A stretch of DNA of 64,000 nt from Mytilus galloprovincialis (lineage: Eukaryota; Mollusca; Bivalvia; Mytilida; Mytilidae): positions 93,777,795-93,841,794 of the forward strand of contig NC_134843.1 in NCBI RefSeq assembly GCF_965363235.1, in the 5' to 3' direction. The number at the start of each line of letters is the position of its first letter. The stretch's first letter is position 1. Below, in pieces: positions 1 to 64,000 of this stretch. Both the position numbers and the translations under genes were made by a program. The notes under the pieces are model-generated. The model saw only the letters and a list, made by a program, of their open reading frames with translations, ran no database searches and had not been told where the DNA came from.

Positions 1-477
1 TTGATGTTTAACTTCCAATCATATTTTTTTCAGTTTAGCTTCAACCTACTTCTGTTGATTTATTTATATTCGTGGTCACAAATGTTTTAAGATTGATGGA
101 AAATAGAGTTTCATTTTAATATGCTTGACTTCGTGGTTTTGACAAAGTTTGCATACAAGCCTCTGATAAATATTTGCTTTGTTTATCTGAACCAACAAAA
201 TCACGTAAATTGGACTGATAATAATGAATCTGAAGTAACTGAAATTGGTAATTTAATTTCTGCTAAATTGAATATCTGTTGTAATACTCTAATGATATTG
301 AGTTAGTTGTGTATTTCAGAGTAAATCGTATTATCTTTCATCTGGAGATTCTATTGCCATGTTAATCCTTTATTGCTGATTTGGCAATATGCTTTTAACA
401 AATTAGGATATAAATAAGACACTAAAGTTCCTACTCCCTCTGTTGACCTCAGATAGATTTGGCTTCAAATTTTTGTA
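1..477. other. Intergenic left edge, no gene seen
   Basis: No credible coding exon is visible. Positions about 60-190 (cgtggttttgacaaagtttg and what follows) resemble part of a dispersed repeat seen again around 53724-53995, which carries the same 'cgtggttt..gccaaa..tgtatg' wording. The 61-codon open frame at 121-306 has no recognisable family and low-complexity composition, so I treat it as chance. Confidence 0.5.
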
Positions 478-2214
478 CTTTTTCTAGCCCATCGATTGTT
501 CAGGTACTTAAAAATCCTTGGCTTATACATTTTGGGTTTGAGCATCTCTTTCTATCAAAACAAGGGGAGTTATTTTTTTCTTTGGGGGAGGGGGAGGGGG
601 GTTAAATGATACCCCCTCTTTTGTGGTAGTTATCATGAAAAAGTCTGCACATAGCTAATGGCAAGTAAGTTAAAAAATAATAATAACTAAAAATTTAAGA
701 GCAATTTATTAACAAATGTATAACAAAACCTCCACATTGTAAAAAAAGCCTTCACGATTTAAATGTTTTTTGAATTTTTCATTTTACATGATTTTTATAG
801 CTACATGATATAATTGGTATAATTCTTCTCATCACACATATATAGTAAAGTTCTATGAAATATTTACCATAAAAAATAATATGGAGGTAACCTCCTATGA
901 AGATCTAACTAATAAAATAACATGCTAAAAGTAGAGGCTCACCTGGCATTTTGGCATAAAATTGATGCAAAAGATTAAGTATAGTTTTGATGGTCTCTGG
1001 CAAAAAGGCAAAAAATGATAAAATTGTTTATCAAGGGCAATAACTCATATAAAGAGTTGACGGACGATTTCAGCCACGTTGACTTATTTGTCCTGATTGA
1101 TGTTTTTTATGTTAATAGTTTTCTGCAAATAACACAAAAATGTTATGTGTAAAATTTGTATTTTCAGAGCAATTTAGCAAAAGTGTAGATTTTGTCCAAC
1201 TGACCATTGTTGCCATTTACAATTCATCTAGGGCAATAACTCCCATACATAACTGACAAACAATCTCATCCATAATGGATGATGATGGAAGTTTTTAACG
1301 ATCTAGAGTGGATATACAGACCTTGCACGGTCAGTCTCATCCAGGAAAACTTTTTCTAGCCCATCGATTGTTCAGGTACTTAAAAATCCTTGGCTTATAC
1401 ATTTTGGGTTTGAGCATCTCTTTCTATCAAAACAAGGGGAGTTATTTTTTTCTTTGGGGGAGGGGGAGGGGGGTTAAATGATACCCCCCTCTTTTGTGGT
1501 AGTTATCATGAAAAAGTCTGCACATAGCTAATGGCAAGTAAGTTAAAAAATAATAACTAAAAATTTAAGAGCAATTTATTAACAAATGTATAACAAAACC
1601 TCCACATTGTAAAAAAAGCCTTCACGATTTAAATGTTTTTTGAATTTTTCATTTTACATGATTTTTATAGCTACATGATATAATTGGTATAATTCTTCTC
1701 ATCACACATATATAGTAAAGTTCTATGAAATATTTACCATAAAAAATAATATGGAGGTAACCTCCTATGAAGATCTAACTAATAAAATAACATGCTAAAA
1801 GTAGAGGCTCACCTGGCATTTTGGCATAAAATTGATGCAAAAGATTAAGTATAGTTTTGATGGTCTCTGGCAAAAAGGCAAAAAATGATAAAATTGTTTA
1901 TCAAGGGCAATAACTCATATTGACTGACGATTTCAGCCACGTTGACTTATTTGTCCTGATTGATGTTTTTTATGTTAATAGTTTTCTGCAAATAACACAA
2001 AAATGTTATGTGTAAAATTTGTATTTTCAGAGCAATTTAGCAAAAGTGTAGATTTTGTCCAACTGACCATTGTTGCCATTTACAATTCATCTAGGGCAAT
2101 AACTCCCATACATAACTGACAAACAATCTCATCCATAATGGATGATGATGGAAGTTTTTAACGATCTAGACTGGATATACAGACCTTGCACGGTCAGTCT
2201 CATCCAGGAAAACT
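478..2214. repeat. 872-bp tandem duplication, two nearly identical copies
   Basis: Copy 1 is 478-1349 and copy 2 is 1350-about 2214, each beginning ctttttctagcccatcg and ending catccaggaaaact. They differ by very few changes, for example ataataataacta against ataataacta and a small indel near 1040/1920, so the duplication is recent. Inside each copy are G-rich tracts and 'agggcaataactc' sub-repeats typical of bivalve dispersed repeats; the same wording continues to about 2600 in more diverged form. Confidence 0.9.
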
Positions 2215-5200
2215 TATTCATAGGTAGTTTTTGATGATAAATTTATGCTACTAACATTTTTTTCTATCTACTATTCTCTCCACAAAAGCACAAAAATGGA
2301 TAACCATCTTTCAGGGGCAATAACTCCTATAGGTCAAATGAAAATATCAGCCATGTTCACCTTTATGTAGATATTGTAATGATAATTGTAGTTGTTAGCA
2401 GTTTCCACTAAAAACACAAATATGGATGAAATTTATCTTTCCAGGGCAGTAATTCCTACATGGAGTTATTTCTACCATGATGATATACACAGAACTTGTA
2501 GATTTCCTGTTCAATGTATCTATTATAGTTTCAATGATAATAGCCATATTTGCATTTAAAAGTTCTCATTTAAGGGCAATATCTCCTATCACAAGTGTCC
2601 TTGTATGGAAATGTTGATTGGCAAGTGGAATCATCAAATTCATTTGTTAAACAAAAGAATAATTTGGGTCAAGTTTGGTTCCAATAAGCACATAGTTTCA
2701 AAGGAAAAGTTTTTTGGAAACGTCAACAAAAGACCATGAACACCAAGTGAGTTAAAAATATACATTTTTTAGAATAGATATTTGCCTGAAAAAAACTAAG
2801 TTTAATATAAATTCTCAACTCAACAGTCTCTAAAGAAACTATCTGTCATTTTAAATATCATTTAAATAAAATACAAGAAAATATTATAAAAAAAACATTT
2901 GCTTGAATCCTTTGGTCATACTTTTACAGTGTTCAGGATATTGAAAAATACTTTATGAATATATATTGTAACAATTATGAAGCACTGTCATTTAAAAAAT
3001 AGAAATCTTTGGTATATTTATTACTGACATTGTAAAAAATGTGACTATAACATCCTCCTTACTACCCCCAAATATTCGTAGCATTCCCAAAATATTGCTA
3101 TTATCATTCTCTTGTACAAACAGACATGCATAGCATTGCCAAATATGGCTCTCTACCCTTTTACTATCAACTTCATATACAATTCTAAATATAAAATACT
3201 TAGTTCACTCCCTTTATACAACTAACTACACATTTAAAGCATGATTACTTATAATTCATTTATTTAAGATTCATAACACTAAATATCAAACAATAATATC
3301 ACTGAGATAGAACAAAGTTATTCCTGTTATCAATATTGAAATATTAAAATATGTATAAAATATATAAAGTTCACCAACACATGTTAGAATGAATACTTGT
3401 AATAACACAATATGTTGTGATTATTATTTAACAAGGATATATATGTCCATACCCTGCTAAACACCCATCCCCAACCACACAATCAGTTTAATCAGGTTTC
3501 AAAGTAACTTGGCACATAATTTTAAATAAAGGCAACATTAGTATACCACTGTTTAAAAGCGATAAATCTATTCAGAGAAAACAAATCTGGGTAACAAACT
3601 AAAACCGAGGGAACACATCAACTATAAGAGGAAAACAACAAAACAACAGAAAAACTGAACTGTAAAAAATAATTTCTGAATTAACAGTATGACTTTCTTT
3701 ACTTCCTTACATTTTCAAGTAAAGTAATGGACAACACAGATTTGTGTTTAAGGTATTCAAATATCAAATATAGGAGAGCCTTGGTGTAGTGGTCTGCGCA
3801 TAAGACTACTAACACAAAGGTTCTGAAGGTGACAATAAATGGCTGACCCGTGTTAAAAGAGAGCCATATTTCTTGCACGTAAAACAAACCCTTGTAGATT
3901 TCTAAAAAAAGGGCAAGCTAATACCACTACAAGGCAGCACTCACACTTGCAAAGTGGAAAGGGATTAATATAAGTTGCAATAACATATTTCCTAATCAAC
4001 TATAAATACATATGTTTAAACTAAATATCAGCTGTATCATAATGAAACATTACATGCAATGTAATTATTGAGTTAAAACAATCATTCACAAACTTTTAAG
4101 ACCATCTTAAGTCAGTTCACTTGCTCACCTTAGACTTTAGTTTTGAAAGCATAAATAAGAAGTTCAATCAATATTTTAAAATAGATAAGTATATATACAT
4201 ATGTAACTTTTGGTGAAAACATCACAACACTTTTCCCTGAAATCCCTATACCTGGTTTTGCATAATTTACCAAACTTCTTCAACTAATATAAATTTAAAG
4301 AGATCAAAGAACATTATATAAAATATTCTTTATATGTACAATGTACATAAAACAAAACTTTGGTTGTATCAAGAAATCATAATAATTGACATTAAGATAT
4401 GAGCTGCCTCAGATAGAAATCGTCCTTATGTAAATGATTATTAATACATCTGTTCAGCTAATTCCAGTTAAACACATCTTTACAAAAAGTCTGTTTTAAC
4501 TTTGTTATTGTAAGAACCCTACAAAACAGACCATATCCAATTTCTGTTTCATATTTCAATGTTCCAAAATCCACCAAAGACATATAAACGTACTTTTTTA
4601 AGGTTGAGTTCTATATGACGCAGCTCATATATCATATATTCCTAACAGATATGTGTCAATAGTTTTATCCCTGATATTTTCACATTACAAAGGTTAATAA
4701 GCATAACATTTGTATTCTAACATTCTAACAGATACATGTACATTGCATGGACTTCAGGATCGGTCACTATCAATATTTTACTGTAATTAATTTATATAAA
4801 ATCACATTTAATTTTCTTTTAATTATGGAGTCATTTCTTGACATATTGTTATAAATTTGGTACCAGAACCTATCGATTTGTCATAGGTTATATTGTCTAT
4901 TTGGTTTAAATTATGGCTTTGTCTATTTGGTTTAAATTATGGCTAAAGATTTATTCAACCGTTTTATTATTTATCAAATAATTATTTTGAAGGATTTAGT
5001 GTTATGATTTTTGGAAATCATTGTCTCAATTTTATATATAAATATAAGGAGATGTGGTATAATTGCCAAAGATAAACATGAGATAAGATGAAGTAAATGT
5101 TAGAATTTTATGAAAACAACTGAACTACAGGCTCAAATTTATTTGGTGCAAGGTTTGTCATCAGCTGTTTTTGTATTCTTTTAGAGTAAATATCCTGTTA

Positions 5201-5592
5201 ATTATTTATGATTTTATCTTAGTGGAAATTTATTGCAAATATTCTGATGTCAAATAAAACTTTCAGAAAAAGACATAACTTCATAATTTAATTTAAATCA
5301 AAAGGCTCTACATGGATAAACCCAATGGACAAAAAATTAAAAAAGACGATCAGTGAACATCTCTAAGTCATTAAAACAAATTTTTGAAATAAAATTTAAG
5401 AAACAAAAATTAAAAACGCAATTAAAATTGCTTTGATTGATTGGATTATTTGAACATTGTATATAAGTCAATGATAAAATCTCATTCTAAATGAAATATT
5501 ATAAAATGGAACGATGAAGAATAGTCTCTCTCATAAGGAAGACAGTTGACAAAGACGTCAAACTTTTTGTTCTCTTTGCCTTCAAAGTAATA
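2215..5592. other. AT-rich region downstream of KDSR, probably partly its 3' UTR
   Basis: No coding exon is supported. The stretch next to the KDSR stop is AT-rich and largely free of recognisable repeats, as a long 3' UTR would be. On the minus strand an AATAAA lies at 5234-5229, about 360 nt past the stop, with others near 5140 and 4955; I cannot tell which is used. A 23-bp direct duplication (tttggtttaaattatggct) sits near 4895-4945. A tRNA-like remnant near 3775-3840 (tggtgtagtggtc, then aaggttctgaag) is probably a SINE fragment. Confidence 0.4.
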
Positions 5593-8500
5593 TTACTCCA
5601 TCTTTTCTTTCTGTTCTTTATCTCTTTTTGCTTTACATTTTCTGACAATACGAGTAAAATGACATAAGTAGAAAAAGGAAATCAGTCTAAACACACTCAC
5701 TGTCAGTACCTACAAAGAAAAAGAATTGTTAGTAATATTTTACAACATAAATAATTGCAAACTTTTTTGTCTTAAGGTGGTACTCAACACCTTCACTAAA
5801 ATTAATTTGGCTTGTTTAATTTTCATAAAATATTGACGAAGTATTCAATTTAACCCTTCGACAAAAATATAAATTTCAAAAACATTGAACCAACCGTTTT
5901 ATCATAAAAATTACACTGGTTATATAGCAGTTTGAAAAACACTATTTTTGATCATTGAGAAGCTTAATATTGCATTCACAATGCAACGTAATTAAAAATT
6001 TTACCTGATTTTACAGAGTTATCTCTCAGTAGTGTTAGGTACCACCTTAAACTCATGTGAGTAAACAAGAGGCTCCTAGGAGCATGAATCTCTCACATAT
6101 GGAAAATAAAAAACAAATTACTTCACATATCTCACTTTTCAATATTATTGTCAAAAATTCATCAAAGGGAAATAACTGATATGAAGTGTTAAAGGATGAT
6201 TTTAATTATGTTTTATCTTGCCTTGCTACTCATTTTTAATGTTAGCAGTTTCAAAAACATTTCATCTATGCAGACTTATGTGTAGATCTTGTCTTGCTGT
6301 TTATCATAGCATATCACAGTTTCTAATAATAATAGGATAATAGCCAAAATACAAATAATGAATTTATTGTGCTGATTATTTTTGCAGTTTAAAGTTTCAT
6401 TATGTCCAAAACTATGTTATTTTTCTATTGAAGGGCAATAAATCCTGTGGTTGACGTCGGTAATATTTGTTTTTTTAATAAATTGAATTGTTATAAATTA
6501 GGTCATTGGTTCTCTTGTTATTACCTGTTGTATAGCATCACACATTGAATGGACAGGTGACATTCCACAGGTAATGTTAGCTAACATCCAGCCATCTAAA
6601 CCAATATAGCTACAAAATCTCCCATTCTGTGTACACAAAAAAAAAAAAGTACAAGTTTGTTGGATACCATCAACTAATCTTAATAAAAATATTGATAAAA
6701 TATTTGATAATGTGATAACAACATAATGATTGATATCTTCAACATAAACTATTTTCTAAACAAAAAAGGCAAGTCAAAATAATAAGAATTAACGCATACA
6801 AACAAATATAATTTATAAAATATATTATATCCTGCATACATTATTCTAGTAAAGTTTGGTTTTCTTTAATGCAGTCATTTCAGAGGAGATTATGAAGACA
6901 GAAAAAGTAAAATGAAAACACTAACTTTAATTGGTATCAATAGCTAATATTAGCCCTATGAACTTGGTAAACGTAAAAACATATTTAATACATCTATCAT
7001 TACAACAAAACCTCTCGAGGAAAAATTTATTTTGAAAAGTACCTGTTCATCTTCAATTCCTATATTTTTACTAGGAATACAGCCTACAAGTAAGTATTGT
7101 AAAATAAAAATGATTTATCAATAAAGTATGTAGTAATAATTTATTTTGACAAATGTTTTTAAAAATAACCAGAAAATTAATTTATTATTTGGGCCAACTT
7201 ACCACAGAATCCTGAAGTATCTGTTTAGCCACAGCTTCAGGTTTAAATAAACCAGAAGTACCAGAAATCAGTTTTGTCTCTTCTGGCTGTAACAAAGATA
7301 AAACATATTATATCTCTACTAAACCTGCATTCACATACTGCTTATTGGTAAAACACTGTCTCTATCTTCTGCTGATTGGTAAAACACTGTCTCTATCTTC
7401 TGCTTATTGGTAAAACAATGTCTCTATCTTCTGCTTATTGGTAAAACACTGTCTCTATCTTCTGCTTATTGGTAAAACACTGTCTCTATCTTCTGCTTAT
7501 TGGTAAAACACTGTCTCTATCTTCTGCTTATTGGTAAAACACTGTCTCTATCTTCTGCTTATTGGTAAAACACTGTCTCTATCTTCTGCTTATTGGTAAA
7601 ACACTGTCTCTATCTTCTGCTTATTGGTAAAACACTGTCTCTATCTTCTGCTTATTGGTAAAACACTGTCTCTATCTTCTGCTTGTTGGTAAGACACTGT
7701 CTCTATCTTCTGCTTATTGGTAAAACACTGTCTCTATCTTCTGCTTATTGGTAAAACACTGTCTCTATCTTCTGCTTGTTGGTAAAACACTGTCTCTATC
7801 TTGTGTGCATTTAAACAGGTTCTGATCATTTTGATAAATTTGTATGCACCACATGCTGATAAGTGGGTAATATTTCATATAAACACTGCTTTATTCCCTA
7901 CCAACCCACCAAGATGAACATAAAGATTTTTATGTGACATAATAAACCTATTGTAACTGTTTCCACTTTTCTTTTGAGCATTCATATATACTGATATAAA
8001 AAATAAAGAGAGTTGGTATGATTGCCAATCAGACAATGAGTCAGTGTCTGTAAGAAAGTGACCTTAAGTGGTTATCATGGTTATACTCCTAGATTTTTAA
8101 CATGATGTTTTATACCTTATTTCGTTCCTCTTCTTCAAAACCTGGAGTTTCTGTATCAGGAGGATGGGCTACTGTTACATAGATATTATATGGTCGTACC
8201 TGGAATAAAAGATAAAATTTAAAACATGGCTTTGATTAGAAAAGTGCATCATATAAATTATTTATTTTTCAAGTTTTTAACATTTTTAATGAAAAAAGGG
8301 CTCTAACTATCTTTTCAATTTAAAAGTAAAAACAGTCCACCAATAAATACAGAAAATATCATTGAGATAATCAAAAAAAAATATCAGTATAGGAATGCCA
8401 ATGAAGACAACTTAAGGGTTCTATTCTGTATATAGTGGGGTCATTTAATAGTGTCTAATTTTTCTGCATTTGGAAAAAAAAAGTAAGTTGTAAAAATGTA

Positions 8501-11500
8501 TTCACACCAACTAAATAATAAAAATAAGATGTTGTATGATTACTAATGAGACAACTCTACACAAGAGACCAAATGACACAGAAATTAACAGCTATCTGTC
8601 ACTGTATGGAGTCCATTAAACAGTATAACTTCCTCACCTCCATTTGTAAAGACTCAGCCAATCCTCTGAGAGCAAACTTTGATGCAGCATAGCCTGTATA
8701 ACCAAACAAGCCAAGCTGACCAGCTTGTGAAGAGATGAAAACAATCCTTCCACCTCCTTGTTCTTTCATTTTACTAATCACTGCTTTAGTAGTTTGTACA
8801 GAACCAAAATAATTCAGGTTCATTAATTTCTATAATATAAATTTCAATCTATGAATGTGTAAAAATATAAAAATAGGAGATTTGGTATGGTTGCAAAGGA
8901 GACTTTTGAATTTTTATTAAGGTAGTTTTTGAATTTTTAATGCTTATATCGTATTACATGATAATTTTTTGGATTTTAAAACTTTGGTTTTGACAGAAGC
9001 TGATGTTTTTTTTGGTTTCGAGAGAACACGATGATTTTTTTTTAGTTTTGAGAGTACCTTATGATGTGTCTGTTCTGAGAGAACATGGTGATGTGTTTTG
9101 GTTTCGAGAATACATGATGATGTGGTAAGTGTTTGAGAGGACCGGTACTAGTCCTGATGATGTATTTTGTGTTTGAGAATGTCTGATAATGTGTGTTCTG
9201 GTTTAAAGAGTATGTGATGATGTGTTTTGGTTTAAAGAGTATGTGATGATGTGTTTTGGTTTTGAGAGTATCTGTTAACCTGTTTTGTTTTAAAGGGTAC
9301 CAGATAATGTGTTTTGGTTTTGAAAGTACCTGGTGATATTTTTTGAAGAAAACATGTGAAGGCTGCACTGGAAACTGCAATGTTCAAATTTACTAAAATA
9401 TTTGTTAACAATCTGCAGTAATAATTGTTACTCAAATTCATATACAAATACTTATTCATTTAAATAAGAATGATGAAAAGATTTATATATTTTCATGTAA
9501 ACTTAAATCCGGCTTTTTTGCCGTATTTTAATGTTATTAGGGAAAACTTTGGGGAAAATAGTGTTCAATTTGTACGAAGAGTCTTTTCAAAATATGACAT
9601 GTGTCTTTGCCATTAGAATATACGCACGTGGGAATTTGAGAGGGTTTATATCCAAGTGAATTAATATTCATAAGTCTCCAGTTTCACACATTTACTGTTA
9701 GCAAAACATTTGTTTTAATCTTATTGTTTTACTTGCTTACCTTATTCAGAATCATTGAACCTTGGTTTACAATATGATTTCTTGTTTAACTAAGAATAGA
9801 AAAAACCTTGGTTTACAATATGATTTCTTGTTTAACTAAGAATAGAACAAACCTTGGTTTACAATATGATTTCTTGTTTAAATAAGAATAGAACAAACCT
9901 TGAATTCATCTATTTTTAGATCTTCAAATGTTTTAGCAACACCAATCCCTGCACAGTTAATTAACATATTTACAGGTCCTTGTTTGTCTTCTGCCTGTAA
10001 TTTATAAAACAGAACATTGGTTAATCACCTGTAGTCAGGTTTTTTTGTTTGTTTAATAACATCAAAACATAAAATATTACAAATTTATCTCAATTATATT
10101 ATAAGGAGGAGGAGGTTGATTAGGAATTTCCTTCCATTTATATATTTTGTAAAATTTAAATCTCATAAGCTGATGACAGAAAAAGTTCTAAATTTCAATC
10201 ATAACTACTGTAAATTCAGAAATTATTGGAATGTTTTTATTGTCGCGAAAATGAGACAAGATTATAATTGCAATAATTTAAACTCGCATTTTTGAAATCT
10301 TTTATATGAATAAAACAGGATTTTACTCAATATTGCAAAAATTAAAATCACATTTTCGTATAAAATTACCAAATCGCAAAAATAAATGCATGCAATAATT
10401 TCTAAATTTACAATAGTTCAATAATAAGGGTCAAAGTATCATCATTACATCTTGTCATTATCCTGGAAATGGGTTTCATATTCAGATGGAAAATAGGAAA
10501 TTTACTCATCAAAGAACAAAATATATAAACAACAAAGTTACAGGGGCATAAAAGAGCAGTGGAGCCTACTTTCGTGTTCAATAACTTAAGTGTACAACCA
10601 TTCACATCACCACAAATCATCACAATGGCATCAAATCATATTTTATTGAAGTTGTATTAACAATAAACAACATATTAAGCCAATTATCTCAAGAAGAAAA
10701 ACATAAAAAGTTTGCTTAACTTGTCTCTCAATCCTTTGGCATATTCCAGCAAATAAAACATGTGTAAACTAATGTTCAAACTATATTAATAGCAATTAGA
10801 ACCATTGACAGTGCAAAATCATATTTTCTCAAATCCCTGGTTAACATGTATGACATTGTCTTTCCGCCTAATAGGGTTAATAATATCACCAGTCTTTAAA
10901 CAGGGAGTATATATAAACTATTTATCTGGTACCTTTTGTACTGCCTTCTGTACTTCTTCATAATCTCCAGCCACATCAACAGAAACAATACATACTGGCT
11001 GTAATAGACAGGAAGTAAAATTTTTGTTATTCATTTAAATGTTTATACACAATATTGGCTTTAAAGGATTCTGTATCTTTTATATCTGGTAATTCCTATG
11101 TCTATATGTACATGTATGTACAATATAGCATAATTCTTTCTTCTAGAACTTACTTGATTAAACATCAGGAATCAAAATACACAAAACAGATAAAGCTCAG
11201 ACTAAATAAATAAAATAAGGAACACTTTGAAAAAAGAATCATAAAACTAAGTACTCGGCCTTATCATAAAGGGGCATGCAAATGTGTGCATGGGTTTTCA
11301 CTTATCTTTTAGGTAGAAATGTGTGTTATGATAAAATGAATACTACACATACATTAATGTAATGTGGAAAAACACAATATCTTTTTATTTTAAGTTATAC
11401 CCTCTACAAAAATAACATAGTATTTACCTTAAAATTATTCCCAGCAACTTTTTCCAAATCAACCTTTGCAGCTTCGAGTTTAGTCTGCAATTTAAATAAA

Positions 11501-14500
11501 GGTTAAGATATTAAATGACTTAAAAAAATGATTTGAAAGTAAAGCTTAACTGGCACTTCTTATTATCTTCTATAAATTGCCTATTTATAGAAATGACAGC
11601 TATTTTCCTAGAATAAAACTTGAGGTATAGGATATAGTTGCTTTTACTGTAGTTCCTTAGTCATGTTAGTGCGAGACATGTACAAATGTAAGTACATGTA
11701 CTGTATTTGGAAGATGAACTAATGTGTGTCAATAACTGTGGGCCACTTTATTCACTTAACTTTTCTTATAAGTTTGTAAGTGTTAATTAATTATTCATAT
11801 TCTTATGAATATGGTGCCTTTCAATGTTTCATTCTATCATTGTTGTTAAACAATCAATAATAAATAAATCTGCCTGCAAAAATTATAAATGCATCTCTTA
11901 GGCCACTTCAAATTTAAATTGGCCATAAATATTTGATAACATGTATGATGAACAAAATATCATCAGCCATGTTTATTAATTTTTTGCCACTGAAATTTGA
12001 TCTTTTTAATACACAGATTCATTAAAATCTTTCTATATTTTTTCCCATACAATATTTCTGGCCATAATTGATACTACAGCTCCTCTCCTTATTGCTTCCT
12101 TGGCCATAGCCTTCCCTATGCCACTTGAGCCACCAGTTATCTGAAATGGAAATTAATACGATTTGAGATATACTAAACATCTCTCCCCTACATGCTCTAT
12201 ATCATCTAGTCCGGCTCAGAGAAAAAAAACAACATTTTGTCAATTAAGTTTGTGATATGTTGACTCAAGCATACTATGTACATGTGTATGTATGTACTGG
12301 TATATTCCTCCATTATTCTGACATATAAATGTACTATATATATGTACATGGAACATGTTTAAAATTGTGTTGTTTTCATGACTTTTGTATTGCCCGCGTC
12401 ACACTGTCCCGATTTTTACGCCGATGGCAACACGATTATGGAAATTTTCAAAATCGGGACTGATCGTATCCAGATCGGGCTATTCGTAGTGCCATCTTTA
12501 ACCATCGTAGAACCATCGGCCACTTTTTCTAGCCTTCAAGGACAACTTCGGCAAGGGTTCTAAATTTTTTAACATGTTAAAAAATCCCCGAAGGTGCATC
12601 CGATGTTGAGGGTTCGTATTGAGTTCGTATCACCATCCTCACCATCGTAATGTCACCTGGAATGCATCTTTGAACATCGTATTGCATTCGTGTTTCCATC
12701 GTTTCCATCGGGCAGTTTTGACATTACGATGTCTACACGAATGAATCACGAAGCTACCCGAAGGTCTTACGATGGCAACACGACTTCGTAAAGACCTTGT
12801 AATCCCGTCGTGTTGCCAATGAATAAAAGTACGAAGGCGACAAGATGGAACTACGACGGCAATAAATCCAGCTACAGTAAGTTAAGTTTTGCGCTAAAAT
12901 ACATTTAAAGTGCCATGCGCGATATGCACTGGTCAGTTTAATACGACAGTTAAGAAAGACGTTCACAAAACATGGAGCTCAAATCATATGATTCTATGAG
13001 GACAAGAAAGGCGACAGCGTTGTTTCTATTAATTCAAATGGAACAAGAGCAGCAGCTATTACAGGCTCAGGATTTACTTTTACAAGTAAAATATTACCTT
13101 TTGTCAATTTTTCATATCAAGTAACATAATGAAAATCATAAACGCGCCTCGTACACCAACACTGCAGGTACACGTATATAGGGAAACCAACTTTTTCTTC
13201 ATTCTGATTTTTTATGTATCGTCTAGGTTGTTGTCACACGAATGTTTACTCCATAACCATTTTGCTTTCTATATGTCATATTTTGCCGTATTTGTTGCTT
13301 TCCCCACATCCTTCCTTTTGTCTATATTATTATGATATTCTCCTGGAAAGAGCTCTTTTTGAATAAAATGGATCAACGAACCCATTACCTTACCTTTAAG
13401 ATAGATCAGTAAACATCGGCATAATTATGGGTGATTATTCAGACTAGTGCACACATTTTACAGTTCAAACAAGGCAATGACGAGCGTGGCATCCCCTCGT
13501 ATGTAACATATTGGGGACAAATATGGACACTATATTTGTATATGACACATGCAGAAAATGGTAAATTGAATATGCATATTTGATACATAAACTATTTTTT
13601 TTAGAAATCAACCAAAACATTCAGTAACTGGAAATACCTTTAATATTGTCTTTAGAACCAGCAGGTAAAAAAATGAGCAACCAATTTCCTGTGTATTATA
13701 CTATTTCAATGAAAAAAAACAAGTCCATCTGCAAGACCTTGACCTTTGGCCTTGAACGTAAAAAAATGTCAGATCATTTAACAAGGAGGAACAATATACC
13801 AAATGTGGTTAAAATCTATTGAAGCATATTGGTTTTAAAGTGTCCACAAGGGTGATATTGTCTTGTATTACAACTGCCACTGTGACCTTGACCTTTGAAC
13901 TTTAAAGTTAATAGCGCTTAAGATATTCTTAACGAGTAACACCATACCAAGTTTTGAGCATTTTGGTTCTAGAGTGTCCATAACAATTTTATCTACACGC
14001 AACTTACATGTACAGTCAAACCTGTTTAAACCGGACCCTGAATAAACCGGTTTCCTGTCCATTTCGTCCGAAAGTGAAAGTCCCATTTTTTTCCCTTCAA
14101 AGTCTTTGTGAAAATACCCTTTGTAAACCGGACCCTGTGTATTCCGAATTCCGGTCTAATTATGCAGTCCCAATACTCTTAATTACATTAATTATGACCT
14201 GTCAAAACCGGTTTGTCTAATTAATTTCAAAATCGATATGCAATCAAAACATATTTATTTATATAATATGGCTTTTCAGGATAATCAATTAGTTAGGTGT
14301 TAAACTGTGAACTGATAATCGTACAGGAGTGAGCTGTATTATTTATTAAAACAGTATAAACGTTTCAATTAAACGAAAAGGCACATCGAATATATCTCGG
14401 ATTGAACTTACGTTGTAACTTGATGAACAAATTTAAAAAATCGCAGAGTAAGAAATTTACATCGTGATTTCGAAATCCTGGGTTCCCTGTTGTGAACCCC

Positions 14501-15741
14501 TAAACACATGACCTTGATAATGAAAAATACCTGGATGGTAACAATCAATGGATATTGTACACTGTACGACGTTTCGGTGGTGACGTGAAATTACGTTTGA
14601 TATTATTCTGGCTTTTTAATCGGCCATGGCATTCCAACGTTTCAAATAAACGATCATGGAAGAAAATCGAAATTCTCGTCTCACAATCTAAACAACGCGA
14701 GTATTATGATGCAAATGCAAACAATGAAAAACGAAGTGAAAGTATTTTAATTTATCAGATATAATTTACAATCTGACAGAGAGAACTTTTACATACAAAA
14801 TATCGGACTTCACAAGTCATTAACTTCCGGTCAAAACGGAAACCTGAATAAACCGGCTCACTGTCCAAACCGGCCCTTTTTCATGGTCCCGTAGCCGGCC
14901 GGTTTATACAGGTTTTACTGTAGTAGGTGAGGGGATAATAAACTAAGTTTTATAAGAATTAGACAAAAAGATACATCGTATGGCCATCGCGCCATCCTCG
15001 TAATCCATCGTGTAGCCTTCGTAATCAATCGTGTAGCCTTCGTGATCCATCGTGTAGGCTTCGGCTGAGATATGAAGCTTAAACCCCGTCTTCGGTTAAC
15101 CTTCGTATGTCCATCTTTTGCTATCGTATGTAATTTCGGCACCATCGTATAGACTTCGTTATTCATCGTACTTGCTTGGGTCACTTTTTGGTATTTTAAC
15201 GAGATCGGAACCAACTTCGTACAAACTTGCAATTTTTCGCATTCGGGTGTCCATCGTATATAAAAATCGGGACAGTGTGACGCGGGCATATACATGTAGA
15301 TTGTGTTATTCAGTCAATTTGAAACCTCACTAGTGCTTGTGCTGATGTTATTTATTAAATAAAACTTTGAATTTTAATTTGTATTTTGCAAAACTTTCTT
15401 TCAATACTATGTCTACAAATTTCACGTCCACATTATAAGCCAGACACAAAAATCACATCGCAGAAGGGGTTAAGCAATAAACTTTGTACAAATATTGAAC
15501 TTTTATAGATCTTTATAGCTAGTTCGAGTTATGTAAGCCTAAACTGGAAATAAACAGAACCTGACTGAGTGAGAGGAAACAAATTTGACAATGGAACAAA
15601 TTTGTTAACAAATTTAATATGCAAGTGACGCACCAAAACATGTTTTCCGTCTAGTTTTAAAACTTGTGGTGACACCAGCCATGAAATTACAAACTTAAAA
15701 ATACCAATCAGACAAAGGAGAAGAAATAACTCCAAAAGCAT
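5593..15741 (-). CDS. KDSR: 3-ketodihydrosphingosine reductase (KDSR), complete, 10 exons
   Basis: This is a short-chain dehydrogenase/reductase that reduces 3-ketosphinganine to sphinganine with NADPH, the second step of sphingolipid synthesis, on the cytosolic face of the ER. Minus-strand coding exons: 15741-15634, 12140-12051, 11484-11428, 10998-10933, 9994-9899, 8829-8638, 8199-8116, 7286-7203, 6626-6525, 5709-5593. Every junction is GT/AG and every intron phase 0. The spliced frame is 331 aa; the human protein is about 332. Residues 1-20 form a hydrophobic anchor. T38-G39-x3-G43-I44-G45 is the dinucleotide-binding motif, N120-C-A-G the structural motif, and S172/S173, Y186 and K190 (GYAASK) the catalytic set. 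A hydrophobic segment at about 297-312 precedes a lysine-rich tail. The conserved [11 protein letters not shown] block sets KDSR apart from other reductases. The first ATG was chosen because the anchor follows it directly. Introns carry several repeats, listed separately. Confidence 0.96.
5776..6046. mobile_element. Small inverted-repeat element with TTAA target duplication (MITE)
   Basis: It lies in KDSR intron 9. The ends are GGTGGTACTCAACAC and its near inverse GTGTTAGGTACCACC, flanked by TTAA on both sides (5772-5775 and 6047-6050). A TTAA duplication fits piggyBac- or Kolobok-type mobilisation. There is no coding capacity, so it is a 271-bp non-autonomous copy. Confidence 0.75.
7340..7802. 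repeat. 31-bp minisatellite, about 15 copies, in KDSR intron 7
   Basis: The unit is gcttattggtaaaacactgt followed by ctctatcttct. Copies are almost identical, with a few cttgtt for cttatt changes. The array ends about 54 bp upstream (in gene orientation) of the exon 8 acceptor at 7287, so it sits just ahead of the 3' splice site. Confidence 0.95.
7990..8070 (+). repeat. Fragment of dispersed 'ggtatgattgccaa' repeat
   Basis: The wording 'agagttggtatgattgccaatcagacaatgag' belongs to a dispersed bivalve repeat found again in this window near 5045, 8520, 8870, 22620 (reverse), 34045, 38798, 44560 and 62310. It is non-coding and truncated. Confidence 0.6.
8520..8637 (+). repeat. Dispersed repeat copy abutting the KDSR exon 6 donor
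   Basis: The wording 'gattactaatgagacaactc...cacaagagaccaaatgacac...gaaattaacagctat' is a longer copy of the same dispersed family. It runs up to within a few tens of bases of the exon 6 5' splice site at 8637/8638, so nearly all of the early intron 6 sequence is repeat-derived. Confidence 0.65.
9030..9365. repeat. Degenerate 29-bp minisatellite in KDSR intron 5
   Basis: About eleven diverged units of the form gatgatgtgttttggtttaa plus agagtatgt; the best-kept neighbouring units start at 9215 and 9244. Read on the minus strand the array stays open and gives a Pro-Lys-His-Ile repeat of 112 codons, which I consider an artefact of the repeat. Confidence 0.85.
9758..9898. repeat. 46-bp tandem repeat starting at the KDSR exon 5 donor
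   Basis: Three copies (ccttgg at 9760, 9806 and 9852) run directly into the exon 5 5' splice site (9899/9898). In gene orientation each unit begins AAGGTTTGTTCTATTC or a close variant, so the true donor AAG|GTTTGT is followed by donor-like copies 46 nt apart. Confidence 0.9.
10206..10416. mobile_element. TA-flanked MITE, ends CTGTAAATTCAGAAATTATTG
   Basis: In KDSR intron 4. The left end ctgtaaattcagaaattatt and right end aataatttctaaatttacaa are inverted copies with a few mismatches, flanked by TA dinucleotides. The length of about 210 bp, lack of an ORF and TA target point to a non-autonomous Tc1/mariner-type element. Confidence 0.65.
12972..13124 (+). other. 50-codon frame inside the 2.9-kb transposon
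   Basis: An ATG-started frame ([20 protein letters not shown], then a Gln/Glu-rich stretch) carries a possible donor CAA|GTAAAA at 13085/13086. The pattern of basic residues, then a leucine run, then acidic/Gln residues is reminiscent of the N-termini of Harbinger-type transposases. The resemblance is weak and no catalytic domain follows. It is probably a relic first exon of the transposon. Confidence 0.2.
14013..14920. mobile_element. 0.9-kb pogo/Tigger-like element nested in the 2.9-kb transposon
   Basis: The ends CAGTCAAACCTGTTTAAACC and (inverse of the right end) CAGTAAAACCTGTATAAACC form about 23-bp inverted repeats, flanked by TA at 14011-14012 and 14921-14922. TA target plus CAGT start is the pogo/Tigger style of the Tc1/mariner superfamily. 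Further ccggttt/aaaccgg motifs lie inside both ends. No transposase is present. It inserted after the larger element did. Confidence 0.75.
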
Positions 15742-15810
15742 TTTGATTTTTCCACTTTTTTGTTTCGGAAAATTCTGGCGGAAGTTTGTTGTTGACGTCT
15801 AAATTAGAAC
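15742..15810 (-). promoter_or_regulatory. Probable KDSR core promoter / 5' UTR
   Basis: Just upstream of the KDSR start codon are an ETS-like GCGGAAGT at 15778-15785 and a CRE-like TGACGTC at 15794-15799. There is no TATA box. Such motifs are common in housekeeping promoters. The transcription start is not determined. Confidence 0.35.
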
Positions 15811-16600
15811 CTAAGGTTGGAAACGAACGAGAACGTATTCCGTACATTAGATTAAGATAGATAGAGAATATGATGAGGCGTGGAATTCAGTCATTCCAAG
15901 GATTTGTATTTAGTAAGAATCTTACTATACAAATCATTGGTAATTCGTAACAAAAAATATTAAAACACATAAAAATAATAGTAAGAAATAGATTGTCCAT
16001 CTATTGTCACGGCTTGTGGGGAAAAATAAGAATCTATATATATATATGATTAAGATTGAAGGAATCCTTAAGTAATTCTCAAAAAGTTGATGGTATTCAC
16101 GGTTACTAAAGAAGAAAGCAAATTATTCAAAGTAGTGAAAAAAATAGTTATGATCGTAAATTTTTTTGTAATAAAAATTATGTGTGTACACTTTTACTAA
16201 AATATACCTTGTTAAGGTTTTAATTTTAGTGGTGTACATAGAAATGATAAATCCCAGACCATTAAATAGCAATCTATATTTTTATTAATCCTTTTATTTT
16301 TTCTGTCAATAAATAAATAAATAAATAAACTACGTCCTTTTACCTTTTACCAGTAAATCTATTTCACTCCTTTTTAATCTGTGCGTTTTAAGATATTTTG
16401 ACTAACATTATTATATGCTTAATGTACATAAAATAGTAGGTGTAAATATTTTTATGTTAGTTTTTTTTTTTACATTTATAAACGGTTTTAGGACAACAAT
16501 AATCTTTTAAGGATTGTATATAGTCTAATCTGGTCTGCTCCATGTTTTTAAACAGCAATAAATAAAAATAAGGGATTTTTTTTAAACCGTGTGACACGGG
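15811..16600. other. Intergenic spacer, no gene seen
   Basis: AT-rich sequence between the two head-to-head genes. An aaat microsatellite lies at about 16309-16328. No coding exon or repeat family is recognised. Confidence 0.4.
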
Positions 16601-16640
16601 TGCTCCGTTGCGGAGGAATTTACTTAGAGAAGAAGTTAAG

Positions 16641-16790
16641 ATGGCTCGTTGGTACAAAAATTTCAGCAAAAAATTAAACCTTTATTTTTCCATTACAAAT
16701 TTTATTTATTACACTGTTAGTTATTACTTTATGATATGGTACAAAAATCAACCCAAAAAACGATTCGGTTTGGCCCCAGATGACTTTTAA
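16641..16790 (+). CDS. Small ORF, 49 aa, one predicted membrane span, unrecognised
   Basis: The frame starts MARWYKNFSKK, has a hydrophobic aromatic stretch of about 20 residues (LYFSITNFIYYTVSYYFMIW) and ends KRFGLAPDDF. A small basic protein with one membrane span is the visible character. I do not recognise a family. The surrounding sequence is repeat-rich and no splice or promoter evidence exists, so it may be a chance frame or a piece of a dispersed element. Confidence 0.2.
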   Translation: MARWYKNFSKKLNLYFSITNFIYYTVSYYFMIWYKNQPKKRFGLAPDDF

Positions 16791-16857
16791 AATGTTTATA
16801 TCATTAAAAAAGCTCCAAATTATCTCCCTTTGGTGCAAAAATGACATTTTTTGGCAT

Positions 16858-17097
16858 TATATGAGGGTTTGGATGGGGTTAAATGATTAAAGAATAATGC
16901 CCTTAAAAAATGAAGATTAGAGAATAATGGGCCAAAAAATAGAAGATTAGAGAAAAAAAGGGTTAATTTTTGGAAGATTAGAGAAAAAAGGGGTTATTTT
17001 TTTAAAGATTAGAGAAAAAAGGGGTGAAAATTAAATGTTTACAGAATAACAGACCCCCTCATCCAGACCCTCTTATATTTGAAATATCTTTTTTAAC
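16858..17097. mobile_element. Short inverted-repeat element with internal 'agattagagaaaaaa' repeats
   Basis: The left end tatgagggtttggatgggg and right end ccccctcatccagaccctct are imperfect inverse copies. Between them 'gaagattagagaaaaaaggg' recurs about five times with a period of about 30 bp. It is a MITE-like, non-coding element. Confidence 0.5.
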
Positions 17098-17725
17098 TCA
17101 TCGGTGACCTATGTTTTTTATTATTGTTTTCAAATAAGCTGTACATAAACTAAATAATTGTTAAATTTAAGCGATTTCTGTATTAGGTTATTTTTTTATT
17201 TCGATATTATCTCTATTTCTCCTATTAGCTCAACAGAAAAAAAGGACATTAACAAAAATGTATGCTTCTTCTAGAGGCAGATTGTGAGCTTACATGAACG
17301 GTGACCCCATTTTTTTATTTCAGTTTTCTTTTAAGTATATGATAAAGTTCATTTATAAAAAAATATAGCGAAATCCTATATTAGAAAAAAAATTGATTTG
17401 TACCCAGGAGCCCCCTTAACTAGAGAGAAGAAGATTTGACTGGATACTTGTAATTAAGAAAACTATTTCATTATAACACAACGATATCAATTCAATAGAA
17501 AAGTAAGTTGTAGACTCGAAAATTTGATCACTCAATCAATTTGGAGAATTTACTGAATGTTGTTCTATTTTTGTTCCGGTTAGTGATTCCATCATTTAAT
17601 GGACAAATGTAAAGATAATTGGAATAGATGTGAGTTTTGTTACATCCGAGACATTTTACAATTATATATGCCCAGTATATATTTGAGTTTGGAAAGTTAA
17701 ATATAAAAAAACTTCTCAGCATTTT

Positions 17726-18225
17726 TTAAATCATAGTCAGTTTGCGATTCTCCTTTCTTTTTGAAAGTGTTCTCTATTATTTTATTGATTTTGTATTTAA
17801 TTTGTATCATAGATCAGATGCATTCGTTCAGTGTATGTTCACTTGTGTTAATACGTTAATACGTCTTTTGATTAAGCCATTTCATTTGATATTTTATAGT
17901 CACTTTGTGTCTTTCTATGTTGTGATGTTACACTATTGTTTCAGATAAGGGTGAAGGTCGGAACCTATTTAAACGTTTAAACCCACTGCAATTGTTGGCA
18001 CCTGTCTCAAGTCAGGAATCTGATGTTAGTAGTTGTCGTTTGTTGATGTGATTCATAAGTGTTTCTCGTTTTTATATAGATTTATAGAACGTTGGTTTCC
18101 CCGTCTGACTGGTTTTACACTAGTAAATGTTTGCCTTTTATAGCTTGCTGTTCGGTGTGAGCCAAGGCTCCGTGTTGAAGACCGTACCTTGACTTATAAT
18201 AGTTCACTTTTATAAATTCTGACTA
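17726..18225 (-). repeat. Dispersed mussel-type repeat, antisense copy
   Basis: 'acctgtctcaagtcaggaatctg', 'gtttaaacgtttaaaccc' and 'agaacgttggtttccccgtctgactgg' match wording I associate with a very common mytilid dispersed repeat, here reversed. It is non-coding; the 68-codon frame inside is not credible. Confidence 0.5.
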
Positions 18226-18544
18226 GGAGAAGACCTATAGTTGGGCACACATGAACACATCATGTATTGTCCCATTAATAATTGTTCCACCCTCAAAGTC
18301 CTAATCACGAAACCAATTTAGTTACTTTCCAGAATTTCTATGCTTTAAAAGTTTGAATAAAAGTCCTTCATGCAATATAAGTTTTGTATAGGTATAACTA
18401 GAAGAACGTGGCTTGGTACTTATACATCCCTCAAAAAATTAAGCAATTTAAATTGGTATCGTCAACAAGTTTAGTTAATGGATGAGAAAGGTTAAGAAAT
18501 AGAAACAGAAACTGTAATAATAAGTAATATAACCTAAATGTGAA

Positions 18545-18785
18545 GCACTACACGGAGTCGAACTACATCTTTTCATTTATCCCATTTGGTGCCAAAGTTG
18601 TTAATTTCCTCAGTTATCCAAAACCTTTCCCGAGCGAGTCTATCCTCCTTAGACCAAGTAGAGTTGTGGTCAATGATTTTAATGGTCAGTCGATTGAGAT
18701 CTGCTTTAGTGTGGCCAGGGGATCTCAAATGTCGACTGAGAGGGAGGTCTAGCTTGCATTGGTAGTCGCTACGATGGCCGTTTAT
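18545..18785 (-). mobile_element. Fossil of a GIY-YIG-type endonuclease segment of a Penelope-like retroelement
   Basis: Read on the minus strand, the segment contains LPLSRHLRSPGHTKADLNRL followed by a stretch ending RERFWI. This resembles the C-terminal GIY-YIG endonuclease of Penelope-like elements (histidine-rich 'FN/LxSPGH' block, then 'RxxRExxWI'). It is a short broken piece with no reverse transcriptase beside it, old by its state. Confidence 0.45.
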
Positions 18786-19260
18786 TACTTAACCTTAGTA
18801 AAAATTTATTACTCATTTTTCTTATCATCAAATTACTATATATTTGGGGTGGTTAAATACGCAGTCTCTGTTGCAATTTTTCTACCGTTGTCATATTTCA
18901 AACATTATACCAGCTTAGATCGGTCAGGACTGTGTATTGGGATTGTATTTCCACGCAGTTGTTTAACATCTCAACTATCAACACCTTTGGGAATTTAGAG
19001 TTGTGCCAGTTCACATCGTAAATAACTATTTTTCATTTTGGCATATTTTTGTAGTCTTTGCGCCGTGTTTGGAAATTTTAAAATTGTTCCAGCGTTTGCT
19101 TAAATTGTATAAATTTCAAGATTTTGATAGAGTCTTAATTTGAATTGACATGATTTATTTTTCATCGTACTATTACCGAGGAAGGATATCTGTTATCCGA
19201 AATATCTAACATATTGTTAGTTTTATTGTGTTTTTGGTGATGTACCCTTTTAGACTTGTT

Positions 19261-19261
<1 letters not shown>

Positions 19262-19317
<56 letters not shown>
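19262..19317. repeat. (TA)n microsatellite
   Basis: About 26 uninterrupted TA units. The Tyr-Ile-Tyr-Ile reading on the minus strand is a by-product. Confidence 0.95.
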
Positions 19318-19320
<3 letters not shown>

Positions 19321-20820
19321 AAAATTGCTTTGTTGATACAACAGAATCTCATTCACTTCCTGCTGTTTTAAAGTGAAGTCGATAGAAATATCAATAAGTT
19401 GGTTAATGACAGCCGTGGTCTTTTGTGAAACCTGATTGATAAAAAAAGGGGGGGGGGTAATCATATTTTCATTTAAAAAATTGTACACATATCTTATAGA
19501 CACAATGCTTCGTGTACTTTAACAAGATACTTATTCACAGTGAGATTAATCTGTAATATAATTTGAGATTCTTGCTTTTTTTTTCTAGGATATGGGGAGG
19601 TGCTTACCAACAAGACTTATCTCAATTTTTAGCACATTAGACTATGTATGTATGGTCATAAAACAATAATAAACTTGTTTGTCTGTGTATTGTTAAGTTA
19701 TGTTATCATGGCTACCTGAACACGCGCAAATTGTTCAGTATAGCGCAACTTAACACAAGCACTTGAAGTGATAAGAACCCGGCATAATTTAAACTGACAC
19801 AAATACAACTTCTCTACACAATAAGATATCCAATAAATAATGGATAAAAAAAAATGGCAATTTGATATCGAAAAGTGACTATATTTCCTTAATATTTGAG
19901 GTGAGTTACTGTGGATTCATTTAATTTCGTGATTTAGAAAAACTTGTATTTTCGTTATTTTGCCAAATAATAATTTCAAATATAATGTGGCGGGTCTTCC
20001 TTTCTATCCCTTCTTTCGGAATGAAGAAAGTTACGATTGTTGCATAAATTTTAATACGAATTTAATTACAAGATTAAAACTCCAATAATTGACAGATGCA
20101 AGTTGCTTCTTTGAAAATTTCATCTCTAATCTTTCATAGGTATAAGAAGACGCCCTACTTGAGCACAATTTGATTTAAAAAAAATAATTCAATTGACAAA
20201 AGCCATGAATATTTATTCACGGCCGATGGCAGGACTTTATTAAAGGATGATAAAGTTTTTGACTATCTTTACATGCTATTTCAGTTGGTATTTTATAACG
20301 GACAAAGATACGGTCTTTTAATCTCCTTATTTTATATTAAAAGGGTGATCTTTTTTTCAATTGAAATTAACATTAATAAACACTTGGCGAATTTTATATG
20401 TCACTGACAGGGCAAAATTAATCTATAAATATATTATACCCTTGTAAACACATTTCCTTTTGATATGGATATAGTATTCAATTGTTGGAAATCTACGTAT
20501 ATATATGGAACTGAGAACTTTGTACAGGGTTGATAAAAGTTAAAAAGATTTCATTGATTATGATTAAGAAATGAATTTTTGCAGAAATATCCTAAAAAGG
20601 ATCTGGCATTGTTTGAGAGTCGTGTGTGTTACACAAATGTCATATTCACGTAAGTATATAACGACCATAGTTTGATGCTGAATCATATACTACATGAACT
20701 ATATGTACTACTTATAAAGGCCACTACTCATAAGTGTGTACACAAACATAATATTGTATGATAAAATATATCATGATCGTCATCTTCATCTTCATGGATA
20801 TCACAAGTCAATAGAGAAGT
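19318..20820. other. Intergenic spacer, no gene seen
   Basis: AT-rich, without coding signals. A fragment near 19908-19970 ('ttactgtggattcatttaat', 'ttcgtgattt') belongs to the same 'gtggattcattt' repeat family as 53724-53995. Confidence 0.4.
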
Positions 20821-20829
20821 TATTACATA

Positions 20830-20990
20830 GTCTGATTGATTGACCGGTGTTTAACGCCACTTTTAGCACTATAGTGCTATTTCATGCGGTCAGTTTTTAT
20901 TGATGTAGGAAGTCGGAATGCACGGATAGAACCACCGACCTTTGACCTTTGACAGAAAAAACTGACCTTACTAGTCTTATTAGTATATAG
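20830..20990 (+). repeat. Molluscan dispersed repeat ('gattgattgaccggtgttta')
   Basis: 'tgtttaacgccacttttagcac' then 'ggtcagtttttattgatgta' then 'agaaccaccgacctttgac' is a repeat I recognise as widespread in molluscan sequences. It is truncated and diverged here. Confidence 0.55.
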
Positions 20991-21128
20991 TCTGCCTGGA
21001 ATATCTAAGTATAATAGTATGATATACAATAAGTTATGTTTAGTTTCCTGACAACCAAGTAAAGACAACTCTTTTATATTTCACATGATAAAAACAGACA
21101 TAATCAATCTCAAAGGAACATTGGCTCT

Positions 21129-21259
21129 CAGTGGCGGATCCAAGGGGGGGGGGGGGTTCCGGGGGTTGGAACCCCCCTTTTTTTGGACGATCAATGCATT
21201 TGAATGGGAGCATATAGTTGGACCCCACTTTTTTTTTTAAATGGTTGGATCCGCCACTG
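21129..21259. mobile_element. 131-bp MITE with CAGTGGCGGATCCA ends
   Basis: Perfect 14-bp inverted ends (CAGTGGCGGATCCA...TGGATCCGCCACTG) enclose G- and C-rich tracts and no ORF. This end sequence recurs in many invertebrate MITEs. No clear target duplication can be read. A lone 'atccgccactgg' at about 22053-22066 may be a second, broken end. Confidence 0.8.
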
Positions 21260-22328
21260 ACATTTAACCATCACACCGATACTGAAACAACTCGTGCTAC
21301 CTTTTAAACTTAGATATGTCATGGAAGCATGGAAGACTTATATTGACTTTCGATTTTCTTCCATAATTAAAGTAAGTTCTTTGGCTATACAAAAGCCAGA
21401 CAATTGAACCGTCTTAAACCCTAGAAGCAATTGTTAGACGTAAGAGAATGCAATCTAGTCAGAGTTTATGTTTACCACACCTTTTAAAAGAACAGAATTT
21501 TCGTTTAGAAATGCATTATAGACTGTCTTATTTATTTTTAAAAGTCTTTCTTTAAACAAATACCACCTTTATCTAGATTAAGATGTTTTACAACAGGTAT
21601 ATAATATAAGTAAACAATTCAAATATATTAGCACCATAATAAACTTTTAAATTGACCTTTAAACATGTTGCAAGTGTCTTTTCTTGTGACATCATCAATA
21701 CATAGGATATATGTTCTTCAATGTTAGGTATGTGCAAAAATACAAAGGGGGTAAGTTTGGATTTTTCTATGATATAAAAAGGGGGTGTAAATTTATAATG
21801 CTGAAACTGAAATACATTGTTTGCTGGTTATAATGGGCTGACATTTAAAAAAAACAACTTGTGGACACGGTAATTAGTAAGTGCAATGATATTTGTAAAA
21901 AATTTGACAGGGGTGCATCGAGTATTATTGAAAAAGGGGGGTGTATGTCTTTATAATTTAATAAATACTGCAGAGCGGAGCTGGAAAAATTATTCTTAAA
22001 AGAAATATTTCGTGAAAACATGAGACTTTTATTTTTTGGCGATCTTCACATGTATCCGCCACTGGTTGAATTTTAAACGAATACACACTATGTGAGCTGT
22101 GATAACTTAATGTTGATGGATTGTATATATATATTTTTCAATACATGAAAACAATTGCGTAACAATACTCCATAAATACTTCGTACCTTTACACTGACAA
22201 TAATCAATAATAATTTGTACGACTTTAAGTTAAATCTTTCATCAATGCAATTAATTCTAGTTTATGGATGCAATCGGTTTAATATGTAATAATTTCTTAT
22301 TAAAAGTTAAACACGCCCTTATTAACTG

Positions 22329-22336
22329 TATAAAAT
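22329..22336 (+). promoter_or_regulatory. TATA-like box upstream of the CA8-type gene
   Basis: TATAAAAT lies 32 nt upstream of the start codon at 22368. If used, the 5' UTR would be only about 10 nt, so a further upstream start or a leader exon is equally possible. An in-frame TAA just after the box rules out a longer N-terminus from this exon. Confidence 0.3.
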
Positions 22337-22367
22337 ATAAGACATTTGTCAAAGAAGACGAGCAAGA

Positions 22368-25300
22368 ATGTCTACTTTTTCCAAGTTTAGAAGAGCAGGA
22401 GCTTTTGATAGTATGTATTTGCTTGTTGTGACTTTTATGTTGTTACTTTAGCAGTGTTTTAAATTTCTGTTTGGCTTGAATTGTAACCCTGAAATGTTTG
22501 AATTCTGCCATTTTTTTATGTATTGCCTACGGTGTCCAAAAGAGATTCATGGATGCAAATGTTGGTGAGCAAAGAATCCTGAATTTCTGATATTTGAGAC
22601 AAAAAGGCATTCATAAACTTTTAAAGCTGACCATGCGGTATGGGCTTTACTCATTGTTGAAGGCCTTACGGTGACTTATAGGAAATTGTTAATTTCTGTG
22701 TCAGTTGGTCTCTTGTGGAGAATTGTCGCATTGGCAATCATACCAAATCTTTTTTTTTATATTGTCTGGAAATTTCTAGAGAAAAACACGCACATTTTTA
22801 ATATAAGGAGAAGGAGATTGTGTTTGTTGGGCCAGCTGAAGGACGCCTCCGGGTGCGGAAATTTCTCGCTACATTGAAGACCTGTTGGTGACCTTCTGCT
22901 GTTGTTTTTTTTCTATGATCGGGTTGTTGTCTCTTTGGCACATTCCCCATTTCCATTCTCAATTTTATTTTATTGTTGTCAAATAGACTATTCACCAATA
23001 TATTTAAAGAGCAATATTAGTACCGAAATAGGCAATGAATATTTAAAGATCATGCTAATGTTAAATTGATAACCTTCAAATAAGGATTTAGTTTATGCAA
23101 AGGACTTATATACTTACATTTGTCTTATCTTTATTTATGAGGTATACAAACAAAAACACCTTAAACATTAGTATTTGATAACCGGTTATTTGATTTCCGT
23201 TTGTTAAAAGATTTCTACAGAAACAGTCAAACTTCCAAAGTCAATCTGTTAACTAATGACAGTTTTAAAAGTAATTTATGATAACGCAATATCTCTATGC
23301 ACTGTACAAGTCATATAAGAACCAAAAATTTGCGAAAGCAAATTTACAGATCTAACATTGTTGGGTTGATTTTTAGACGAGTTGTATATACATTATGTAC
23401 ACAGCCATGTATCACCATCATTGATGGCGATCCGATGGATACATCTGTTGTAGAGTTGTCACTGACTCAGACGTACTTATAAATATAATTATTTTCTGTG
23501 ACTGTATATTACATTAATTTGTAGGATCCTTTACTATAGATAATTTAGCTGATCTGTAACAATAACATCTTCATGCCTTATATATCATGTACTGTAGTAC
23601 GCCGCTAGATTAAAACTGACGAGGAAAGGTAACACACGGCCAGCGAAAGCTCTTTTTTGAGAGCCCAGGTGGTTGTGTGGTCTAGCGGGACGGCTGCAGT
23701 GCAGGCGATTTGGTGTCACGATATCACAGTAGCATGGGTTCGAATCCCGGCGAGGGAAGAACCAAAAATTTGCGTAAGCAAATTTACAGATCTAACATTG
23801 TTGGGTTGATGTTTAGACGAGTTGTACTTATATATGGTCAAGAAGAACATAATTATATCTCCCAGCCAGTGTTTACGTATCCTATTATGATTTCCTTGAA
23901 AGAGGGTCGGGTCTTTGCTTACAAGGAAGATATTAAAACAAGGGTTCCACGTGGCAAAGTTAAAGTCACATCTTCGAAAATGTTACGGACGCCATCACGA
24001 TTAGGTTGATTGTTTTTAGGATTGGTTGATATATAGATGACGACGAATATGCTCTAAGTGTAACCACAATTCCATCATAGCTTTCACGAATGCGACACCA
24101 CAAGAATAATCGAATTATCCGTAGCATTAATAACAAGACAGGTGTCAAACGTGTAACAAGATCTACTTACAAGTGCGAATCACATGAAATCACTAAGTGT
24201 TTGATGCTGTTCGTGTTGTAGTCTTTTCTTTTCTATGTTGTGTTTTGTAGACGGTTGTTTAACCTTCCGTCGTTTTTTTGTCAAGACTTTAAATAAAATT
24301 GAGAATGGAAATGAGGAATGTGTCAAAGATACAACAACCCGACCAAAGAGCAGATAACAGCCGAAGGCCACCAATGGGTCTTCAATGCAGCGAGAAACTC
24401 CCGCACCTGGAGGTGTGCTTCAGCTGGTTCTTAAACAAAAATGTTTGTACTAGTCCAGTGATAATGGACGTCATACTAAACTCTGAAATATACGTTTGTC
24501 GTGAGTTTGGATATCCCTGAGATATCTTACGCCTCTCTTTTACAACATAAGCTATAGCATTACAGTTTCAGTAAGAATATAGAGCACATTTTCTTTGGCA
24601 TAAAAGACTAGTTATTGTATCGAGACGTGTAAATAATAATTTATTTTTTTTGCAGAATCTGAAGATGTACCGAGTCGACCTGTGAAACGGACCAACAGTA
24701 GCAGCTGGATGATTAACATTGTTAGAACAGTCAGATTCAAACATGATGCGCTGAAGGATCATGGGTATTGGTATCTCAGTAAGTCAATGTTATCAGAACA
24801 ATCAGATTCAAACATGATGCGCTGAAGGATCATGGGTATTGGTATCTCAGTAAGTCAATGTTATCAGAACAATCAGATTCAAACATGATGCTCTGAAGGA
24901 TCATGGGTATTGGTATCTCAGTAAGTCAATGTTATCAGAACAATCAGATTCAAACATGATGCGCTGAAGGATCATGGGTATTGGTATCTCAGTAAGTCAG
25001 TGTTATCAGAACAATCAGATTCAAACATGATGCGCTGAAGGATCATGGGTATTGGTATCTCAGTAAGTCAATGTTATCAGAACAATCAGATTCAAACATG
25101 ATGCGCTGAAGGATCATGGGTACTGGTATCTCAGTAAGTGAATGTTATCAGAACAATCAGATTCAAACATGATGCGCTGAAGGATCATGGGTATTGGTAT
25201 CTCAGTAAGTCAATGTTATCAGAACAATCAGATTCAAACATGATGCGCTAAAGGATCATGGGTATTGGTATCTCAGTAAGTCAATGTTGTTAGAACAATA

Positions 25301-28300
25301 AGATTCAATCATTATGCACATGAGTGGTGTCACCACGCATTAATTATCCAGAATGCCATGATCGGTTAACTGACAATAAATTTCCCTACATTTGGGAAAG
25401 ACGGAGAGTATTAGATCTGGTTGAAAACTTCGGTCTTTAAGATTGGGTCATTTTGTTATCTCCTGTTATGGTATTGAATCTAAAACTTTTGTAACTAAAA
25501 TATTAAGGAATAATATATGATCAGTTTCTGCCTTGTTATTTTATAGTCTTCTCCACAGTGAAAAAAATCAACCAAAGGCTGAAGTTTTTACATAGAAACA
25601 ACGATTGTCTAAATTTTCAATCTAAGAAAACATTTTGCCTTTCCCTGATTAAATGTCATTTTGACTTTGCATGTGAATGCTGGTATGTAGGGTTTATCAA
25701 AACAAATGAAGAATAAACTTCAATTGGCACATAACACATTGTGAGATTTATTCTGCAACTACATCAGAAAAAGTGACACATATTGAATTTGAGAATATTT
25801 TTTTAATATTAGTTACAACAGTCAAACAACTAAGACTCAAATATGTTTTCAACATTTTTAACAATATATGCCCAAATTATTTGCATTCTTCTTAGAAATT
25901 AAAAATCTTTCGATACAAGATCTTGTAGTAAAAACTTTTATATACCAAAAATTAAAGGGTGTAAATCTACCAGTTTCGTTTATAAATAAAATGAAAAAAA
26001 TATATTATAAAGACGTAAATAAATTGACAAATAAATAAATTCAAAAAGGTATTATCTTTCAGGTAACAAAATAATAATGTTTATAAATAAGTTATTTCGG
26101 GAACACATAACAATAATATTCGGGTTGCCATCGAACGCACCGATGACTACAACTCATTTTGATTTTATAAAATTTTCCAACATGAGTTCAGTGTTAGCCA
26201 CAACGATAGCAAACAACAGAAAAAGGATAAGAAATCAAGTTCTTAAACGTCGTAGCAGCTTTGTTAAAATTCGTAAAGTTGGCTTCATTAGTGATGTAAC
26301 TGTTGGAGAATTCCTGGACCATTTCATTTACACAAGTAAGTCAAACAAATGACGGGTTTTCTATAGGGGAATTCCTGGAACATTTCATTTACACAAGTAA
26401 GTCAAATAATTGACGGGTTTTCTATATGGGGATTCCTGGAGCATTTCATATACACAAGTAAGTCAAACAATTGACGGGTTTTCTATAGGGGAATTCCTGG
26501 AGCATTTCATTTACACAAGTAAGTCAAATAATTGACGGGTTTTCTATAGGGGGATTCCTGGAGCATTTCATATACACAAGTAAGTCAAACAATTGACGGG
26601 TTTTCTATAGGGGAATTTCTGGAGCATTTCATATACACAAGTAAGTCAAACAATTGACGGGTTTTCTATAGAGGAATTCCTGGAGCATTTCATTTACACA
26701 AGTAAGTCACACAATTGACGGGTTTCTATAGAGGAATTCCTGGAGCATTTCAATAACACAAGTAAGTCAAACAATTGACGGGTTTTCTATAGGGGAATTC
26801 CTGGAACATTTCATTTACATAAGTAAGTCAAACAATTGACGGGTTTTCTATAGGGGAATTCCTGGAACATTTCATTTACATAAGTAAGTCAAACAATTGA
26901 CGGGTTTTCTATAGGGGGATTCCTGGAACATTTCATTTACATAAGTAAGTCAAACAATTGACGGGTTTTCTATAGGGGGATTCCTGGATCATTTCATTTA
27001 CATAAGTAAGTCAAACAATTGACGGGTTTTCTATAGGGGAATTCCTAGGAACATTTTATTTACACAAGTAAGTCAAACAATTGACGGATTTTCTATAGGG
27101 GGATTCCTGGAACATTTCATTTACACAAGTAAGTCAAAAAATTGACGGGTTTTCTATAGGGGGATTCCTGGAGCATTTCATATACACAAGTAAGTCAAAC
27201 AATTGACGGGTTTTCTATAGGGGGATTCCTGGAGCATTTCATATAACAAGTAAGTCAAACAATTGACGGGTTTTCTATAGAGGAATTCCTGGAGCATTTC
27301 ATTTACACAAGTAAGTCACACAATTGACGGGTTTTCTATAGAGGAATTCCTGGAGCATTTCATTTACACAAGTAAGTCAAATAATTGACGGGTTTTCTAT
27401 AGGGGGATTCCTGGAGCATTTCATACACACAAGTAAGTCAAACAATTGACGGGTTTTCTATAGAGGAATTCCTGGAGCATTTCATTTACACAAGTAAGTC
27501 ACACAATTGACGGGTTTCTATAGAGGAATTCCTGGAGCATTTCAATAACACAAGTAAGTCAAACAATTGACGGGTTTTCTATAGGGGAATTCCTGGAACA
27601 TTTCATTTACATAAGTAAGTCAAACAATTGACGGGTGTTCTATAGGGGATTCCTGGAGCATTTCATTTGTACAAGTAATTCACACAATTGACGGGTTGTC
27701 TATAGGGGAATTCCTGGAACATTTTATTTACACAAGTAAGTCAAACATTTGACGAGTTTTATATAGGGGAATTCCGTGAGCATTTTATTTACACAAGTAA
27801 GTCAAACAATTGACAGGTTTTCTATAGGGGAATTCCTGGAGCATTTCATTTACACAAGTAAGTCAAACAAATAACGGGTTTTCTATAGGGGAATTCCTAG
27901 GAACATTTCATTTACACAAGTAAGTCAAACAGTTGACGGATTTTCTATAGGGGGATTCCTGGAACATTTCATTTACACAAGTAAGTAAAAAAATTGACGG
28001 GTTTTCTATAGGGGGATTCCTGGAGCATTTCATATACACAAGTAAGTCAAACAATTGACGGGTTTTCTATAGGGGAATTCCTGGAGCATTTCATATACAC
28101 AAGTAAGTCAAACAATTGACGGGTTTTCTATAGAGGAATTCCTGGAGCATTTCATTTTCACAAGTAAGTCACACAATTGACGGGTTGTCTATAGAGGAAT
28201 TCCTGGAGCATTTCAATAACACAAGTAAGTCAAACAATTGACGGGCTTTCTATAAGGGAATTCCGCGAGCATTTCATTTACATAAGTAAGTCAAACAATT

Positions 28301-31300
28301 GACGGGTTTTCTATAGGGGAATTCCTGGAGCATTTCATTTATACATGTAAGTCAAACAATTGACGGGTTTTCTATAGGGGAATACCTGGAACATTTCATT
28401 TATACAAGATAGTCAAACAATTGACGGGTTTTCTATAGGGGAATTCCTGGAGCATTTCATTTGTACAAGTAAGTCAAATAATTGACGGGTTTTCTATAGG
28501 GGGATTCCTGGAGCATTTCATATACACAAGTAAGTCAAACAATTGACGGGTTTTCTATAGGGGAATTTCTGGAGCATTTCATATACACAAGTAAGTCAAA
28601 CAATTGACGGGTTTTCTATAGAGGAATTCCTGGAGCATTTCATTTACACAAGTAAGTCACACAATTGACAGGTTTCTATAGAGGAATTCCTGGAGCATTT
28701 CAATAACACAAGTAAGTCAAACAATTGACGGGTTTTTTTATAGGGGAATTCCTGGAACATTTCATTTACATAAGTAAGTCAAACAATTGACGGGTTTTCT
28801 ATAGGGGAATTCCTGGAACATTTCATTTACATAAGTAAGTCAAACAATTGACGGGTTTTCTATAGGGGGATTCCTGGAACATTTCATTTTTACATAAGTA
28901 AGTCAAACAATTGACGGGTTTTCTATAGGGGGATTCCTGGATCATTTCATTTACATAAGTAAGTCAAACAATTGACGGGTTTCTATAGGGGAATTCCTAG
29001 GAACATTTTATTTACACAAGTAAGTCAAACAATTGACGGATTTTCTATAGGGGGATTCCTGGAACATTTCATTTACACAAGTAAGTCAAAAAATTGACGG
29101 GTTTTCTATAGGGGGATTCCTGGAGCATTTCATATACACAAGTAAGTCAAACAATTGACGGTTTTCTATAGGGGGATTCCTGGAGCATTCATATACACAA
29201 GTAAGTCAAACAATTGACGGGTTTTCTATAGAGGAATTCCTGGAGCATTTCATTTACACAAGTAAGTCACACAATTGACGGGTTTTCTATAGAGGAATTC
29301 CTGGAGCATTTCAATAACACAAGTAAGTCAAACAATTGACGGGTTTTCTATAGGGGAATTCCTGGAACATTTCATTTACATAAGTAAGTCAAACAATTGC
29401 CGGTGTTCTATAGGGGATTCCTGGAGCATTTCATTTGTACAAGTAATTCACACAATTGACGGGTTGTCTATAGGGGAATTCCTGAAACATTTTATTTACA
29501 CAAGTAAGTCAAACATTTGACGAGTTTTATATAGGGGAATTCCGTGAGCATTTTATTTACACAAGTTAGTCAAACAATTGACAGGTTTTCTATAGGGGAA
29601 TTCCTGGAGCATTTCATTTACACAAGTAAGTCAAACAAATAACGGGTTTTCTATAGGGGAATTCCTAGGAACATTTCATTTACACAAGTAAGTCAAACAA
29701 TTGACAGGTTTTCTATAGGGGAATTCCTGGAGCATTTCATTTACACAAGTAAGTCAAACAAATAACGGGTTTTCTATAGGGGAATTCCTGGAACATTTCA
29801 TTTACACAAGTAAGTAAAAAAATTGACGGGTTTTCTATAGGGGGATTCCTGGAGCATTTCATATACACAAGTAAGTCAAATAATTGACGGGTTTTCTATA
29901 GGGGAATTCCTGGAGCATTTCATATACACAAGTAAGTCAAACAATTGACGGGTTTTCTATAGAGGAATTCCTGGAGCATTTCATTTACACAAGTAAGTCA
30001 CACAATTGACGGGTTGTCTATAGAGTAATTCCTGGAGCATTTCAATAACACAAGTAAGTCAAACAATTGACGGGCTTTCTATAAGGGAATTCCGCGAGCA
30101 TTTCATTTACACAAGTAAGTCAAAGAATTGACGGGTTTTCTATAGGGGAATTCCTGGAGCATTTCATTTATACATGTAAGTCAAACAATTGACGGGTTTT
30201 CTATAGGGGAATACCTGGAACATTTCATTTACACAAGATAGTCAAACAATTGACGGGTTTTTTATAGGGGAATTCCTGGAGCATTTCATTTGTACAAGTA
30301 AGTCAAACAATTGACTGGTTGTCGAGCCTGCAACTTTTGTTGCAGAAAGCTCGACATAGGGATAGTGATCCGGCGGCGGCGGCGGCGGCGGCTACGGCGG
30401 CGGCGTTAGCTAACTTCTTAAAAGGTTTATATTTTAGAAGGTGAAAGACCTGGATGCTTCATACTTTGTATATAGATGCCTCATGTTACGAAGTTTCCGT
30501 CAGTCACATGTCCAATATCCTTGACCTCATTTTCATGGTTCAGTGACCACTTGAAAAAAAAGTTCAAAATTTTTGTAATGTTGAATTCTCTCTTATTATA
30601 AGTAATAGGATAACTATATTTGGTATGTGCATACCTTGCAAGGTCTTCATGCCCGTCAGACAGTTTTCACTTGACCTCGACCTCATTTCATGGATCAGTG
30701 AACAAGGTTAAGTTTTGGTGGTCAAGTCCATATCTCAGATACTATAAGTAATAGGGCTAGTATATTTGGTGTATGGAAGGACTGGAAGGTGTACATGTCC
30801 AACTGGCAGGTGTCATCTGACCTTGACCTCATTTTCATGGTTCAGTGGTTATAGTTAAGTTTTTGTGTTTTGGTCTGTTTTTCTCATACTTTATGCAATA
30901 GGTCTACTATATTTGTTGTATGGAATGGTTGTAAGGTGTACATGTCTAGCGGAGAGATGTCATCTGACCTTGACCTCATTTTCATAGTTCAGTGGTCAAA
31001 GTTAAGTTTTTAAGTTTTGGTCTTTTTATCTAATATTATATGCCAAAGGTCAACTATATTTGGTGTATGGAAATATATTATGATCTATATGTCAGTCCCG
31101 CAGGTTTTATTTGACCATGACCTCAATTGCACGGTTCATTGCACAGTGTTAAGTTTTTGTGTTTTGGTCTATTTTCTTAAACTATAAGTAATAGGTCAAC
31201 TATATCTGTTGTATGGAAGCTTTGTTAGATGAACATGTCTGCCTGGCATGGTTCATCTGACCTTGACCTCATTTTCATGGTTCATTGGTCTTTGTTTAGC

Positions 31301-34300
31301 TATCTTGGTCAATGTTAAGTTTATGTGACAGTTGTAATCAAGCTTTATACTTAGGACTATCAACATAATATCAAGAAAGCGAGACATTTCAGTGTGTGCA
31401 CTCTTGTTTTCTATAGGGGAATGCCTGGAGCATTTCATTTGTATAAGTAAGTCAAACAATTGACGGGTTTTCTATAGGGGAATTCCTGGAACATTTCATT
31501 TACACAAGTTATATGTTATAAGGTTTTGTATGATCGACCATTTTCATTGAATTAGTACACATTTTTGTTTTGATACCAGCTGAAGCACGACTCCGGGTGC
31601 GGAATTTTCTCGCTTTGTACGGATGTTTTCTGATTTTTGGTCGGATTGTTTTCCCTTTGACACATTCCCAATTTCCATTTTCAATTTTATAAACCCAATG
31701 ATTCCTAGAGAAATCGTGTACAAAAGTTGACCAGTATCACAGCTTCATACGAATGCATTTAGGTTAAACAAAATATTGTGAAGGTATCAACAATTTGTAA
31801 ACGCTTAAAACAGGTTGTCAGTCAACGAAATGGGTTATGAATTTATTGCGCAAAACATATTTCTTACTTGTTTATAAAATTAACCACCATTGAAGATGGA
31901 GCATCTGAAAAGTTGCTACTATTGTTTCCTGCAATTTCACTCCTGCATATTTTCAATGCTATTGTACGCCACTGGATTATGATGAATAATTTGGTTGATT
32001 TGTTCCAATCTGATAATGCGATATTTCAATTTTGTTTATTTTAATATTGGAGCATTATTTGTTATGTATGAAAACAGACTTTGTTCCCCACTTTTCCCCC
32101 TCAATTTTTAAAGTAGGGGTCATTGTCCCCTCCCGTGTCACAGTGCCCCTACATCCCAGACCTAGATAAAAAGCTCGGAAGTACAAATAAAATGTACAAC
32201 TATGAGTGTGATAAAAATTAGAAAGATTATATCATAGGGAATATGTGTACTAAGTTTCAAGTTGATTGGACATCAGCTTCTTCAAAAACTAGCTGGACCA
32301 AAAACTTTTACTTTAAGCGGGACATACGGACGAAAAAACAAACGGACATACATACGAAAGAACGGACAGACGTACGAACGAACGAACGCACGGACCGACA
32401 ATCATAATGCCATCAAGTGGGGCAAAACATTTGTTATTTTTACTTCAATGTCGACAAAAAGTTCTACAGAGCATTTTTCGGAATATTCATGTGATCCAGA
32501 CTAAGAATACTTTTTTTTAATTCTATTCCGTGTAAGCAAAACGTTAAAATACTTAAATTTGGTTCAAAACTTAAAATATATATACACATGTATACATAAT
32601 AAGCATACCAATGAAAAAGGGACAAATGTTTTTAAAAGCATGAATAATAACACGTTTTGGAATCATTGTGTAACACAAGACAAGTGAATTAAAAGAAAAG
32701 ATTACAAATTTACAAAAAATCTTCTCCAACAACTCTTTTTGATGGAGCCTAGGCCATATACATGGATTTTCTGTTTTGTGTAGCGTTAATGAACTATTGT
32801 TTCCTGTGAATGAATGAATTTTATTCTCATCAACTAATGACATAGTTATAGAGACAATAAGTATATACAACAATATAATATACAGCGCATGTATGAGGCA
32901 AATGATATACATTAACCAGTAGAAGAGACTTTCACATTAACAGCTTTAATATATCGACATAATTTTTCTAAAACTGTAATATTATTTGAGGAAAACAAAT
33001 TACATAATTACCTAATGAAGCCTAGTATAATATGTCTGTCGATATGGCTTTCCTCATCCCATATGCTATATATTATCAATTAAAGTGTTGTATTTTCATT
33101 AGGGATACGTTATACTGTTATAATTATTGATTCATTCACGTCAGAGTCTTTTGTTATATACGAGGATACTAAACGATATTCATAACACAACAATATATAC
33201 ATTGAAGGTCACGCATAATTTCTGAGTTGTATTTCATCTATCTCAATTCTATGGTTCATTGCTGTTGTAGTTGTGATAGCTTTATTAAGAAAGAAGAACC
33301 ACTTTTTCTTTTTTATAATTCCAAAACGTTTCTTGGTCTTTACCATAATGGTTTAGTTACTAAAAATAAAATGTATAAATATTTGATGTGTCTAATCCGT
33401 CATTAGACGCGCCATATATAATTTACTATCGAAGGATTTTTTTATTGTGTCATTAGTATATTTTTATTCCCTCCAATTTTCAATTTTTAATATACTTGTG
33501 GTCTCAAAAGTACACAAACTATCCGCAAAAGTCACGGTTATTGCATTTGATTGATATTAACGATTTGACTTTGTGACATATATGCTGATGATCAGTATAC
33601 ACACGATGGTACGTACATCATCACCTGGTTTCATATTCCTTACTACGTACAGATATTCCTTTCTATTAGTAGTGATGAAACTTAAACATGAAGTATAAAT
33701 CCGATTATATACAATTACAGAGATAAAACAGTTATTTGTTTAATATCACATATGGATGATGAATGATAAATTTCTATACCAATTTTCAGAGTCGTCAGAA
33801 TGGAGCACACAATTTCCGGATTCGAATGGACCAAATCAGTCACCTATAAATCTTGTGTCTAAAACAGCAGTGTACGACCCGAAGTTTAAGGAGAAACTTC
33901 TATCAATTTCATATTCCTCATCGAGGGAAACAGACTTCTTAAATAACGGACAAACTGTAGTTATTTACCCAAAATCTAGAAACGGTAAGTCTTTTCCTCT
34001 TTTGTTCTCTTTTGTCGCATAGATGTGATTCGTCGACTGTGTAATATACAAAAAGAAGATGTGGCACGATTGTCCATCAGAAAAATATCCACATGATACC
34101 AAATGACACCGAAATTAACACCTATAGGTCACCGTTCGGCCTTCAACCATGAACAAATATGCAAACGACTTAAAAAAAATGTAACTTAACCAAGGGAATT
34201 CTAAGTGATATCTAAGTTAAGGGAACATTTTATGCATACAGGGTCCTGACCTTTAAATTGAGATTCAAAATACATATATATTTCTACAGCGGAACAAGTA

Positions 34301-37300
34301 GATGACCTGACAATACCGGTTTCGCTGAATAGGAGTGACCGTTATAGCTACTTTAACTGCACTGCATGCAATACTTATGAACGTAAGGTTTCGGGGGATT
34401 CCGAGGATGTTGTCAAGCATATCCAAAGTTTTAGCCGTGTATTTGTCGTTTATTATTTGCCGATTTACTATCAATGTGCCGGAGGTCATATCGGACTATA
34501 GTCAAACTTTTTACTGTAAACTATGAAAAAAACTATGTTCATGTTCATGTTTATAAAAATATTGTTTGATCAATGACATTTTGAAATAGAAAGACGACAT
34601 GAAAGAAGATCGGAAAGTGCTAAAGGAATTTGAAGTATTCCAATATGACTTATCATTCAAAAAAATGAAAAAAAAAATAAAAATGTCAGCTTAAAAAATT
34701 AAAAAATGAAATAAGAATGCGAAGTCAAATGTTATAGGACAACCATGTGAAATGAAAGATGGAGGGGCGGCTCTTTACACTACAAACCATTAACAGTCTG
34801 AAATGGCCTATATCTGTACTCGACTGTACTGATTTTTACTCGACCAGTCTGAATTCGTCTGAGATTTACTTGATAATACTCGACTGTAGTCTGAACAATA
34901 CTAAACAGTCTGAATGTGTACTTGACCAGTACTTAACCGTTTTATACAAGTCTGAACTGTACTCGACCTAGTCTGAACCGTACTCGACCTAGTCTGAACC
35001 GTACTCGACCTAGTCTGAACCATACTCGACCTAGTCTTAACCAAACTAGACCTATTCTTTGTATCTATTAACTGAATTTTATCAATTTAGGAATTTTTTT
35101 TAACAACTTAAAATTAAAAATGTATTCAATACAGTTTCTGAAATTAAAATTTCACAATAATCAATCATAATATAACTTCAACTCAATATTAATCAACACT
35201 TAAATAATAATATATATCAACTTTTAAAATATAAATAAAACAAGCTGATCAAATAATTTAAAAAAAATAATTGTGACTAATATTTTCAATATTATTCAAA
35301 TTTTATGAATATTTAGGAAGTATTTTATGGTAATTAACTGGACTATTTTCACCATTAACTTACACCTAGCATATATTTATGTTGTCAGTTGACTTTAGTT
35401 TATAATGCAGTGAATGTTTTTTTTTATTAAGATATATATAAAATAGTATATAAAACAACTTAATAAATTTTTAAAAAATGAGAGCTTAATTGTTTTGTTT
35501 TATTAAACCAAGAATTTAATATAATCATCATAATAGAATTTCCCTAGCAATCCTTGATAACCTTTTTAAAAAAAGGAAATGTATTCCAAAGTAACAGTAA
35601 AACTTTTTTTAAATTAATTTAAGTATTTCTTTGTCAAATTAACATGGCATACATAAAGCACTTTAATATGTTCTAATTAACTCAGTACATGTGTGTTTTA
35701 CAGGTAAAAAGAAAGCCCTATTTCCTTAAATTCGTGTATTACTTATCTAGCACATACATGTATATTCGAAAGGCCTTGTTATTTAATTTAAACAGGATGT
35801 TGCAATTTTGAATCAATGTTATTTAGAATTTAATACCTCTGACCAGGTGTGATCTTATTTATGAGTTTGCCCCAAGCAGAGGTTACACTTTATATTTCAT
35901 CACTAATCAGAAAAATAATTTTATTTATTTATTTAATTTTATCCCTTTCTGATATAAGTTATATATGATATATTTTTTTATCCTAAAATTATAATAAGAG
36001 ATATATTTCTTTTATATGGTTAAAATCTTTTATAAATTTTGCTGGCTGTTGTTATATATGTCAGTTAAATTTTTTTTATTTAAACAGTTAAAAAATAGAG
36101 GGTTTTTGGTCTAGTATGGTTCAGACTGGTCAAGTATTGTTCAGACCTTTGGTTAAGTATGATTTAGACTGGAAAAATAGGTCGAGTACATGTCAAGAAT
36201 GGGTTAAGACTGTTTCAGACTGGTCGAGTAATAGTTCAGACTATTTTCAACGGCAAAGATAAGGGTCAAGTACAATTTAGTACAGTCAAGTATGGTTCAG
36301 ACTGGGGTCGAGTAATGTCAAGTAAAAGTCAGACCAATTCAGACTGGTCGAGTAAAAATCAGTACAGTCGAGTACAGATATAGGCCATTTCAGACTTTAA
36401 CGGTTTGTAGTGTTAGCATTGCAAGAAACGAGTGCTATATGTGGTATCATAGCTTCATTTGACATGTGTACTTCGAAACTTTTTTACAACACAATATTGT
36501 ATTTCTGACTAGAAGTCTTATTCTGAATGCAAATATTTGACCAAAACTGAAGTTGTTTAAAAGTTTACGGCACGTTTCGATTATTTATAAAGCAACAGTT
36601 TCAGTCGAAACGAAAATTCGATGGAAACTAAACTAAGTATTATCTTTAAGACACACATTTGTTCAATTTGATTGAAATTAGATGGAATACATTATTTCAT
36701 CAACATTTTCCATACCAACAATCTTAGCACAGACTAATATTTTGATTTCATGAACAAATGGACAAATGTTGCAAAATTTCTTTCCGGATATTATATAGTC
36801 TATTGAATGAACAAGTCTCTATACGATTTTTTCTTCTTGAAAGCTATGGTAATCATGGTGACCATAAAAAAATAACAATAAAGACACGTGCAATACTGGT
36901 GAAAATTGATAAACATTTTATATTATATTTTATGTCGATACAATAATGTTTGGTTATAGGTTCTTTCATTACACTGTCATAATTACAAGTTATTAAATTC
37001 ATATACCAAAATAACAATTGACATTTATCAAATCGCATGATACACTATATATAACCCGAATAATCCTGTTGTAATTTCCGCTCACTATTGATCGTTTCTA
37101 AAGTATATTGTCCGCAGAATTGTTCCAATTAGATACAAAACAATATACTTTGCTGTTTTTTTCGCAAGCAAGAAACGAGAGCAATTTGTAGGGGATCTCG
37201 GCATTGGGGGTTCTGATCCCGGATCCCGCTTACTGTTTTGTAATGCGGAGTTCACACGTAATTTGAATTCGATTCGCATTAAATAATTCGAATTAGTTTA

Positions 37301-40300
37301 ATTCGCATTCGAAACGTTTACGTCCTAACGTCAATTCTTATTCGAAAATACAATGCGCGTCAAATTCGCTTTACTGTCCAAACGACGTTAACTTTTAGTT
37401 AACTTTTAGTTCGTATTCACAAAAGAGTGATTGGACGCGATTAGCGAATTAGATTCCCGTATCCCGCTTACAATAGTACTATGTAAGTAAGCAATTCTCA
37501 TTTTTTTGTAATTTCCGTGTCCCGCTAGACTTCATTTCCCGTTTTCACGGCACAATTTTCACGGGCCAAGCTTACAAAAATCGGCAATCCCACGTCACGC
37601 TTAGACCCCAATGAGACCCATTTGGTAGACAAAAACTTATCCCGAGTTATTTGTACTTCTCAAGCTTTTTTTTATTATTGATCCCTCGTTTTCCTACCTT
37701 GTGAAAGGGAAATTGACCGTATCTTTTATTTATATATAAATTGAATAAAATACGAAGTATCATCCCGTTAAATCACAAACGACAAAAGGTTCAAAATAGG
37801 GACATTAAAATTCGATGCCTTGTGTAGAGATAGTCCCACGCTATGTGAACATTAAATAATCATTAAAACAGATCGTTGAGGGGTTAGTTGATGGCCTGTT
37901 GCAGATAAAATAGCTGTCCCTATTCTGAACGCCAGTTGCATTGTTTTCCAATTGCATGGCAGTCCAAATTTTCACGACTTTCGTTCCTGTCGTTCCACTT
38001 TTCAGCACCTAAATATGGTAGTATTTGTTAACAGTTTCTCGTCGTGATTATGCTTGAAATTATTGCCACTGAACGTTAAGCAAGCAGCAGTCATTCAAAT
38101 ACTCATTAAGGACAACACAATATTACAGTTTAGATGAGAGAAAAATGTAGTTAGACAAATGCATGGAGAATCTTAAGTATTGTTGCATTTAAGGAACGAG
38201 TCTTTAAATGAGAAGGTAAACTGATAATATAATTGGATTTTATAAGGAGGGAGTAATACACCTTTCATATATTGGTCACAGATCAAATTAATTGATAGAT
38301 ATCAATTATTGTTATAGATACATCAGTTAGACAAGAACAAGCTGTTCGATCAGGTAAGCTCTTTTTTCAAAGAATTATAATATCTTTTCCACATGACAAA
38401 ATTGAACTTCTGACCACAACAGAAAATAATAAAAAAAATACTAGTGCTTACTGGAGACAATTCATATTGTATCATGCAGAATGATGAAGTAGCCATACTG
38501 CAGAAACAAATTGACATTCCTGTAATTAAACCACCGTAATTTGTACATGAAAATCAAATGTCGATATTTAACTAACCATACGAGTTGTCAGGAATTTGGT
38601 ACATCGTATATCTATATAAAATTACCAATTTCTGTGTATTTGAAAAAAGTGGTAAGATTTTTACTTTTCAACTTAAAATTGATTACTATACACCAAAAGG
38701 TTATTTTTTTTTTTTGAATCATTGTTATTAGAACATGCTAAAGTTCTCAAATGCATGAACGAAAACTTTTATTTCTACTTCTTCATACGATTAGGAAATG
38801 GGGTATAAATTCGCGATTAGAAATTTCACAACTATCCATCACAACCAAAGGGCACAGATGTAAATACTTACGTGTTACTGCAAGGCCTTCAACAATGAGC
38901 AAAAACGTGTAAGCTACGAACGACGTTTGTAACTACAACAATAAACGAAGAAAGCAGCTGATTACATACTCGTGTATGGTTTGTGGCGAATACGTAATGT
39001 AATAGTTAATCATGAAATTTTGTTTGTGTCTTGTTTTAACCCAACACGAATAGTGAAAAAAAGAAGTGGATATGAAAAGAGTAATTTTAACCTTTATTTC
39101 TGTGTGATTGAAATGCTTTTGAAAATGTTATGAATATGTTCACGTTGAGATCTATACTAATACAAAACAGAAAAGTTTTAAAAGATTAACACCACACAAA
39201 AACCAAAAACTTCATTATGTTAGGAACAATGAGGGTTTAGGTTTCACTTGTCGCAATTTAATGTATAATATAATTCATTGCTTACTTGCTTAATCCTGTT
39301 GCCCCTTGGTGGAGCATAGGCCACTAACGATATTTCTCCACCTTGTTCTGTTCTTTGCTAGCCTCTCCAGATCGTGCCACTTGTACCCTTCTTTCTCCAT
39401 CTTGGCTGCAACATTTCTTCTCCAGGTGTATCTTGGTCTGCCCCTGCTACGCTTTCCTTGTGGGTTCCACTGTAAGGCTTGCCTTGTAATGTTAGTTTTT
39501 GGCTTCCTCAGTGTGTGTCCTATCCATCGCCATTTTCTCTTTTTTAACTCTTCATCAACTGGGGATTGGTTGGTCTTTTCCCAAAGATCTTTGTTTGATA
39601 TCTTCTCAGGCCATCTGATGTTAAGGATGCGCCTGAGGCAGTTGTTAATGAAGACTTGAAGTTTATGAAGCAGGTTTTTTGTTGTTTTCCAAGTCTCAGC
39701 TCCATATAAGAGAATGGTTTTTACGTTTGAATTGAACAAGCGTATTTTGGTCTTAAGTGTGATATTTCGTGCTTTCCAGATTGACCCCATCATGTTAAAT
39801 GCAGTTCTGGCTTTGCCAATTCTGATCTTTACATCTTTATCTGAGCCGCCAAGATTATCCACTACGCTTCCAAGGTATGTAAAGGATTCCACTTCTTCTA
39901 ATGCTTGGGTGTTAACCATCAGACTGGCTTGGGACTTTGTGTTTGACTTTAACACTTTGGTCTTGTTTTGATTGATGGAAAGGCCCGTTTCTGCTGCTCT
40001 CTTTTCAACCTGCTCTAGTTTGTCCTGCATTTGTTGGTGGTTGTGGGATAGCAATGCAATGTCATCGGCAAAGTCTAGGTCATCCAGCTGAGTGAACATG
40101 GTCCATTGGATGCAATTTCGTCTGCCATCTGTGGCTTGCTTCATGATCCAATCAACTGCCAGGAGGAATAGCATAGGTGAAAGGAGACAGCCTTGTCTTA
40201 CCCCAGTTGTTATATCAAAGGCCTCTGTTAATTGACCTTCATGTATAACCTTACTCTGCATTCCTGTATAGGTGTTTCTGATGATGGTAATAAATTTTTC

Positions 40301-43300
40301 AGGAATGCCATAGTGTCTCATCAACTGCCACAACACATCTCTATCTAAGCTGTCAAAGGCTTTGGCAAAGTCGACAAAAACAGAGTAGAGTGATGAATTG
40401 AACTCTTGTGATTGTTCGAGGATGATACGTAAGGTTGCTATTTGGTCTGCACATGATCGGTTTTGTCTAAATCCAGCTTGGTTGTCACGAAGCTTTTCAT
40501 CTATTGCATTTTTGAGTCGGTCTAACATAACTCTATTTAAAACTTTCCCTGGAACTGATAGTAGCATTATTCCTCTATAGTTGTCACAAATGCTTAAATT
40601 GCCCTTCTTTGGAAGCTTTACCATGTGTCCTTCTTTCCATTCTAGCGGGACCTCTTCTTCTTCCCAGATCTTTCCAAATAGCTCATATAGCATTTGAGTT
40701 GATGTTTCAATGTCTGCTTTCAGTGCTTCTGCAGGTATGTTGTCAGGACCTGGAGCTTTGTTGTTCTTTAGCATTTTTATGGCTTTCTTTATTTCTCCTG
40801 TTGATGGTCTTTTACAGTCTACTGCCAAAAGCTCTTCCGAGGGTAGGATGTCAGCTTTTCTTACAGGTGGGTCCTGGTTTAGCACATCCTTGAAATGCTT
40901 AACCCATCTTTTCATTTGCTCTTCATGTGTGTTGAGTGTTTTCCCTTCTTTGCTTTTGACTGGTCTACTTCCTTTCTGGTATTTCCCTGTTAGCAGTTTA
41001 ATGTTGTCATACAGAGCTTTGATGTTGTTTGCTCTGGCTGCTTCTTCTGCTTCTGCTGTCAGTTTGTCTACAAATGCCCTCTTATCTCTCCTTGCACTGT
41101 TCCTGACATCCTTGTTAGCTATAGTATACTCTCTTGAGGCTGAATGCTTTGCTGATCTTGTTTTGCTGTTGTTCATGATATTTTTTATATTTATCCTTTT
41201 TTCTACTTTTACAAGTGTTTCTGGCGTTATCCATTCCTGATGTTTCCTATTTTTTAAACCAACTGATGTTTCGCAAGCTGTCGTGAAAGCATTTTTAATC
41301 TCTTGCCAGTGCTCTTCTATTGAAATTATTTCCTCTGCTGCATTCTGAAATATTGAGAAGCGATTTTTTAGCTCTATCTGGAATTCTGATTTCTTTGTTT
41401 TGTTTTCCAACATTGATACGTTAAATCGTTTTCCTGTTGATTCAATATTTTGATGTTTCTTCAGCTTCAATTTGACATTAGCTACAATAAGGTGGTGGTC
41501 AGTGGCAGCGTCAGCTCCTCTTTTAACTCGGACATCTTGTAAACTTCTCCTAAACTTCTTGGAGATGCAGACATGATCTATTTGGTTTTCAGTGTTCATG
41601 TCTGGAGATACCCATGTTATGTTGCTAGATGACATTTTTTGTGTGGGAAAACTGTTCCACCGATGACCAGATTGTGATTTGGCAAAGGGCTCTCCATTCT
41701 CATTCATTTCTCCTAGCCCATGTCTTCCCATCACTTGTTCATAACCGGTGTTGTCGCTTCCTACCTTAGCATTTAGGTCTCCCATTAAGATTGTGATGTC
41801 TTTGGAGCTACATTTTCTGGTGGTTTCTTCCAGCAATTGATAGAATTCTTTCTTGATATTGTCCTCTGCACCATTTGTAGGGGCATAGCATTGGATGATG
41901 TTTAATGATATCCTTTTATTTGTGGTCTTGAATTTTGCCATGATGATTCTTGCACTTATTGGCTCCCATCCAATTAATGTTTTCTGAGCTTCTTTTGACA
42001 GCATAATGGCAACTCCTTCAGAATGTTGAGCGTTCTCCTCCATATGTCCAGAGTATATAATCATTTCTCCTGATGTTAGTTTTGATTGTCCTGCATCATT
42101 CCATCTTGCTTCCGCTATTCCTAGTATGCCTATTTCATATGCCTTCATTTCATTGGCGATGGTTTGCGCTTTTCCTGGAATGTACATAGATCTCACATTC
42201 CATGTTCCTATCTTTGTTGCGGATTTAGAGTTCAGAAGTCTCAGTTGTGTAGCTTCCTTTCGGTTTTGGCCATCCAACGTCATTCTCCTTCTATGTAAAG
42301 GTCTTCTTTCTCTTTCATCCAAGGTTTGTAAATTTTCGTTTCGTGTTTCTGTAATCCGATTTAACCTCTAAGCGGGGGATTAGCCTACCTAAAGGTTCCA
42401 GGTGGTTTTGTAAAGGCATCTGGAATGTAGCCTTCCCCATACGGGTCACTGGCCGGTGGGGCATTTTTTGCCCTCATACGCCCTTTGCCGTTGTCGCTTG
42501 GCAGCAATCTTCCGCCGGGGCAGTGATCTCCCAACTATTTGTCCAATAGCTGGAGTGGTTGTCTTGAAAGGACTAACGGTTACCACCAACCGGGATTTGA
42601 AATCAGAGTTTTCCTACTCCTAGACAGGCTGCCTTCCTAGGCTCACGAGACCCATCTTCCCGTCGCCCTTGTAGTTATGCCTGAGGCCTTTCGGTGCTCA
42701 GTATCCATCTGTTCCCACGGGGAGGTACTACATAGGACTTGATGTGGAGAGGCTATGTACTGGCAGGGTGAGACTGACAAACTGCTCACCTTTTCACATT
42801 TCTGTTAGCCAGCGGCGCTGAAAGCGAGAGGTGACAAGCACACAGACACAAAACACAGCACACTAGACGCATCACACAACATATAATTCATTATTTATCA
42901 GTAATTTGAAATGTTTTCTGGACAGTAATAACTGGTGGACCGTTGGACGATGATGAATACGAGTTAGCCGAGATCCGATTCCACTGGGGACGATGTAACA
43001 GAAGGGGATCCGAACATACAGTTAATGGAAAGGCTTTTCCTATGGAGGTCCGTATAATAATAGATTGCTTACATATTATAAATGTTCTCTGGGTGGTAAA
43101 GGGTTGTTTGCGTGCAACGTGTTTTGCCATTTTTATTTCATGTGCAGCCGTGAAAATAGTTCGTTATTCACCGTGTTTCGTGAAATCGGTAAAAAGATCA
43201 ACGTGCAGGAAATTTTAATTGTTCGTTCATCGTGAAATGGCAATTTTATTTCGCGTTCTTCAGTGCAGATACCTCCTTTTATGCCCATCTTTTCTAAAAA

Positions 43301-46300
43301 AAAAAAATACGACCGTAACTACAGTCCTTCCTCAAAATTTCTCTAATCTCATACAGTTAATGGAAAGGCTTTTCCTATGGAGGTCCGTATAATTACTTAC
43401 TGAATACAGATTATCAAGTGTTCTGTGAAAAGTATCATAATTATGCCTGTAATTGCAATCATTTGTAACATATTTTATTACGTAGTATATATCTTATTTC
43501 AATTAAGTACGTCATTTCTTGGAGCTATATAAACTATATTTTCCTGATATTTAAGAATTTAACGACCCTTTCTTCTTTTGAACAGGTGCAGTTTATACAC
43601 TGGAATTCAACACTATATCAAAATTTAGAGGAAGCTACCGGGAAAGAGAATGGAATTGCAGCGATCTGTTTGTTTGTGCAGGTTAGATCATGTTTAGATA
43701 GCATTTTTCTAATTATTTTGTCCTTATACAACAATGAACATTAGGATAATTATATCTTTAGTCTTTCTTGTATAGAATAACGTTATTTTCAATCTAGAAG
43801 TAGCAAGACTATCGTCATCTTAAAATATCATGTTTTCATTTCCTACAAGGTTTTATACTCGATTCATCTGGAAGAAAAACATGTTAACTTTACTTCTGAT
43901 CAACATTTCTATTTCCGATTAGATTTTAATGTTAATTGCGAAATAATTTGAGCGGAAAACATTTGATTTTTCTTTACGACAAGGAATTCAATTGCTTTTA
44001 AAATTACTAAAATAATAATTTCATGGCCTCTTTTTTCACTAGCATGTATTTACCTTTTTTTATTAATGATATTTTGTTTATTTTATGGGTTGTCCTAATG
44101 CAAAAATAGATAACAGTCATGCTTAAATATGCAAACAATGTTTTCTGTACAGATAGCATTTTAGAAATTGTAAAAATTTGGGTAGACATGTGTATGCATG
44201 TCAGCTTCTTATACTTATTAATTTGGCTAGTTACTCCCATTGAACTCTTTCAGATTGGACGGGAGAACCCAGCATTTAAAGCTCTAATTGCTGACTCCTT
44301 AGATGATATATTATACAAGGTAATACTTCTATCATGTTTAGATTAAACATTTGCATTGATGGTAAAAGTGGATCCCATTTCATCTAATGGCAGTGTATTC
44401 AAAAATGTATTTTCCCGAAAAATATCTTCAGTACTATCATTTATCCATTGTTGGGACTCGGTTCAATGATTTTCGATTAAAACTTATTCAACTGCAAGGT
44501 TAATTTAATTGTTTCCCTGCAGGCTTTTATTCATATGTTGAATTATAAATGAATATGAAATAAGGAGGTTTGGTATGATTTCCAAATGAAGCAGGTTTAT
44601 GCAATTTCAGTAGTGTAATTCGCTCTCAGACGATAAACATTTATATGTGTTCATCTTTTTACAAAACCTTGATTGCTGTTCATCTTGTTTTTGGAATATG
44701 GTTATTTTTGCTTCCTACCCTATCAGATATTTATCCAATTATAGGTATGATTTTAAAGAACTATGATAAAGTATGCTATTACACGAAATATATAAATTTA
44801 ATTCACATTTTCAGGGTAGACAAAAGACAACGTATGCGCCTTTCAATCCAGCCTCCTTATTACCAGGTAGATATTTCATATATATGTTATATATATCAGG
44901 CAAAATGTGTTGGTATATTCTCTTTTTTTTTTAATGTTTGATGTTTAAGAAATTCAGACTTATAGCTAGAGAATTACAGGATGACATTATAATTGGCTTT
45001 TTTCAACATTACCCTCGGGGTCTTGCAGTTAACAATCAGTGGTATTACTTAAGAACACCCTTATAATATTGCAGTCTACCAGTAGTGACATTGCTCCATG
45101 AATACTATTTGGGCCTGCAGACCACAAGCAGTGGTAGTGCTCTAGAAAAAACAATATGGTATTTCAGTGGTTTTTCTCTAAGGTATCCTTGTGACTTTGC
45201 AGTCCACACGCAGTGCCATTATTCCAGAATCATATTCATGTTGCAATCCACCAGTAGTGACTCCTTTCGGGTCTTGAGTCATCCACCAGTTAAATTTTTA
45301 ATTTCAAAAAATTTCAATCACAAACACGTATTGCGAGATTTCAATACTGACGAATTCAATTCTAAACCTCTGCATTGTACCTGTTGTGGTTCATTATTCA
45401 TATGCAATCCGACTGGCTACGTTATCACTTCTCTGCGAAATGTGTTATCCGTTAAAACTGAATGGGTCTATTTATACAAATGCTACATCAATCGGGACCA
45501 AAATCTTGAATCTATCCTATTTCCATAATAAATATGTTGTTGTCCCCGCAGATTAATCAACATTCTTTTTTTTTGTATATAAACACATACACATATTAAG
45601 AGGACTGCTTTATAAATGGGGTAGGTATTGTCAAACATGACTTGCAAACTCACCATTTATACTTCTGTGACACTTACCAAGAAGGAAATCCTGGGTAGTC
45701 GTAGGTCTTTTCTATGTTCCTTTAGAATTTCAACCAAAGATGAAAAACTGGATGTTCTTTCACTGTGTTGTATCCCTAAATTACATATGTATCCTTACAA
45801 ACAAGGTTATGTTGCTGGTTCTTCCAAAGGCTCCAAAAAATCTTTCTTAATTATCAGCATCAATTTGATCAGCAATCATAGCCAGGTTGTAAAGTTATTG
45901 TGAAACATTCTATTCTAGAGGTAGCGGGCATCAGATGTGGATACTGGAACTATCGGAAGATCTTTTAGGATAATCTAAGACTCTGTCATCTTGCAAAAGT
46001 ATAAAAATACGTGACTTTTCTACACTTTACACAAATATTCCACGTTCCAAGCTAAAAGACAAATTGGAATATTTGTTCTTGCTTTGTTAAATAAAAAATA
46101 ATGGTCAATCTTCCCTCTTCTTGCCGACTTGTTCGTTAATTCATGAGACTAATTTCATATAGGAGCTTCTTCAGAAGAAAGAAGGGAACTATTAAATTCA
46201 TTTTCCGCTATACAGATGCTTTCATCTCACTAAACAATCCAAAGCTTGGTGACACTGTTGAACGCATCTATCCCATCTAACTCGAGAAAAGTTTACATCG

Positions 46301-49300
46301 GAAACTTTTAAGACTGCCTCATATCGTGACTTAAATCTAGAAATGGACAATGAGGATCAGTTTAAAACAAATATTAACGACAGAACAGATGATTTCAATT
46401 TCCCAATTGTCGATTTCAATGTAGCAACATTCCAGCAGCACCTGCATATGGAGTATGTATCTCTCAGTTACGATAATCAAGGGCTTGTATTTCCTTTAAT
46501 GATTTCCTTGATAGAGGGTTGATGTTCTTACCCCGAATATAACCTACCGAATTAGATTTATCACCGGGTTTGTGCTAATACGAGCAACACGACGGGTGCC
46601 AACCGTGTAGTAGGATCTGCTTACCCCTCTGAAGCACATGAGACCACTCCGGATTTTAAGTGGTGGCCTGAGGCTTTAGTTTTCTACTAGTAGATTATGT
46701 TCTGTGTACTGTTTTGGTCTTTTTCTTACTGTTTCTTGCCATGGCGTTGTTTATTTTTCATCTGATGAGTTTGAATGTCCACTTTGTATCTTTTTTTCTC
46801 TCTTTTACATTTCCCCAGAAAACCTTGGAATCTTGCAGCATTCCTGTCATGGCATTGCTTTAGAATACCATTGGGATCTTTCAATCAACTGGTAATACAA
46901 TTGCTTTAGAATTCTTTTGAGGTCATCAAGTGTATCAGCGAGGACTTTCCTTCATAATACCAAAGAAGCAGAGCTCGTGAACAACATTGAGATATTACTG
47001 TTCACTTAGTCATATTGCTCCATGATATCATTAGTTTCCTGCAGACTACAAAATGACAGTGCTCAAAAATACCTTTGGGTTTATTATAGTCATAAGCAAT
47101 AGTATTGTATCAGAGTAACTTTATGGTTTTGCACTCAATCATCAATGAATGAGCTGCACAACACTGTTTGGGTCATATCGTCCACCAGCATTGGCATTGG
47201 TATAGAAAATAATTTGATTCTTGCAGTCCAGAAGCAGTGTCGTAAAATTTGCTTTATAATACCATTAGAATTCTACAGTCCACTTCTATTATCGCACTGC
47301 GGGTGTTTAAAGCCGTCACGTGGTGACTCCCTATGGATCTGAAGGGGTTTTGTAAATTTCATAAGTTCATAAGGGGTTCATGACGTCACGTCTTCTGTTA
47401 ATGGTGACGTCATCTATTTATGTTTTTGTGTTTCATTGTTTATTTTTCAACAAAACGCTGCAGAGAATTCCAGCGTGCGATAAATTCGTTATACGGTTAA
47501 CTACTAACCCACTACGGACCACAGAGGGTGAATAAAATCCATAGGGGATTCGGCCTCCGGCCTCACCCCCTGTGGAATTAACTAACCCTCTATGGATCCG
47601 TAGGGGGTCAGTAGCGAACCATATAACTTATGATGGCATTGTAACGTACCAGAATAATATTAGGATCTTGCAGTCATCTAGCAGTTACGTTGCTTAAAAA
47701 TACCTATGTGGTTTTCCTGTTCAACAGTAATGACAGTGCTCCAGGATAACTATGGGGTCATCTCGTCCATGAGCAATGCATGTTTTGTAGATTATTTATG
47801 TGTTAGTCATGCAGTCTACTACAAGTTCCATTGCTATAAAATACCATTTGATAGTGGGTCTTTGCAGATCAACTACAATTGCATTTGAATAGAATACCCA
47901 AATGGGCTTTACAGTCCATTAACGGTATAATTGCTCCAGAATTCTCTTGGGTTCTAATAGTCCACCAGCAGTAGCATGGTTCCCTTGCAACTTGCATTGC
48001 TCCAATATAAGTTCAGATCTACAGATAACAAGATCTGCATCGGTAAGATTTTCTCAATCGATTTATGACTTTGTAACCCCGGTATACTACTGCTGCCTTT
48101 TAAATGTTTCCCTTAGAATTCTTGCAATTTAATATATTTTTATTTATTTCCTGCTGAGTTAAAATACAAGAGAAATGTAAATTTATGACAATACAAAGGC
48201 ATATGCTATCGTGCCTTTCATACCTTTAATAACTAGTAAATCATTAGCTGTGTCATCTGTCCAATTGTAGAAATAGAAAAAATGCAAGATACCGGACCCA
48301 ACTGTAGACGTATTTCTATAATAAAAATTTTGTCTTGTTTACAGTGTATTGCTCTATTATTCTATACACAATACATTCTTGTGTGTAGATCTTGTACATG
48401 AATGAAAAAATCTGTTGGGTAAACCCTTATGTTAGAATCAATCAAAAAATTATCAACCAATCGTTTAATATTTTAGTTATGAATAACAGTCAGCGACGGT
48501 GAACAACTTAATAATTAGAACTTGTAGAAGGAATTTTTTGTTGAACTACATGTAAATACCAAAATAATTCGACAGATTATATAAGTTCTATGTAAAAAGT
48601 AAAATGACGAAAATATTGAACTCAAGAGAAAAATTCAAAAAGGAAAGTTCCTCATTAAATGGCAAAATCAAAAGCTCAAACACATCAAACGAATGAAGAA
48701 CAACTGTCATATTCCTGACTTGGTACATGCATTTTTTAGTGTGGATTAAACATGGTTTAAAAGCTAACCAAACCTCTCGCTTGTATAACAGTCGCATCAT
48801 CAAATTCTATGATATTGATAACGATGTGTGAAAAAAACCAAACGAACATTTTAGGTAAATAGGGGTCCAGCGGTCAACATTCTGTTATAATCTTGATCAC
48901 TGTAAAAACAAACAACTTTGTAACAACGAAGCACAAAATGGCATATAGACCAAGCATATATTAGAAAAACATAAAGTCTTTTACACAAATTTACCATAGT
49001 AAAATAACACATTGAAAGGCAGAGCCACGTCATATATGTATCATAGAAATATAAAAAGGCATATAGACAAAGCACATTAGATTTTTTGTTTTTACAATAG
49101 CACAATAAAGGGATGTATAAGTACAGGGCCACGTCATATGTACCAAGGAAACATTGGTTTTAAGTGTACAGACGGAGGCAAAACGGAAAGCAAATAAAAA
49201 ATGTAAATTAATAACCAGACATAAATAATCTTTATTTGTAAATTATTGTATGGAGATTATAGGAATAGTTTATTGAAATGAAAATGTGTTAAGCTTGCCA

Positions 49301-52300
49301 AGGGGATGTGATATATCAATATGATGTGATTAATTAACCGATCATTGATTTCATTTTCTGATAAGATAGTAGTGTAGTTTATTAAATATTGCTCCGTTTG
49401 ACATCTGTATTAAATATAAGATAAGCCGTATCCTATTTTATTTTTTTTTATCATCGATCATTTTAAAGGTTATCTAGTTGATCTATCAAGTATCCACACG
49501 GATAACGTGGCTGACACTTATAATTCATCCAAATCGTATAACTGCAAAACAACTAAATAATTTATATTTAATAAAATTAGTATAACATTTAAAGGGCAAA
49601 TTATCCTTGAAAGTATTGTAAAAATAATATTGAATTAAAAGACCGTACAAAAGAGACAAAATATACCGAAGGAACATTCAAACCCATAAACATGATAAAT
49701 CGAAAATAAACATACAAAGTGAAGTACACAGAATGCAACATAGAAAACTAAAGACTGAGCAAGGCGGACCCAACCAAATCGGGGGTCATCTCAGAACCTC
49801 TTGAAGGGTAAGCAGATCCTGCTCAACATGTGGCACTCGTTTCATTAGTCAACAACCGTGCTTCATAATCATTGCTTACATTTTTAAATTTTTTTATCTG
49901 AATTCAAGACGGAAATGTTTATGTGTATACATTAGGAACATATCAGCTATCATCTGTGAAACAGTTATTCCATAACGGTCAACCAACTGGTGATGGCGTC
50001 CGGGTGAAACCAATATTCAGTCCTCGCGTCTCCATCAATATTGAATATATTTTTCAATACTACTGTTTGCTCTTTTTTTGTTGGTGCTCGTATTGGACTT
50101 GAGAGACTCCACGAGACGCATTGACCCTCTGTTTTGTCTCTATGACCAGTCGTATATTAGGTGTGTGTCGTTTCCTAATCCTAGTCGGTCAGGTATTAAA
50201 AGAAGATATAACAGAGGTCACGTTTGATAAATCGAACAATTATGTACGATAAGCAAAAACGAACTATCAATTCAAATTCATTTTGAGGAACGAGAGTCTT
50301 CAGATATAACGCTTGGAAGATGACCATGTACATTGTATTTGTTTGTACACTTTCGCTGGAAGTGAAAAAAGGCTTCCCGATAGATGGTTAATACAGAAGA
50401 GAAAACTCCCAAGTCGCATGAAAATCAAGTTTGATTCCTATTGGCAACAATATAATCAAAACCATAAGCAAGAGTAGACGCATCATAACGAACACCACCA
50501 TCAGCACCCAAAACAGTTTTATTTATTCTGTCGAAGTATTAAGTAACTTGAATGAAAACAATATTCCTATCTACGGATAAATTAAGCTGTTTGTTGTCTA
50601 AAGATATTATTCATAACTACATTATTATTATACGATTCAAAACCCTAATGTTTTTTTTATGGAAGACTTAAAAATCGCTTATTGACTTTTTTAAAAGACG
50701 AAGATTTGAACTTTGAATGCATTACTTTTTTTTTGATGTATTAAAAGAGGGGGGGGGGGGGCAAGGGGGTCCCAATAACAGCAAAACAGCAAATTGATTT
50801 GGCTCATAACAGATAACAAGGAATTAAAATGGACAAAAACAGATAACAGTAAATGAAATATTAAAATAATTCGGTCTTTGACAAATCGGTATTTCTTATT
50901 ACGGATATAATCCTTTGTAATGCATTCCATTTTCTATGACTATGTTTTAGTATTAATTTATGTATCTAGAATGTGTTTAAATTACTACTCAATATATTAT
51001 AATATTTTTTATACGCTCGTTTACAGAACGTATTATGGTATACTGTTGTCCGTCTGTTGTCAACATGTCGGACATTAACTCAAAAACTCTTTAACCAATT
51101 TGCATTAAACTTTGGGAAATTGTTTATATCTATTGACGTGAGCTCCCTTTTTGTTTTTTTTTTATATAAATTTTAGATTTTAAGTTTCTGGGTAATGGGT
51201 TTTTTTATTCAATAAAATTGGTGCTTTTTTTCAGTTTTCTGATAATATCTCAAAAATGCTTTCAAAAATGCTTTCACAAAGCAAGGATTTTTGGTGAATA
51301 GTTTATATCTATTAACATGAGGTCACTTTCAATTTTTTTATAAATTTTAGATTTTACGTTTCCGAGTTAACGGGTTTTATTAATTAAAAAGGGGGCCTTT
51401 CCAGTTTTCAGACATTAACACAAAAATGTTTTCAGCAGTTCTCATGAAACTTTGCTGAAATGTTTATATCTATTGTTGTAAACTCCTTTTCGATTTTTAT
51501 TAATTTTAGATTTTATGTTATTGAGTTAAGGGATTTTATTCATTAGAAAAAGGTGGAATTTTCTAGTTTTCAAAAATAACTCAAAAATGCTTTCAGCAGT
51601 TCTCATGAAACGTTGGTGTATTGTTTATATATATTGACTGAAGCTCTCTTTGTTGCTAATAAAAAAAATGACCTAAAAGAGTTTGAATATTCTGACTTTT
51701 TCTAAATGATCATTTAATGAGGTGTGTGAATTTTTCTTAATAAGACTATGAGGCAAAGTAGTATATAGGGTAGCAAAATCAAATGCACCAATTATAAGCA
51801 TGCAATTTTAATATCAAGTACTTCGAACGAATTTTGACACTCCAAAAGCAATTTATTCCACTATTTTCAAAGACCTTATTTGAACAATTTTTTATCAGCT
51901 GAGGTTTTTGATTGTACCAAGTGTACTAGTAAGTAGAATACATAGTTTAGTAGGGAAACAATGGCTTGAAACGAAAGAAATTTCTGTTTGTAATGAGTTA
52001 TGTGCAGCTTGGGATCCAAGTACATGGTTGGAACTCTCATTGTACAATGCATTTGGTTCTGCTTTGAAAAGAATCACAGAGATGAGTCTATGTACCATAT
52101 TATATAAAAGGTTAACTGGTCGTTAGGACCTAGTCCTTAATTGAGATCCTTGTCAGATATTCCTGGCCATATGTTTTCCTTTTTTTCATATTAAGAATTG
52201 TTTTAATTTAATATGTTCGTACGGGAAACAAGGAACATTATTCTCATACAAATATTAAGATAATTCTAAATACACATTCATAAAAAAAATGGAATTTATT

Positions 52301-54274
52301 ACAAAGGATAATCATAAGATATACTTGAATTGTCCTTGACCACACTTCTGTGATGGGTAAATGTTAATGGAATCCTTCTCTGAATACGCGACAAACATAT
52401 TAGTAGTGGTAGACCCCAATGTCCAATGATCTTCAATTTATACCGAATATTGACTCAAAAAAAAAATGCTAACATTCCAATTTTCAATAACAGTTAACAG
52501 CAAATACATTATCACAATAACAGATAACAAAAAAAGTAATAGCCCAATAACAGCTAACAAAGAATAAGACAATAACAGCTAACAGCAAATATATTTTCAA
52601 AATAACAGATAACAAAAAATTAAATTTCCCCATAACAGCATAACAGTTAAACCCCTTGCCCCCCCATCTTAAAACTTCATTCATCAGTTACCTCTTTTGA
52701 AAAGTGTTCAGGTAGTAATTACGATAACCTTGATATTTTTTGTAGTTTCTGAGTTGCTACATGATTACTGGGTATATGATGGATCTCTTACACATCCACC
52801 GTGTAGTGAAAACGTTACATGGATCCTGTTACGTTATCCACTGTTATTATCACAGGAACAGGTAAGTGAGGTCACGTTATCTAATATCGTGTGACGTTAT
52901 CCACTGATATTATCACAGGAACAGGTAAGTGAAATCGTGTTATATAATATCACGTGACGTTATCCACTGAAATTATCACAGGAACAGTAAGTGAAATCGT
53001 GTTATCTAATATCACGTGACGTTATCCACTGACATTATCACAGGAACAGGTAAGTGTAATCATGTTATCTAATAGTGCTATCACGTGACGTTATCCACTT
53101 CTGGTATCGCAGGAACAGGTAAGTGTAGTCACGTAATTTTATAGTGATATCACGTGACGTTATCCACTTCTGGTATCACATGAACAGGTAAGTGAAGTCA
53201 CATAATTTAATAGTGATAGCACGTGACGTTATTTACTAAGTATTATCACAAGAACAGGTAAATGAAGCCACGTAATGAAATACTGCAATCACGTGAATCC
53301 ATTACTGCTTCACCTTGGGCAGATAACATTTCCTACCATTGATACGATTCCCGACACTAGTAAGAACTTTAATTCCTGTCACAACAGGAAAGGGTAAAAT
53401 TATATACTAGTACTGCTTATATCTTGATATAATAGTAGTAATGAATAAACGTTTGATTTTGTTACACAATTGCCTAATTGTTGAAATGGCATAGACACGT
53501 TTAGCTAAGAGTGTAAACATGGAAAACTGCTCTTGTGCATTGATTACCTCTTTTCGAAGGAATTTTAAATGACGATTAAGTGAAAACATTCCAATCGTTA
53601 TTCAAGTAAAAATCAGCGATTAATACTTAATTTCCAGAGGGGTGCTCTCAATTGAAATCAGGTTTATGTGAAGAAAGCAACAATGTTCTAACAAGAACCC
53701 GATTAGTCGAGCTTCTTTGTTTTGGTCTGTGGATTCATTTATTTTTCGTGGGTACGAATTTTCGTAGATTCAGTAAAACATGCATTTTCGGGGATGTTTT
53801 GATTTCGTGGTTTCGCCAAATTCTGTATGTAAGCTTATTGAAAAATTTAACTCGTTGAACATTTTAATTAGTGTTTCGAATGTATCCATTAAATCCACGA
53901 AATGTGGTATCCTACGAATTATTATGACGTCATAGTATTTGATACTCGGTTCTACCGAGCTACTCATTGGCATTCTAAATAATGATACATCAGTTTTTTT
54001 CTAACAAAAATATGTTCATGCTCTTCTGACCAGTGTTATGTCTCAACTGTTGTTTCTTAAACATAACCCTTTGACCAGTGTTATGTCTCAACTGTTGTTT
54101 CTTAAACATAACCCTTTGTTTTATTTGTTTTTCTTTCAGGCTATGGATTTTCGTCGACTTAATACATACAGTCAAGAAACTAAAGTGACAAATGCTTATG
54201 AAGGCAAACTTGTAGACAATTTTCGTCCCATACAACCCCTGAATGACAGGAAGATCAGAGCATCGTTTCAGTAG
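22368..54274 (+). CDS. CA8: Carbonic anhydrase-related protein, CA8 type (acatalytic), complete, 9 exons
   Basis: Coding exons: 22368-22410, 24656-24778, 33790-33984, 42926-43047, 43586-43681, 44254-44319, 44815-44866, 52746-52861, 54140-54274. All junctions are GT/AG and phases agree, giving 315 aa. The alpha-carbonic anhydrase fold runs from about residue 50 (DHGYWYL, then [10 protein letters not shown]) to the C-terminal [12 protein letters not shown]. The blocks [20 protein letters not shown] and [20 protein letters not shown] and the ending IRASFQ match vertebrate CA8 best. Compared with CA2, His64 is Gln110, His94 is Arg138, His119 is Gln163 and Thr199 is His249; only His96 (His140) remains, so zinc-dependent CO2 hydration is not expected. 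Vertebrate CA8 binds the IP3 receptor and lowers its IP3 affinity; a similar cytosolic role is inferred. There is no signal peptide. The first ~45 residues are basic and not recognisable. Confidence 0.93.
22620..22785 (-). repeat. Dispersed 'ggtatgattgccaa' repeat, reverse copy
   Basis: In CA8 intron 1. Reverse reading gives the family wording: aaatttggtatgattgccaa, then tctccacaagagacc, then aggccttcaacaatgagtaa. A 5' poly-A/T tract lies at about 22750. It is non-coding. Confidence 0.65.
22815..22975 (+). repeat. Second dispersed repeat family ('cagctgaaggacgcctccgg')
   Basis: 'ccagctgaaggacgcctccgg', 'ggaaatttctcgctacattg' and 'gtctctttggcacattcccc' recur at 24290-24450 (reverse) and 31545-31690. 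There are three copies in one gene, all short and non-coding. Confidence 0.65.
23317..23832 (+). repeat. 440-bp tRNA-headed repeat in tandem (one full unit plus a partial second)
   Basis: 'aagaaccaaaaatttgcg(a/t)aagc...' starts at 23317 and again at 23757. The second copy breaks off near 23832. The unit ends in a tRNA-like segment with intact polymerase III boxes (see 23661-23757). Head-to-tail organisation means each tRNA-like head is followed by a body and then the next head, as in a SINE dimer or a short tandem array. Confidence 0.7.
23661..23757 (+). other. tRNA-like SINE head with A and B boxes
   Basis: Box A TGGTCTAGCGG lies at 23678-23688 and box B GGTTCGAATCC at 23737-23747. The T loop is perfect, but the seven bases before box A (ggttgtg) do not pair with those after the T stem (gcgaggg), so it is not a functional tRNA gene. 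It could act as an internal polymerase III promoter. Confidence 0.65.
23870..24280 (+). mobile_element. 3'-end fossil of a retroelement with Penelope-like reverse transcriptase
   Basis: The segment is related by order and wording to the better-kept piece at 57880-58400: a 'tatttccttga..gagg' start, then an 'aaatgttacggacgccatca' block, then 'aacaagacaggtgtcaaacg' and a T-rich tail with 'ctatgttgtgttttgt'. It is the C-terminal edge of the reverse transcriptase plus downstream sequence, broken and old. Confidence 0.45.
24290..24450 (-). repeat. Reverse copy of the 'cagctgaaggacgcctccgg' repeat family
   Basis: 'attgagaatggaaatgagga', 'caacaacccgaccaaagagc' and 'gcgagaaactcccgcacctg' are the inverse of the 22815 copy. 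It is non-coding. Confidence 0.6.
24720..25320 (+). repeat. 71-bp minisatellite built from the end of CA8 exon 2 and its donor
   Basis: The last ~57 nt of exon 2 plus GTAAGTCAATG are repeated at a period of 71 bp. 'cagattcaaacatg' or a variant starts at 24732 (the exon itself), 24803, 24874, 24945, 25016, 25087, 25158 and 25229, with a diverged piece at about 25300. Copies are nearly identical, and each keeps TATCTCA|GTAAGT. Reading on past the first donor soon meets an in-frame TGA, so use of a downstream donor would truncate the protein. Confidence 0.95.
25540..26050 (+). mobile_element. Degraded LINE fragment (C-terminal part of a CR1/jockey-like reverse transcriptase)
   Basis: The plus-strand reading [20 protein letters not shown], then [14 protein letters not shown], then further on [12 protein letters not shown] and [15 protein letters not shown], matches the post-catalytic region of CR1/jockey-type LINEs ('LIQCHFDYACxxWY'). 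It contains stops and indels, so it is a pseudogene fragment. It lies directly upstream of exon 2b, and its tail may supply that exon's acceptor. Confidence 0.6.
26063..26335 (+). CDS. Candidate alternative CA8 exon 2b (symmetric, phase 1-1)
   Basis: A 273-nt open stretch lies between an acceptor TTATCTTTCAG (ends 26062) and a donor ACAA|GTAAGT. Its length is a multiple of three. Entered from exon 1 it stays open, and it leaves in phase 1, which joins exon 3 in frame (…HFIYT-KSSEW). Its end FLDHFIYT resembles the exon 2 end LKDHGYWYL in spacing and in the D-H-x-x-Y pattern. It could be a mutually exclusive partner of exon 2, or a first exon starting at ATG 26077 or 26182 ([20 protein letters not shown]). 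The sequence is basic and has no recognised domain. That it is spliced is inferred from signals only. Confidence 0.45.
26306..31510 (+). repeat. 61-bp minisatellite from the exon 2b donor, about 67 copies, interrupted by a 1.1-kb insertion
   Basis: The unit is ggggaattcctggagcattt, catttacacaagtaagtcaa, then acaattgacgggttttctata. About 65 units run from the end of exon 2b to 30318; the rest resume after the insertion (31411-31510). The exon-derived part is the last ~30 nt of exon 2b and the donor. Most units keep AAGTAAGTC and TTTTCTATAG. Variant blocks recur about 1,770-1,950 bp apart (for example the gaatttctgg variant at 26613 and 28563, and ttccgtgagc at 27772 and 29540), so the array also grew by duplicating blocks of about 29-32 units. 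Confidence 0.95.
30319..31410 (+). mobile_element. 1.1-kb hairpin-headed dispersed repeat inserted in the minisatellite
   Basis: It starts with a two-part hairpin: GTCGAGC, then CTGCAAC-TTTT-GTTGCAG, then AAA and GCTCGAC (30321-30355). Next comes a (CGG)n tract at 30371-30404, then about five imperfect ~150-bp repeats built around 'tgaccttgacctcattttcatggttcagtgg'. It ends 'gagacatttcagtgtgtgcactcttg'. A reverse copy lies at 58430-59558 and eroded pieces at 55418-55990 and 57030-57420. There is no coding capacity. Core repeats in tandem plus a microsatellite recall the 'pearl' elements of bivalves; that assignment is tentative. Confidence 0.75.
31545..31690 (+). repeat. Third copy of the 'cagctgaaggacgcctccgg' repeat family
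   Basis: 'ccagctgaagcacgactccgg', 'ggaattttctcgctttgtac' and 'ccctttgacacattcccaat' match the 22815 copy. It is non-coding. Confidence 0.6.
31691..33789 (+). other. Rest of the intron before CA8 exon 3, no further exon seen
   Basis: Mostly AT-rich. At 32235-32440 is a fragment of another bivalve dispersed repeat: 'aagttgattggacatcagct', then a degenerate ACGG/ACGA tract (32323-32400), then 'gccatcaagtggggcaaaac'. (ACGG)n-containing elements of this layout are known from bivalves. Confidence 0.5.
34045..34170 (+). repeat. Dispersed 'ggtatgattgccaa' repeat copy
   Basis: In CA8 intron 3: 'agaagatgtggcacgattgt', 'ccaaatgacaccgaaattaa', 'ataggtcaccgttcggcctt' and 'caaccatgaacaaatatgc'. This is the best-preserved forward copy of the family in the window. 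Confidence 0.65.
34778..36412. mobile_element. 1.6-kb CACTA (EnSpm)-type non-autonomous element
   Basis: The ends CACTACAAACC and GGTTTGTAGTG sit inside a longer inverted repeat of at least 80 bp, flanked by the 3-bp duplication TTA (34775-34777 and 36413-36415). Both ends carry many copies of 'actcgacc(t)agtctgaac' in direct and inverted order, including a tandem 20-bp run at about 34962-35045. A CACTA start, 3-bp target duplication and dense subterminal repeats are the hallmarks of the superfamily. The middle (35050-36080) is AT-rich with no transposase. It lies in CA8 intron 3. Confidence 0.85.
36416..39267. other. CA8 intron 3, repeat debris, no exon seen
   Basis: At about 37245-37460 a MITE-like segment rich in 'attcg' words (attcgaattag, attcgcattcgaaac) is set into an older sequence with 'atcccgcttac' on both sides (37223 and 37461). 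Near 38798-38935 is another 'aaggccttcaacaatgagca' repeat fragment. The remainder is AT-rich with no recognisable content. Confidence 0.45.
39280..42880 (-). mobile_element. Full-length LINE (non-LTR retrotransposon) with 12-bp target duplication
   Basis: A 3,601-bp antisense insertion in CA8 intron 3, flanked by perfect ATATAATTCATT copies (39268-39279 and 42881-42892). The 5' part (42880-42323) is a GC-richer leader without a clear ORF1. One long ORF follows, ending 10 nt before the 3' terminus, which reads AAGCAAGTAAGC instead of poly-A. Short-repeat 3' tails and a single endonuclease-RT ORF fit the RTE/BovB-like group; proteins of this kind are often labelled 'craniofacial development protein 2-like'. 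The perfect target duplication and open ORF indicate a young insertion. It lies 45 bp upstream of exon 4. Confidence 0.9.
39290..42322 (-). CDS. LINE ORF: AP-endonuclease plus reverse transcriptase
   Basis: The frame is 1,010 codons if counted from TTG at 42322. The first ATG is codon 14 (42283), giving 997 aa. An exonuclease-endonuclease-phosphatase domain occupies about residues 35-290: TWNVRSMY near 40, IAEARW near 70, GDLNAKVG near 181, TDHHLIVA near 275. The reverse transcriptase domain (about 530-830) has [38 protein letters not shown] and the catalytic FADD at 751-754. The C-terminus has the WIGHTLRKP...[14 protein letters not shown] signature of the family. Residues about 211-235 ([15 protein letters not shown]...) do not fit the family, while the next frame reads [18 protein letters not shown] there. 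That indicates two compensating indels, which may damage the endonuclease. Confidence 0.92.
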   Translation of the reverse strand: MDERERRPLHRRRMTLDGQNRKEATQLRLLNSKSATKIGTWNVRSMYIPGKAQTIANEMKAYEIGILGIAEARWNDAGQSKLTSGEMIIYSGHMEENAQHSEGVAIMLSKEAQKTLIGWEPISARIIMAKFKTTNKRISLNIIQCYAPTNGAEDNIKKEFYQLLEETTRKCSSKDITILMGDLNAKVGSDNTGYEQVMGRHGLGEMNENGEPFAKSQSGHRWNSFPTQKMSSSNITWVSPDMNTENQIDHVCISKKFRRSLQDVRVKRGADAATDHHLIVANVKLKLKKHQNIESTGKRFNVSMLENKTKKSEFQIELKNRFSIFQNAAEEIISIEEHWQEIKNAFTTACETSVGLKNRKHQEWITPETLVKVEKRINIKNIMNNSKTRSAKHSASREYTIANKDVRNSARRDKRAFVDKLTAEAEEAARANNIKALYDNIKLLTGKYQKGSRPVKSKEGKTLNTHEEQMKRWVKHFKDVLNQDPPVRKADILPSEELLAVDCKRPSTGEIKKAIKMLKNNKAPGPDNIPAEALKADIETSTQMLYELFGKIWEEEEVPLEWKEGHMVKLPKKGNLSICDNYRGIMLLSVPGKVLNRVMLDRLKNAIDEKLRDNQAGFRQNRSCADQIATLRIILEQSQEFNSSLYSVFVDFAKAFDSLDRDVLWQLMRHYGIPEKFITIIRNTYTGMQSKVIHEGQLTEAFDITTGVRQGCLLSPMLFLLAVDWIMKQATDGRRNCIQWTMFTQLDDLDFADDIALLSHNHQQMQDKLEQVEKRAAETGLSINQNKTKVLKSNTKSQASLMVNTQALEEVESFTYLGSVVDNLGGSDKDVKIRIGKARTAFNMMGSIWKARNITLKTKIRLFNSNVKTILLYGAETWKTTKNLLHKLQVFINNCLRRILNIRWPEKISNKDLWEKTNQSPVDEELKKRKWRWIGHTLRKPKTNITRQALQWNPQGKRSRGRPRYTWRRNVAAKMEKEGYKWHDLERLAKNRTRWRNIVSGLCSTKGQQD
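43350..43393 (+). repeat. Dispersed 44-bp copy of the CA8 exon 4 end and donor
   Basis: Identical to 43015-43058: the last 33 nt of exon 4, the donor GTCCGT and 5 nt of intron. It lies 335 bp downstream of the original, in intron 4. It looks like the remnant of a collapsed tandem duplication, or a recent non-tandem copy of a splice site. Confidence 0.95.
45290..46800 (+). mobile_element. Fossil of a retroelement with Penelope-like reverse transcriptase
   Basis: Recognisable pieces in order on the plus strand are an N-terminal cysteine/histidine stretch ([13 protein letters not shown]), a segment reading [40 protein letters not shown], a [11 protein letters not shown] block and the family's 3' sequence with 'caacacgacgggtgccaacc'. 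It is broken in several places and long inactive. It interrupts the 47-bp satellite. Confidence 0.55.
47290..47615. mobile_element. Foldback segment inserted in the 47-bp satellite
   Basis: 'ccactacggaccacagagggt' (47510-47530) and 'aaccctctatggatccgtag' (47583-47602) are imperfect inverse copies around a small GC-rich palindrome (cggcctccggcc). A related 'tatggatctgaaggggtt' lies at 47332-47349. No ORF. It is probably a MITE of unknown family. Confidence 0.4.
47991..49689 (+). other. CA8 intron 7, no exon seen
   Basis: AT-rich intronic sequence with no recognised coding signal. The 93-codon minus-strand frame at 48851-49132 has unlike composition to any known family and is treated as chance. 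Confidence 0.4.
49690..50050 (-). mobile_element. 3'-end fossil of the same retroelement family, antisense
   Basis: Minus-strand reading gives [12 protein letters not shown], matching the 57880 copy ([12 protein letters not shown]), followed by the family's 'agcaggatctgcttaccctt' and T-rich tail equivalents. It is a short, broken piece. Confidence 0.55.
50743..52672. mobile_element. Possible 1.9-kb element with G-tract ends and 'aacagataacar' subterminal repeats
   Basis: Left end gggggggcaagggggtc (about 50750-50771) and right end gttaaaccccttgccccccc (52652-52670) are inverse-like. Beside each end, 'caataacagataacaa' or 'aataacagctaacag' is repeated (50773-50850; 52486-52650). The interior (about 51010-51660) holds four ~160-bp units containing 'tttatatctattgac..agctccc' and 'attttagattttacgtt', a dispersed bivalve repeat. 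Whether the two ends belong to one insertion is uncertain. Confidence 0.4.
52829..53290 (+). repeat. 63-70-bp minisatellite built from the end of CA8 exon 8 and its donor
   Basis: The last ~33 nt of exon 8 (cgttatccactg...cacaggaacag) plus GTAAGTG are repeated about seven times. The donor words fall at 52862 (the true one), 52925, 52987, 53050, 53119, 53187 and 53258, with divergence rising towards the 3' end. Running past the true donor meets an in-frame TGA, so only the first donor yields CA8. Confidence 0.93.
53724..53995. repeat. Dispersed 'gtggattcatttattttcgt' repeat
   Basis: 'ctgtggattcatttattttt', 'gggtacgaattttcgtagat', 'atttcgtggtttcgccaaat' and the inverse-like 'aaatccacgaaatgtggtat' suggest a palindromic MITE-type repeat. 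Further pieces lie at 60-190 and 19908-19970. Confidence 0.5.
54028..54117. repeat. 45-bp perfect tandem duplication just before CA8 exon 9
   Basis: Two identical copies of gaccagtgttatgtctcaac and following bases (54028-54072 and 54073-54117) end 22 bp upstream of the exon 9 acceptor (54139). Confidence 0.95.
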
Positions 54275-55180
54275 AAGTTCCAGCTATGACGACGCTTTTT
54301 ATGATAAGATATTTAGACTTGTCTAAACAAAGGATGATCGGCATGAAATATTTGCCATCGAACGTTAAGAAACCAGCAAACAATCAATCAAAGAATATTT
54401 AAAAGGCTTGATCAAATTACCGTTGTAGTATTTCTACGTAAAAAACCAGGTCATTTTCGTTTTAAAACTAATATATGTTCCTGATGGACTGGTATATAAT
54501 CAGTGACTTGATTGAGATACCCTTATGTTCTCTTTGAACTGAAATTAAGCTAAAATGTTAAATCTGATTTAGATTTTTATCATAGTAGAATAATTGGGCT
54601 AGATTCCAAACCATTAAACAACGACACAATATAGGCTGCGTTCACATTTAACGTACACTGTTTGAGCATATGTATTTCAGTTGAATAATGTAATAGATGT
54701 ACTATGCTTATCCGTTTGTTCCTCTTATTTTTTCCTAAAATTTGATTTATCTTTTTGTTTCTTTCTGATGAAAAATAATGATTTAATTATGAATATAATA
54801 TAAAAGTAAAATAATGAAATCCTTGAGAACTATATCTACAACAAATCGGTGTTCATATTATTATCAAGGTCTGTCTCATTATTAATCATACTGTATATTT
54901 ATATTGATTCTTTGTTTATTTATATTGATATATTTTTACTGCAGACACATTGTGTTTACTCTACATATTATATTTATTTGTATCGATTTATTTTGACTGG
55001 ATACATATTGTGTTTATTCTATATATTATATTTATTTATATCTATACGTTTTGACTGAATTCATAGAGTGTTCATTCTATATATACTTTTTTCATAAAAT
55101 GTCACTTTTTGTTTCAGTTGAATTGTTTTCTGTTACCCCCTTCTCAAACAACTGAGCGGACAATAAAAGATTAGAAGGTA
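54275..55180 (+). other. Probable CA8 3' UTR
   Basis: AT-rich sequence after the stop codon. The first clear AATAAA is at 55162-55167 (caataaaaga). It includes three to four ~59-bp imperfect repeats at about 54900-55085 ('cacattgtgtttactctaca', 'tattatatttatttgtatcg'), which create a spurious Tyr-Ile-rich frame. Confidence 0.4.
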
Positions 55181-55417
55181 TTAAGCACATATATGCACAA
55201 AATATTTGTCAAAAGATATTAGGCAAACAGCAGCTTCTCGTTGGCATATGTTCAATTCATTTAACTTCCTGTAAGATATGTTCTCTAATATGATATTTCA
55301 AGAAGCTCACCTTTTGTAAAATTGCTACTGACGTTTGTTCCGCCTATGACGAAAGTCGTATTATGCATGACAAAGGAATTGGTATCTGGGAGCATCGATG
55401 TAAACTAGTTGTTTAAA

Positions 55418-55990
55418 GCTTGAGATTTCAAAAGATTGAACACCATGATGCTTCATACCACGTATGCAGATAACTTATGTCAAGACTCATATTTTCATTG
55501 TCCTTGACCTCTATTCATAGTTCAGAGGCTGCTTGTAATGTGTATTTGTCACTTATTATAAGTACATTGTAATAAGATAACTATGTTTAGTATATTTGTT
55601 CCTTGCAACGTCTACATGTCTGATAGACATAATTCACCTGACTTTGATCGCTTTATATAAAACATGTACGTAATTATAAAGTGTTTGTTCGTTTGGAGGT
55701 AATTTGATCTTAATTGGTCATATCTTCATGGTTTAGTGATTAACGTTTCATTTCATTAGACTAAGTATGTTCTTATAACACTATGATATGTCAATAATAT
55801 TCCGTGTAGTCAGTGGTTGTGCAGTTTGCATAAAATTGACCTCAGTTGGTCAACGTATAGTTTTACTGAACGGTAACGTTTCCCAAACTCTACGCAATCA
55901 CTCCACCATGTTCTTTGTATATACTGAGTGTAAGGTGTGTATATACGTCCGAAAGGCTTCATTTAACATTGGCCTCGTTTAATTCATTTT
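55418..55990 (+). repeat. Eroded copy of the 1.1-kb hairpin-headed repeat
   Basis: 'ccatgatgcttcataccacg', 'ttccttgacctctattcata' style wording, 'gtccttgacctctattcatagt' and 'ttagtatatttgttccttgc' follow the order of the 30319 element, but with much divergence. The head hairpin is lost. Confidence 0.45.
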
Positions 55991-57029
55991 TCAAATATTT
56001 TATAATGGTAAATCTAGTACTTTTTCAGTAGCTTTCAGACACTGAAATATACTGTTGTATACCGGTAAATAGCAATTACCAAACAGTCTGAACCGATCTT
56101 AATTGAAATGCTGAACAAGATTTTCTAATTTCTTGGTCAATATTTTAAGAGCTGTTCAAATCAAAATGACCGTTTCAGTTTTAAATTTGTTTACTAGTGA
56201 TGGCTGTTTCTCAAATTGTATACTTTATGTTGATATGGTATGGGGACACTTCCGATGGACATTATTGTACCGCGCATCCGTCATGTATCAATGTATGATA
56301 TCCAAATGTAATATGCAAATGATCTGACTTAGTCTGCTGAAGAGTGTATTTTTGAATATGTCCGGTGTTATTGAGTACCAGTCCCTTAAAGTTATCGGGA
56401 TAAATATGAATTTGAGCGATTATGTTCTGGTTGAATATCCGAGATAATGATACATAAGCATTGGTTTGGTGAATCTTTTCAAATGCTCTGTTGATATATG
56501 GGCTATATCGTTTAGTCTTTTATGCAAAAGTATTAGCCTTATCTATGTGTTTTCCTTTACTGATGATAACTGAGTTGTTTAAGAATTGCTGTCATTAATA
56601 CAGGTACATAAAATCTGTTTTGATATCCTCGTTCGGACGTTTCTAATTTTATTTTGGGGATATGTTTAGTGCGAATTCGAACTTGAACATTTTAGTATCG
56701 GATGTATAAGTCCTTTGTACACTTATTTTTCACTTTATGGCGGCATGATGATAAGTTGCGTTTTCTTAATCCCAGTCCTCTTTAAGAGTTATCACAGATT
56801 ACAATGTGCGCTCCCAGTGTAGATTACGCCAACATATTTGATTGATTGGAGAAATGCTAGTATGATGTCTTTCAGGATGTAACCAATTTATGATTTTCTT
56901 CCTGCTAAGTGTTATGATCATGTTATATTTGACCGGTTGCAGTCTCATACTGCATGTTCTTTCTAAATTTCCATCTGTTTATGTCATCCTCTACTTTTAA
57001 GTCTTGCCTGCGACTAAGTATGTGTGACA
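55991..57029. other. No gene seen
   Basis: AT-rich sequence without recognisable exons or repeat boundaries. Confidence 0.4.
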
Positions 57030-57420
57030 AAGAGGTTTACATTCCGGCAGCGTAAGCTATTTGTATTAAATTTTATATTTCAGAGGATAGAAGACCTGGA
57101 TGCCTCATAGCTCATACTTTATGTACATATGGCTTGTGTTATAAAGTTTCAATTTGATATATTAGTATTTTTCATGCTTCATCCACTGCTTATAAAAAAA
57201 TTTCCTGTACATTTCTCTCTTGATATTAGTGATAGGATAACTATATTTGGTAAACGGGTTCGTTATGACGTCTCCATGTCCCTCAGACAGGGTTCACCTG
57301 ATCTCAATTGCATTTCATGGAGCAATGTTCAACGTTAAAGTTACTAAAGTATGCCCTTTTTCAGATACCATAAACAGTAGGTCAACCATGTGTGTTGTAT
57401 GCAGCTTATTAATAAAGATG
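57030..57420 (+). repeat. Second eroded copy of the 1.1-kb repeat
   Basis: 'cggcagcgtaagctatttgt', 'agacctggatgcctcatagc', 'gttataaagtttcaatttga' and 'atgtccctcagacagggttc' follow the first half of the 30319 element. It is truncated at both ends. Confidence 0.5.
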
Positions 57421-57879
57421 AAATAGAATATATTATAAAAATATATTGAACATTGTAAATGTTTATAATGATACATATGTGGAATAGAAAATAAATAGAC
57501 AGGAAAGGTGTACGTAAAATATTTTGCAATCTAATTTTTATACCAAACCTTAGAGTCAACGTTTTCTGAACAAAGAAAAAATATTGCCAAAATAAAGAAA
57601 AAGAACTTTTTTTATTGAGTTATATAACTTTGTGTGCTTTTACAAACAGAAGAAACTCAAGATATACAAGTATTGAATTATACCTGAAGCAGAAAAAACT
57701 AAATTTTCGAACACTTTATCTTTTGTGTCCTCACAGTGCTATTTCATTCCATCCTTTGAAATGACCATTTAGTATAATATAAATTCCTCTAACTACCCTT
57801 GTTAACACTTTTAAATCATAAAAAAAGTAAAATTATATTAAGATTTGAATATTACAATGCGTGAGAATATGTTGTAATG

Positions 57880-58400
57880 TCACTCAAAGATGTGAATATT
57901 TCCTATCATAATTTCCTTGATAAAGAGTTGCTGCTCACAAGGAAGATATTGAACCAAGTGTTCCAAATGGTGAGGTTGAAATCATCCCTTCGTAAATTTT
58001 ACGGAAGCCATCCCGAGCTGGTTGACTGTTATGGAATAACCGTTTCACAGATGACATCGGATATTTTCCTTATGTCATAATAACAATCACCTTCCCTTTT
58101 CACAAATGTGACCTACCGAATTAGACTATTTACCAGGTTTGAAATAACATGAACAACACGACGGTTGCCACATGTGGAGCAGGATTTGCGTACCCCTCCG
58201 GAGCACCTGAGATCACCCCCAGTTTTGGTGGGGTTCGTGTTGCTTAGTCTTTAGTCATCTATGTTGTGTCTTGTTTATTATTATTTGTCTGTTTGTTTAT
58301 TTCTATTAAAGCCATGGCAATGTCAGTTTATTTTTGATCTGTGAGTTTGACTGTCCCTCTGGTATCTTTCACCCCTCTTGTCTAAGTTATACATAGTTGT
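57880..58400 (+). mobile_element. 3'-end fossil of the Penelope-like retroelement family (best-kept copy)
   Basis: Plus-strand reading contains FLDKELLLTRKILNQVFQMV and SSLRKFYGSHPELVDCYGIT, the C-terminal end of the reverse transcriptase. Downstream come 'aacacgacggttgccacatg', 'acccctccggagcacctgag' and a T-rich tail. The upstream part of the element is absent, so it is an old 5'-truncated copy. Confidence 0.6.
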
Positions 58401-58429
58401 TTATAGTATCTGAAAAGCAGACATATCCA

Positions 58430-59558
58430 AAACAAGAGTACACACGCTGAAATGTCTCGCCTTCTTTACTAATCATTGATATTTTGTTGATAGTCCTTAA
58501 TATAAAGCTTTACTACAACTATCACATAAACTTAACATGATCCAAAAAATATGAGGTCAAAGTCATATAAACCAAACAAAAAAATACATGTACACCTTAC
58601 AATCATTCAATACACTAAATATAGTTGAGTTGACCTTTTGATTATGATTTGTAAGAAACAGACCTAACCATGAAAACTGACGTTAAGGTTATATGAACAA
58701 TGCAAGGCAGACATGTACAGCTTGCAATCTTTCCATACCACAAATATGTTTACCTATTGATTCTAGTTTACGAAACAGACCAAAAAAAAAAAAACTTAAC
58801 ACTGAGCAATGATCCGTGGAAATAAGTTCAAGGTCAGATAAAACCTGCGAGACTTGCATGTACATCAGAAAATATTTCGATTCACCAAAAATAGTCAACC
58901 TATTGCATATAGTATTAGAAAAAGAGACCAAAACTCACTTTACTTTGACCACTGACCCATGAATATAAGGACAAAGGTCAGATGACACCTGCAAATTAGA
59001 TATGTTCACCTGTCAATCATTCCATACAACAGATATAGTAGACCTATTGCATACAGTATGAGAAACACAAAATATTTAACTATAACCATTGAACCATGAA
59101 AAAGGTCAGGTCAGATGGCACCTGCCAGTTGGATATGCACCTTACAGTACTTCCATACACCGAATTTACTAGACCTATTACATCTAATATCTGAGATATG
59201 GACTTGACCACCAAAACATAACCTTGTTCACTGATCCATGAAATGATCTAAAGGTCAAGTGAAAGCTGTCTGACGGGCATGAGGACCTTGCAAGGTACGC
59301 ACATACCAAATACAGATATCCTATTACTCATAATAAGAGAGAAATTAACATTAAAAACAAAATCTGAATCTTTTTATCAAGTAATCACAGTACCATGAAA
59401 ATGAGGTCAAGGACAATGGACAGGAGACTAAAGGAAATTTCAGCATCCAGGTCTTCCACCTTCTAAAATATAAAGCTTTTAAGAAGGTAGCTAATGCTGT
59501 CGCCGGATCACTATCCCTTTGTCGAGCTTTCTGCGACTGAAGTCTAAGGCTCGACAAA
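58430..59558 (-). mobile_element. Reverse copy of the 1.1-kb hairpin-headed repeat
   Basis: On the minus strand it starts with GTCGAGC...GCTCGAC (59555-59521), 'ggatagtgatccggcgacag', the ~150-bp 'gaccttgacctcattttcat' core repeats and ends 'gtgtactcttgttttgg'. Compared with the 30319 copy the outer stem is kept, the inner stem has mismatches, and the CGG tract is nearly gone. The shared ends define the element as about TTGTCGAGCC...CACTCTTGTTTT. Confidence 0.75.
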
Positions 59559-59829
59559 AATATTGATTAATGAACAATGAAAATGAGCTTTAGGTCAGAT
59601 GAACAGACATGCACAACTTATTTTCATTTATAGTGTTATTTTTATTTTTTTACAGCTCTGGGTCGATACTTCATGTCTATCTTTAATGTTCACCTTCTGG
59701 ACTATTAGTCAACAATAGTGTCATCAGTACTTCGGTACTGATATGATTTATAACAAACCTTTATAAAATTCCGTTAATAAAATTTGAAATTATAAAACAC
59801 ATTAACATGCCATCACTTGCATATAATGT

Positions 59830-60310
59830 TATAATTCAAGACCATTAAATGTGGTGCTATTTAAACTTGTATTTGGATCTGAATTTTGTTGAAATAATCA
59901 TCATGTAGAATTTTCATAACATTTGGTTGATGAAAACTTGAGAATGGAAGTGAAAAAATTTAGAATTTTTCCCATTTGTAAAGGTGCACAACTCTACAAC
60001 TGAAGCCACCAAAATTCAAACTGGATCTGTGTTTTGTTGAAATTAGCATTGTGTATAATATTCATTAAACTTGGTAGAGGCAAAACTAAAAATTCAGCAA
60101 TTTTTCCATTTGTTCAACTCTAGAACTGTATAAGTGACGCCATCCAAATTCAAACTAGATCAGTGTTTAGTGGTAGAAAGCATTGTGTATATGTGTCATA
60201 ATATTTGCTCGAGACAAACTTAACTTACAGAACAGAAACCAAATGCGGGACATAAGGACGTATGTAGGCAACAATTAATGATCCCTTCGTTGCTACACTG
60301 GGGACATAAA
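59830..60310. repeat. Another core-repeat type dispersed element
   Basis: Three ~130-146-bp units, each with 'ctggatctgtgttttgttgaaat' or a variant (59876, 60022, 60151) and 'tttttccatttgt', are followed by 'gcgggacataaggacgtatg', a degenerate remnant of the ACGG tract. The layout (core repeats, then microsatellite) is the same as at 32235-32440. Confidence 0.5.
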
Positions 60311-63300
60311 ATAGGCACTATATAGAATGGTTTTTGCAATTACATGTACAGGCAGGATGGGGGTAAATAAAAGTTCTGATAGATGTTGCATTCCTACAAA
60401 TATTGGCAGAAACAGATCATCACTGTCCGTCTGGCAAAACTAGGATTATCTTGAGGTGAACAGATCCAAAGTAACTTTCAAAATATGGCACCACTTTATA
60501 TTAAGACGATTAATTAATAAAGTCAATATTTATTTGATAAATTTACATATATATTATAATAATTTAATGACCATATAATACATCTTCTTCCATTCAAACT
60601 TTACATTCATCTCAAGTACAGTATTTGTATTACATCAAAATTCATTTATAGTAAAACGTTTATCATTCTTACAAACACAAAAGTTCATACATAAAAAATG
60701 ACATCAACCAGCAGAGTTTGATTGACACTTTTCCATCAGAGACCAAATGACGAGACAAGATTAATAGGGAATTATGATGCTATAAATAATTCCAATTTGG
60801 CATTAACATCAATAAATGTTCTATTGTTGTCATAGAATGCCTAGTCAAACCTTTTTTTTTCATAATCCTGATATTAAGAAAAAAGCTAGTATGAAATTTA
60901 TAATTAAGTTGGACATATCTGACATTTTGTTTTAATGCCTTCTTACGAGATTACAACCCCAATCTTTTTTTTTATTGGCTGCTCTATCTGGTTTTTATAA
61001 TCAAACTGGGATAAAAATACATTCACACAAAAATTCATTTTAATATCTTCCATTCATACCTCCATAGTATTTTTGAAACGGTCATTCAGCTCTTTACACA
61101 TAGATAATCATCATTCACAAAAAAACAAAAAAAACCTAACATTTTCACATTTTGCCAAAGCATTATTTTCTGTAATTCCACACATAATAAATGAATTATG
61201 ATGACTGTTTACAGCTAAAAAGATACACTGCTTCATACTCTACTTTGAGACTTGATAATGAAAGCCCATTATTCTGTTTTAAACCTTTGGCAGTTTAGTC
61301 ATACAACCCCCTTTCAAACTTGAACACTTGTTTTTATACTTCGATTGGAACATTTAACATATATTTACAGCTTATAAATACTGGTCAAAATGATTGAACT
61401 ACAATGTAAGCTTTTTCACTTGATTCCAAACCACCATAAAATCCTCTTTACCAACTGGGATAGTTTACTTCATTATTGTACAAGCATTACTACATTTAGA
61501 AACAGAACTTGCATCTCAGATTCTTGATTGAATAATATATTCTGAAGCATTGTTCTAAACCATGAAGTTGTTTCAAAGAATTTTTGAGAATATTATTCAA
61601 TTATTTATAAACAAAAACAAATAGTGTTGTTCTTACAAAAAAAATCCTGCTAATGCCTATGCACTCTTAAATAAAGAAAAAAGGTAAATAACATGACTCA
61701 ATTGAAGTTTTTGAACACTAAAAGTTTTGTAAAATGTTTGAAAATCTGCACTTATCTTCAAAAAAAGGAAATCTGTAAATAACTAAGCTGTTCAAAAAAG
61801 AAGGGAAAAAAACCCTCAGCTTTTTGAAATTTCAATTTCTTTCAATTTTCACATAAATATAAACTAAAAATTTCTGTATTTCTATGATTTCTACAATGAA
61901 GGATAATGTATATCTACAATGAAGGAAAAATTCTTCTTAACATAAAAAATTTTGGCATGATTTATGTACAACACATACAATTTATTGCAGTTTTCATTCA
62001 CCCGTGTCATGGAAAAATTAAAACAACCTATAAAATACATTTAATGATAGCATAGAAAGATTTCTTCATGGTTAATGCATTTCCATTACAATGTTTAAGC
62101 ACTTAAAACACATGAGAATCCCACTTAAACAGAGGTTTTAAAAGCTAGAGGTGTCAGTATAATGACTTCTACATGAATATAATATCAATTCATTAGTAGG
62201 ACATTGGAATATAATGCAGAGTCTATGAAGAATCCAGATGTACAAAGAAATAGAATGGAATATAATGCAGAGTCTATGAAGAATCCAGATGTACAAAGAA
62301 AAATATGTGGTATGATTGCCTATGAGACAACTCTCCATAAGAGACCACGGTATAAGGTTATAGTTCCCCTGGGAAGGGTGCATCATAACATATATTTTTG
62401 TTTACTTTTTTTAAACTGAATTTTCCTTAAAAACAATATTCATATTTTCAAATTTGGCTGGAATTTGTTTGTTGCTGTTTTGTAATGACAGTATAATTGA
62501 AGGCTAAATAGTAAAAGTAGAATTCACAATAATGTTATAATTATATAAACACAAAATAGATCATTTGCTATAGTAATGATCCTCTCCTGGCTGATTTGAG
62601 AACCATTACTGATTTTTTTTGTATCAAAACTGAATAAAATTTCATTAAGAAAGAAATGAAATAAAATCAGGCACAAATAAATATTTATATATATAATACA
62701 TCAAATTTTTTTGTTTAGATTTCACTTTGCATAAAATTTGATACACATTTATTTACAATACATCATTTAGAAAATTGTGTGTGCTCTTAGCACACAAAAC
62801 ATACTTCATTTTATAAAAGAAGATAAACAATGAAATAAATAATATAAAAGGAACACAACATTTAAATATCCGTCATGAAGCAAAGCTTCAATATGAAATC
62901 TTGACAGAGCATACATTTAAAGCTCTTTTGTGTGAAGAAGTCTATGACATTTTGTTCTTACATACATAAAAAGTACTCTAATGGATTTTTAATGCCCCTC
63001 AGAAAATTGCATTTAACTATTTTGTACTGGGTCAATTTTTTTCTTTTATTTGCATACAAATATTTCATGTGTAAATACTGTCACATACAAGGTGATAAAG
63101 ATGAGAATATTAATTATGATCAATGTTAAAATGTAAATAAATGTTCAATACCCTGCAAGAATTCTTCAAAATGGGGAATCACAAAATATTGGAAATTATA
63201 TTATGCAGTATTTAAGAAAAAAAAGACATTTTAATCCTCTAGAAATAAACTGACTGATCTGATTCCATTTGCAAGCTGAATAATACTGTGACAGTTCTAT

Positions 63301-63889
63301 ATCTGCTCAACATCACCGAGATTTAATCAGACAATCAAATCAGTAAATATTTTAACAAATGCCAGAGCCAAAAAGGACTATTTTTCATTCATTAAGGTTG
63401 CACAGACACTGCAAAATTTGTAATTTACAAGCTCATTTACTGGAATTATCCAAGTAAAAGAAGATATATATCACAAGTTTTCTCAAATGTCATGACCTTA
63501 TAGACTAACTTCATAGAAAATTGAGAAAATGTATATAAATCTGAAAAACACATCCTTTATCTAATCATAGTAGTCATTCAAAAATTCTGATACTAAGAAA
63601 TCTATAAAGAGATGTTTTGGAAAACAAGACAAGGACAAACTAGTTATATGAAAATAACTTGGCATATACAATGTACCGTAGCTCAGAAAAAGGCCAGCTT
63701 TAATATAGTCATGAGATAACTTATGCACCCCTGTAGCACTGTTAATTCTATAGATTGCATTGACTGATCTGACAATAGCACTTCTTGTATATGGATAAAC
63801 AAAAAACAACTATATACAAAGTCATAAAAAATATTTCAAAGCAATGACATAGACCAGACTAGATTTAAACCATCATTTCATGATTTTCA
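60311..63889. other. AT-rich, repeat-poor stretch, possibly a 3' UTR of a minus-strand gene
   Basis: No coding exon is seen. Poverty in repeats and high AT content resemble the KDSR downstream region. A 51-bp tandem duplication (ggaatataatgcagagtcta, starting at 62206 and 62257) is followed by a short 'gtggtatgattgcctatgag' repeat fragment (62308-62350). Confidence 0.35.
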
Positions 63890-63984
63890 TTTCATTGTCC
63901 TCCATTACAAAAAAAAACACAGTAAAAACAACTTAAAGAGAAATATTTTCGTTTGTGAAACGTCTTCTTCACTGGCACCTTCAT
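63890..63984 (-). other. Possible last exon of a minus-strand gene
   Basis: On the minus strand GAGTTTTTGTAG could be an acceptor. The following sequence can read DEGASEEDVSQTKIFLFKLF to a stop within about 75 nt. An acidic, Ser-rich end is plausible for a host protein, but the sequence is short and no homology is recognised. The window ends too soon to test it. Confidence 0.15.
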
Positions 63985-64000
63985 CTACAAAAACTCATAG

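Follow-up and report, generated by a model that had tools for sequence, protein, structure and literature searches.

In the genome of Mytilus galloprovincialis (1.385 Gb in 331 contigs), a 64,000-nucleotide stretch of the 103-Mb contig C6, referred to here as the window, carries minisatellites that lie directly on the 5' splice sites of protein-coding exons. The question that this locus raises is whether splice donors give birth to such arrays, as the original prediction held, or whether arrays arise in many places and are tolerated at splice junctions. We approached it by examining the junctions of the window, an independent sample of exons from the same genome and the genome-wide distribution of donor-like words, and by weighing the explanations that these data allow.

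Arrays at splice junctions in the window

Two genes occupy the window, one on each strand. Exons 3-9 of the plus-strand gene are firmly assigned to CA8 by homology, as their top PDB match is 2w2j, a carbonic anhydrase-related protein (E 5e-89), and they also match Pfam PF00194. The minus-strand gene encodes a short-chain dehydrogenase (Pfam adh_short, E 3e-51); the NCBIfam KdsR model reaches 114 bits on it, under the cut-off of 400 and ranked behind other models, and the name KDSR used below is only plausible. Neither Pfam nor NCBIfam gave a match to CA8 exons 2 and 2b, which are predicted from three features only: an acceptor, an open frame and a matching phase. The exons concerned and the repeats at their donors are collected in Table 1.

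Table 1 Exons of the window with repeated sequence at the donor, and the corresponding repeats (window positions; TRF, unit length x copy number)
Feature	Position	Strand	Description
CA8 exon 2	24656..24778	+	phase 1-1; no family match; donor CTCA^GTAAGT
CA8 exon 2b	26063..26335	+	~90-codon open frame; phase 1-1; no family match; donor ACAA^GTAAGT
CA8 exon 4	42926..43047	+	donor GGAG^GTCCGT
CA8 exon 8	52746..52861	+	conserved carbonic-anhydrase coding sequence; donor ACAG^GTAAGT
KDSR exon 5	9899..9994	-	donor TCAAG^GTTTGT
Exon 2 donor array	24724..25317	+	TRF: 71-bp unit x 8.4; 55 exon + 16 intron nt
Exon 2b donor array	26308..30320	+	TRF: 61-bp unit x 65.8; 28 exon + 33 intron nt
Exon 2b array, final copies	31410..31509	+	severed from the main array by an inserted element
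Exon 8 donor array	52831..53273	+	TRF: ~69 bp (units 63-70) x 6.7; first period 63; 39 exon + 24 intron nt
Exon 4 second copy	43350..43393	+	exact 44 bp, original at 43015-43058; 33 exon + 11 intron nt
KDSR exon 5 array	9758..9902	-	TRF: 46-bp unit x 3.2; begins at the donor

The original prediction had named five exon ends with duplicated donors. This stands for the CA8 exons, as the donors of exons 2, 2b and 8 lie inside their own arrays and the end of exon 4 recurs once, in an exact copy, some 290 bp downstream, but KDSR exon 5 adjoins its array only: the unit contains just 4 exon nucleotides, and it therefore abuts the donor without spanning it. The unit sizes and copy numbers given beforehand were reproduced by TRF, and TRF together with reading of the sequence confirmed that the additional copies at CA8 exons 2, 2b and 8 extend solely into the following intron. 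The repeats are minisatellites in the usual sense of head-to-tail units of about 10-100 bp, the units of 12 donor cases measuring 26-118 bp. A dispersed satellite or a transposon-borne unit would be expected in many unrelated places; the exon 2b unit, the one unit searched for in this way, gave 68 matches in the genome, all of them at C6:93804102-93809303, and was therefore born there. The element within the exon 2b array (30321-31409) has a related stretch with similar translated open reading frames on the minus strand near 59350-59570.

Duplication of a junction was scored by a common rule, which requires, for the 24-mer centred on the junction, a copy 20-200 bp away that agrees at 21 or more positions. 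By this rule three of the eight CA8 donors are duplicated and none of the seven KDSR donors tested exactly, the array at KDSR exon 5 failing the test; at the donors of KDSR exons 2 and 8 no duplicated position lies nearby. The total for the window is 3/17 donors, and no acceptor passed in either CA8 (0/9) or KDSR (0/8, exon 7 being left out). Since the rule is satisfied at 9.4% of window positions, three of 17 donors correspond to P 0.21 on base coverage, an estimate that is circular because the donor arrays of the window themselves supply much of the 9.4%.

Further repeats were noted in the window. A perfect 45-bp x 2 repeat (54027-54118) ends about 20 nt upstream of the CA8 exon 9 acceptor, inside a KDSR intron a 31-bp x 15 array (7338-7802) approaches the exon 8 acceptor to about 50 nt, and 484-2215 was recognised by eye as a tandem pair of near-identical copies of about 865 bp, a period beyond the tandem-repeat finder. 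A CA8 intron contains on the minus strand (39290-42367) a 1025-aa open frame, which we take to resemble a LINE-type endonuclease-reverse transcriptase.

Splice junctions in an independent exon sample

Exons chosen independently of the finding were obtained by searching the same genome for six protein families, which gave 93 matches for myosin head, 120 for carbonic anhydrase, 99 for SNF transporters, 125 for kinesin, 49 for TCP1 and 13 for aldehyde dehydrogenase. The first set comprised the best-scoring 30 myosin and 30 carbonic anhydrase matches with the 13 aldehyde dehydrogenase matches (73 exons, about 3.2 kb each). The second consisted of 40 of 64 drawn rows (24 SNF transporter, 16 kinesin; every fourth row, counted by eye), with kinesin row 22 omitted and also two rows that are copies within the L078 array, and the third of 16 additional table rows within the loci, picked by eye. 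The fourth set held 57 exons called at a score of at least 12 by a small exon finder trained on sample exons, which made 102 raw sense calls against five in the antisense control, 68 of them unique and 57 without table rows; at a score of 10, two extra calls inside the L065 array, excluded by the threshold of 12, appear among the donor and acceptor hits. Splice sites in the sample were placed automatically and part of them inspected.

Six of the 186 sample donors lie in local tandem duplications (3.2%, CI 1.2-6.9), in myosin, carbonic anhydrase, aldehyde dehydrogenase and transporter genes: L020, L051, L065 and L069 of the first 73, L081 of the 40, none of the 16 and L030 of the 57. The L051 unit was called at 114 bp and is 52 bp according to TRF. 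At L030, the exon belongs to a myosin heavy chain (best E 1.4e-19), and after it a 60-bp unit, 53 bp of it exonic, is repeated about 14 times. Two donor arrays were met outside the sample, at L079 (118 bp x 2.8, through the kinesin table) and at L121 (through the word search described below), where a 59-bp donor unit is present six times at a GPSM2-like exon (E 4e-29). The phenomenon thus recurs beyond the window, and in unrelated conserved genes of the same genome near-identical copies of a splice site stand beside the working site.

Acceptors are affected as well, so that the restriction to donors in the original prediction was mistaken. Among the sample acceptors 2/187 are duplicated (1.1%), L115 and L098; the latter had been flagged automatically as a donor, a call rejected when reading identified the acceptor of the next exon. 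Outside the sample, an acceptor array of 133 bp x 6 was found at L078 through repeated kinesin matches. L078 fits the sampling rule (kinesin row 22) and was nevertheless omitted, and L039, whose 39 bp x 17 array ends at an acceptor, does not pass the 24-mer test and was likewise excluded; with both added the acceptors become 4/188. The acceptor arrays at L078 and L115 are the mirror image of the donor arrays, their extra copies extending toward the preceding intron. At L078:317-1114, five copies of the acceptor with about 110 nt of exon lie upstream, near-identical sites that splicing must bypass.

A comparison of donors with acceptors, exon interiors and intron had been proposed as the check on a donor preference, and on this genome sample, within which it was run, the donor and acceptor fractions above stand beside 0.32% of exon interior positions passing the 24-mer test and 3.65% of positions in the flanking intron (more than 250 bp from the exon). 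About 35 ordinary arrays occur in about 203 kb of sample flanks, which indicates that arrays are common everywhere, and duplication is rare inside exons. The donor count varies with the setting: with 20 of 24 matches required, 4/73 donors and one acceptor (L069) pass, and with 22 of 24 matches at 30-75 bp a single donor of the 73 (L065) passes against a background of 2.6%.

Chance, donor preference and order of events

Donor-like words were counted in the whole genome. The consensus-donor word CAGGTAAGT formed 322 pairs at a spacing of 40-70 bp in 10,610 occurrences and its reverse TGAATGGAC 134 pairs among 10,824, and the near-miss CAGGVAAGT gave 291 among 17,519 and its reverse 511 among 20,590. 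Per occurrence the reversed near-miss (2.5%) comes close to the donor word (3.0%), and the two-fold difference between the two reversed words implies that a few long arrays dominate the numbers of pairs. When the forward words were counted as distinct loci, merged by eye on C1-C4 among the matches listed, 28 donor-word loci stood against 16 for the one-letter near-misses (one of which, C3:62015466, shares its array with a donor-word locus), about 2.9-fold per occurrence with genome-wide occurrences as denominators (CI 1.5-5.7). Genic and intergenic compartments may differ in their content of arrays and transposons, and because of this confounding we treat the word test as a pointer only. GC content on the two sides of the junction hardly differs in the 28 listed donor-word units (0.34 vs 0.36), so that some of them need not be genuine exon ends; of three donor-word loci fetched (L120-L122), L121 is the one clear exon end. 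An array with a period of 78 bp at C1:7066749-7069966 contains at least 30 perfect CAGGTAAGT words on the minus strand.

If arrays cover about 4% of introns, some will coincide with donors by pure chance, and on base coverage the sample looks so, since 3.65% predicts 6.8 of 186 duplicated donors where six were observed (P 0.68). A donor is one original site, however, and could be contained only in the unit from which an array was born and not in the expanded array; in the 12 donor arrays that were examined, less than one unit lies within the exon. We consider this form of coincidence improbable, and because an array is born from one unit and its expanded copies are not original sites, per-unit nulls were added. 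A hand-made null, which is rough and was constructed after the donor count had been seen, places 0.64-1.05% of the original sequence in birth units and predicts 1.2-2.0 duplicated donors, so that the six observed exceed expectation three to five times (P 0.0014-0.014); the acceptor count agrees with it. This null was built from the unit lengths of 36 arrays (at least about 1.4 copies), with known junction arrays excluded and L030 later removed, and with 200 bases added for about 20 short dispersed pairs. Coding selection fixes one copy of a junction pair, so that such pairs would diverge about half as fast and their visible number could double; with visibility twice as long, P under the hand-made null becomes 0.03-0.20. 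An automatic per-unit null (2.4-3.3%; P 0.20-0.42 for 5/130 donors) was put aside, being judged to overcount because it read the distance between the members of dispersed pairs as a unit length and retained fragments of the L020, L051 and L065 donor arrays.

An excess of this size would suit a hotspot of array birth, in which transcription or splicing, through R-loops, U1-bound RNA or breaks at the exon-intron border, starts duplications at 5' splice sites; donor-centred duplication would then proceed at several times the background, and several percent of donors would now stand amid near-identical decoys. The hand-made per-unit count, the 2.9-fold word ratio and the three duplicated donors among the eight of CA8 point in this direction, as does the exonic fraction of the unit (mean 0.66 in 12 donor arrays), although this skew has p 0.06 and the 24-mer test misses exon-poor units. 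Against a hotspot stand the involvement of acceptors, from which the donors of the sample differ with a Fisher probability of 0.17 (0.036 for 9/203 vs 2/204 when the window, itself selected because it shows the effect, is included), the higher P values under two-fold detectability or the automatic null, the single donor under the strict setting and the compartment confounding of the word test. We found no link between array births and transcription or splicing, to which the original prediction had tentatively attributed them, and its statement that donors are favoured beyond random birth draws suggestive support from the hand-made and word tests but not from base coverage, the automatic null or the donor-acceptor comparison. 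A donor-linked hotspot is accordingly a doubtful, tentative reading.

The order of events could also have been the reverse, older intron minisatellites having given donors to new exons. The copied ends of CA8 exon 8, of the L030 myosin exon and of the GPSM2-like exon at L121 are conserved coding sequence, which places the exon before the array in these genes; for exons 2 and 2b, lacking a family match, either direction is possible, and as a general account an array-first origin is very improbable. Still less credence is due to a selected function of the repeated donors as decoys or splicing regulators. Within the 66 copies of the exon 2b array, which have a mean identity of 95% to their consensus, AAGTAAG is kept in 59, and mean conservation is 0.982 in the six GTAAGT columns and 0.945 elsewhere in the unit, but this difference is small and comes from one homogeneous array, and some of the exon 8 decoys have lost the consensus.

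Proposed tolerance of junction duplications, and relation to known systems

We propose, with a probability of roughly 0.6, that the genome is prone to duplication and that duplications straddling a splice junction survive since their copies fall in the intron while the outermost site works. Short segments (mean about 55 bp) would often be copied head to tail, giving local births of minisatellites that presumably expand afterwards by slippage or unequal exchange. A duplication within a coding exon would harm the protein and be lost, and one that straddles a junction would place all new copies on the intron side, the gene staying functional provided that splicing uses the outermost of the original sites (the first among donors, the last among acceptors). 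With copies confined to the intron side and the outermost site usable, arrays would survive at donors and acceptors alike, and the exon copy, fixed by coding selection, would keep junction arrays recognisable for longer. Unit length is a multiple of three in 4/12 donor cases, and this lack of bias fits removal of the extra copies as intron.

If a few percent of donors have up to dozens of near-copies downstream, they constitute natural experiments on how the spliceosome chooses among equal 5' splice sites, and, at such a frequency, on how duplications that touch exons evade selection. A donor hotspot, if true, would tie DNA duplication to splicing or R-loops. New introns and alternative exons, too, can take their start from tandem duplication across a junction.

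Among the titles and abstract openings of the open-licence literature, and within the reach of the search words used, donor arrays recurring across a genome were not found. The closest published case found is the potato RdRp gene (PMC4974935), in which a new intron arose from one tandem duplication that spans an intron-exon boundary at an acceptor. As in the mussel, the duplication copied splice signals of a protein-coding gene along with part of an exon; unlike that single acceptor event, the mussel arrays are multi-copy, involve donors and acceptors and recur in one genome. Hellsten et al. 2011, as cited in PMC4974935 and PMC8469720, described tandem duplication that provides GT and AG sites; tandem-duplicated GT/AG is common to both systems, whereas the segment is exonic in theirs and straddles an existing junction in the mussel. 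The CeRep25B minisatellites of C. elegans (PMC4039745) are intronic, lie near alternative exons and form a family common to several genes, with regulatory motifs. They resemble the mussel arrays in adjoining splice decisions, but the latter arose locally, by copying of the splice site itself. With ordinary minisatellites and VNTRs the mussel arrays share unit length, copy number and local expansion, and they differ from them in that the unit contains a splice junction together with coding exon sequence of up to about 100 nt.
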